DNA of 43,312 bases from a virus (IMGVR_UViG_3300020214_000036:1-43312); one strand, 5' to 3'. Shown: positions 1 through 43,312, counted from the stretch's first letter. A program made the numbers and translations. The notes: generated by a model not told the origin, from the letters alone.

Positions 1-1430
1 CCCGGAGATGTAGTACCTATACCAACATTTGTTCCGTTATCATAAACTAATGAATTTCCTATTGCACTTGAAGAAGTAAACTTTGGTATGTAGTTAGTAG
101 TACCAGTACCAGTAACTGGGTTTGTGAGTACCGACTGATACTGTGGTATGTTAAGAACACCACCACTATACGTAGCGGCGCCGGTTGTTCCAGTTGTAGT
201 AAGAGTGATGGCTGCACGAGCTCTTGCATCCGTATAGTAAAGATTTGTACCTTCACCTATATTTGTAGTAGTGAGTGTAATGACTCCAGTAAGGTTGTTA
301 ACCGACGCGACCGCGTCTGTTGTATCTGATTTTTCCCAGACCGTACCGTTGTAGATAGCATAATCGCCTACGTCAAAGGTTATAGAACCGCTGCCTAAAT
401 TTATTGTACCCGCGGTTGCTACACGGTATACGTCACCAGTATCACCGGTGCCGTTAGCAAGAGACGGGCTGTTTGTAGAAGCATTCCACGTTCCTTTATA
501 TTCCATAATGGAAGAAGGAAGTTGGGTAATGGGTACTTTACCGGCACCATCGAGTGAGGCATATCCGCTGGCTTGGCCCTTTTGACCCATGTCCTGATAT
601 GCTGCGTTTGACCCGCTTGTCACACGACCCTTAATATCTACGGTGACGTTGTTATAAGTACCGGCTGTAACGCCAGAGTTTGCTAGAGTAAGTGTGGTAG
701 AGGTTCCGGTAGTACCAGATCCAGTAACATCCCCTATAAAAGTAAGAGCACCAGATATGTTGGCTGTGGTAACACCCGTAACTCGACCCTTTGCATCAAC
801 AGTTATGACCGGTACCGCCGACGCCGATCCAAACGTTCCAACGTTTGAGTTAACTGCCGCTAGGGCTAGCCCAATTACACCATTGGAGGTTAGCGGTGAA
901 TTTGAAATTACAAAATCTGACCCGCTTATTCCAACCGATGTCAACGGTGTTGTTACGCTATGATAGCCAACCGTCCACCAATAATTTGTACCATCGTAAT
1001 AAACTCCAAGCACATCAGTTGAGCCTGCGGCTGGCGTTGGAGTATATGTTCCGCCGCCGACAATCAAGGACCCAGCGGGTAAACTTAAAGTTCTGCCACC
1101 GACTCCATCCTGTTTAACTAAAATTAGGCCAGTATCTCCAATTTCAATATTGGAAATAACTAGCGTGCGGTTGCCGCCTATTGTAACCTTTGCGTTTGCG
1201 CCTGAATTAAAATTCCAATCAATTGATGCGCCATCTGTCAGCGTTTGCTGAAACATTGTAACTTTGCCGTTAACTCGTAAATTGCCGCCGATTGTAAATT
1301 TTTTAGCAGCCTGTAGAGTTAAGGTAAGATTACCTAAGTTATCGTGTTGTAAGACTGGCTTGTTGGCAACATTGTCACCAATAAATTCCAATAAGCCTGT
1401 TGCGGGAGTTATCTTGACCGTTTGCGCCAC
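1..1430 (-). CDS. Tail fibre protein, 3' end beyond window
   Basis: An open frame of about 476 codons runs off the left edge, so the C-terminus is missing. I place the start at a GTG (1430-1428) giving MAQTVKITPA; an in-frame TAG lies four codons upstream, so no longer start is possible except a rare ATT. The protein is rich in Gly, Thr, Ser and Asn and carries typical fibre phrases: a GASGYA-like stretch followed by GKVPITQLP, a 'YKGTWNAST..P.L..G.GDTGDVYRV' module, and near the edge a GNVGIGTTSP-like sequence. That last phrase usually comes just before the C-terminal tip or a peptidase S74 chaperone domain in phage fibres, so such a domain may follow outside the window. A late-promoter box at 1451-1460 precedes it. 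Fibre assignment is firm; receptor unknown. Confidence 0.8.
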   Translation of the reverse strand, partial: MAQTVKITPATGLLEFIGDNVANKPVLQHDNLGNLTLTLQAAKKFTIGGNLRVNGKVTMFQQTLTDGASIDWNFNSGANAKVTIGGNRTLVISNIEIGDTGLILVKQDGVGGRTLSLPAGSLIVGGGTYTPTPAAGSTDVLGVYYDGTNYWWTVGYHSVTTPLTSVGISGSDFVISNSPLTSNGVIGLALAAVNSNVGTFGSASAVPVITVDAKGRVTGVTTANISGALTFIGDVTGSGTTGTSTTLTLANSGVTAGTYNNVTVDIKGRVTSGSNAAYQDMGQKGQASGYASLDGAGKVPITQLPSSIMEYKGTWNASTNSPSLANGTGDTGDVYRVATAGTINLGSGSITFDVGDYAIYNGTVWEKSDTTDAVASVNNLTGVITLTTTNIGEGTNLYYTDARARAAITLTTTGTTGAATYSGGVLNIPQYQSVLTNPVTGTGTTNYIPKFTSSSAIGNSLVYDNGTNVGIGTTSP

Positions 1431-1450
1431 GTATGTAATAGACTATTTGA

Positions 1451-1460
1451 ATTATTTATT
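1451..1460 (-). promoter_or_regulatory. Late-promoter box AATAAATAAT
   Basis: Read on the minus strand this is AATAAATAAT, 20 nt before the GTG of the fibre gene ending at 1430. It resembles the T4 late -10 element TATAAATA and the other boxes in this window. Its first nine bases are also the last codons (Asn-Lys-stop) of the upstream 142-aa gene. Confidence 0.55.
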
Positions 1461-1880
1461 CGTGTCTATTTCAATTTGTAGTGGTTTAACGTCTTTACGT
1501 TCGGCTTGGACTAAATAAAAAAATTGTGGGGCATGCGCACCGGCAACTTCAAAATAAGTATCAGTAATAGTTTTAATCCAAAGTGATTGAGATTTACCAA
1601 CGGGAGTAATTGTAATTGTAATAGAAGCTTGGTTAGCGAGTCTTGCCCAATATTCTGGAAAAAAAATACGTTTTTGTTCGCTCTTGCCCCTAATGTAGAT
1701 TCCGTGCTCTGGGCCCTCTAGGTTACCGTGTGCAAGTTTAAATCCTGGCCGGGTTGGGTGGTCAATCAAGAACTGCTTGGTTACAGCTGAAAAATTTCCA
1801 TTATGATTAATATCACCGGACGATTCATTATACGTCATGTGAGTACTAATATTGACCTGTTTTAATTTTACCTGCGCCAT
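1452..1880 (-). CDS. Small tail-fibre tip-like structural protein (142 aa)
   Basis: Encodes 142 aa starting MAQVKLKQVN. The middle part has a pattern I recognise from the C-terminal ends of cyanophage and pelagiphage tail proteins: FSAVTKQFLIDHP, then a GPEHGIYIRGK segment, a PEYWARL segment, an ITITITPVGK strand, and a final YLVQAERKD segment. In those proteins the module usually ends a long fibre; here it is a gene of its own, so it may be a separately encoded tip or a chaperone-like subunit. It lies between two fibre genes. It has an exact TATAAATA late box upstream and a strong bidirectional terminator between it and the gene to the right, so it appears to be transcribed from its own promoter. 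Exact function unknown. Confidence 0.7.
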   Translation of the reverse strand: MAQVKLKQVNISTHMTYNESSGDINHNGNFSAVTKQFLIDHPTRPGFKLAHGNLEGPEHGIYIRGKSEQKRIFFPEYWARLANQASITITITPVGKSQSLWIKTITDTYFEVAGAHAPQFFYLVQAERKDVKPLQIEIDTNK

Positions 1881-1906
1881 TTATTAGATTGGATCTTTTC
1901 TATAGA

Positions 1907-1914
1907 TATTTATA
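1907..1914 (-). promoter_or_regulatory. Late-promoter box, exact TATAAATA
   Basis: The minus strand reads TATAAATA exactly, identical to the T4 late-promoter consensus. It lies 26 nt before the ATG at 1880 and downstream of the terminator at 1941-1966, which is where a new transcription unit should begin. Confidence 0.7.
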
Positions 1915-1940
1915 CTCCTAGTTTGGATTTTGAACAATAA

Positions 1941-1966
1941 AAAAGCCTCCATTATAGGAGGCTTTT
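1941..1966. terminator. Bidirectional rho-independent terminator
   Basis: A perfect 10-bp stem (aaaagcctcc paired with ggaggctttt) encloses a 6-nt loop. A T-run follows on both strands: six T then ATT on the minus strand, and TTTTATTT on the plus strand. It lies in the gap between the 478-aa fibre gene and the 142-aa gene, so in practice it stops minus-strand transcription from the 478-aa gene. Confidence 0.85.
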
Positions 1967-1989
1967 ATTTAAAGTTTTAAATTTAAGTA

Positions 1990-3426
1990 TTAACTAACTC
2001 TATATGTAATTTCAATCTCATCAGATGTTTCAAGTGCATAGGGCAAGCCAGTTACTCTAACTACTGAATTTGTACCCTGTGGCCAAACCCAGTTTGTTGT
2101 TTTCTTAAGAGAAACTCCATTAACTGTAACCAGCAATATTTCGGCGGCGGCATTTGCTAAAGTAATATCGGTATTTGCACCTGACGATGCAGTTAAGTTA
2201 GTAGCCTGATGTGCAATTAAATCGTTATTACTAACAGTAAGAGTTAATGTATCAGTTGTACCTGCACTTACTACAGATCTAGTAAAGGTTAAACCTTCGC
2301 CGGTTGCAAAGTTTAGAGTATCTGTATCTATGTCAAAACTTGCAGCGGAACCTCCCTCGACTGCAATTGCCAATTGGCTAGCTGCGCCGATTAGGGTCTT
2401 AAGATTAGCAAAGGTGATCTTTTGATTAGTTGCCCCGTTTGCCGTAACGCCAGCAATAAAATCTGAGTCTGTGATTGAAGTAACTGTACTTAATTCAGAA
2501 AGGTCTAGATTAATTGTTAACGTTGAACTACTAAATGCTGTATCAATTCCGTTAGTTCCACCGGCAATGGTTAAAGTTCCACCTAATGCAATATTACCTG
2601 ATCCAGAGTCTCCAGCAAAAGTTAGATACTCATTTAAGATCATATCATTTGTAATACCATTGGCTTTAACGAAAAGTTGATCTGATCCATTGATTCCGAT
2701 TGAAGAATCGTCGTAGTTAACATTAAATTTGGTGCCAGTTCTGGTTAAACCTACGCCCGCTTCAGCAACGCCTGCTGCTGAAAATTGTGTAAAATCTAAT
2801 TCTGTCGTTCCACTCGAGTTGGCAGTAAAGTCCCATAAATTGGTTACTGCTCCATTGGGTGAAGCTAATACCCATCCGGTATCAGAAAAAACTGTTCCCT
2901 CTTCAACGAAAGTAAACAGACCTCCGCTAACTTCGCCAGATGGATCATTGTTTGCATCAGAGGCTCTTGTAAAAGTACCACCACCGTCGTAGTCATAAAT
3001 ACCATTAATTTTCCTTTTTCCTGCTGTACGAGTAGCAATTAAGACTCTGTCTCCTGCGACTAGGGTTACTCCGTCAAATACCAAATCTTGCATTACTGCG
3101 CCGCTTGTAATATTAGTATATAGGGTTTGAATATCCAGAGCCACACCGCCAAGCGTGTTAGTTATTAGGATGGCTGGGGTTCCGCCGTCGGCTGAATACG
3201 ATTCAGTATAGATTGCGCGAACCGATTTTTTAACATCTAGCCCGGTTGCAACCGCATCAACATATTCTTTATTTACTGCGTGGCTTGCTTGGGTAGGAGC
3301 GGTATTTACAATTAGGCTAGCCGCTGGGGTGGTAATGGTACCAGTAATCGTTACTGAACCTGCACCACTAAGCTTTCCTAAAGAAACCGAAGTATCCTGT
3401 ATTTGTTTACCTTTAATTAGTGCCAT
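1990..3426 (-). CDS. Tail fibre / structural protein (478 aa)
   Basis: Encodes 478 aa beginning MALIKGKQIQDTSVSL. Around residues 60-75 it has HAVNKEYVDAVATGLDVKKSV, a phrase common in cyanophage and other T4-like fibre proteins, followed by a DGVTLVAGDRVLIA segment and an NGIYDYDGGGTFTRASDAN segment, which form a beta-rich module repeated across phage fibres. The last third is Thr/Ser/Asn-rich and ends with an EIEITYRVS strand. No enzymatic motif is visible. Its own late box lies at 3453-3461 and a strong terminator follows it, so it looks monocistronic. Likely a distal fibre or baseplate-attached protein. Confidence 0.75.
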   Translation of the reverse strand: MALIKGKQIQDTSVSLGKLSGAGSVTITGTITTPAASLIVNTAPTQASHAVNKEYVDAVATGLDVKKSVRAIYTESYSADGGTPAILITNTLGGVALDIQTLYTNITSGAVMQDLVFDGVTLVAGDRVLIATRTAGKRKINGIYDYDGGGTFTRASDANNDPSGEVSGGLFTFVEEGTVFSDTGWVLASPNGAVTNLWDFTANSSGTTELDFTQFSAAGVAEAGVGLTRTGTKFNVNYDDSSIGINGSDQLFVKANGITNDMILNEYLTFAGDSGSGNIALGGTLTIAGGTNGIDTAFSSSTLTINLDLSELSTVTSITDSDFIAGVTANGATNQKITFANLKTLIGAASQLAIAVEGGSAASFDIDTDTLNFATGEGLTFTRSVVSAGTTDTLTLTVSNNDLIAHQATNLTASSGANTDITLANAAAEILLVTVNGVSLKKTTNWVWPQGTNSVVRVTGLPYALETSDEIEITYRVS

Positions 3427-3452
3427 TTTTTATAGAGTTCTTTTTATTTTAG

Positions 3453-3461
3453 TTATTTATT
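3453..3461 (-). promoter_or_regulatory. Late-promoter box AATAAATAA
   Basis: The minus strand reads CAAATAAATAACT, 26 nt before the ATG at 3426, with an A-rich leader and no clear Shine-Dalgarno sequence. It matches the boxes in front of several other late genes here. Confidence 0.6.
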
Positions 3462-3504
3462 TGTGTCGATTTATTCATAATTTGATGTCATTCTGCATAG
3501 GGAC

Positions 3505-4434
3505 TTATTGGGTAAGGGTTACCTTTCCTCCTGAAAAATACTCTAATAGGATAATGTCAGTGGTCTCAAGCCCATGCTCTAAGTAGGCCGGCTTAACATA
3601 CAAGGAATCGCCGGCTTCAACTTGAGCTAGCAAAAGTTGAGTACTTCCGCCGTTTCTGCTAAAAAAGAATGGCGAAGTATTTGAATCAGTTAAGAGCCTT
3701 CTTATTCCATTTACACTTATACATACAGTAGATTCCAAATGAATGGCTTGTGTAATTGGTGAGACTGCGGCCAATGAATAGGATCCAACATTTGACGTAT
3801 ATGCAACCTGGGTAGCATTACCCTCCTGGGCCCGTGGAATTATTGGTGAAATTAGGCTTGGAATAACCCTGATTTGACCTTGCATTACGGTAGGGTGAGC
3901 GGTGCATACATAGAACAAATCGTCTGGCGCATCAAAAGGCACCGTCCATAAGATGTGACCGCCGCTACCCTGAGAGTTTGATCCCATTCCAGTTGGAGGC
4001 ATTCCTACTGAATACACAGAATTGTCAGCTTTTCTAATTTGAAGTGTGTGGCCGATACTTGCTGAAACTTTAAATTTGTATAGTTCCCCTCTAAAAACAT
4101 AGAGAATGGGGTTTGAGTTATTTCCACTACTAAAGTCCGCCGCATTGTTAATTAACCATGCGGTGTTGCTTGGATTTGCAACAAATGTTATTGTTTTTGC
4201 GCCGGATGCTGAAAATTCAACAAGATCTGCGTCAGTTACCCCGTCCTTAAACCAATAGAGCAGGTTATCGACTCCATCTGCAAGGCGAACTTCCATTGTT
4301 GGGAATCTGATTGCTTGAGGAATTGCAGCAAGGGCTTCGGCCGTAGTTGCGTATGGCCCAGAATAACCATCAACTGGTACTGGATTTACTGGGGTAATAC
4401 CATAAGGTAACTGAAGGCCTGGTGTAAAGCTCAT
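3505..4434 (-). CDS. Tail structural protein with cupredoxin-like domain (309 aa)
   Basis: Encodes 309 aa. The N-terminus (residues 1-75) has FTPGLQLPYGITPVNPVPVD followed by a WFKDGVTDADLVEF phrase, a module I associate with T4-like cyanophage tail proteins. Residues about 80-191 look like a cupredoxin: an ILYVFRGELYKF strand, GH at 128-129, a VPFDAPDDLFYVC strand, then AHPTVMQGQIRV. The potential type 1 copper ligands are all present in order: His129, Cys177, His180 and Met184 (C-x2-H-x3-M). The C-terminus is beta-rich with no known motif. The gene starts 2 nt after the 743-aa fibre gene ends, so the two are probably co-translated. Copper binding is inferred from sequence pattern only. Confidence 0.75.
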   Translation of the reverse strand: MSFTPGLQLPYGITPVNPVPVDGYSGPYATTAEALAAIPQAIRFPTMEVRLADGVDNLLYWFKDGVTDADLVEFSASGAKTITFVANPSNTAWLINNAADFSSGNNSNPILYVFRGELYKFKVSASIGHTLQIRKADNSVYSVGMPPTGMGSNSQGSGGHILWTVPFDAPDDLFYVCTAHPTVMQGQIRVIPSLISPIIPRAQEGNATQVAYTSNVGSYSLAAVSPITQAIHLESTVCISVNGIRRLLTDSNTSPFFFSRNGGSTQLLLAQVEAGDSLYVKPAYLEHGLETTDIILLEYFSGGKVTLTQ

Positions 4435-4436
4435 GG

Positions 4437-6668
4437 TTATGCGATAGTTATTTGGTGACGATGATTGCTACTATAAGGAATAGCATTGCTCAGCGTATAA
4501 ATTTTATAAGCAACCGGCGTGCCCCCTCCGTCATTTACGTTAAAGGTTGACATTACATAGTTTGCAGTAAGGTTTGCATATACCGTATCTAAATCTAATA
4601 CTTCAACTAGTGAATTTGTAGATGGCATTGCAACCGTAAATATTTTTTCGGTTGATCCAGTATTTAGGACAAAGGTATTACCCTCGTCGTTAAATCTTTT
4701 ATTTTGAAGGGCGCGGACTGCCGCGGAATTTGCTGGTGCACTTGCACTGGATCCATAGAATATCACGTGTTTATAGAGTATTGTGTAGGTTTCCACTGAA
4801 ATTGTATGAGAATCTGTAACGGAAACTTTATAGGTTGCACTAGTTGCAGCCGAAGTAATTGAGGTGTCTGTATAATTACTTAAATTACCACCAGCGGCAG
4901 CAAGCGCTTGGACCGGGCCAAGGTCTACATATGTTCCGCCATTAAATAAAACTGCATATTGATAACCGCTAATTGGAACGTTAATGCTGTTTCTGGTCGC
5001 AGCACCCTGTAAAACGGATGAAGTATTTCCTCTTTCTCTTATTTGATTGCTTTCAATTCCAAGCGCAAGCGCTGTAGCCGGTGCACTAAATAAAATACTT
5101 GGCGATTGATATGCTTGAGGAGTAATTGTAAATGAGGCAGTTGCGGTTGCACCAGCGTTATCTGTTACAATATACTGATAATTAAAGGGTTGAGTATTAA
5201 ATGCGCTATCGGTTAGCGTATGAGTATAAGTTGTTGCACCAACATTAGATAGTATTGTTGTCCATGGCCCAGCGTTGTTTCGTCTTGCTTGTAAAATCGC
5301 AGTGGTTGCGTTTGCGCCCAGCGTATTAATAACTTTAGTAAAGTTTAGCACATTTGAAATTGCAGTTTGGTTAAATAAGATGGTTGTTGGAGAAGTAAGA
5401 GTAACAGTTGGAGCAATTGGCTCCTGTGAAATAAGATTAAAAACCTCCTCCGCTGTTTTACCAGCAGCAGGTACCGTTTGACCATTTGCATAGTGACCTA
5501 ACGTTTTTCCATTAGAAAGACTTACAATAAAGTCTGACTGAAATGTTGGAGGGGTGATGGGCTTTACGAAAACGGTTACTTTATCAGTAGATGGATCTGC
5601 AACTGCAACGATTGAGGAGGCCAAACTTACTGGGCCCTCTTTAAAGTCAATCCGCTCCATCTTGACCAAGTTAGTAGCAGGATCAGTTGCTGCAATATCA
5701 ACGCCGTCGTTGCTTACAATAAATGAAGACACTGCATCAATTGCATCTTGATCAACTGAAATTGAAACCTGTTTTGTAGTAGGATTAAAATTAACATTTA
5801 CGCCGCCCTCTCCAGCAATTCGGATTATATCATTAACAGAGGCAGCTTCGAATTGAATTGCTCCGCTTGCACTTGCAATCTTTGAAAAGCCTGGGGTTTG
5901 AACAGGTGAATTAATAGTAACCTTATTGGTTGCATTATTAAATGAAACCGTTGTGTCTCCGGTACCCTCAATTCTTAATGTGCTTTCGGGTGCAATTGCG
6001 CTTAACTGAATATTTCCTACCGCATTTGCAATTTGACTAAATGAATTAGTATTTGCTTGGGCAGAACTAACGATTATCTTTTTATTTGGCGCGTCCAGCG
6101 TTATGGTTGTACCCCCGGATCCTTCAAACGCAAGTGTATCGGTTGCATTACTTGCACCAAATATTACGGTGCCTTGTGAATTTGCAATGCCGGTAAAGGC
6201 CGTTCCAACTGGACCGGATGCGGCTTGGCCGCTTGATAATTTTACCCAACCGTTATCATCAGTATAACCATAGAAACCTTCGCCGGCTGGTGCGGTATCA
6301 TTTGCATAGATTACATCTCCAACAATACCTGCCGAGGCAAGTTTACCGGTATTATCCTGGAGTCTAAGTAGAGGAGTTTGAAAAAGATTAGCGAGAGCAG
6401 ATTGGGTAGTTAGGACACCATCTGCGTCCACCTCCATTTTAATGGAGCCGTTTTGCACAACCCTAATTGATGAGCCGGCTGTCAACGTTGTCAGCTGAAC
6501 CTGATTTACAGAGATATTATTATTGGTCTCGTCAAATGAAATCGCTGTAAGAAATGACTGGATTGCCTCCTGTAAGTTATCAAAGTTCTGATTGGAGGTC
6601 AATATACTTGAGCTCAAACTCGAATCCGATAAATCTGTAATATTGGTTAAATTAGAGTAGACTCCCAT
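4437..6668 (-). CDS. Tail fibre with threefold internal repeat (743 aa)
   Basis: Encodes 743 aa. Residues about 158-203, 210-254 and 261-304 are three copies of a roughly 45-residue beta module with the pattern FxxIAxxxGxIxFxA...DTLxIEGxGGTTVxFxxxTxKVxIS, probably one blade or strand set each. Before them is a GIVGDVIYANDTAPAGEGFYGY segment with an NGWVKLSS phrase typical of phage fibres. The second half (about 400-600) looks Ig-like, with alternating strands such as YTHTLTDSAFNTQPFNYQYIVTD. It has its own late box at 6688-6696 and is followed at 2 nt by the cupredoxin-domain gene. Structural role is clear; location in the tail is not. Confidence 0.75.
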   Translation of the reverse strand: MGVYSNLTNITDLSDSSLSSSILTSNQNFDNLQEAIQSFLTAISFDETNNNISVNQVQLTTLTAGSSIRVVQNGSIKMEVDADGVLTTQSALANLFQTPLLRLQDNTGKLASAGIVGDVIYANDTAPAGEGFYGYTDDNGWVKLSSGQAASGPVGTAFTGIANSQGTVIFGASNATDTLAFEGSGGTTITLDAPNKKIIVSSAQANTNSFSQIANAVGNIQLSAIAPESTLRIEGTGDTTVSFNNATNKVTINSPVQTPGFSKIASASGAIQFEAASVNDIIRIAGEGGVNVNFNPTTKQVSISVDQDAIDAVSSFIVSNDGVDIAATDPATNLVKMERIDFKEGPVSLASSIVAVADPSTDKVTVFVKPITPPTFQSDFIVSLSNGKTLGHYANGQTVPAAGKTAEEVFNLISQEPIAPTVTLTSPTTILFNQTAISNVLNFTKVINTLGANATTAILQARRNNAGPWTTILSNVGATTYTHTLTDSAFNTQPFNYQYIVTDNAGATATASFTITPQAYQSPSILFSAPATALALGIESNQIRERGNTSSVLQGAATRNSINVPISGYQYAVLFNGGTYVDLGPVQALAAAGGNLSNYTDTSITSAATSATYKVSVTDSHTISVETYTILYKHVIFYGSSASAPANSAAVRALQNKRFNDEGNTFVLNTGSTEKIFTVAMPSTNSLVEVLDLDTVYANLTANYVMSTFNVNDGGGTPVAYKIYTLSNAIPYSSNHRHQITIA

Positions 6669-6687
6669 CTATGCCCAGTTGTTTTTG

Positions 6688-6696
6688 TTATTTATT
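6688..6696 (-). promoter_or_regulatory. Late-promoter box AATAAATAA
   Basis: The minus strand reads GGTTAATAAATAACAAAAAC, 19 nt before the ATG at 6668. The core AATAAATAACAAAAA is shared with the boxes before the genes ending at 27301 and 33789. Confidence 0.65.
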
Positions 6697-6714
6697 AACC
6701 AGAACGCTCTCTTC

Positions 6715-8025
6715 TTAAAGAGCAATTTCTGTCTTAGAATCTTTAGTTGAGTGGTATGATAATGGCGATCCTACAACGAGACATTCGGTTAAATTTGCAG
6801 AAACCTGCATGGTGGGCTTGCCCTTAATTGTTGATTGCTGAATAGTATTGATTCCGGCTTGATTAAAATTACAATCGGAGAGGCTAGAATATCTAATATC
6901 ATTTTTATCAAATAGTGTGCATTCTAAAAGTCGTGAACTCCTGACTTTACAGTTTAAGAGAGTACAGCTGGAGAGCTCTGCCTGGATTGACGAATCAACA
7001 AAAACAATATTTGATAGGTTAAATCCATTTTTAATTCGGCCCTCTAAAACCTCAACCTGATTTGAACTAGAATTGTAATTAACCTTTCCTCGAACCAAGC
7101 CGCCATAGGTCACAAGATCAAAGAGTTTTTCTCTAATAAGATTAAACTTTGACTCAAGCACCTGTGGTCTTGGATCCATGTCCATTGTTAAGTTAATTAA
7201 TGGATATTTGGTTGAAAAAACTGAATATGATTTAAGACCCGAAAGGTGTGACTTTTGTTCAGTTAAAATTTCTTTAATTTTAGCCCTCTCAGTCTCTGAA
7301 TAGATTGAATTTGATTTTAGTGTCGTAAAGAGATTTTCTATAACTAAATTTAGGAGCTCAACCGCTTGTGTAGGCTTTTTCTCGTAGTCTTTACCGCCAA
7401 TATATTTGACTGTAATAAAACCTTCTGAGATTTTTTCAAAGTCAATTCCAAACTGTTTTGATCTTGGAAAACTAAACTCCATTTGGGAAGAATAACTTCC
7501 ACTTGGTACAGTTGCTTCAGCAATAAATTTATTTTTAGGGTATATTAAATTTACTGAGTGCTTATAGATCTTGCTAGATCGGATCTCTTGTGGCCAAAGT
7601 TCAAAGGCTTTGGCTTCGTTGAAGCTTAGCAAAAATTTAAACTTGTTTAGCTGAGTAACCCTAGCGCCCTCATTCATTTTAGAAAATCCCAAATTAATTT
7701 TGGCTTTACATAATTCATTGGTATAGCCGTTTTCCTCAATAAATTTAAAGGATTTAATTAGCGCATTGACCCCTTCGTAATAATAGACCGGCCCAATTGT
7801 CAGTCTCTTCATTTTAAAGCCATTATTATAGAGATTAGTTATTCTGGCCCCATTTTCTTGAATGGGTTTCCATGCATCTCTTGTTGCACCAATTTCAATT
7901 TCTCGGTGTAGTGCGGTTTGTGCCCTTTCGGCAAGCTGTTGAATTGATTTATTCGAAAAGAAATCAACGGTTAGGACGAATTGTGCGGCTTGCACATGTT
8001 CTCTATTTTTAATATCTAGGATCAT
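6715..8025 (-). CDS. Unknown protein with pentapeptide-like C-terminus (436 aa)
   Basis: Encodes 436 aa. The N-terminal two thirds are mixed alpha/beta, with a GVNALIKSFKFIEENGYT phrase, a CKAKINLGF strand and FKFLLSFNEAKAFELWP. This order of motifs faintly recalls phage proteins annotated as amidoligase-like, but I cannot confirm catalytic residues. Residues about 330-410 form a ladder of short repeats (SSIQAELSSCTLLNCKVRS and onward) like a pentapeptide or right-handed beta-helix. Unlike the fibre neighbours it is not Thr/Gly-rich and carries more charge. The start codon lies 10 nt before the stop of the 687-aa gene upstream, so the two are probably expressed together. Function unknown. Confidence 0.6.
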   Translation of the reverse strand: MILDIKNREHVQAAQFVLTVDFFSNKSIQQLAERAQTALHREIEIGATRDAWKPIQENGARITNLYNNGFKMKRLTIGPVYYYEGVNALIKSFKFIEENGYTNELCKAKINLGFSKMNEGARVTQLNKFKFLLSFNEAKAFELWPQEIRSSKIYKHSVNLIYPKNKFIAEATVPSGSYSSQMEFSFPRSKQFGIDFEKISEGFITVKYIGGKDYEKKPTQAVELLNLVIENLFTTLKSNSIYSETERAKIKEILTEQKSHLSGLKSYSVFSTKYPLINLTMDMDPRPQVLESKFNLIREKLFDLVTYGGLVRGKVNYNSSSNQVEVLEGRIKNGFNLSNIVFVDSSIQAELSSCTLLNCKVRSSRLLECTLFDKNDIRYSSLSDCNFNQAGINTIQQSTIKGKPTMQVSANLTECLVVGSPLSYHSTKDSKTEIAL

Positions 8026-8029
8026 AAAA

Positions 8030-8038
8030 TATTTATTA
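8030..8038 (-). promoter_or_regulatory. Weak late-promoter-like box too close to start
   Basis: The minus strand reads GATAATAAATATTTTATG, so the box lies only 4 nt before the ATG at 8025. A T4-type late transcript starting 5-7 nt downstream would be nearly leaderless. It overlaps the stop codon of the 687-aa gene. Either a leaderless late promoter or chance. Confidence 0.25.
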
Positions 8039-10099
8039 TCTGTTTATACCTATGTAAGGAATATTTAGGCGAGGCCGGCAGTTATCAATTATTCTAAGAA
8101 TCGATTCATCTCTAATAAACAATTGGCTAATCACAAAGTCATGATCTTCCTCCTGCACCATCGTGTTGAATACTCTAATGTTTGCAATATCAATTGATGA
8201 GGAGATTAGTCTAAAATTATCATTAATATTAAAATCAAATGAATTTGCCCCGGTTAAAATCTTTGCCGAGTTATGGATTTGAGTAATATCGTTAAAGTTG
8301 TTTGAATTGGCTGGGTCCTGTGCAAATCCATAGATTGTAAGCGCGGTTTGTTTAAATTGGCTAGAGATGGGTACAAATATTGCATACCATTTATCAATTT
8401 CAAGGGTAACTTGATTAAATTGAGTAAGAGTTGAATTTATTTCAAGCCTTACCGTTACGTTTTTATTGGTGGAATTGTTTATTGGGACGACGCTGGCACT
8501 TAATTTTAACCCTTTATTTTGAATGTTGTCACACGCGTCAATAAAATTAATAGAACCCGTAAGAGAATTAATTTTAAATAGTGCAAAAAACGTTAGATTA
8601 GATTTATCATCCGCTAATTTTCCAAGTTCATTATAAACAACCCCATAGTCTCTAGTTAAAATATTAATGTGGCCGCCGGCGTCTTCTTGGAAAGCAAGTT
8701 GGCTAGGGGTAAAAAAGTTTGAATCGGCATACCTTTCAATTTTAATATATCGGCCCAATAGCGGATCTCCTGAATTGTATGGGCCTCTAATTTTAATAGG
8801 CGCCCCAGCGCTCAAATCATAAGTTGTTAATCGATACCCTGCCCATAGTGAAAAAAGGTTAGATTCTTCGTATGCAATGAGGGTAAATTTGGTTGCGGGA
8901 TCTTCGTATTTAACAGACTTATTTGTAAAATTTTGAGTAGCTGGAATAACTTTAATTGGCTCGCTTGGAACACTTTTACTTTCATAATAATATTGAATTA
9001 GCGGTGAATAATTATAGGTTAGGGCTAATTGTTTGATTTTAAGATCTGGATGGAGTGCTTTGCGAGTTTCATCAAATCGGGTTGAAATGGTTTTAAACTG
9101 TTGAGGCATTACTGCGTCTTTGGTTTCTTCAATCATTTGGTCTGCAAAAAGCTCATCTGTGCTTGTAATAATATTATCTAAAAACGTACGGTCTTCGGCT
9201 TTCATCATCATATCAATGTTTGGTTGGAATTTTACCAATTGAATTTTCCAATAAACGGGTTCTTGCATAATACCCCGATAGAGATATGTGCCCTGTATTT
9301 CGTACATTCGATTAGTTAGTGGAAAGTAGAGAAAATCCTTTTTACGAGGGTGCGCGGTTGCGCCAAAGATTGTTTGAAAATATTGGTGATCGAGATGGAT
9401 TTCAAATGGCATCTCAAAATCAACGCCAAACTCTGCATATGTGGGCTTGTTGTCTGGAAATTTATTTCCGGGTACAAGGACCTTAATACACTTTCGACTA
9501 ATTGTTTTAAATAGCGTCCACTCTTTGAAAACATAGTCAGCAGAGTCTCGGTCGGGTTCAGTTTTAAAATAGATAACTTCATGCCCAAATAGTTTATTTG
9601 TGTTAAAGCTTAGTTGTTTAAATATATTTACAGCTTGATCGGCGGCATATGGATTAAATGACATTGTGCCTGTTGAAATAAGAGCTGGACAAACTTCATC
9701 ACTACATGTAATACTTGGTGTAAATAGGTTGGGCGCAGAATCCGCTGTGACTACTTTAAATTTAATTTCATTTACTACAATTGGGTTAGCAAGAGGATTG
9801 TGCGTTGTATCGTTGTATTCATATTTTAATTCAACAAAAAGATCTGAATTATTAAAAGTTAGGGCCGTAATATCTGCAGTGGTATACCACAGAGACCAGT
9901 TTCCACGGTCAGTTGAATATCTAAATTTTTTGATTAAATAGTTTGGATCGTTGCCGTTTAGATCAACGTCATCAATAAATTGGGTAATAGAGTATGCTCC
10001 TGGCAGGGGCTCTTTGGTTGAAAAGAGTCGATAGTTGCTGCTAAAAGTCAGACTTGATTTAGAGGCATCTGGAATAAGCTTTAGCGTGACGGTCTGCAT
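8036..10099 (-). CDS. Structural protein with LamG-like C-terminal domain (687 aa)
   Basis: I prefer the ATG at 10099 (MQTVTLKLIP); an in-frame TTG directly before it would add one residue. The N-terminal 130 residues look beta-rich, with a WSLWYTTADITAL strand pattern seen in phage baseplate and neck proteins. The C-terminal part (about 480-640) has the features of a concanavalin/LamG fold: LTFFALFKINSLTGSINF, an LKLSASVV strand, a WYAIFVPIS strand, and an IANIRVFNTMV strand near the end. Such domains often bind carbohydrate in phage adhesins. It has its own late box and lies divergent from the 266-aa plus-strand gene. Substrate unknown. Confidence 0.6.
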   Translation of the reverse strand: MQTVTLKLIPDASKSSLTFSSNYRLFSTKEPLPGAYSITQFIDDVDLNGNDPNYLIKKFRYSTDRGNWSLWYTTADITALTFNNSDLFVELKYEYNDTTHNPLANPIVVNEIKFKVVTADSAPNLFTPSITCSDEVCPALISTGTMSFNPYAADQAVNIFKQLSFNTNKLFGHEVIYFKTEPDRDSADYVFKEWTLFKTISRKCIKVLVPGNKFPDNKPTYAEFGVDFEMPFEIHLDHQYFQTIFGATAHPRKKDFLYFPLTNRMYEIQGTYLYRGIMQEPVYWKIQLVKFQPNIDMMMKAEDRTFLDNIITSTDELFADQMIEETKDAVMPQQFKTISTRFDETRKALHPDLKIKQLALTYNYSPLIQYYYESKSVPSEPIKVIPATQNFTNKSVKYEDPATKFTLIAYEESNLFSLWAGYRLTTYDLSAGAPIKIRGPYNSGDPLLGRYIKIERYADSNFFTPSQLAFQEDAGGHINILTRDYGVVYNELGKLADDKSNLTFFALFKINSLTGSINFIDACDNIQNKGLKLSASVVPINNSTNKNVTVRLEINSTLTQFNQVTLEIDKWYAIFVPISSQFKQTALTIYGFAQDPANSNNFNDITQIHNSAKILTGANSFDFNINDNFRLISSSIDIANIRVFNTMVQEEDHDFVISQLFIRDESILRIIDNCRPRLNIPYIGINR

Positions 10100-10118
10100 C
10101 AAAAATTGCGCTTTCTTT

Positions 10119-10126
10119 TTATTTAT
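10119..10126 (-). promoter_or_regulatory. Late-promoter box ATAAATAA
   Basis: The minus strand reads GGATAAATAAAAAG, 19 nt before the ATG at 10099. It forms a divergent pair with the plus-strand box at 10153-10160, only 26 nt away. Confidence 0.55.
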
Positions 10127-10152
10127 CCAAGTTTGGCCCGGTTGCTACTTTA

Positions 10153-10160
10153 AATAAATA
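10153..10160 (+). promoter_or_regulatory. Plus-strand late-promoter box AATAAATA
   Basis: AATAAATA lies 19 nt before the ATG at 10180, the same spacing as for the minus-strand genes ending at 6668 and 10099. It supports late expression of the only plus-strand gene inside the structural block. Confidence 0.55.
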
Positions 10161-10179
10161 GTAATAAAGATCCGGCACC

Positions 10180-10980
10180 ATGAAGACTAATCTCCATGAG
10201 CCAGTCCTGGATCCACTCTGGCTGGCCAATTCAAAATACGTGGACCTTGAATACTATACGTATATTATGTTAGGGGCCAAGCAAAAGTACCTTGCCTCAC
10301 TAAAATCTGGATCTTTTTCTAGATTTCACGAAATACTTTTCAACTATCTAAATTTAAACACAGTAATTGTTGATAAAGGAGTATATGATTCTGGATATAA
10401 TTTTAAAAAGAACGAGCGCCATGTAATGGAAATTATTGCCTCGTTGACTAGAAATCATGAGGAAAGGGGAGTAGAAATTTTAAGAATGGCCTCAACCTTT
10501 TTAGCAGAAACTCTAACTGAATACTTGGACGTGATACTAGATAAGCTAGCCTATACTAGACTCTATTTTAATTCATCCAAAATTCATAAACTTGATACAA
10601 TTTATATTGCAACCACCCAAAATAAATCGACGCTAAACCATATTTGGAAAATATCTAAACAAAAGACGGTGCCATTTTTGATTAAAAGCGACCATCTTCT
10701 ACAAATTAACGAATTTGATTGTGAGGATGGTGAATTTAACGAATTACTGACTCAGGTAAAGCCTGAAATTACTGACTTTTCTGCAAAGACCAATGTTTTA
10801 GTTATTTCTTCGGTTAAAAAAATAAAGGATAAAAAACTGTTTGAATTGGCGCTAGCCTCGATTGTTGCTAATAAGCTCCTGAATCACTCTAGTGGCTTTA
10901 ATTCTAATATTCTATTGGATATTAAGTCAACTTTAGAAAGAGGCCAGGTGATCCCCTATAAGCTTAGGGCAATTGGATAA
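10180..10980 (+). CDS. Conserved-looking phage protein of unknown function (266 aa)
   Basis: Encodes 266 aa. The protein is mainly alpha-helical with many charged residues, unlike the beta-rich fibres around it. The N-terminus has DPLWLANSKYVDLEYYTYIM and a KYLASLKSGSFSRFHEILFNY segment; the middle has EERGVEILRMASTFLAETL. The C-terminal half alternates short strands and helices (TIYIATTQNK, NVLVISSVKK). There are no signal peptide, membrane segment or obvious catalytic motifs. It is the only plus-strand gene between 1 and 34912, is led by its own late box, and converges on the 401-aa gene with a 34-nt gap. Assembly factor or chaperone for the neighbouring tail proteins is possible but unsupported. 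Confidence 0.7.
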   Translation: MKTNLHEPVLDPLWLANSKYVDLEYYTYIMLGAKQKYLASLKSGSFSRFHEILFNYLNLNTVIVDKGVYDSGYNFKKNERHVMEIIASLTRNHEERGVEILRMASTFLAETLTEYLDVILDKLAYTRLYFNSSKIHKLDTIYIATTQNKSTLNHIWKISKQKTVPFLIKSDHLLQINEFDCEDGEFNELLTQVKPEITDFSAKTNVLVISSVKKIKDKKLFELALASIVANKLLNHSSGFNSNILLDIKSTLERGQVIPYKLRAIG

Positions 10981-11014
10981 TTATGTAGTGGTGAGCTTCC
11001 ACCCCAACTCATCT

Positions 11015-12220
11015 TTAAGATTGATTATAGCCGCCGCCACCGCCGCCTCCGAAGCCTCCGAAACCGCCTCCGCCGCCATAGTAAGTTTGGCTGGAAACTG
11101 GAGCACTATAACTAAATACTAACTCAATTTCGGTAATAGTTGTATTGCCTGATGTCGTTGCATTAGCTAGCTCTTGGGTAAAGGGCTGGCTTGCTGAAGC
11201 AGTGGTCATGGGTGTTGGTGACGTTTTTCTCCAATACGAAAAGGTGTAACCTGAAGGAAGAGATGATGCAATTGAAACACTGACATTTTGGCCGCTTGTA
11301 TATTGTCTAATAATTTGGTTTGAATTGCCGGTTACTGGAATACCCGATGCGCCGTTTAGCGTAATTGAAATATACGAAGAAAGGGTGCTTGCTGAAATAG
11401 AAACTCCAGTTGTTCTTAAAAGATTTACTTTAAATATACCTCCATGGTATGTAGTTGCGCCTGCCGCTGCCCCAACGGCTGGCGCGTAAGTTGCAGAAAT
11501 AATTCTCCAAGTATAAGTTTGAGGATTTACTAATGCACGAGAGGTTCTTTGACACTGCACAACAACTGAATTAATTGGTAAATTTGCAACAGTTGTAATT
11601 CCATCTGTGGTCGAAGGTAGGGCAGACAGTGTAATAGCAGGGATAGTACTGGTAAATGTATAGGTTTCGCTACTTTCGTCAGTAGTCGCTGCAGATAAGG
11701 TTAAAACAAGACCAACCTTATTTGTTATCGTTGTACCAGCTGCAATACCTGTACCCGATACGGTACAGCCAATTACAATGTTTGCATTATTGGCAGAAAG
11801 CGTAATTGTGGTTGCACCCATAGTAAATGACTCAACTGCGGTAGTAACGCTGGTTGTAAATTTAACAGGAATAGTTGAGCTCTTTTGGTTTACAATAACA
11901 TACGTTCTATGTAAAACTGCAGCGGATGGCTCTGGTAAAAATACTGCGGTGTTATTATTACCGATTTCACTAGTAGATCCTATGTAAACCGCATAGTGCC
12001 CATTGTTTAGTTCTAAATTACCTGATTTTTCACTTCCAAAATATGCAACACTCGGTAAACTTAATGAGCCATTAAGCATAAAGTGAGAAGTTGGATTAGA
12101 TACTATTGCATCCCCTGTTGCGTCCTCATAGTAATTAAATTTGCCGGTTCCCATTCTTCCATCTCGGGTAACGGTAAATTTAATTGATTTGAGAATATTT
12201 GCTAAACTTAATGTTTTCAT
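11015..12220 (-). CDS. Fibre/adhesin protein with Gly-rich C-terminus (401 aa)
   Basis: Encodes 401 aa. Residues 130-192 are one copy of a short beta module (GCTVSGTGIAAGTTIT then LTLSAATT) also present twice in the 2186-aa protein. The final 30 residues are almost all Gly with Tyr, Phe and Asn (SSQTYYGGGGGFGGFGGGGG). Poly-Gly segments occur in T-even gp38-type adhesins and in other receptor-binding tips, so a receptor-contact role is plausible though not shown. Its start lies 14 nt after the collagen-like gene ends, and the leader contains AAAGG directly before the ATG, one of few Shine-Dalgarno-like sites here. Probably the last gene of an operon running from 27301. Confidence 0.65.
   Translation of the reverse strand: MKTLSLANILKSIKFTVTRDGRMGTGKFNYYEDATGDAIVSNPTSHFMLNGSLSLPSVAYFGSEKSGNLELNNGHYAVYIGSTSEIGNNNTAVFLPEPSAAVLHRTYVIVNQKSSTIPVKFTTSVTTAVESFTMGATTITLSANNANIVIGCTVSGTGIAAGTTITNKVGLVLTLSAATTDESSETYTFTSTIPAITLSALPSTTDGITTVANLPINSVVVQCQRTSRALVNPQTYTWRIISATYAPAVGAAAGATTYHGGIFKVNLLRTTGVSISASTLSSYISITLNGASGIPVTGNSNQIIRQYTSGQNVSVSIASSLPSGYTFSYWRKTSPTPMTTASASQPFTQELANATTSGNTTITEIELVFSYSAPVSSQTYYGGGGGFGGFGGGGGGGYNQS
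11648..11840 (-). repeat. Shared beta-module, copy A
   Basis: Encodes about 62 residues with the motif GCTVSGTGIAAGTTI and LTLSAATT. A 50-nt stretch (11723-11772) is identical to 15799-15848 in the 2186-aa gene. Confidence 0.85.
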
Positions 12221-12234
12221 CCTTTATTTCTATT

Positions 12235-13848
12235 TTATACTGATTCGTTTGTATTTGAGGCAGAATTTGTATCAACTAGTGCTGGATCATTTGAGAAAGC
12301 AACCATATGCAGGCTGCCATCTCGAGTAGTTATAAAAGCAGAACCTGTTCCATAGTCTGAATTTCCTGGATTATCGTCTCTATATGTAAATCTCATATTT
12401 CCATTATCGTCAAAATATGAATTAAATCCTAAATAACTTGCTAATTGCGCTGCAATTGCATCATTTCCAGAACCGGCCAAAACTTTTCTGGGTTTAAACA
12501 CTTCGGGTAATTCGTTTCCACTTAGAGGAAGGCCGTTCTTTGTCATGGTTCCAATATTAACCTGATCGGCTAAATATCGAGTATCGGATACGGCATCGGC
12601 GGTTGTCTTTGTTCCATACACAGATACTGAAGAGTTGGGTATTCCACCAATTCCTAGTGCAGTGGTCTTGTCAGTGTTGCCGAACCGCTTAGCCACAATC
12701 TTTTTAGTATCAGTTGTAGCTGAACCAAATACTCCAATTGAAATATCTCCAGTTGAGAGAATATCAAATTTTGTTTTTGTAATTAAGCTCGCCTCGTTTG
12801 ATGAATTGATTCCAATGGCAAGTCTGGTTTTTAACGAAGAGGTTGCACGTTCAATTAAAATTCCGTTTGTACCAAATAGCGCATCATTTTCAGCAATACT
12901 TTGGATAGCAGATGAACCTCCGGTATACAGCGTAACTCCATTATGCGCAGACCCATCCATTTGTGAAGCCCTAAACTTAAAGGCGGAGGTTGCACCATTT
13001 ACTGAATTTGTATACGATTCATCGCCTCCTGTATTGAACTCGGATAAAAAATACGCGACGGCAGGCGACGCAGTTGTATTATTTACAAGCGCGTGTTTTA
13101 TTCTAAGATTATTTTCAGCCGCGCTCATTTTATGCTGCTCATTTGGCAACTTATAGAGAGAACCCAGCTGGATATGGTATCGACTTGCTGAATCATCTGA
13201 GGTGGTAACGAAATTTGAATATATTGTAGTAATGGCTTTACTTACGTCTGTGATCAAACTATCAACGCTTGTATTTGCAAGAAAATTATTTTTGTATACG
13301 TCTAGATCAAAATTATTTAAAAAAAGAGTTGCATTATTATAAGTGGCAGCAGAGGCTCCATAATTTATACCACCTGGATTTACTGCTGCAAGATCGGAGC
13401 CGGCATTCTTTAAAAATCTAACAATACTATAATTTTTCTTTTTAGTGGATGTAGTAAAGGCTGGATCTTGATCACTAATTGTAAATAATTTGCTATTTAA
13501 AAATAGGTCGCTTTGTACTGCAAGTAGAGCATTAATATCAAAAATCTGGTCCCAAGAGGTCGCCGATCTTGAATAAAACTTACCACCGGCAGTGATAAAA
13601 ATATCATCCTGTATTCCAGTCGTGTTTGCGGTTTGATCTACTCCTGTAAAGATTCTGGAACCTTTTACTCCACGCGGTCCGATCGGACCGGCTGGGCCGA
13701 CTCCTCCTACTGATCCGGCTGGGCCAGCGGGGCCGGCCGCGCCAATACCTAGCTCAATTAATTTAGTAAAGTTAAAATTAAGCTTGCCTGCCAATACGGC
13801 TTGGCTATCAGTTGTAAAAACCTCTTTAAGATTGAGTTGTACTGGCAT
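12235..13848 (-). CDS. Tail fibre with collagen-like segment (537 aa)
   Basis: Encodes 537 aa. Residues about 35-64 are Gly-X-Y repeats (GAAGPAGPAGSVGGVGPAGP and on), a collagen-like trimerising stalk common in phage fibres. Directly after it comes GSRIFTGVDQT and a DDIFITAGGKFYSRSATSWDQI phrase, frequent in phage fibre proteins. The rest is Ser/Thr/Asn-rich with a late YRDDNPGNSDYGTGSAFIT segment. The region encoding the collagen segment is markedly GC-rich (about 13665-13745) compared with its surroundings, as expected from Gly/Pro/Ala codons. It starts 3 nt after the 2186-aa gene ends. Confidence 0.8.
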   Translation of the reverse strand: MPVQLNLKEVFTTDSQAVLAGKLNFNFTKLIELGIGAAGPAGPAGSVGGVGPAGPIGPRGVKGSRIFTGVDQTANTTGIQDDIFITAGGKFYSRSATSWDQIFDINALLAVQSDLFLNSKLFTISDQDPAFTTSTKKKNYSIVRFLKNAGSDLAAVNPGGINYGASAATYNNATLFLNNFDLDVYKNNFLANTSVDSLITDVSKAITTIYSNFVTTSDDSASRYHIQLGSLYKLPNEQHKMSAAENNLRIKHALVNNTTASPAVAYFLSEFNTGGDESYTNSVNGATSAFKFRASQMDGSAHNGVTLYTGGSSAIQSIAENDALFGTNGILIERATSSLKTRLAIGINSSNEASLITKTKFDILSTGDISIGVFGSATTDTKKIVAKRFGNTDKTTALGIGGIPNSSVSVYGTKTTADAVSDTRYLADQVNIGTMTKNGLPLSGNELPEVFKPRKVLAGSGNDAIAAQLASYLGFNSYFDDNGNMRFTYRDDNPGNSDYGTGSAFITTRDGSLHMVAFSNDPALVDTNSASNTNESV

Positions 13849-13851
13849 TTT

Positions 13852-16800
13852 TTAGATAAATTTCATTTTTGGTTCAATTGCTAAACTAATCTTACCGGTA
13901 GTTTTTAGTGGAATTATCAACTGTACAGCAAGGCCGTTTTTAATATTTATTTGGGCTCCTTCTAACTTCTTGTATCCAAGTGCTAGGCGATCCGCTGCGG
14001 TTTTTTGAACAATTTCTAATGTAGTAGGCTCGCCCTTGTCCTCAAGATACCAAAGGTTAAGTTGATCAATCGCGTAATTTGGTAAAATGTTTTCGATTGC
14101 ATATCTTTTAACATAGGAATTAAAATCATAAGAACCAAGTATTTCTGGGTTCCTTTCTGCAATATTAATACCAAAGCTCTCCTGAATTTGTGTAGCTAAC
14201 CCAAGGTTCATAACCTTAGCAGCAACAGTATTTGTTAGATTTATATCAATTTGGGAATCTACCTTATTTACCTTATACAAAATATCTGCCCCACGGTTAA
14301 TATAGTCATCCGATATTTTTGGAAATTCGGTAACTTCCTTTGAGGTTAGGTCGTCAACTTCAATTAGGTCTGGTAAAGATACAAGCTTTGCCATAAAATA
14401 TGAATCTTCTGCAATCCTACGGGTACCATATGCTGGGATCGACTCCATTTTATTGATGTATTCTAAATGAAACCCATAGTCCCAGTTTGAGGCAAGAAGA
14501 TATAGATCGCCAGTTGAAACTGGAATTTCCCCAATTAATTCAAAGGTTGGACTGTATTTGTCACTACCTTCAAGGTCTAGAATTTTATTTTCAGAAACTT
14601 TTATGTGTTCAAACCCTTTAACTTCAAAGAAGCGGTTTGCGGCCGGGTTAAATTTACAGTTTGCATCCTTTATCATCTCAGAGTTTAATAGGGTATCTGG
14701 CATAAATGCAGTTACTTCTCTAAAAATTGGAGAATACGTTGCGCCGTGCCGTCTTAAAAATATTGGATTTTGCAAATACGACTCCGTTGCGGTATATCCA
14801 ACCAGGTTAGAATCCTGTTTATTTCCTGAAGTTTTGGCTTGAGTCAATTGAATATTAACGGGAGTAACTGTCGGCAGTTTTAATTTTTCAACAAGAGTTG
14901 CCTCTTCTATCTCAATGTAAAATTCACCGGTGGTTTTTACTCCATTTGAGTAGGTCGTGTATGTAATATTAGACGCCCCTCTTTCTAAAGATCTTTTAAA
15001 TTCAGCAAAACTTAACCTTTTAAACAATCCGCTATAGTAGGATTCGCCTCCTAATAATAGGGCAAAGTTTTTGGTTTGCCAGTAGTCTAAATCAAAGGCT
15101 GGAATCGCTAATGCTCGTGTAATAATGTCATTAAATTTAACGACCGGTGCGTTGTTTTCGATTTCAAAAAATGGCAGTTTTGCAAATGTTATTTCGCCTA
15201 TACCAAAGTCAGACGACATGACGACCCCAGTTGGTAAAATCTCGGAAATACCGGACTGGTTATCCAATCGATAAATGATCTGATCAATAATTCTCAATAA
15301 TCTCTTATCAGTATTTCCATTTCCTGGATAGGGTAAAATTCCAAACGTACTATTTGTTTCATTATTAAATAACTGCGCATTTGGAGTAGTATAACCTAGC
15401 TCCCCGGTTGTAGCATTTTTTAATTCTAAAATATCAATTACGTTTGATAGAGTTCCTCCTACCTCTAGGACTCTCGATTGAACTGCAATTGCATGTTTAA
15501 TGTCGGATGGGTAAAAGTTTACGGCAGCTGCGGTATTTTTTTGAAAAAATCTTACCGTAACACCTACTCCAGAGGCTGTTGCATTTGCAGAAAGCTTAAC
15601 CAAAGGTCTAGGCTCACCATTTGCATCAAGCTCAGTATTATCAATTCTAATAACGTATGTATTTGATGGAATACCTGTTCCAGTTACGTATACTTTATTG
15701 GAATCTGAGTAATTTGGCCAGGTTCTGGTAAAAGTATAAGTTCCGCTACTTTGGGCAGTAGTCGCCGTAGATAAGGTTAAACTAAGACCGGCCTTTCCTG
15801 TTATCGTTGTACCAGCTGCAATACCTGTACCCGATACGGTACAGCCAACAATCACGTTGGCATTTGCTGTTGATAGGGTAATGGTTGAGGCTCCTGCGGC
15901 AAATTGGCTTACTAAAATTCCAGTTTCATTAATTGGAGCATTTCCAAAATTTTCAATATCATAGTTTACGCCAGTAACCAGCTGAATATTTGAGCTGCCG
16001 TTAGTGGTGTCTGCTCTGTGATTTTGAATTTTAATATTTGATTTAATTGGCTTAGATATAGTAATCGTGGTTCCATTTAGTGCAACGACACTGGTTGCAA
16101 ATTGGGTCCAACCCGCAATATCGATTTCTGATCTACTTAAAATTGGAGTAGCTGGGCTTGAACTTAGCACGACTGTAGAAGAACCGCCTTCAACACTTGC
16201 GGTAACAGCCGGGTTGAGTGTACTTCCCACAATTAGTGGTTGATTTACTGTTGATGACTTAACACTATTTGATGCGATGATTCCGTTTTTAATAAAAGGA
16301 TAAATGCTAGTGCCGGCTGCTCCATACGTATTGGTTTCAGTGGTTGTTATCCCCTCAGTAGTTCCACCCGGTAAAGACACGGGGTTTAAACTTTGTCCTG
16401 GGGTGTCTTGGCCAGGTTCTGGTACATCAACTGGAAATTCTAATGTAAAGTTTTCAGGATAAACTGCGGCAACTGTTTTTACCGATGCCTCGTCTTTATA
16501 CGATAACATGGTATCGTTTTTAACTTGACTTATTTCATCAACGATTTGAATGCCAGTGCCCTTATCAAGAGTAGGTACAAACGGCAAGCCTCGATCACCA
16601 TAATTTGTAGGTCTAGATAGATCTAAACTATTAACTAAATTGATGCTACTATAACTTGTATTTAGTGTATTATATTTTTTGTGTTTAGCATAATACATAA
16701 ATGCTAAAGTTATATCAGAAATCGCTAAATTCCCTATTTGTGTGCGATTTAGTTTATAATCAGCAAATGATGAAGAAACGTTATTAAAAACATGTTGTTC

Positions 16801-19800
16801 ATTTGGCAAAAGATTGCCAGTCTTAGTTATGACAAGACTTTTTGGATTACCCGTGTTGGGTACGATTGAGGTTAGGGCAGGCACCCTATGATTAAGCCTT
16901 AATTCAACAACTAGGGTTATGAACCGAAAATCCCTAGATTCAATAAAGTTAAATTTAATTGGATTTTCTCCAGAATAGGGGTTATCTTCTATTACCTTTA
17001 GTATTGCACTAAATCGGTATCCTTTAAATCGGCTAGCTTCTCTAACATATTTTAGTGCACCTGAAATCTCTTTTTCAACAGAGCTTGGTACAACTTCTTT
17101 AAATACAAATTTAACTCCTTTAAAAATTGTTTTGGCTAGACCCGTAAGTCTATCATTTTTTATCTGAGAAAATCTATATTGGGTTCTGGCGCAAGGGGTA
17201 GATATACCACTATTTAAATAGGCTGGGGTAAAAATAAAATAATCTTCAAAATATCCGGGTTGAGTTACCGCCGCCTGCAAATCAAATGGTGTATCAAAAT
17301 AAAGTTTATTTTGAGCCGCCGCGGTTATATCGTTAACATAATCATAGAGAGATTCAATATAGAACCACTCATGAGTCATTGAACTTGACTCTGGTTCAAC
17401 CTTATTTGGATCCGGCGAAAAATTGTTTACTCCAAAAACTGTATCTGAGTTAAGCCTATACGGATTAGACCTTGCATCAAGCGAGCCGTCTGCTCCCCAT
17501 TTGCAAATATAGTTAACAAGTCGATTTTTACCAGCGTTTTCTATTAAATATCTTTCATAATTAGAATCGTATTCGGATGAAATTTTTCCACTGGTAAATT
17601 TATCTCTGTAAATGTATGAATTAGTTTTATTTGGAGAAACCTCTGCATAGTCAGAAGTGATTGTAAAAAATCCTTTAAAATCCAAAATATCTGGATTTGA
17701 TTCGGCTAATTCAACATCATATGTGGGAGCCGTAAGAGATATCGCGGGTATAACAAATGGATCGCCGGTTACTTTAGTAAAACTAACAATTTTTGGAGTA
17801 TTTGATTTTTCAATAAGATCCCCGTCGTTATATGTAACGTTTTCTATTTTAAGACTACCATTTAGGACCCGATATGCAGATTTTCCAAGATTTATCATGT
17901 TGATTCCTTCTGGAATAAATGAGGATTTCCAAATATCACTTAATTGAACCGCTGCATATTGACTGTCGATTTTATTAAAATCAAAATCCTTAATTGGAAT
18001 AATTGATAAGGCTGAAACGGCTGGTTTAAATTTCTTTTTAAATTGAATTAACCCAAATTTTAGAAGAGGTTCGGTTCCTTGTTCAGTTAAAACGCTAATT
18101 TTATTATCGTAATATGTAACCGCCGCAATTTTTTCAGCTTCTGTATTAAAGGCAGACTGATTAATATAGTCTATACTTTTAACAATATTTTCTATTTCAA
18201 CCCAACCGGCGGTCGCTTGGACTAATATATCGTCTTTATTGGCTTGTATTTTTTTAAAATATTGGCCATCAATTGAAATGTGTGATCTGGCGTCTGTGCC
18301 TGGTTCAAAGTTTACAATAGGGCACCCTATCAAAAAGGTTTGATCGAGATTACCTAGACCAAAACTTAACGTCTTTATACCAGAGTCTGCAATTAGTGAT
18401 CCAATTGGATAAGAAACCTGATTTATGCTAGGAACGGCCTCGCCGTATACAATGTAGTCACTAGTATTTAGATTAAGTTGAGTTGTGTTTGAGTTTCCTA
18501 ATAGTACAGCTGCAGATTTTTTATAAATTTCATTACCAGATATTAAAATCTTTGGAGAATCTGTCGATGGAATATATTGTGCCGCATATTCAAGTGAAAC
18601 GTTTCCTTGTGTATTTACTATAATAAAAATTCGATTATTATGTGAGTACGCGGTAAATCCACTATTTTGAATAGCATTGACTGACTTAGCGATTGAGTCA
18701 GCAATTGAAATAAGTTGAGTTTCAACCGCCTGTTCCTTTGTAAAAGAATAGGTTCCTCCGTGCGCGGCGGTAGTCAGTGCAGACAGGGTCAAAGTATTAC
18801 CGTTTTTTGCAATAATGGTTTGACCATCTGTAAGACCTGTTCCCGAAACTGTACAGCCTACCGTAATTAACGCATTTGCGGTTGATAGGGTAATGGTTGA
18901 GGCCCCTGCGGCAAATTGGCTTACTGAAATTCCAGTTTCATTAATTTCATAAACTTTATCGCAGCTATAAAAAAATTGATCGGGACCAAATTGATCATAG
19001 ACGGCTAGTGCTCCAATTAAAGGCGATCCATTATATGAGAAATTTGAAACAGCGGTAATGGTTTCAAATCCTTTAGAATTTTGGTTAACATTCTTTCCAT
19101 TTGGGTAATAGATCCTTATTTTATCAAGGTGATTTGGGACTTCTTTGAGTTTAATTTCTATAAAAGATTTAATTCCCGACTTTGTATAGTCTGCTTTATC
19201 TTCTAAAAATATTTCAGTTGGCCCGTGTAATAGCGAAATGTCTAGTGATTCTGTTGAAATTTTTACTCTCAAATTTGTAGAATCGGATGACTTAATTTTG
19301 TGTAAGTTACCTGCTTTGTCTTCTAGCGCTAAAATTCCAGCTCCATCTAGAGAGGATAATGCGGTTGAGATTGCAGTTGGGACCGAATGAAATTTTAAAT
19401 CGAGCCCGCCGTTATTGTTTTGAACAAATGGTAGTTGAGCATATTCATAAATATTTGGATCGATTATGGTTGGTGCATTTAGCCCCAGCGCAGCATGATC
19501 GCTTAGATCAAAATCTAAGTTTAATAGATCGACTGTGTTACAGTAAATTCCAAAGTATCGGTTAAACTTAAAGTCATCTGAGGTATCATCAAATAAAAAC
19601 TCAAGATTCAAGATGTATGGATAAATTAAAGCGTTTCTTTCATAGCCAAGGGTCACATATTCTTCAAAGTCAGTAAGAGTTTTACCCCCGATAATTAAAT
19701 CTTGAAGATTTTCAAATTTTTCTGTATAACACCCTGCTTTATACGCTATACCAGAATAGGCTGCAAGGCGGCCTTTATTAAAAGGAAAATTTAGAGTATC

Positions 19801-20412
19801 ACTAGGATACTGCGGATTGCTCTGCATTTTTCTAATATATTTTCCCACTCTAGAGTCTACTCCAAGATCAAAGGTTTTAATTATCTGAGCGTTGTCTAAT
19901 ATGTTTTTAAGATGCGCTGTCTTATTATATGGATAGGCTGCTTTAGTTTGAGAAATGGGTAAATTGCTTGACCCGGGTATTTTAAAGATAACAAATTTTT
20001 CAGGTAAATCTTTATTTAGATAAAGTGGCGCAAAATATTTAAATTTTTCTGAATAACTTTTAGATGAACAATATCTGGCTCCAGCAAAATATTCAGAAAA
20101 ATCATACTGATCTGCAAAATTAGAAGAGGTTGCCCCTGGCGAAACGCTAGTTTTTACAGCAAAAACAATAGACTCTGGCGTATTTCCATTACTAAAGTAT
20201 TTGTATAAATTAGTATCGTGCTGAGACGTTGGATCAATTGGATAGGCTTTATACTTATCTTTAGCTAATTCTGGAGCCGCATCAATTGATTCAAAAAACA
20301 GGCTTTGACTAGAATTTACAATTAGTTTGACATTTCCTGTCAATTTAGGATTGGTCCTAACTAAACTAAACGCTGTATCAAACGGTGTAATCTTTGTATA
20401 AGATATTGCCAC
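13852..20412 (-). CDS. Giant tail/baseplate structural protein (2186 aa)
   Basis: The longest gene here. I prefer a GTG start at 20412 (MAISYTKITPF), because several neighbours also begin MA; a TTG at 20427 would add five residues (MKEEH) and cannot be excluded. It has AAAGAAGAG just before the GTG. The protein is a mosaic of alpha/beta and beta-rich regions without enzyme motifs. Two copies of the GCTVSGTG beta module lie at about residues 490-557 and 1494-1563. A Pro/Gly/Thr-rich linker lies near 1330-1370 (DVPEPGQDTPGQ). The size and its place in an operon of tail genes suggest a baseplate, central-spike or long-fibre component. It is not obviously a tape measure, as long coiled coils are absent. 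Confidence 0.65.
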   Translation of the reverse strand: MAISYTKITPFDTAFSLVRTNPKLTGNVKLIVNSSQSLFFESIDAAPELAKDKYKAYPIDPTSQHDTNLYKYFSNGNTPESIVFAVKTSVSPGATSSNFADQYDFSEYFAGARYCSSKSYSEKFKYFAPLYLNKDLPEKFVIFKIPGSSNLPISQTKAAYPYNKTAHLKNILDNAQIIKTFDLGVDSRVGKYIRKMQSNPQYPSDTLNFPFNKGRLAAYSGIAYKAGCYTEKFENLQDLIIGGKTLTDFEEYVTLGYERNALIYPYILNLEFLFDDTSDDFKFNRYFGIYCNTVDLLNLDFDLSDHAALGLNAPTIIDPNIYEYAQLPFVQNNNGGLDLKFHSVPTAISTALSSLDGAGILALEDKAGNLHKIKSSDSTNLRVKISTESLDISLLHGPTEIFLEDKADYTKSGIKSFIEIKLKEVPNHLDKIRIYYPNGKNVNQNSKGFETITAVSNFSYNGSPLIGALAVYDQFGPDQFFYSCDKVYEINETGISVSQFAAGASTITLSTANALITVGCTVSGTGLTDGQTIIAKNGNTLTLSALTTAAHGGTYSFTKEQAVETQLISIADSIAKSVNAIQNSGFTAYSHNNRIFIIVNTQGNVSLEYAAQYIPSTDSPKILISGNEIYKKSAAVLLGNSNTTQLNLNTSDYIVYGEAVPSINQVSYPIGSLIADSGIKTLSFGLGNLDQTFLIGCPIVNFEPGTDARSHISIDGQYFKKIQANKDDILVQATAGWVEIENIVKSIDYINQSAFNTEAEKIAAVTYYDNKISVLTEQGTEPLLKFGLIQFKKKFKPAVSALSIIPIKDFDFNKIDSQYAAVQLSDIWKSSFIPEGINMINLGKSAYRVLNGSLKIENVTYNDGDLIEKSNTPKIVSFTKVTGDPFVIPAISLTAPTYDVELAESNPDILDFKGFFTITSDYAEVSPNKTNSYIYRDKFTSGKISSEYDSNYERYLIENAGKNRLVNYICKWGADGSLDARSNPYRLNSDTVFGVNNFSPDPNKVEPESSSMTHEWFYIESLYDYVNDITAAAQNKLYFDTPFDLQAAVTQPGYFEDYFIFTPAYLNSGISTPCARTQYRFSQIKNDRLTGLAKTIFKGVKFVFKEVVPSSVEKEISGALKYVREASRFKGYRFSAILKVIEDNPYSGENPIKFNFIESRDFRFITLVVELRLNHRVPALTSIVPNTGNPKSLVITKTGNLLPNEQHVFNNVSSSFADYKLNRTQIGNLAISDITLAFMYYAKHKKYNTLNTSYSSINLVNSLDLSRPTNYGDRGLPFVPTLDKGTGIQIVDEISQVKNDTMLSYKDEASVKTVAAVYPENFTLEFPVDVPEPGQDTPGQSLNPVSLPGGTTEGITTTETNTYGAAGTSIYPFIKNGIIASNSVKSSTVNQPLIVGSTLNPAVTASVEGGSSTVVLSSSPATPILSRSEIDIAGWTQFATSVVALNGTTITISKPIKSNIKIQNHRADTTNGSSNIQLVTGVNYDIENFGNAPINETGILVSQFAAGASTITLSTANANVIVGCTVSGTGIAAGTTITGKAGLSLTLSTATTAQSSGTYTFTRTWPNYSDSNKVYVTGTGIPSNTYVIRIDNTELDANGEPRPLVKLSANATASGVGVTVRFFQKNTAAAVNFYPSDIKHAIAVQSRVLEVGGTLSNVIDILELKNATTGELGYTTPNAQLFNNETNSTFGILPYPGNGNTDKRLLRIIDQIIYRLDNQSGISEILPTGVVMSSDFGIGEITFAKLPFFEIENNAPVVKFNDIITRALAIPAFDLDYWQTKNFALLLGGESYYSGLFKRLSFAEFKRSLERGASNITYTTYSNGVKTTGEFYIEIEEATLVEKLKLPTVTPVNIQLTQAKTSGNKQDSNLVGYTATESYLQNPIFLRRHGATYSPIFREVTAFMPDTLLNSEMIKDANCKFNPAANRFFEVKGFEHIKVSENKILDLEGSDKYSPTFELIGEIPVSTGDLYLLASNWDYGFHLEYINKMESIPAYGTRRIAEDSYFMAKLVSLPDLIEVDDLTSKEVTEFPKISDDYINRGADILYKVNKVDSQIDINLTNTVAAKVMNLGLATQIQESFGINIAERNPEILGSYDFNSYVKRYAIENILPNYAIDQLNLWYLEDKGEPTTLEIVQKTAADRLALGYKKLEGAQINIKNGLAVQLIIPLKTTGKISLAIEPKMKFI
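15721..15934 (-). repeat. Shared beta-module, copy B (mosaic)
   Basis: Encodes the second module copy of the 2186-aa protein. 15799-15848 is identical to part of copy A, and 15860-15934 matches 18872-18946 of copy C at 72 of 75 bases. Confidence 0.85.
18742..18946 (-). repeat. Shared beta-module, copy C
   Basis: Encodes the first module copy of the 2186-aa protein (ETGISVSQFAAGASTITLST and onward). It matches copy B closely in the part encoding the module's N-terminal half but is more diverged in the other half. Confidence 0.85.
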
Positions 20413-20435
20413 GTGCTCTTCTTTCAATTTTTAAA

Positions 20436-23400
20436 TTACGTAGTAAGCGAAGAGTTTGCGGACAAATTAAATGCTGAGTTTTTGAGAATATCGGTTAAGT
20501 CTGATATGTAAACTCCTCCACCCCCGGCGCCAGATGAAGAAACTGGCGTAAATATCGTAGGTGAAGTGATAATTGTATCACGCTGGTGCTTTCCGCTAAC
20601 TTTAATATCGAACTCAAAACATTGACCATTTGTGTAAATGTCTAGCCCAATTATTTTACAGTACGTAATATTTGTTAATTTTTGACCTGTTGAGTATCCT
20701 CCAATTTCACCAATTTTATCAGTTGTTCTAAATTGAAAAACGACTGGTATAGTTATTGACGCAGCGACCCCGGCTGAAACCTTTCTTTTTGAAGACCTTG
20801 GATTAGACCCGTCTACTGAAATTGCCGCATAGGACTGTGGCATCATAAATAAGTAGGCACCACAAGTCTTTTTACCTATTAAAAAGTCGTCCCCGGTTGA
20901 GAACCCTAATTTTATTGGGAAGGTATTTAAGGCTGCATAGAGAACACTGCTGTGAGCGGATGGAGAAACTGGCGAAACCCGCTCTGCTTGTGCATAGTTA
21001 GGTACTCCAAATTCGTTAACCGCTGCCTCTTCACTCGTATTGAAATGAACCGCATGCGAAAAAGGCAAATATTTTTGAGCAGTATTTGTTATTGAATTGC
21101 CTGTTTCTGGATTAATTTCATAAGCTGGGGTTGTGCTTAGGCCTAGGAAAATGTTAGTAGTAAATGTATTAACTGTTATTCCTAAGTTTTTAAGTAAAGG
21201 GTGATCTTTGTGAATGCAGAACTCGCTTAGGGTTCCACCGCCTACGGCTAGGCCGTTGGTAACTGTTCCATTCCATACCTCAGCTGCACTTCCTCCAGAA
21301 GGGGTCGATGGAAGATAATGGCCTCCCATATAATTAGGTTTGCCAGATACTGCATTCGTTGTGTTAGAAAAAGCATAGTTTTGGTTTGTAAAATATGAGT
21401 TTTGATTTATGGTAGATGTAATAAGAGAAGTATCAATTAAATCTCCATAATAGAGGCGCTTTCCGTTATCCACACTAAAATATCTTGAATAAACAAACTG
21501 ACTTTTTACTTGAGCAGATTGATATCCTGTTTTTTGTGTAAAAGCCGCAAACCCGGCAGTAGATACTCCATTGATATTTAAAGGAACTTTATCGTATCTT
21601 AAAAAAGAATTGTACTGGGTATCGGTATTTGCACCAGGAAAAGAGGTTGGTGCTTCAACACCAATTGCTCCGCCCAGCGTTGAATATAATTCAAGCGGGG
21701 TCTGCGAAGCATTTCTAATTTTAATTTGATATTCTTTAGAAACAATCTTTCCTTTATCAAGGGAGCCGTCCGCTAGCTTGGCGGAATCTACATAGTACCC
21801 TGCAAAAAGATCAACGGTTTGACCCTTTGTTACTTGAAGCTCGCTTCCTTCTGGTGTAATAATACTAACCAGCATTTCAGGTGCTGCAGAAGAAAGAGAA
21901 GTTTTAATTGCTGATAATGAATCTGAAATTTCTTTTAATTTTTCGTAGAGCGAAATCGCTGTACCGTCAGTCAAAAAGAAACCTGATGCAATTGAATCAG
22001 TTGTGTGCGAATAATATTTGTCTTTGCTTGTAAATGCACTAGCTAGGTGTAAATCTAACCCCCTTGCATTTAATTCTTCCTGCAGAGAAATTCTAGTTTC
22101 ATCTGCCATTGCTTGTTGAGCAATAAGAGAAGCCTCTTCGGAAGATTGAATATTTGCTGGAAAATCAACAATAATGGGGGCTGACCAATTTGACTCGACT
22201 GGATTATCAGGAAACCCTGCTTCAGATAGAGATTTAATTTTAATCTCAACTGATTCCCCTTTTCTTATATCAATTTCTAATTGGTTAACATTTACTGATT
22301 CTGGATCAGCAACATTTTCTTCAGACCATTCATATAAACCGGTAGTTTGGTTAAATGCTTTTTGTTTGGGCTTTGTCAGCTTTTCTGTCCATGGAGAAAA
22401 ATATCCGGTTCTTTGAACCCCTGCTGCATCCGTAAATGTAATTGGGTCAGCAGCAGACACGTTTTTATCTAAACTAAGATAACGGTATGCAATTTTAAAT
22501 TGAACAACTCTTTGTAGTCCATATGGAGAGTTAATATCGGCTGGAATATCCCAAAATCCTCTAACTCTATATTTTGGAGAGGCGCTAAATTCGGGAGTGG
22601 TCTTTATATTTAGCGAAAGCTCCTTTACAACGGTTGAGAGTTGAGAAAAGGCCTGGGCTCTAGCCGAAGTTTTATTATTTAGATCAGATTGAGCCTTTAA
22701 TCTTAGAGCATCATTTTGATTTCCAGACGAGTTAATTGTCTTTTTAAGAATATCAATAGATTTATCAAGTTCTCTTAAATTAGAATTAATTGTTTCTTTT
22801 TGAGAAATTAGATTTTTGACAGATGCGGCCGAATCGGTATTTGTTAAGTGAGAATCTATCTGTAATACTTTAAAGTTTGCAGAAGTAAGGATCGGAGAAT
22901 TTGGCTGAAACCCTAATGCATTTGGTAATTTCTTTTCTTTTGCAAATGACAAAAACAACAACCCAAAGTCTGCTACAAAATTATTATAGTATTCGTTTAA
23001 GGTTAAGTTTTGGCCACTTTGTAAAGTTATCTGTAATTCATTAGTATAGATTCCAAATCCATTTGAAATAAAATCAACAGTTAGATCCATTTTTGAACTA
23101 ATGGGTTTAATAAAGATTATCTCTCTTTCATTATAGCCAATGTTTACTGCAAGAATAGGTGATCTGTAGATTTCGGGTTTAATTCTTAGATTTTCAAATA
23201 GAGTGATTCCATCTGATCCAAAAACTCTTTTTAAAATAACTGATTTATCTTTAGTATCAACAGATTCTACTAAATATTCTGAATTTTCTTCGGTTATCAA
23301 TCGAGTGCCTGCTGTAATTTCTCTGCGTTGAGCCGCTGGCGTAGAACCGGTTACGTCAACAAAATCAAGTTTATCTAAAACATACTTGATTTTACTATAG

Positions 23401-24125
23401 CTTAGTATTTCCCCGTTTATAGTTTCAGGGACAGTAATTTCAGAAATAACTTGAACCTTAAATATTCCTCTATATCTATTAATTGCACCAGGCAGATCAA
23501 CAATATTAGTATCTTCAAAATAGGAGATTCCGCTATTAATCAAATTTTCTAATAGTGAAGAGTAGGTAATATTATTTTTTCCTTTAAAATTATTATCAAA
23601 GTAAGTTATTAACTCTGTGTTCTCTCCGACATTTAGGATAACTCTTCTAACTTCAAATTTAGAAATATCTTCTGTTACATAGTTAGTTACGTCAATTGGT
23701 ACGTAGAGAAGCGGACTTAAAAAGCTTTCAAAAAACCAGTTGTTTTTGGTTTTAAATCTGGTTGGTAAGCCTACACTTGCATCGCCGATTTTTTCCAAGT
23801 CGGATATTGTCTTAGTAATATCGTTAAGCTCAAATCTTTTAACGCTGCCGCTATCATCTTTGATACCTATTACTCCGCTATTTGCATTGATTAATGTTTT
23901 GAACTTAGTATCAATTTCCTCAATTCGACCATTCATATATCCAATAGATGGAATCGGGATGGTTGTGGTAGAGGTTGGATTTTCTGGATCAATTTGAGTA
24001 ACCTCAACTTGGCTAGAATTTGTGGTAAGAGCCTGATTCATTTTTGCAATAAGCTCCTGCGCATTAGCAGTTTGTACACCTAGTGTATTTAAGATTTCCG
24101 ATAAAGAATTAGTTTCTCCCGCCAT
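20436..24125 (-). CDS. Large tail structural protein with coiled coil (1229 aa)
   Basis: Encodes 1229 aa. The N-terminal 60 residues are helical (LSEILNTLGVQTANAQELIA). About residues 430-500 form a clear coiled coil (SQKETINSNLRELDKSIDIL, then KAQSDLNNKTSARAQAF), followed by an FN3-like domain (YRVRGFWDIP, QRVVQFKIAYRYLSLD, and a closing EIKIKSLSEAG strand). A second short helical segment (SSEEASLIAQQAMADE) lies near 650. The C-terminal 400 residues are beta-rich with an SSGAGGGGVYISDL tail. The ATG overlaps the stop of the 710-aa gene by one base (TAATG), so translation is coupled. Likely a fibre or baseplate component; exact role unknown. Confidence 0.65.
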   Translation of the reverse strand: MAGETNSLSEILNTLGVQTANAQELIAKMNQALTTNSSQVEVTQIDPENPTSTTTIPIPSIGYMNGRIEEIDTKFKTLINANSGVIGIKDDSGSVKRFELNDITKTISDLEKIGDASVGLPTRFKTKNNWFFESFLSPLLYVPIDVTNYVTEDISKFEVRRVILNVGENTELITYFDNNFKGKNNITYSSLLENLINSGISYFEDTNIVDLPGAINRYRGIFKVQVISEITVPETINGEILSYSKIKYVLDKLDFVDVTGSTPAAQRREITAGTRLITEENSEYLVESVDTKDKSVILKRVFGSDGITLFENLRIKPEIYRSPILAVNIGYNEREIIFIKPISSKMDLTVDFISNGFGIYTNELQITLQSGQNLTLNEYYNNFVADFGLLFLSFAKEKKLPNALGFQPNSPILTSANFKVLQIDSHLTNTDSAASVKNLISQKETINSNLRELDKSIDILKKTINSSGNQNDALRLKAQSDLNNKTSARAQAFSQLSTVVKELSLNIKTTPEFSASPKYRVRGFWDIPADINSPYGLQRVVQFKIAYRYLSLDKNVSAADPITFTDAAGVQRTGYFSPWTEKLTKPKQKAFNQTTGLYEWSEENVADPESVNVNQLEIDIRKGESVEIKIKSLSEAGFPDNPVESNWSAPIIVDFPANIQSSEEASLIAQQAMADETRISLQEELNARGLDLHLASAFTSKDKYYSHTTDSIASGFFLTDGTAISLYEKLKEISDSLSAIKTSLSSAAPEMLVSIITPEGSELQVTKGQTVDLFAGYYVDSAKLADGSLDKGKIVSKEYQIKIRNASQTPLELYSTLGGAIGVEAPTSFPGANTDTQYNSFLRYDKVPLNINGVSTAGFAAFTQKTGYQSAQVKSQFVYSRYFSVDNGKRLYYGDLIDTSLITSTINQNSYFTNQNYAFSNTTNAVSGKPNYMGGHYLPSTPSGGSAAEVWNGTVTNGLAVGGGTLSEFCIHKDHPLLKNLGITVNTFTTNIFLGLSTTPAYEINPETGNSITNTAQKYLPFSHAVHFNTSEEAAVNEFGVPNYAQAERVSPVSPSAHSSVLYAALNTFPIKLGFSTGDDFLIGKKTCGAYLFMMPQSYAAISVDGSNPRSSKRKVSAGVAASITIPVVFQFRTTDKIGEIGGYSTGQKLTNITYCKIIGLDIYTNGQCFEFDIKVSGKHQRDTIITSPTIFTPVSSSGAGGGGVYISDLTDILKNSAFNLSANSSLTT

Positions 24126-26257
24126 TATCTTATTCTATCTATTTTAAAGTCCAAGTTTAGTGGATCTACACAGATTATTTCAAAAATTGGACGATTATCG
24201 CTGGACCAGCCGTAATCTGTTAAGATTCCAATGCGTGTATTGTATGCTTGTGTAACATTTGAAAAATCTAGATTTCCAGATCTGGCTAGTGCATCAGTTG
24301 CTAATGTAATTGTATAACCTCCTATGATTACTGGATCTGCAAATACTAATCTTAGAACTTGACCCTTTTTCCATTGGGTTAGAGTATCATCTATTTTAAA
24401 GGTAATATTTCCAGTTAAAGTATAAGAACTACCGGCTTTTTCATGTCTATAATAATTACTAAATGGTACTAGAGGAATGGAACCAGCGGCAGACATATCG
24501 AAAATCGGAGAATTTTCAAAATTGTAGTCCGGCGTTTCATTATTAATGGTAATTTGATTATTAACAGTTCGGCCAATTCCAATACCTCTTCCGCTTTTTA
24601 CAACATCGGTATTGTAGGCAACCTCTAACGAGGTTTTGCCTTTAACAAAGTTAGTGAGCTGGGATTCGACATTATTAATTTTTTCAACAACATTCCTAGT
24701 ATTTAAGAATAGCGCGCTATTTGCTAGTATGGCTTTTTCAAGACTGGTTAGTCTTGATTCAAGGTCAGCCGTTTTAGTCGTTGTTAAAAGACTCGATTTG
24801 GCTTTTTCCCAGTCGGTTTGTAATTGAGAAAACTGATCCAATCTTGCTTGTTGGTTTGCCGAAACCGTTTGGAATCTATTCATTAGATCAACAAACAGAT
24901 CTAGACTAAATCCGGCATTTGCATTAATATTTTTGATTGGTTCAACTGCAACATCTTCAATGGAAGTATCAAACTTTACATTTAATTTAAATGCGTATGA
25001 ATTTCCATTAATTTTGCTTAGCGGGTCTGGTTTATATTTAGTTAATCTGGGTATTTCAAACTCTAGCCCATTTGATTGAAGTTTATTTAAGAATAAAACT
25101 CCATATAAATTTTTTGCCTTTAATACTTTTGTTACCGGGTCAATTACATCATAATAAACTAAAACTGTGTTAAAGTCAAAGTTTTTATTTTGAATATTAA
25201 TGTCATTCAATCCAGAAAAGGCGGTTTTGGCATTTTGTGTTGCGACTAAATAGTCACTAATTTTAAAATTAACACAAACTCCATCCAGAGTCGATCTTGA
25301 ATATGTAATCGTGGTAGCTACGCCGTTTGTGGTTTTAGTCTTTTTAATTTTTTTGTTAGCCGCAATGTCATATTTCCAAGTCTGTTGGGCTTGATTGTAT
25401 GTTCCGTCTGTATAGTAAGAATTGTTAAGTGTTCCCTGAAACCAATTGCCCGCAGTGTAGAGTGTACCCGCAGGATATACGGCTTGTTCTAAAAGCACCG
25501 TTGAATCATCTAAGTCATAGAATGCGTTTAGGCTTAATCCTTGTGGATGTACATCGCTATAGTGGCGGCCGACAATAGTTTCTCTGTCTTCTGGAAGTTC
25601 AGGGCTGTGTGTTATTGTCATATTCGGCTTGTAATTAGCATCTGTCACTGATTTAAAGAGAACATAGGGAGTCGACCCTACGTTATTTGGCACATGTAAA
25701 TATAATTCGCTATATGAGTTTTCTAGCCCTTTATAAGAATTTACAATATCAATTTCTCCGATATATTGGACAACCTTTGTATAAGACGAGCCAATTGCTT
25801 CATCTTCTTCTGAAAATATTCCTACTTGTTGGGTTTCTAGTGTGTTTGCATCTCTCCAACGAATGGCGCCGGTCTCCTTTAACCATTTCCAAAAAACTCG
25901 TTCTGAAACATTGAGAGGAAGTTCTCTATTATAACTCTGCTGTGATATTAAAAGAGCCTCTAAATTCAAGGCATAATTTTGAAAACTTTGTGCTAAATTA
26001 TAATTTTGATTACTTTGGTTAAATAGCTGTGGATCCGTCATTAAAGTTTCGCCCTGCGCCTTAAAAAATAATTTATTATCTGATGGGGTTCCATCTGGGG
26101 TACCAGCATTTGGTAAATTTAAAAGCACAAAGTTAGAAAACTTAAATTGATTACCGCTATTATTAAAAGATAGGGTTAAGTCTTCTAGCGAACTTTGAAA
26201 GGTATAAAATATCCCCTTTCTAGTTGTTATTGGTTTTATAATGGGAGCAACTGCCAT
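24125..26257 (-). CDS. Tail fibre with central coiled coil (710 aa)
   Basis: Encodes 710 aa. The first 440 residues are mixed beta with a GLSLNAFYDLDDSTVLLEQAVYPA segment. Residues about 460-550 are a long coiled coil (RFQTVSANQQARLDQFSQLQ, ESRLTSLEKAILANS, VVEKINNVESQLTNFV), which probably trimerises the stalk. The C-terminal 150 residues form a beta domain beginning GRGIGIGRTVNNQITINNE, a pattern common at fibre tips. Its gene lies 21 nt after the 340-aa gene and overlaps the 1229-aa gene by one base, so it belongs to the same operon. No receptor can be inferred. Confidence 0.7.
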   Translation of the reverse strand: MAVAPIIKPITTRKGIFYTFQSSLEDLTLSFNNSGNQFKFSNFVLLNLPNAGTPDGTPSDNKLFFKAQGETLMTDPQLFNQSNQNYNLAQSFQNYALNLEALLISQQSYNRELPLNVSERVFWKWLKETGAIRWRDANTLETQQVGIFSEEDEAIGSSYTKVVQYIGEIDIVNSYKGLENSYSELYLHVPNNVGSTPYVLFKSVTDANYKPNMTITHSPELPEDRETIVGRHYSDVHPQGLSLNAFYDLDDSTVLLEQAVYPAGTLYTAGNWFQGTLNNSYYTDGTYNQAQQTWKYDIAANKKIKKTKTTNGVATTITYSRSTLDGVCVNFKISDYLVATQNAKTAFSGLNDINIQNKNFDFNTVLVYYDVIDPVTKVLKAKNLYGVLFLNKLQSNGLEFEIPRLTKYKPDPLSKINGNSYAFKLNVKFDTSIEDVAVEPIKNINANAGFSLDLFVDLMNRFQTVSANQQARLDQFSQLQTDWEKAKSSLLTTTKTADLESRLTSLEKAILANSALFLNTRNVVEKINNVESQLTNFVKGKTSLEVAYNTDVVKSGRGIGIGRTVNNQITINNETPDYNFENSPIFDMSAAGSIPLVPFSNYYRHEKAGSSYTLTGNITFKIDDTLTQWKKGQVLRLVFADPVIIGGYTITLATDALARSGNLDFSNVTQAYNTRIGILTDYGWSSDNRPIFEIICVDPLNLDFKIDRIR

Positions 26258-26278
26258 TTGCGCTCTAGTTTTTTATTT

Positions 26279-27301
26279 TTAAATGTTAAAGATGGCATTT
26301 GTTTCGCCAACTAAAACAAGTCTTGACTGGTTCGCACCAAAGTTTGCTGGAAGGTTTGCACTGTTTTTAATGGTTCCAACATTCATTAGAGTAACAGACG
26401 AATTAAATAAGTTACTGCTCAAACCAACTACAAATTGAGTAGCCAGTGTTGTGTGGGTAGCGTCTAATCCAACTGCATCTTGATCCATGATTGCAAAATC
26501 GTGACCAATAATCCTAATTTTATGCGTATTAGCGTTAGTAGAGGCAAAGGTTTCGTATGTTCCACTAACATAAGTTGTAGTGCCACCGCTTACGTAAGTA
26601 ATGGCTTTTACCATGATTGTAAATTGCTGACCATTACGAATTGGGGCATTTGTATCGTTTTTAAGAATAATATCGATGCCGTCAGTAATTGTGTTTGAGA
26701 AAGCTGCTCCACTGTAAAATGAACTAGCATCTAGGGTTAAAATAATTAAAGATTTACTGGTTGAAGTTAGAGTAACCTCGGCTTTTGCGCGGTTTGCACC
26801 AGTTACCTCAGTTAGAACCTTTGTAACCTCTTCTTGGCTATTAGAAAAACTTCCGGTAATATTAACAGACCCGGCAAGGTTTGCCTGCCCGTTCGTTGTA
26901 ATTTGACCGGTAAAGGTTGAAGCACCAGTTATTGTTAATCCGGCTGAGGTAATCGAAGAATTTACTGAAAGGGTTCCGGTTGTAATTTTACCAACGGTTG
27001 CGTTATTTACCGTTTCGGTTTCAAATTTAATTAAATCCGCGGTACCGTTTGAATTTTTAAAGAACAACTGTCCATTTTGGATAGTTAGAACTTTAGTTTT
27101 TAACTCTGTAAGCGGAGTTAGTGTAGAATCTGGGTCTACTCCGATCTTTTTATCGGAAAGATCGATTTTTAAATTGTTTACAAGATCTTGCAGCTTACTT
27201 TTTAGCAATCCAATATTGCTATTTGAGATAACTCGCATGTCAGAAACATAAGTTGTCTCTAGAATCTCTTGTGTAGATAAGGATAGTGCAACAAAAGCCA
27301 T
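26279..27301 (-). CDS. Fibre/structural protein (340 aa)
   Basis: Encodes 340 aa starting MAFVALSLSTQEILETT. The N-terminal 60 residues are helical (LLKSKLQDLVNNLKIDL) and could anchor the protein; the middle is a repetitive beta region with TITGASTFTGQITTNGQANL and GSVNITGSF, a type of beta-repeat typical of phage fibres and of head or neck decorations. The last part has TFVVGLSSNLFNSSVTLMNV-like strands. A clear late box lies 18 nt before the ATG. I take it as the first gene of a six-gene operon continuing to 11015, because gaps downstream are 0-22 nt. Confidence 0.7.
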   Translation of the reverse strand: MAFVALSLSTQEILETTYVSDMRVISNSNIGLLKSKLQDLVNNLKIDLSDKKIGVDPDSTLTPLTELKTKVLTIQNGQLFFKNSNGTADLIKFETETVNNATVGKITTGTLSVNSSITSAGLTITGASTFTGQITTNGQANLAGSVNITGSFSNSQEEVTKVLTEVTGANRAKAEVTLTSTSKSLIILTLDASSFYSGAAFSNTITDGIDIILKNDTNAPIRNGQQFTIMVKAITYVSGGTTTYVSGTYETFASTNANTHKIRIIGHDFAIMDQDAVGLDATHTTLATQFVVGLSSNLFNSSVTLMNVGTIKNSANLPANFGANQSRLVLVGETNAIFNI

Positions 27302-27319
27302 TTGTTTTTCTATTTTTTG

Positions 27320-27328
27320 TTATTTATT
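27320..27328 (-). promoter_or_regulatory. Late-promoter box AATAAATAA
   Basis: The minus strand reads CTAATAAATAACAAAAAA, 18 nt before the ATG at 27301. It lies in the 92-nt gap after the 274-aa gene and probably starts the operon running to 11015. Confidence 0.65.
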
Positions 27329-27393
27329 AGCAGAGTATTACCTCGTAAATAATAGGTAACTAGCCCTTTTATACTAAAACTTAGAATTTAGGC

Positions 27394-28218
27394 TTACTGG
27401 CCGCTTAAGTCGACTGCGGAGCCGTCTGTTCGATTAATAATTGTACCGTCAGACAGAATTGTATAGTCATCAAAGTTAATATCTATCATCTGCCGGTCTG
27501 CGGTTAGTGAATTTTTAGCTAGACTTGAGGTAATTTCTCTAGAGTTTAGTTGATTTTCTATATAATCAAGGTAATCTTCCTTTGACATAACTTTGACAAA
27601 TTTTCTGCTAGGAAGAGGATGTTCATTACCCCAAAGGTCAATCACGGTACCAGATATCTCGTACTCTCCCTCTTGGTCAAATCTCCAAATAAAGGTCCAC
27701 CCAGCTTCAACCTCGGCTAGAGTAATAGGGTTTGATGCAGCTGTGACATTATCTAGCTTCCATAATACCCGATATTTTCCTACAACCTCTCTCGCTGAAA
27801 TAAAGACAGGCAGATGTTTAGGTACAGTTAACCGATCCGTTGCTATTTTTAATTCTGAAATATCTAGGGCGTTTTTAGTAAAAAATGAAGGAATAAATCC
27901 AACCTGCTTGCCGTCTTCTTGTGCGATAAATCCACGATTTTTCCAATATTCGGGCTCCCATACTTTTCGATTGACCTCAACCCCATTTTCAATAAAAACT
28001 TTACCGTATATTTGGTCTTGCAATGGTGCAAATGTCATTAAGTTTTCAACGTCAAAGTTTGGAATTACTCCATAAATCTTAAGTTGTTCTAAGACCGCAA
28101 GTTGAGCAGTTGAATAAGTATCAACTGGCTCATAATAGCTATATTTATTGGCTGAGCTAAAACTAGAGCTTGTGTTAGGAATACCTACAACTTGAAGATT
28201 AATATATGTAATCGGCAT
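27394..28218 (-). CDS. Tail/baseplate protein of unknown role (274 aa)
   Basis: Encodes 274 aa starting MPITYINLQVVGIPNTS. It has many aromatic and charged residues rather than the Thr/Ser bias of fibres: KVWEPEYWKNRGF, a KYRVLWKLDNV strand, GWTFIWRFDQEGEYEISGTV (an Ig-like or PKD-like strand pair), then a helical segment (SKEDYLDYIENQLNSREI). The end is a short acidic tail (DGTIINRTDGSAVDLSGQ). Its ATG overlaps the stop of the 1016-aa gene by one base, so it is translationally coupled to it. Probably a partner of the preceding two proteins in the baseplate. Confidence 0.55.
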   Translation of the reverse strand: MPITYINLQVVGIPNTSSSFSSANKYSYYEPVDTYSTAQLAVLEQLKIYGVIPNFDVENLMTFAPLQDQIYGKVFIENGVEVNRKVWEPEYWKNRGFIAQEDGKQVGFIPSFFTKNALDISELKIATDRLTVPKHLPVFISAREVVGKYRVLWKLDNVTAASNPITLAEVEAGWTFIWRFDQEGEYEISGTVIDLWGNEHPLPSRKFVKVMSKEDYLDYIENQLNSREITSSLAKNSLTADRQMIDINFDDYTILSDGTIINRTDGSAVDLSGQ

Positions 28219-31200
28219 TAGGTGTGGTTAATTTTTAGGTTTGCTATTCTAACTCCAAGCGCAGTCGGGATAACTCGTATTTTAACTGAATGGGTGGTAT
28301 TTGGATTAATCGTAATATTTTGAATAGATGAGGTTGTTGTTTCATTTTGACCTGAGCCTAGTACAAAAATAAAATCTGTCGAGTCTTGATCAATAGTTAT
28401 CTCATTAATTTTAAATCCGGTGTTTCCGGAATTTGTAATTGGCACAGTTATAGTTCTAGCCTCTCCAACTTCAGTCGAGTTAAAAATAATGGGCTGATTT
28501 GCAGAGCCGGCGGTAAAAAGCGGGGACTGGACCTGTACTCCAATATTAACAGTGTTTGAATAGGTATTTGATGCGCTTTTTACTCTGATTGAAAAAAGAT
28601 CGGTTCCTGTATAGTCTTGATTTGGAATATACCTAATTGTATAATTGGTTATAATTAGGGTTCCATTAGAGGACGGGGTAACTATTTCAAGTTGACCAAA
28701 CGTAGATCCATTCAAATTAACATAGGATAAAAGATTAATATCTGAAAAAATATTTCTTCCTACTATCTGTTGAGGCACCTGTAATAAAATCGGTGCACTA
28801 GGTTGAACTAAGAGTGTACTATTTATTGTAGTTGTCTGTTGAGTAGCGCCGCTATCGTTAGTCGCAGTCGCAGTAATTGTGTAGGTTCCGGTCGATACGC
28901 CCGTATATGTTATTGGAGTATTGGCAACACCGTTGCCTAGAGTTGAAGTAATTATGTAAGAATTTGCATGATTTGTAGTCACGCCAATTGTAACATTTGA
29001 GCCGGTTGTAACTGGTGTTGAAAATAGTGAAGGATTCAAAAATGAGATAATAGGGTATGGCGCCAACACAGTAACCGAAAAGTTTTTATTAAAGGTGTTT
29101 GATAACGTTGAGTTTTTAAAAGGAGAGGTGTAGGTTACTGTTAAAGTTGGAGTGATCTTTTGATTGGCTGGATTAATTCCCCATAGAGCAGAAAATGCGG
29201 TGGTTAAATTGTTTGTAATTATTGTTGGAGTAATGGTTGATCCACTTTGGGTTACTGCAACCCCATACAAATTATCTTCACTGAAGACTGGAATCCAGGT
29301 TTGCGGGCCCGGGAGTGCACTAACTTGTAAATTTGCAGAGGTCCCCTGTCTTAACTCTTGATAAGATAGATTAAGATCTTCAGTAGGGGTTCCAATAACA
29401 ATTTCCTTTGCTACACTAAACGGTGAATTATCTAAATATAAACCGAAAAGCTCTATTTTATAGTATCCTGAAATGCTAGGTCTAAATTTAATAGAAAGGG
29501 GCCCTGTCCCGTATTCAAAATAGCTCCATCCCGGAACAATTGTTTCACCTACACCAACGTCGAGTGTTGCCACCACCCACTCTAATTGACCTGGACCAGA
29601 CTTGGTTGAAATTCTCCATTGACACGAAGTAAGGTTTACTTGTTGAAGTTGAGCGGATATTTTATATGCGCCTGGGGTTGGATCCTCAGGTGTTGGTGTT
29701 ATTACTGAAACATAGGCTCGGTTTAAATTATTAGAGGGGAGTGTAATAAAATTATAATCAGCGGAGGTTCCGGTACTTCCATTAAGCGCAGTTGATTCAA
29801 TCGTTAGACTTGCAAAATTTATATTTGTGCCAGCTGGTGCTGTGGTAAAATTGGCCGCTGCTGAATAAACATAGGCCCCGCCCGAGCCTGGAGCCTGTAC
29901 ATATGCTTTTACATAATATTGAATATTAGGAACGAGCCCTTGTAGAATAGTTATTAAAGCGGTTGGGCTTACTTCTGAATTAAATGTGCCTGAATCTACT
30001 TTAACTACACCAGGTTGTCCGACTTGAAGATTATTAGAATTTCCAAGTTTATAGATAATTCCGTATCTTTCGTAAATTTCTCCTCCGCTATTTGTAAAAG
30101 TTGAGGCTATCGTTGCACCGATTGGTGTAATTTGGGTTAAATTTAGAATTGAAAATCCTCCTTGAGTACCTGTTGTAAATTGTCCTGGTTGGGTGGTGGA
30201 GCTTCCAGTTGAATTTGTAGCAGTTGCGGTAACTGTATACTGGGTATTGGGGGTTAGGTCATTAAACTGAACAGAAATACCCAGTGACCACGTTCCAGCA
30301 GGGTCAAATATTTGTCTATTATCAACTAGATTTCCGTTTTGAAATAGCTTGAATAATACACTTACAACTAGGCTACCCCCGGTATTAGAAATTGTTGTAC
30401 TAACATTCGCTGAAGTTGACGTAATGGCTTCAGCCGTCGGCACAGTCAAGGTTGCGGTTGACCCGCTTTGTGATGGTGTACATGTTTCATATTGAATTGT
30501 ATCTCCAATACAAGTTCCACCATTTGATGCAGGAGTTATTACATAACGAGTTTGGTATCTTTGATATGATCCATTAATAATAGTACACGGACTCCATTCT
30601 CCTGCAACCCAAGACTGCTGTGTTTCTCCCCATCCCCAGTTACTTAGTGTACAGTTTACTGGAGGTAAAGGCGGTGAACATGAACTATCGGTTGTGCATG
30701 TAACATATTCTGTATAGATGGTTATTCCAAACTGGGTTGGGTCAGATACAGGCTCGCCATTTATTAAAATCAAAGGCTGTGAGCCTGAACAGACATATAG
30801 CGATAGTATTCCGTTTTCAACAGAATGGATTCCCCAGTTGCTAGCGGAGATTGTGGTAAAATTCTGGGCTCCGTGCGGAGTATATTGAAAATTGACCGCA
30901 CTAGAGTTTACAGCGGCTGTATCAATGTTTATTCGATAACAGTATGACGTGGTCGAACCGCCGCCACCGCCGCCTCCGGTTGAAGGCGCGCACTCGCTGT
31001 GTGCGGCGCATGAAGTAATTCCTCCAGTTAGAACCAACCCGTGCTCTGTAAAATCCGAGAATGCCCCAAATACAAAAAGGCTGGGTGATATTTCTGAGCA
31101 AAAATAATAGGTGGTCTCGGTTGATCCGGAAGTTGACGCAAACGTAAGGTTCTCTAAATAAACCGTAGTAGATGCATACCCACCCGGCTCTCTGTACACC

Positions 31201-31268
31201 AATTCTTTTCCCAGTAAATCAACTGAAAACGGTATACTTAATTGATAACAAAATGCAGAGACTGGCAT
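28218..31268 (-). CDS. Multidomain adhesin-like virion protein: Cys modules, TSP1-like, FN3, HYDIN-like (1016 aa)
   Basis: Encodes 1016 aa with a beads-on-a-string layout. Residues 6-93 and 108-198 are two related four-cysteine modules (Cys 7/57/87/93 and 109/159/190/196) joined by a short poly-Gly linker. Residues 206-263 resemble a thrombospondin type 1 repeat (GEWSPC, YQRYQTR, SNGGTC, and a closing Cys). Two FN3-like domains follow (about 271-480, with LTPNTQYTVTATATN and LVPNIQYYVKAYVQA). Further on are Ig-like segments, a cadherin-like domain near 810-910 (TIRYIPNQDYTGTDLF), and a final HYDIN/ASPM-like domain (VPITNSGNTGFKINEI). Linked to both neighbours by tight spacing. Probably a surface-exposed baseplate or fibre protein that binds host glycans or proteins. 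Confidence 0.7.
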   Translation of the reverse strand: MPVSAFCYQLSIPFSVDLLGKELVYREPGGYASTTVYLENLTFASTSGSTETTYYFCSEISPSLFVFGAFSDFTEHGLVLTGGITSCAAHSECAPSTGGGGGGGSTTSYCYRINIDTAAVNSSAVNFQYTPHGAQNFTTISASNWGIHSVENGILSLYVCSGSQPLILINGEPVSDPTQFGITIYTEYVTCTTDSSCSPPLPPVNCTLSNWGWGETQQSWVAGEWSPCTIINGSYQRYQTRYVITPASNGGTCIGDTIQYETCTPSQSGSTATLTVPTAEAITSTSANVSTTISNTGGSLVVSVLFKLFQNGNLVDNRQIFDPAGTWSLGISVQFNDLTPNTQYTVTATATNSTGSSTTQPGQFTTGTQGGFSILNLTQITPIGATIASTFTNSGGEIYERYGIIYKLGNSNNLQVGQPGVVKVDSGTFNSEVSPTALITILQGLVPNIQYYVKAYVQAPGSGGAYVYSAAANFTTAPAGTNINFASLTIESTALNGSTGTSADYNFITLPSNNLNRAYVSVITPTPEDPTPGAYKISAQLQQVNLTSCQWRISTKSGPGQLEWVVATLDVGVGETIVPGWSYFEYGTGPLSIKFRPSISGYYKIELFGLYLDNSPFSVAKEIVIGTPTEDLNLSYQELRQGTSANLQVSALPGPQTWIPVFSEDNLYGVAVTQSGSTITPTIITNNLTTAFSALWGINPANQKITPTLTVTYTSPFKNSTLSNTFNKNFSVTVLAPYPIISFLNPSLFSTPVTTGSNVTIGVTTNHANSYIITSTLGNGVANTPITYTGVSTGTYTITATATNDSGATQQTTTINSTLLVQPSAPILLQVPQQIVGRNIFSDINLLSYVNLNGSTFGQLEIVTPSSNGTLIITNYTIRYIPNQDYTGTDLFSIRVKSASNTYSNTVNIGVQVQSPLFTAGSANQPIIFNSTEVGEARTITVPITNSGNTGFKINEITIDQDSTDFIFVLGSGQNETTTSSIQNITINPNTTHSVKIRVIPTALGVRIANLKINHT

Positions 31269-31269
31269 A

Positions 31270-33789
31270 TTATTGTGCGGTTACCCTAACGGTAAAATTA
31301 TTTGTATTTGAGCTTTCCTTTGCGGTTGCGTATATTTTATTATTTACCACATTATATCTAAATTTAGAGATGGCGCTATGTGTTGACGTGTTTAGCTGCT
31401 CTGCTAAATTTTGGGTACTCGTATATGTAGGGACGGTAAAGGGATTGTGCAAGCCCAATCTTATTTTGTGGCCGGCTGTTGGTGGATCTATTTTAAATCC
31501 TTGTAAAAAGTCTGACTGATATGATAACTGATAAAATTTAGTATGGAAAAGATCACCAATTTTTGCATCTGAAAGATCACTCATTCTGGGCTTAATTGAA
31601 TTTTCACCCACTCCCCACCCGTATGCATAGTCTGATACTAGGGTTGGATCAGATACTTCTTTGTACTCGCCAGTTAATTTATCTTTTATTTTAGCTTTGG
31701 TGGGCGATGTATTATTACTAAAATTAGTCGAATAATAGGCCCAATCAAATATTTCTTTTTCTAACCCAAGCAAGCCTATTCTTTGTGTAAATGACGGAAT
31801 TGTAACATTTGGATTAAATAGGTAGCTTCCTCCTATATCTGCGAAGGTAACGTTAGTTAGGTCTTTAAATTGATAACGATACTTATCTGATGTTCTAGTA
31901 AAGCCTACGGTTGACGCAATGGTAGGTTTGACTGTAAATTTAATAAAGTCAACTGAGATCCCAGCGAATTGATCATACACCCTCAATTCAATTAAGTAGT
32001 CTCCGGTATATGGTAAAAAGTGAACAATATTGTTAAAATCGTAAATCGACCCGCGGCCTGTCCACCTATATTGGTTTGGCGCATTTTTGGAGATAATCCA
32101 TTCAGCATCAACTAAATTTAGATAGGTGATAAGGTCTCTTACCTTGGCGCCCTCGGTTTCAAGGTCTTCGAAGGTAACGCCATCATAATCTAACATTTGG
32201 TACTTGGGTAGATTTGCTTTTAATATGATTGGGCAGCCGATTTGTGTAGGCTCAGTTACCTCGCCGGTTGACCAATAGTAATTTCTCCCATGATTTTGCC
32301 ATTCTTCGTTTTTAACTTCGTTATAAAATACATTAACTGCTTGAATTAAAGCTTTATGCTGTTGTGAAGAATAGTTTTGACTGTTTTCATATGGATTAAC
32401 TTCTGCGGCAAAGGTTCCATCTTCAGCTTTTCCTGTATTGAATGAGTATTTAGGAAACCCAGTTAAAATTTTCTTAGGATTGCCAGTTTCGGCTTGGGAA
32501 GAATAGTATAAAGGCCGTATATCTCTAATATATGGAACTGCGATGGTTGAGGTTGGTTGATCGATAGAAACCTTTATCTTTGTATTAATTTCAAGACTTC
32601 TGGTTTGAACTTCATCTGTCCAATGCCTAATATTAAATTTTTCAAAAAATATAAATTCTCCGATAATATCTCTAATGATAACATGGATAGGTAGAATTTC
32701 TCTTTTTATCTTTTTAGCAAGGCCGCTTAACTTATAAAATATTTCAGCTGGGGTAAAATCCGTAGTTTCTACGACTTCTGGTAATCCGTCATCGTCATAA
32801 TTATCACTAGGTTTTGTGAATTGATAGCATAGTGCAATAAACGAGGTTTTCTTAAATTGATTTGATTCAAGTACAGCGCCACCGGTTGAAACGTGGACCA
32901 TATTATCAACTTTGCCATCATCTAAAAAGTCAGTAATGTTGACGAGCGCAAATTGGCTAAGCGCCGCGGACGTATTATTAATATTTTGCCAAAATTCTTT
33001 GACTTCTAAAATATTTTTATATCCAAATAGATTAATAAAATTGTTTAAGCCTTTGTATGTTCCAACATATGGAAAAACCTGGTCTCTGTTAACGAGTATT
33101 TCCTTTCTGGCTTGATCAATTTGTTGCCAATCTGGTAGAGCCTCTTTAATATCGTAGTTTTTTAGTAATTGTGCATCGTCTATGTGGAAGTTTATTCCAA
33201 AGTTATTTAGCCACAGTTTATAGCGGGAATCTTCATCTAAACCTTCTCCATAGTAATCTAATTCTAAAATTTTAGTTGAGGTTGAAACCGTGCTACCTGT
33301 TAAAACTTGATGGTATGCAAATAATTTTCGTTGATATATTTTTTCTTCATAAGGAGAAAATGCAACATTAACTTGAAGAGGGATCGGGATATCTAGAACA
33401 GAGGTTGACCCATTTGCAAACTGTGAATGTGTAATAATTACCTCATTTACTTTGCTAATGTAGGGGTGAGCTGTATCGCTATTTCCAGTAATATCCTGCT
33501 TTACAATGTAAAGAAAAAATGGATCTTCTCCCTTTGGATCGGCTAATTCCCATTTAAATAGGATTCTTTCATTTTGTGCTAAGATTGGAAATTTAAATCC
33601 AGATTGAGTCGACTCTACTAAAAATAGCTGGCGACTATCATATAATCCTACTGATATTGGCTTAATGTATTCTCGGCCATACCACCAGTTAAGGGGTTGG
33701 AATTCTTCCTTTGTTTCATCGAACTTTGTCGTCTGAAAGTTATAGTTTTCTCCAAATTTATCAAAAAACAGTAGATTCGATAGTACCAT
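31270..33789 (-). CDS. Baseplate/tail protein with tail-I-like motif and PKD-like domain (839 aa)
   Basis: Encodes 839 aa starting MVLSNLLFFDKFGENYNFQT. It is rich in aromatic residues and has little Thr/Gly bias, more like a baseplate wedge than a fibre. Residues about 241-267 (YVGTYKGLNNFINLFGYKNI) resemble the conserved segment of P2 gpI-type tail proteins, in which a 'GT..GL...l.lfGy' phrase is characteristic. Residues about 570-630 look like a PKD/Ig domain (YRWTGRGSIYDF, GDYLIELRVYDQFAG). A late box lies 15 nt before the ATG. It heads a three-gene operon with the 1016-aa and 274-aa genes. Gene I homology is weak and needs profile search. Confidence 0.6.
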   Translation of the reverse strand: MVLSNLLFFDKFGENYNFQTTKFDETKEEFQPLNWWYGREYIKPISVGLYDSRQLFLVESTQSGFKFPILAQNERILFKWELADPKGEDPFFLYIVKQDITGNSDTAHPYISKVNEVIITHSQFANGSTSVLDIPIPLQVNVAFSPYEEKIYQRKLFAYHQVLTGSTVSTSTKILELDYYGEGLDEDSRYKLWLNNFGINFHIDDAQLLKNYDIKEALPDWQQIDQARKEILVNRDQVFPYVGTYKGLNNFINLFGYKNILEVKEFWQNINNTSAALSQFALVNITDFLDDGKVDNMVHVSTGGAVLESNQFKKTSFIALCYQFTKPSDNYDDDGLPEVVETTDFTPAEIFYKLSGLAKKIKREILPIHVIIRDIIGEFIFFEKFNIRHWTDEVQTRSLEINTKIKVSIDQPTSTIAVPYIRDIRPLYYSSQAETGNPKKILTGFPKYSFNTGKAEDGTFAAEVNPYENSQNYSSQQHKALIQAVNVFYNEVKNEEWQNHGRNYYWSTGEVTEPTQIGCPIILKANLPKYQMLDYDGVTFEDLETEGAKVRDLITYLNLVDAEWIISKNAPNQYRWTGRGSIYDFNNIVHFLPYTGDYLIELRVYDQFAGISVDFIKFTVKPTIASTVGFTRTSDKYRYQFKDLTNVTFADIGGSYLFNPNVTIPSFTQRIGLLGLEKEIFDWAYYSTNFSNNTSPTKAKIKDKLTGEYKEVSDPTLVSDYAYGWGVGENSIKPRMSDLSDAKIGDLFHTKFYQLSYQSDFLQGFKIDPPTAGHKIRLGLHNPFTVPTYTSTQNLAEQLNTSTHSAISKFRYNVVNNKIYATAKESSNTNNFTVRVTAQ

Positions 33790-33804
33790 TAACTTGGCTT
33801 TTTG

Positions 33805-33813
33805 TTATTTATT
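33805..33813 (-). promoter_or_regulatory. Late-promoter box AATAAATAA
   Basis: The minus strand reads GGCTAATAAATAACAAAAAG, 15 nt before the ATG at 33789 and downstream of the late sigma gene stop. It shares the extended core CTAATAAATAACAAAAA with the box at 27320-27328. Confidence 0.65.
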
Positions 33814-33830
33814 AGCCAGGATTTAAAAAG

Positions 33831-34250
33831 TTAGATTGTGTAGATTTCGCTCTCGCCAGAGTGGCTTAGGGAAATAGTAACGATCTTTTCGCCCTTTCCG
33901 ATATGCTTGTAGATCTTTTTGTATTCTTTTGCATAGCCGTTTTTGGCAATCTGGGTAAAGTACGCAAAGGCGTTATTTGACTTTTCCTCATTAAAGTTTT
34001 TCCAGTAACGTAAAAGATCAAGCAGAGCAGATTGAATACAGTCTTCGCGATCCAGCGGGTTCTGGAATTTAAGTTTTTGAATAGCTCGATTTGCTAGGAG
34101 GATAAAGTAATCGATTGCTTTTGGAGAAAGTTCTCCCTTTTTGTGCTGATACCCAGTCTCTTCATTTAGGAGGCCGTGTTTACAGCGGATAATTTCGTTG
34201 GTAAAGTCTTTATTGTTGATATAATACTTTGGGTCTTTGATTCTTGCCAT
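33831..34250 (-). CDS. T4 gp55-like late transcription sigma factor (139 aa)
   Basis: Encodes 139 aa. Two segments match my knowledge of T4 gp55: KYYINNKDFTNEIIRCK near the N-terminus (T4 has KYNYVNNKELLQAIIDWK) and FNEEKSNNAFAYFTQIAKNG at about 87-106 (T4 has a comparable KNPHAYITQACFNAF). In T4 gp55 directs host RNA polymerase to late promoters with TATAAATA. The region 68-115 corresponds to sigma region 2, which binds core and reads the -10. The protein is shorter than T4 gp55 (185 aa) and I see no equivalent of its C-terminal sliding-clamp binding motif. The ATG overlaps the stop of the resolvase gene by one base (TAATG). The many AATAAATA boxes in this window support the call. Confidence 0.8.
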   Translation of the reverse strand: MARIKDPKYYINNKDFTNEIIRCKHGLLNEETGYQHKKGELSPKAIDYFILLANRAIQKLKFQNPLDREDCIQSALLDLLRYWKNFNEEKSNNAFAYFTQIAKNGYAKEYKKIYKHIGKGEKIVTISLSHSGESEIYTI

Positions 34251-34912
34251 TAGTTTAGGGCCTGGTAAATTTTTAAGACACTTAAATAAGAGTCAACTAG
34301 GTCTGGGAATGGCGATTTGATTTCGGTAGAGGAGACTAGTTCAGTAATATATTTATTTACGCATTGAGTCAGGGCAGAGTTCCTGGCCGACTCAATTTTA
34401 GGATCTGCGATAAATTGGTTAAAAACATCAAACTTATTTGCATTGCCTTTAACCCCAATTGCATTTTTTAGTTCGGCTGGTGAAAAAATAAAGAACCCGC
34501 CTAGATTATTTTCTAATAAACGATCGGTAATTGTTTTTTTAAGAATTCCAGTAGTTTGAACAATATCAACTAGAGAGTTACCTTTAGCGCCATAGGCAAA
34601 TCCTTCAATACCGACAATAATTGGCTTTTGGGAAACTTTAGTTAAAACTGCCTCAATTAGGGTATTAACTAAAAGAAGTTGATTTTGCAGTTTTCGTCTT
34701 TCTGTGTCAGAATAACTTTGACCCTTATTGTTTTTTTCTCCAAGATTAATAATCTGGATATCTGGAAATTCAAAATTAAGCCCTTCTAAAAAGTGAAGGT
34801 ACGATTTACTCATTTTTGTATTAGTGACCGCAACCCATTTAAAGGTCTTAAAATCATGGCTAATACATGCCGCTGGAAAATTAATTGAAAAGTCAAATCC
34901 AACAATAGTCAC
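34250..34912 (-). CDS. RuvC-like Holliday junction resolvase (220 aa)
   Basis: Encodes 220 aa from a GTG start (MTIVGFDFSI). The RuvC-type RNase H fold is visible: the first acidic residue Asp7 in IVGFDFSI, Glu103 in IIVGIEGFAYG, and a closing acidic pair Asp204/Asp207 in FPDLVDSYL. The SPAELKNAIGVKGNANK segment (144-160) matches the SPx..K...G.G.A.K pattern of phage RuvC relatives. In such phages the enzyme cleaves branched DNA before packaging, the job done by endonuclease VII in T4. It is the first gene of a two-gene unit with the late sigma factor and lies divergent from the exonuclease. An A-rich leader without Shine-Dalgarno sequence precedes it. Confidence 0.8.
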   Translation of the reverse strand: MTIVGFDFSINFPAACISHDFKTFKWVAVTNTKMSKSYLHFLEGLNFEFPDIQIINLGEKNNKGQSYSDTERRKLQNQLLLVNTLIEAVLTKVSQKPIIVGIEGFAYGAKGNSLVDIVQTTGILKKTITDRLLENNLGGFFIFSPAELKNAIGVKGNANKFDVFNQFIADPKIESARNSALTQCVNKYITELVSSTEIKSPFPDLVDSYLSVLKIYQALN

Positions 34913-35128
34913 ACATAGTTGAGTAATTTGTAAATACTTTACTGAAATTTTTTTAAAAGGTTTAAAACTTTATCAAAATTCACTATAGAACAGGGGAAAG
35001 GTTGGGCGGGTGGACAGACTGATCTTAGCGACACTAGTGTCTTTATAATATTAAAAAATAATAAAGTAGAGTCTCAATCTGACCAATCTTTTAGATTCTT
35101 TAGTATATTGATCCTAAATTATTAGGCA
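34913..35128. promoter_or_regulatory. Divergent control region between resolvase and exonuclease genes
   Basis: This 216-nt gap separates the minus-strand late-sigma/resolvase unit from the plus-strand exonuclease/GroEL unit. It contains a perfect 12-bp palindrome GACACTAGTGTC (35030-35041), a TATAAT hexamer on the plus strand (35044-35049) directly after it, and a small hairpin (cctaa/ttagg, 35113-35126) ending 2 nt before the exonuclease ATG. I see no late box and no convincing -35. The palindrome next to the -10 could be an operator. Confidence 0.45.
35044..35049 (+). promoter_or_regulatory. Possible -10 box TATAAT before exonuclease
   Basis: An exact TATAAT hexamer lies about 80 nt before the exonuclease ATG. 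No clear -35 hexamer is present at the usual distance, so the call rests on the -10 alone. Confidence 0.35.
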
Positions 35129-35878
35129 ATGTTTACTCCACAACAAATTTCCAAAATGGTCTTTTTTGATATAGAGACCTCAACTACTACGCATAAAGCT
35201 GCTTCCATGGCTCCCACGCTGCAGAAACAGTGGCAAAAAAGAGCAGAATACCTCCGTGAGGCCCTTTCCCAAAAATATCCTGACAACAAACGATTAACGG
35301 ACGAGGAACTTTTTACCCAAAAGGCTGCACTTCAAGCCGAATTTGGTAGAATTGTCTGCATAAGTTTCGGTCGTATTATTTACAAAGACGGCGAGCCCAC
35401 TTTTACGGTTGCAGCGATCTCAGGCGAAGATGAACATGAGATATTAACAAAAGCACAAAAATCGATTTCTAAAATATTTGCATCGGGCGGGACGCTAGTT
35501 GGTCACAATATTAAAAGATTTGATATTCCTTATCTTTGTAAAAGGCTATTAATTAATGGGTTATCAACCCCAGCCGAATTACACTTTCACAGTAAAAAAC
35601 CATGGGAAATTCCTATCCAAGATACAATGGACGTTTGGTCGTTTGGCGCTTGGCAAGAGGGATTTTCATCATTAGAACTTATTTGTGATGTGCTTGGCAT
35701 TCAATCTCCAAAAGGAGAAATGCGAGGAGAAGAGGTGCCTGCTGCATTTTGGCAAGGTCGCCTCGCTGAGATTGCTCAATATAACATGGAGGACGTTATT
35801 GCCCTCGCGCGTTTAATATTAAAGGTCTCCGGGCTAAACTTGTTTGAAGAAGAAAGTATAACAAGGAACACTCTATAA
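35129..35878 (+). CDS. DnaQ-fold 3'-5' exonuclease, PolB-exonuclease-like (249 aa)
   Basis: Encodes 249 aa. All three exonuclease motifs are present: Exo I FFDIET with Asp14 and Glu16, Exo II NIKRFDIP with Asp132, and Exo III YNMED with Tyr218 and Asp222 (the Y-x3-D form). The order and the GTLVGHNIKRFDIPYL phrase fit the predicted 3'-5' exonuclease family related to the exonuclease domain of family B polymerases; there is no polymerase domain. The role is probably proofreading, recombination or degradation of DNA ends. The gene ends 18 nt before GroEL, so both are likely in one transcript. A small hairpin lies immediately before the ATG. Confidence 0.85.
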   Translation: MFTPQQISKMVFFDIETSTTTHKAASMAPTLQKQWQKRAEYLREALSQKYPDNKRLTDEELFTQKAALQAEFGRIVCISFGRIIYKDGEPTFTVAAISGEDEHEILTKAQKSISKIFASGGTLVGHNIKRFDIPYLCKRLLINGLSTPAELHFHSKKPWEIPIQDTMDVWSFGAWQEGFSSLELICDVLGIQSPKGEMRGEEVPAAFWQGRLAEIAQYNMEDVIALARLILKVSGLNLFEEESITRNTL

Positions 35879-35896
35879 AAATATTTAAAATTATAA

Positions 35897-37489
35897 ATGT
35901 CGAAAACTATAATTTTTGATGCTGATGCTAGAAATCGCTTAAAAGTTGGGGTAGATACTCTAGCTAATTCAGTAAAAGTAACAATGGGTCCTGGCGGGCG
36001 CAACGTTGTTATTGCAAGAGACGGGGGCTTAGCCGTAACTAAAGACGGTGTTTCTGTTGCCCGTGAAGTTGAACTAGCCGATTCAATTGCCGATGTGGGC
36101 GCGCAAATGGTAAAGCAGGTTGCACACAAAGTATCTCAACTAGCCGGTGACGGTACTACCACTGCTACAGTTTTAACTCAAGAAATTTTTAACAGAGGTC
36201 TCAAAGCAGTTGTGACCGGTGCTAATCCGATTGAATTAAAAAGAGGAATGGATGCCGCTTTAACTGAAATTGTTTCTGCTCTGGCTGAATCTGCCATTCC
36301 AGTTAAAGATCTTACTCACATTCATCAAGTTGCAACAATTTCAGCAAATAATGATGAGTCAATGGGATCCCTAATCACTCAATGTATGGAGGCAGTAGGG
36401 TTTGACGGTATTATTACAGTTGAACAAAGTAAATCTGCAGAAACCTATGTTGATATAGTCGAAGGCATGCAATTTAAATCAGGTTACCTTTCGCCTTATT
36501 TTATTAACTCAAATGAAAAACCTCAAGTTGAATTTGAAAATGCACTAATCTTATTGGTTGACGGAAAAGTATCGGTTTTAAACGATATTGTTCAATTTTT
36601 AGAATACTCAAATCAAAAGGGGCGACCTCTTCTTGTTATTTCAGAGAGTGTAGACGGGGATGCTTTAAATACAATGGTCCTTAACAAATTACGGGGCACA
36701 ATTAAAGCGGCGGCGGTTAGAGCCCCAGGCTTTGGCGAACTTCGCAAAGAAAACCTAGATGATGTTGCAATCTTAACCGGCGCAAAAACTATTTCTGAAA
36801 GAGAAGGTTACACCCTTTCCGAAACAATTGCAGCTGAAGTATTAGGTTCTGCGACTAAAGTTATAGTTACCGCCGAATCTACAACAATTATTGGGGGTGA
36901 AGGTGATGCCCAGTCAATAAAAGAGAGAATCTCTGATATTAATTCCCAAATTGAAAATAGTACAAGTGAATCTGCGACCCTTATCCTTAAAGAAAGGCTT
37001 GCTAGACTAGACGGCGGCGTTGCAATTATTAAAGTTGGAGCTCATTCTGAAATTGAAATGCGCGAAAAAATTGATAGAATTGACGATGCAATTGGCGCAA
37101 CTCGGGCGGCAGTAGAAGAAGGAATTGTGGTCGGAGGCGGAGTTGCTCTATGCAAAATTGCAGAGACCCTAAAACCAACAATTGAGGCCACCTCTAATTT
37201 TGAACATCGACTCGGCCGTACTATTCTGCTAGAATCGTGTTTTTCTCCATTCCAGGTTATTTTAACAAATGCCGGAGAATCGCCAGATGCAGTTTTAGCC
37301 CAAATGAAGAATCTTGCAAAAGAATACAATGTTAAGAGCAGAGAATACTGCAATTTCATTGACTCTGGTATCATTGATCCAGTAAAAGTAACCAGGGTTG
37401 CTCTTGAAAATGCGGTTTCGGTTGCCTCAATGATGTTAACCACTGAGTGCCTGATGGTCCAGGATAAAACTACAGAAACTAAGGCATAA
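35897..37489 (+). CDS. groEL: Phage GroEL-like chaperonin (530 aa)
   Basis: A complete chaperonin subunit that aligns by eye with E. coli GroEL (548 aa). The ATP site is preserved: GPGGRNVV (31-38), TKDGVSVARE with Asp50 matching GroEL Asp52, DGTTTATVL (85-93), and RIDDAIGATRAAVEEG near 393-408, containing the Asp equivalent of GroEL Asp398. The apical domain has GYLSPYFIN and APGFGELRK. The C-terminus ends TTECLMVQDKTTETKA and lacks the GGM-rich tail found in many bacterial GroELs. No GroES-like cochaperonin gene is in the window. The phage protein probably folds large virion proteins, with or without host GroES. The leader is A/T-rich without a Shine-Dalgarno sequence. Confidence 0.95.
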   Translation: MSKTIIFDADARNRLKVGVDTLANSVKVTMGPGGRNVVIARDGGLAVTKDGVSVAREVELADSIADVGAQMVKQVAHKVSQLAGDGTTTATVLTQEIFNRGLKAVVTGANPIELKRGMDAALTEIVSALAESAIPVKDLTHIHQVATISANNDESMGSLITQCMEAVGFDGIITVEQSKSAETYVDIVEGMQFKSGYLSPYFINSNEKPQVEFENALILLVDGKVSVLNDIVQFLEYSNQKGRPLLVISESVDGDALNTMVLNKLRGTIKAAAVRAPGFGELRKENLDDVAILTGAKTISEREGYTLSETIAAEVLGSATKVIVTAESTTIIGGEGDAQSIKERISDINSQIENSTSESATLILKERLARLDGGVAIIKVGAHSEIEMREKIDRIDDAIGATRAAVEEGIVVGGGVALCKIAETLKPTIEATSNFEHRLGRTILLESCFSPFQVILTNAGESPDAVLAQMKNLAKEYNVKSREYCNFIDSGIIDPVKVTRVALENAVSVASMMLTTECLMVQDKTTETKA

Positions 37490-37501
37490 TTCAATTGTGC
37501 C

Positions 37502-37534
37502 TAAGTCTTCGTTAAATAAAAAAAAGAAGACTTA
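37502..37534 (+). promoter_or_regulatory. Leader hairpin with A-rich loop before the 1331-aa gene
   Basis: A 9-bp inverted repeat (taagtcttc, 37502-37510, with gaagactta, 37526-37534) flanks a 15-nt A-rich loop holding TTAAATAAA, a weaker late-box-like sequence. The right arm contains GAAGA, the likely ribosome binding site for the TTG start at 37537. The structure could be a terminator for GroEL (no T-run), a late promoter, or an RNA element that hides the binding site. Confidence 0.4.
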
Positions 37535-37536
37535 CT

Positions 37537-40500
37537 TTGTCAGAAATAGACAATCTCATTAACCAGATTAAATGCGAACTAAAGGAAAATCCATTCTTTA
37601 CCGAAGGGGATCTTGCAGCGTTAGATGAGTGTCTCCCAACAGCAGATGAAATTGAAGCGGCCCAGAGAGAAAAGCTCGAAGATGTTGTTACTGAGGATCC
37701 GTGCGCAAAAAAGACAATTGATGCAGTAAACGACCAGCTTGCCAAAAATGAAGAAAAACTAAAAGCAGCGGTTAAAGCAAAATACGTTATTTCTAGACTA
37801 CAGGAACTAAGGGATCTTCTTTTTCCAGCTGAATTTTTTTATAAAACCAGATTAGAACTTTTTAATAAAACCGTTAAAGATTTAGATTCACGATTTAGTG
37901 TTCCAAATTCCAATCTTTCAACAAGATTTACTCAAATCCTAAATAATCTTGGTGCAAATAACGCATCAGTTAAAATCGATACACTAAATGGAGAAGTAAA
38001 GTCGCAACTTGAAAAGTATTTTAGCAAAAAGCCAACAGCCGTGCTAAATCTAGAGCCAATTATCTACTCATACAATTCTACAAATCCAACATTTTTAACA
38101 AATCTTCCAGGAAAAGATGGATTTTTAATCAAATCTTCTGAAAACCAAAAAACAGGAAAGGTTGATTCTTTAGGTAATGCTGAAACCAAACAGGTGGAGG
38201 TAATGATAAAAATCTTACCAGAAGATCCAATCTATAAAACCAAAACAAAAATATTTCGGGCACGGACTCTTAATTTAGTTAGATTTGGAACACAACGATA
38301 TACAGATACTTCTGCAAGCAATATAGCTTATCCATTTAAAGGAGATCTTGCAGATTTTTATAAAAAAATAGAAGATCCGCTTACCCTTTTTACACTTGAA
38401 GAAAGAGGTCTTACCACAGATTCTGTTAAAGTTGACAAAAAGTTAACCAAAGAAAAATTAGATGGGCTTGTAAAAGAAAAAAGAGCCGATGGTAGAGAAG
38501 AGCAATTTTATATTGAAAATACTGAAAGATACCAGGCTTTTTACAAAGACCTTGAACCAAAAATTGAAAAAAAGATAGAAGAAGAACGCAAAAAATTTAG
38601 AAATAGTATCGTTTCATCTGGAAAATTTTCAAAATTATCAGATCTCGCTAAGCGCCAAGTATTTGATGCGGTTATTTTTTCTAAATTATCCACTAAACCG
38701 AGTGAAAAATTAATAATTAATGGTAAAGAAATATTGCCAGCTGCCTCTAATCAAAATCTTGTTAAAACCTTTAGAGATAGTTCAAATGAGGTCTCTTCGT
38801 TAATCAAAGATATTGAAACTTTAATAGCTAAAATTAAAAAGGATAATTCCCCAAATCCAGATGATTTAGCCAAGAGCCTTGCCGCAACTGGATGTGTTCC
38901 GCCAGACCAGGGTCCATGTAAAAAACTCGCAAAGGCCGGGTCAGATCCTCTTGGGTATAAATCAATGGTCTCTACTCCAAATGAAGCAAACCCGGACTAT
39001 ACATGCGGCTGCTATTGGAAAGAAGTAACCAAACACCTAAATAAATTAAATTTACTACCAATTCCGGATATTACTCGACTGCCGGCTCTTAGATATTGGC
39101 CAGTCGGGCTAATTATTCCAACTCCAGTTCCGATTAGAATACCATTACCTCAAATTTGGATTCACCTTGTAACTTTAAATCTTCCATTTGGTACACTAGT
39201 TATTTGGTACATTCAATGTGGAATTGTACCTTCACCAATTGTTTTGTATATTGGGCCAGACGGTAAAAAGATTATCCTGTTGGGATTTAGAGCACTACAA
39301 GGACAGTTTGATCCAGTCGGATATTCAATTGAGGAATCTAGTACCTCTCCACTTGGAATTAATCAAAAATCAATCGGCAAACCAAGTGGCACTGCTGCTA
39401 AAACCATCACCTTTGGTAATATAATGCAAAATGCAAAAATTCAAAAGGCGGCCAAAGTTGCAGCGCAGGCACAAGCGCTATTAGAATTGGTTGATCCGGG
39501 TAAATTAATGCCAAATGGATTTAATATTCCATTTAAACCAGGAGAAAGGCCTAAGTTTAAAACTGGCAACGAAGATTTTCTAGATACCGCAACAACAAAA
39601 ATTAACGATTTTAAAGCATTTGTTCAAAATACCGGTCGAACTCTATGTGTTAAAATTGATGAACTTGGAGATTTTGAACTGCCTAATTTTTCGATTGCTC
39701 TTAGAGATGCTCAAGCCTCTGCTAAAAATCGACAGCAGATATTAAGCGGTATGTCATATAATTTTGACCAAGCTTGGTTAAACTGTGATCCTAACAATCT
39801 TTTTTCAAATATTCCGTCAGACTTTTCAAAGGCTAATGATAATATAAACTCTCAAGGCTGCAAAGAAATGGTATTGGCCCTTTCTCTAGATTTAGACAAA
39901 TATTTAGATAAACTTAAACTTGGAACATATACTATTCCTAAAGAAAAGGGAAAATCTATAAAACCAGAGGCCATGTTAGATGGAGTAATTGATTCACTTA
40001 CTGAGTATATGTCAAGAACAAACTTCGGTAAAGCCAAATCAATTAACTTTAATAAAAAATTTAGAAAAGCGCTTAGGGATCTTGATCTTAATGCAAAAAT
40101 AGATAAGGCTGCAGCTAAAGTCGATATTAATAAAGCTGAAAGTATTACTCAATTCAAAAAAACTGCAAAGGATTATGTTGATCAAATTTGTGATGTTTTT
40201 TCCGGTAAAAATTTAAAAGTTGATCGCAACTCCCCGGAATTTCAAAAAAAGGTCGATACAGAAATTGCTAAGCGTAAACGGTTTAATCAAAATAACTCAG
40301 AATATGATGCAGCTAATCCAAAGCGGGCCAAGCTTATTCAAAACTATGAAAAGTCAGTAGGATTAGAAACTCCAAGAGAACTTACAGTTGATAGAAAAAA
40401 GGTTGAAGAGCATGTATATAATGCCGAAATTAAAAAAAGAAAAAGGTTTGCTGAGCTGCTTGGTCAAACTATCCTAGGTTTTACCAAACCAATTAAAGAT

Positions 40501-41532
40501 TCGCTTGGTAGTTTTACACAAGTCGTTAAAACAAAGTGCTGTTCAGAACCACTCGAGTTACCGCAATTTATCGATCCACTTGTGCTCGGCATTATTATGT
40601 CGTTTAGACAACTTGCGCACACTGCAATTGACGCGCTAACCACCGATATTATTAAAACAATTTTTGGAGAAGTGTTTGACGTAACAAAAGAAACAATTCA
40701 ATCAATAACTAATCTTATTTCTAAAAATATTCCAGACATAGATATCCCATTAAACGGCGCCGCCGGTTTACAGTTATTATTAAGTATACTTAAACCATTT
40801 TTACCATTGCTAAGAATTCCATTAGGCCCTCTTCCAAGAACGCTTGGCGTTCCACAATTAAGCCTAAATTTAGATGCGCTGGTTAAGCCACTGATTAAAG
40901 CCGGAATTCAGATATTATTAGATAAAATATTAAGCTATCTTCCAATTAGGGTTTGTGATTTACCAATAACTGCAATTTCTACTGCATGGATATCTGCTCT
41001 ATATCGTGGAATAAAAGCCGCGCTAAAAAAGGCAATCTTAGATTTAATTGAAGTAATTTTAGAGCCTCTACAATCGCTATTTAGTCTAATTAATCTTTTA
41101 AAGGGAGTTAAGGGGGCATTTACTTCTCTTTTTGATATGCCAAATCCATTTCTTAAGATTTATAAAATGATCAAAGAGGCGCTGGAAAGGTCTTTGCCGA
41201 CTCCAGCATTTATCAAAACAGTCAACCAGCTAATACTATTAGCGCAGCTTGAAATATTAAAGGTGTTAGATAAAGTGTCAAAAAATTTACCAGATATTGC
41301 GGTTTATCTGCCAATTGCAGCAGGACAATCGCTAGGATTAGGTAATATTCTTAGAGCTGGGGTTCATCCAATTTTAAATCAAGACGATCTTCCAACATGG
41401 GATAGACTTAGTCTTAAGAATCCACTCTATGTTATGTTTCTCGATGATTTAGCACACAAAGCAAAAGCATCAACTGGCTCAATTTTAGGCCAAGATTTTT
41501 TAGGCACACCAGTGTATGTTCCAACTCCATAA
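37537..41532 (+). CDS. Large unknown protein with hydrophobic C-terminal third, likely virion-associated (1331 aa)
   Basis: Encodes 1331 aa from a TTG start, chosen because the next in-frame ATG lies deep inside the protein. The N-terminal 100 residues and 320-440 are charged helices, some with coiled-coil character (EKKIEEERKKF). Around residues 450-490 are closely spaced cysteines (GCVPPDQGPC and YTCGCYW). Residues about 506-575 are a Pro-rich hydrophobic region (LPIPDITRLPALRYWPVGLI). From about 1000 the protein is strongly hydrophobic and amphipathic (LLSILKPFLPLLRIPLGPLP, LKGVKGAFTSLFDMP), with no classical signal peptide. Such a layout would fit a virion protein that enters or contacts membrane. 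I do not recognise a family. Confidence 0.65.
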   Translation: MSEIDNLINQIKCELKENPFFTEGDLAALDECLPTADEIEAAQREKLEDVVTEDPCAKKTIDAVNDQLAKNEEKLKAAVKAKYVISRLQELRDLLFPAEFFYKTRLELFNKTVKDLDSRFSVPNSNLSTRFTQILNNLGANNASVKIDTLNGEVKSQLEKYFSKKPTAVLNLEPIIYSYNSTNPTFLTNLPGKDGFLIKSSENQKTGKVDSLGNAETKQVEVMIKILPEDPIYKTKTKIFRARTLNLVRFGTQRYTDTSASNIAYPFKGDLADFYKKIEDPLTLFTLEERGLTTDSVKVDKKLTKEKLDGLVKEKRADGREEQFYIENTERYQAFYKDLEPKIEKKIEEERKKFRNSIVSSGKFSKLSDLAKRQVFDAVIFSKLSTKPSEKLIINGKEILPAASNQNLVKTFRDSSNEVSSLIKDIETLIAKIKKDNSPNPDDLAKSLAATGCVPPDQGPCKKLAKAGSDPLGYKSMVSTPNEANPDYTCGCYWKEVTKHLNKLNLLPIPDITRLPALRYWPVGLIIPTPVPIRIPLPQIWIHLVTLNLPFGTLVIWYIQCGIVPSPIVLYIGPDGKKIILLGFRALQGQFDPVGYSIEESSTSPLGINQKSIGKPSGTAAKTITFGNIMQNAKIQKAAKVAAQAQALLELVDPGKLMPNGFNIPFKPGERPKFKTGNEDFLDTATTKINDFKAFVQNTGRTLCVKIDELGDFELPNFSIALRDAQASAKNRQQILSGMSYNFDQAWLNCDPNNLFSNIPSDFSKANDNINSQGCKEMVLALSLDLDKYLDKLKLGTYTIPKEKGKSIKPEAMLDGVIDSLTEYMSRTNFGKAKSINFNKKFRKALRDLDLNAKIDKAAAKVDINKAESITQFKKTAKDYVDQICDVFSGKNLKVDRNSPEFQKKVDTEIAKRKRFNQNNSEYDAANPKRAKLIQNYEKSVGLETPRELTVDRKKVEEHVYNAEIKKRKRFAELLGQTILGFTKPIKDSLGSFTQVVKTKCCSEPLELPQFIDPLVLGIIMSFRQLAHTAIDALTTDIIKTIFGEVFDVTKETIQSITNLISKNIPDIDIPLNGAAGLQLLLSILKPFLPLLRIPLGPLPRTLGVPQLSLNLDALVKPLIKAGIQILLDKILSYLPIRVCDLPITAISTAWISALYRGIKAALKKAILDLIEVILEPLQSLFSLINLLKGVKGAFTSLFDMPNPFLKIYKMIKEALERSLPTPAFIKTVNQLILLAQLEILKVLDKVSKNLPDIAVYLPIAAGQSLGLGNILRAGVHPILNQDDLPTWDRLSLKNPLYVMFLDDLAHKAKASTGSILGQDFLGTPVYVPTP

Positions 41533-41556
41533 TTAAAACTACAGGTAGGTCTATGA

Positions 41557-41562
41557 TATAAT
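41557..41562 (+). promoter_or_regulatory. Extended -10 promoter TGATATAAT before S1-like gene
   Basis: TG-A-TATAAT is a perfect extended -10 element, 27 nt before the ATG at 41590. No clear -35 is visible, which is usual for extended -10 promoters. It differs from the late boxes and suggests early or middle expression by a housekeeping-type sigma. A 7-bp hairpin (aataatc/gattatt, 41560-41576) overlaps it, without a T-run. Confidence 0.45.
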
Positions 41563-41589
41563 AATCTAAGATTATTCAAAATTAAAAAT

Positions 41590-42768
41590 ATGACTTATAC
41601 TGACGAAGAAATTGAATTTATTTTTGCTCAAGGAAATGCAAAAGTAAACAAGTCCATTAAATTAACCGAAGCCGATAAAAAAGCAGGGGTTAAAGTTTTT
41701 TGTAAAGAGCCCTATGCTCAAGAAATGTACAACCGCTATTTTAGCTCTGAGGCAGGCCATCCAATGCTGGCTGGAAATAAAGATATCCCTGTTGGAGAAA
41801 TCAGAACAGTAGGTCTTAAGAAAATCGACTTTGATAATGCTATGGTTGAAATGGAGGATGCCGGAACAATGACTAGCATCTTTGTACCATTTAGAGAATT
41901 TTCTCAAGAGCCATCTTTAACCCTTTTAAATGAAGAAAAGGACCGTAAGTACAAGGTAATGGTCTATAAGTCAACACTAAGCGAAATCCTTGCGTCAGAA
42001 AAGCGTTGCGCGGCTCTTACGCTTAAAGAAGACGTTGAATATTTTGCTAAAAACAACAAATGGTTCTATGTTAAAGTTGTTGAACTCATTAAAGGCGGGT
42101 ATCTTGCCATCTATAAAAATCAAATTAAGTGCTTTTTACCGGGTTCCCACGCAGCAGCAAACGTCATTCGAGACTTTTCTGAATATTTGCACAAAGAGAT
42201 CCCAGTTATGGTTGAGAATTTCGACTCAGTCAACAATCTCTATATTGTTTCATATAAGAAATATATTAAAGAAACCTTACCTCAAAAAGTTTCAGATCTT
42301 TCCTTTATTCAAAAATATACAGGAACACTTACCAATAATCCATACGACTTTGGAGTTTTTGTTGAATTCCAAAACTATTACACAGGGCTCATTCATAAAT
42401 CCGATTTTGAAAATGAAGCAGTATTTAAAGAATTTGCTAAAGGCCTTAAATCCGGAGACCACCTTGAATTTTGGGTTAAGGATGTCGTTCAAAAGAAAGG
42501 AGATTATCGAATTATACTTACCGTAAACCCAGACAAGGTCGACTCGGTTAAGAAGAGTTGGCAAAGCCTTAAAGATTCAATTGAGGGCCAAACCCTAAGC
42601 TACGTCTATGAAAGGGGCTCAATGAAAATGACACTGCCAGACGGTCAGGTTATTTCAGTTTCAGTCTCCAGTCATATCATGAAAGATCGCTCCTCTGAGG
42701 GTCAAGTAAAGATTGAAAAAGTTGATGTTTTGAGACAAAATTTAGGATTTGAGATACTGGGAAATTAA
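41590..42768 (+). CDS. S1-domain RNA-binding protein, ribosomal protein S1-like (392 aa)
   Basis: Encodes 392 aa. Three successive OB/S1-like segments are visible: about 67-140 (IPVGEIRTVGLKKID, AMVEMED, SIFVPFREF), 158-225 (KWFYVKVVELIKGGYLAIYK, CFLPGS) and 242-312 (KYTGTLTNNPYDFGVFVEF, YYTGLIHKSDF, SGDHLEFWVKDV). The third is the clearest, with the G-x-F-V-x-h pattern and the GLIH/S strand end typical of S1. E. coli S1 has six repeats over 557 aa; this has about three plus a C-terminal extension. S1 binds mRNA and brings it to the 30S subunit, so this protein may favour phage messages. It has a likely extended -10 promoter and no Shine-Dalgarno sequence of its own. Confidence 0.8.
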   Translation: MTYTDEEIEFIFAQGNAKVNKSIKLTEADKKAGVKVFCKEPYAQEMYNRYFSSEAGHPMLAGNKDIPVGEIRTVGLKKIDFDNAMVEMEDAGTMTSIFVPFREFSQEPSLTLLNEEKDRKYKVMVYKSTLSEILASEKRCAALTLKEDVEYFAKNNKWFYVKVVELIKGGYLAIYKNQIKCFLPGSHAAANVIRDFSEYLHKEIPVMVENFDSVNNLYIVSYKKYIKETLPQKVSDLSFIQKYTGTLTNNPYDFGVFVEFQNYYTGLIHKSDFENEAVFKEFAKGLKSGDHLEFWVKDVVQKKGDYRIILTVNPDKVDSVKKSWQSLKDSIEGQTLSYVYERGSMKMTLPDGQVISVSVSSHIMKDRSSEGQVKIEKVDVLRQNLGFEILGN

Positions 42769-42791
42769 GTATACTAAGATAAATATCCTAT

Positions 42792-42932
42792 ATGACTCAC
42801 GGCAAAAGTATACCAGATGTTAAGTTGAGGGCACGTCAAATATTAAATCAAAGCGGATCCCATCACAAAGAAACATCCATTTTTAAAGCCTCCACAAGTC
42901 ACCTTTTATTCATCTTTAAAAAATTAAATTAA
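42792..42932 (+). CDS. Small unknown ORF (46 aa)
   Basis: Encodes 46 aa starting [18 protein letters not shown] and ending LLFIFKKLN. It is basic, with several His residues, and has no recognisable motif. A TATACT hexamer (42770-42775) and an ATAAATA box (42779-42785) lie just upstream, the box only 6 nt from the ATG. It fills the space between the S1-like gene and the R2 remnant. It may be a real small protein, a leader peptide or a chance ORF. Confidence 0.3.
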
Positions 42933-42936
42933 AAAA

Positions 42937-43074
42937 ATGGAACCGATTCTAATTGAGAATCCGAACAGATTTGTCATCTTTCCTATTCAGCACCACGACC
43001 TTTGGGACTTTTATAAAAAGTCAGAGGCCTCTTTTTGGACAGCGGAGGAGATCGACCTAGCAGCGGATTTTTAA
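42937..43074 (+). pseudogene. N-terminal stub of class I RNR beta subunit (45 aa)
   Basis: Encodes only 45 aa before a [23 protein letters not shown], then [19 protein letters not shown]. This is the very characteristic N-terminal segment of class I ribonucleotide reductase small subunits (R2), which read [37 protein letters not shown]. The Asp of the EEID segment corresponds to the first metal ligand of R2, but all later ligands and the radical Tyr are missing. A full R2 has about 320-390 aa. No continuation occurs in the other frames before the next gene at 43100. Either a remnant of a lost nrdB, or a short protein retained for another purpose. Confidence 0.7.
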
Positions 43075-43099
43075 CCTAAAAAACTAGTAGAGAAAAAAA

Positions 43100-43312
43100 A
43101 TGAACACCCAAACAACGCTAGAAGAACAACCACAAGTAAAAGTATTAAATATGTATTCATTTAAAATCAATGAAGAGTTTCTTGGTTCTTACCGCCATAA
43201 AAGAGCGCCTTTTGGCTACGTTGATGCAGGGGGGAACTCGGTTGGTGAGATAACTTTTTTGCGAACTTATTCAAGACTAAAAGACGATGGAACCAAAGAG
43301 ACGTGGGTAGAC
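43100..43312 (+). CDS. nrdJ: Class II (B12-dependent) ribonucleotide reductase, 5' part only
   Basis: The first 71 codons are visible; the rest lies beyond the right edge. After a variable head, KRAPFGYVDAGGNSVGEITF leads into LRTYSRLKDDGTKETWVD. The F-LRTYSR...ETW phrase is the usual N-terminal signature of adenosylcobalamin-dependent reductases, where class I and III enzymes look different. The enzyme makes deoxynucleotides for phage replication and does not need an R2 partner. It begins 25 nt after the R2 stub, with AGAG in an A-rich leader. The catalytic Cys residues are outside the window, so the class rests on the N-terminus alone. Confidence 0.65.
   Translation, partial: MNTQTTLEEQPQVKVLNMYSFKINEEFLGSYRHKRAPFGYVDAGGNSVGEITFLRTYSRLKDDGTKETWVD

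Follow-up and report, generated by a model that had tools for sequence, protein, structure and literature searches.

The analysed window, which is the entire virus record of 43,312 bases, carries on its minus strand a gene (33831-34250) whose 139-aa product the initial annotation had called gp55-like. Family, profile and fold all bear this out: the protein matches the late sigma factor family PHROG_234 (1.2e-18) and Pfam Sigma70_r2, its hhalign profile comparison with gp55 of T4, S-PM2, HTVC008M and phiM12 gives 98.5%, and the best PDB match of its AlphaFold2 model (pLDDT 69, with an unordered C-terminus) is T4 gp55 (7d7c, the gp55 open complex), which ranks above all other sigma factors, albeit with a modest fold match (E-value 0.005, TM-score ~ 0.6). 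The gp55 of the window and its relatives is short, having neither a linker of T4 length nor a recognisable clamp-binding end, and its C-terminal end is conserved ((E)S-E-I-Y/F-T/S-I/L), so that it probably binds a partner.

Eight short boxes had been listed in front of virion genes. On re-scanning the sequence all eight were found, with the earlier coordinates displaced by 1-2 bases, and the longer core AATAAATAAC is indeed common to four of them, three of which continue with AAAAA. Their wording needs correction, however, since the box at 10120 reads GATAAATA, i.e. neither TATAAATA nor AATAAATA, and TATAAATA is found once in the window (at 1907). The list was also incomplete, as two further boxes precede genes (42778-42785 on the plus strand and 8030-8037 on the minus strand). 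The T4 late box begins at -13 (PMC2988020), and +1 is therefore predicted to be the sixth base after the box, which is an A in all eight of the earlier-noted boxes. The sigma gene and the boxes are as follows:

33831-34250, minus strand: gp55-type late sigma factor, 139 aa (PHROG_234, Pfam Sigma70_r2, hhalign and PDB fold match)
33806-33813, minus strand: late box AATAAATA(ACAAAAA); predicted +1 at 33800, 11-nt leader; gene 31270-33789; kept in 35/35 related loci
27321-27328, minus strand: late box AATAAATA(ACAAAAA); predicted +1 at 27315, 14-nt leader; gene 26279-27301
10153-10160, plus strand: late box AATAAATA; predicted +1 at 10166, 14-nt leader; gene 10180-10980; divergent to the 10120 box
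10120-10127, minus strand: late box GATAAATA; predicted +1 at 10114, leader of ~ 12 nt; gene 8036-10102
8030-8037, minus strand: box AATAAATA, 4 nt upstream of gene 6715-8025; possible leaderless promoter, ambiguous in the window
6689-6696, minus strand: late box AATAAATA(ACAAAAA); predicted +1 at 6683, 14-nt leader; gene 4437-6668
3454-3461, minus strand: late box AATAAATA(AC); predicted +1 at 3448, leader of 21-22 nt; gene 1990-3426
1907-1914, minus strand: late box TATAAATA; predicted +1 at 1901, 21-nt leader; gene 1452-1880
1453-1460, minus strand: late box AATAAATA within the end of gene 1452-1880; predicted +1 at 1447, 17-nt leader; serves the open-ended tail-fibre-like gene 3-1430
42778-42785, plus strand: box GATAAATA, 6 nt upstream of the ATG of a conserved 46-aa ORF (42792-42932); leaderless class

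The box-free genes closely follow a preceding gene, as had been proposed, with the exception of the RuvC-like/gp55 pair, which heads a leftward unit that carries no late box. At the end of the window, a 45-aa ORF (42937-43074) is closed by a stop codon; we take it to be NrdB-like, i.e. similar to the beginning of the small subunit of ribonucleotide reductase. After it comes another reductase-like ORF (43100-43312), which runs off the window.

A scan with the 139-aa protein returned 35 loci, with sigma factors that are 82-99% identical. The genome-wide test needed such relatives, and was done with G007 (271 kb), G004 (253 kb), G003 (217 kb) and G010 (253 kb), with G001 included as a fragment (140 of 142 kb). 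G007 looks complete; its ends overlap by ~ 131 nt, and G008, G009 and G011 repeat its motif spacings in circularly permuted order. Its genes include one for tmRNA and 26 for tRNAs (L048 6300-6666; L041-L043). The view that the phage is quite different from T4 in gene content is not supported, as homologues of the T4 core are present in the relatives (in G007 gp17, gp18, gp20, gp23, gp4, gp41, UvsX, UvsW, gp46/47 and gp43; gene names were taken from T4/S-PM2 coordinates and annotation), four of which have the terminase in common. The window itself has only gp55 and tail genes of the T4-superfamily core, and the phage is, judged by its genes, a divergent T4-superfamily member seen via its tail and tail-fibre region. 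One further relative, L195 (CAIWBA010000291, 254 kb), has a terminase that is 85% identical and was binned in an uncultured Bacteroidetes MAG; it is probably a phage contig counted as bacterial, and its binning hints at Bacteroidota as the host.

The test for motif enrichment that had been suggested as a check gave a divided result: the raw counts are at chance, but the position upstream of gene starts is enriched. In the window AATAAATA occurs 11 times (8.7 expected from shuffled sequence) and TATAAATA once (6.7 expected), and these raw counts are no evidence for the motif because they are equal to or below the expectation. Nine of the 17 NATAAATA sites in the window, however, lie at most 45 nt upstream of a called start on the same strand, compared to 0/17 for the reverse complement; a tenth lies upstream of the cut-off gene 3-1430, and the other seven are intragenic, on both strands, with the AAC extension in none of them. 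In the five relatives, 33-61 of 51-96 NATAAATA sites lie upstream of starts (reverse complement 0-8). Among the 21 A5T2 heptamers ATAAATA ranks first for start enrichment in the window (9/17 versus 53/740, p = 7e-7) and likewise in all six sequences (the window and the five large relatives), in each of which an unbiased list of upstream 8-mers is topped by ATAAATAA. All 35 loci retain a box in the interval from gp55 to the following gene, with flanks and spacing that vary. Base frequencies up to 20 nt upstream of the box reveal no conserved position that could represent a -35 element, and the 8-mer list holds no second upstream word at a fixed distance. The observation of boxes before virion genes is confirmed by these sequences, in which it extends to the whole phage group. 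For example, the G007 orthologue (221353-222144) of window gene 10180-10980 is also boxed, at a spacing of 21, and the 46-aa ORF has orthologues in G003 and G001 with the box at a spacing of 7. Single boxes can fit promoter geometry poorly, as does that at 8030, where the orthologues of gene 6715-8025 have a box at a spacing of 4-5 in G001, G004 and G010 and none in G003 and G007.

The distance between box and start, for genes called with a simple ORF caller that prefers ATG, is bimodal. In the window and the five relatives taken together, a near class has 59 boxes at 3-9 nt (mode 5-6, with ATG as the start in 58/59) and a far class has 182 at 15-32 nt (mode 19-23), with almost no boxes in between. 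When ATG is counted after every box without gene models, 25 are found at 5-6 nt and 19 at 19-23 nt (6.4 expected). In the relatives, leadered promoters have an A at this predicted +1 in 86%, a G in 10% and a T in 1% of cases, and a purine at this position is found in 96% of leadered promoters versus 74% of the sites that are not upstream of genes. At a spacing of 5 the predicted +1 coincides with the A of AUG, and about a quarter of the boxes place it on or beside the A of ATG, from which it is predicted that the near-class late mRNAs are apparently leaderless. The predicted leaders of the far class are roughly 11-23 nt long (median 16), A-rich and without Shine-Dalgarno (SD) sequence, and SD-like sequence is below background in the phage group as a whole. 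Adenine in the far class peaks at -17 to -12, which is close to the adenines at -14 to -11 that aid initiation in the SD-free Flavobacterium (PMC6847099). Our reading is that the promoter would be placed either for no leader, or for a leader that just reaches the A-rich element. Since most host mRNAs of F. johnsoniae have leaders (PMC6847099), the leaderless class would be a phage feature and not simply a host habit. In the published literature that was searched, no description of leaderless T4-type late genes was found. The genes of this phage lack Shine-Dalgarno sequences, and the window also encodes an S1-domain RNA-binding protein (41590-42768; Pfam 4.2e-7); S1 is a proposed binder of A-rich leaders in Bacteroidota.

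The late-box genes of G007 include those for sheath, tube, baseplate wedge, head closure and endolysin. A box is missing from many known late-type genes, whose transcription has to come by read-through from upstream, and gp23 has no box immediately upstream in the relatives examined. A second motif, TTTAGTATAAT, precedes early-type genes of the relatives (protease, SSB, exonuclease, endonuclease, methyltransferase and nudix), and its spacing is also bimodal (~ 6, i.e. the leaderless-distance class, or ~ 15-30). The late box and TTTAGTATAAT mark different genes, with one G007 gene carrying both. In the window such a site lies at:

35102-35109, plus strand: second motif (TTT)AGTATATT, upstream of the exonuclease (35129) and GroEL genes; not a late box

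The orthologous exonuclease gene of G007 has the same second motif, at a spacing of 24, and the motif at 35102-35109 is a probable early or middle promoter. The GroEL chaperonin is phage-encoded (35897-37489; PHROG_5725, 1.2e-149). The relatives encode extra sigma factors, both RpoD-like (regions 1.2-4) and ECF-like, which suggests that the phages run a cascade of sigma factors: G007 has four, G003, G004 and G010 have two apiece, and the G001 fragment has one. Those of G007 lie at:

129391-129597, G007: additional sigma factor
125189-125368, G007: additional sigma factor
111509-111709, G007: additional sigma factor
180269-180433, G007: additional sigma factor

A common N-terminal tag (e.g. MKHIKLFEQFIAE, MKLKRFTQFVNEA or MNLIKGYSQWLNEN) was observed in 17-24 proteins per complete or near-complete relative (counted in G007, G004, G003, G010 and G001; loci L039-L096), with a 5-fold enrichment among late-box genes (p = 2e-12). 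It resembles the capsid targeting sequence of T4 (MKTYQEFIAEA), and T4 has five matches to the pattern; the tagged proteins are possibly a large head-packaged set. The tag is also present in the megaphages LR756500 and LR756504.

It had further been suggested that the phage uses the same late switch as T4. This holds for the sigma factor and the box only, as the sliding clamp gp45, the coactivator gp33 and the clamp-loader subunit gp62 are undetectable, and many boxes lie at leaderless distance. Family searches gave no match to gp45 or gp33 in six relatives, whereas the positive controls T4, S-PM2 and HTVC008M score strongly for both, and profile comparison found no gp45, gp33 (hhalign at most 2%) or gp62 in the complete 271-kb G007, although such searches may overlook a strongly diverged clamp or gp33. 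A T4 clamp hidden as a diverged ORF was considered and rejected, as G007 proteins below 700 aa give at most 5% probability in profile comparison. The gp44 matches are AAA+ proteins with another function; that in G007 (46276-48258), considered as a clamp loader, is an ATP-dependent protease. No DnaN-like clamp of the host type scored above the cut-off. T4 gp55 by itself supports no more than basal transcription (PMC7892883), and therefore the group would use gp55 alone with a longer conserved promoter (RATAAATAAC plus an A tract), a host clamp, or an unrecognised partner. In a comparative survey of jumbo phages, the T4-like group was reported to have both sigma factors and gp33 (PMC7824862), so that a loss of gp33 here would be a difference.

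Several other readings of the boxes have to be weighed against these results. Chance occurrence in AT-rich DNA, which would agree with total window counts that do not exceed the shuffled expectation, is practically out of the question, being already refuted by position, strand, heptamer ranking and conservation. It is very unlikely that the A-rich strings are translation-initiation signals of a host without Shine-Dalgarno sequences rather than promoters, even if SD-like sequence is depleted and A-rich DNA precedes the starts of box-free genes too, as it does in Bacteroidota (PMC6847099): the box is a fixed word of 7-8 bp at a variable distance (3-9 or 15-32 nt), which would miss the mRNA contact region in one spacing class and overlap it in the other, and it marks virion genes, is missing from the TTTAGTATAAT genes and outranks all other arrangements of its own bases. 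A translation element may well be present in the A tract that follows, but the box itself is not one.

ATAAATA resembles an AT-rich -10 element and a TATAAT-like motif is also present, from which one could argue that the boxes are host-type promoters (e.g. sigma-70 -10 elements) and that gp55 occurs in the window by coincidence. This is highly improbable, given that two motifs mark genes of different function (but for the single G007 gene with both), that no conserved -35 accompanies the box, and that T4, S-PM2 and HTVC008M, which all bear gp55, use the same word. The Bacteroidota promoter element TAnnTTTG was rejected as a driver of the phage genes, being scarcer upstream of starts than its reverse complement. 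As for the near class, it is unlikely to be an artefact of start codons called too far upstream, with leaders in reality on every late mRNA. The simple, ATG-preferring ORF caller and a few orthologues with other N-termini (e.g. G010 43055) would allow for it, but the ATG peak at 5-6 nt appears without gene models, 58 of the 59 starts are ATG, a spacing of 5 is observed independently in HTVC008M, and the second motif has a parallel spacing-6 class. In addition, the spacing class is kept across many orthologue groups and N-termini are conserved from M1 (M1 aligned to M1 in 69/71 orthologue pairs), which makes misplaced starts an unlikely cause.

What can be read from the DNA (the box with its position and conservation, the sigma gene, the gene classes, the bimodal spacing and the lack of a recognisable clamp or gp33) is very probably explained by the boxes being late promoters that are read by host RNA polymerase with the phage gp55-type sigma factor. 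In the mechanism that we infer, which covers transcription starts, timing, leaderless translation, host and clamp independence, gp55 would be expressed first, from the unit without late box. Host RNA polymerase with gp55 would then recognise the boxes at about -13 to -6, without -35 element, and would begin transcription at about the sixth base past the box, which is a purine in nearly all cases, so that virion, lysis and probable internal-protein genes would be turned on by many single boxes on both strands. Transcription would start in one of two places. A start on or beside the A of AUG would yield an mRNA that has no leader, and a start further upstream, mostly by 11-23 nt (median 16), an A-rich, SD-free leader just long enough to include the adenine element that ribosomes of Bacteroidota use. 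Late transcription would probably be independent of the gp45 clamp and gp33, with gp55 acting alone or with host or unrecognised helpers. More tentatively, a T4-superfamily lineage, probably living on Bacteroidota, may have lost clamp, loader and gp33 while keeping gp55, with late transcription independent of a phage clamp, a large share of leaderless late mRNAs, and gp55 as one step in a cascade of at least three phage sigma factors.

For a replication clamp that activates transcription, the late genes of T4 provide the model case. The role of gp33 in distant relatives has been called less obvious (PMC2988020). If the above is true, a gp55 system without recognisable clamp or gp33 shows what gp55 can do alone or reveals a new partner, and leaderless T4-type late genes link promoter spacing to the mode of translation start in the host. 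The box motif also offers a simple rule to mark late genes in uncultured large phages.

Late promoters of the gp55 type are established in T4 and predicted in KVP40, 44RR and S-PM2. Like T4 (PMC2988020, PMC7892883), the group has an 8-bp TATA box, predicted to lie at -13 to -6, without -35 and with an AT-rich region downstream, a sigma factor consisting of region 2 only, and promoters on both strands preceding virion genes. It differs from T4 in the first base of the box (A or G instead of T) and the extension to ...AAC, in having no recognisable gp45, gp33, gp62 or T4 clamp-binding tail and no SD, and in its predicted leaderless class (in T4, 0/29 boxes are in the near class). The shifted consensus NATAAATA noted in the initial annotation is present, but such a late promoter with relaxed first base is already known from cyanophage S-PM2 (PMC2984593), whose gp55 homologue is 34% identical; S-PM2, however, retains clamp and gp33, has a longer spacing and has only 1/30 boxes in the near class. 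Similar in spacing is the cultured Pelagibacter phage HTVC008M (NC_020484), with gp55, TATAAATA boxes and 11/16 boxes in the near class, eight of the 16 being exactly 5 nt before ATG (e.g. 6280, 7562, 19456, 31132, 49760), although it has clamp, gp33 and SD, and its box is followed by GT instead of AC. No clear excess of near-class spacing is seen in T4, KVP40, Aeh1, Cr30, P-SSM2, S-PM2 and PAU, and a slight one in Melnitz (4 versus 0) and XacN1 (5 versus 1). The closest sigma relatives in the annotated collection (40-41%) are those of the megaphages LR756504, LR756500, LR745206 and LR756502, of which the two examined share the short gp55 C-terminus ending in Y-x-I. In the very AT-rich LR756500 and LR756504 the box is hardly enriched upstream of starts, too weakly for these to be considered users of the same box, and megaphage late promoters may differ from those of the group. 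What appears to be new here is the apparently leaderless class of late genes, the seeming lack of both clamp and coactivator, and the phages as a group.
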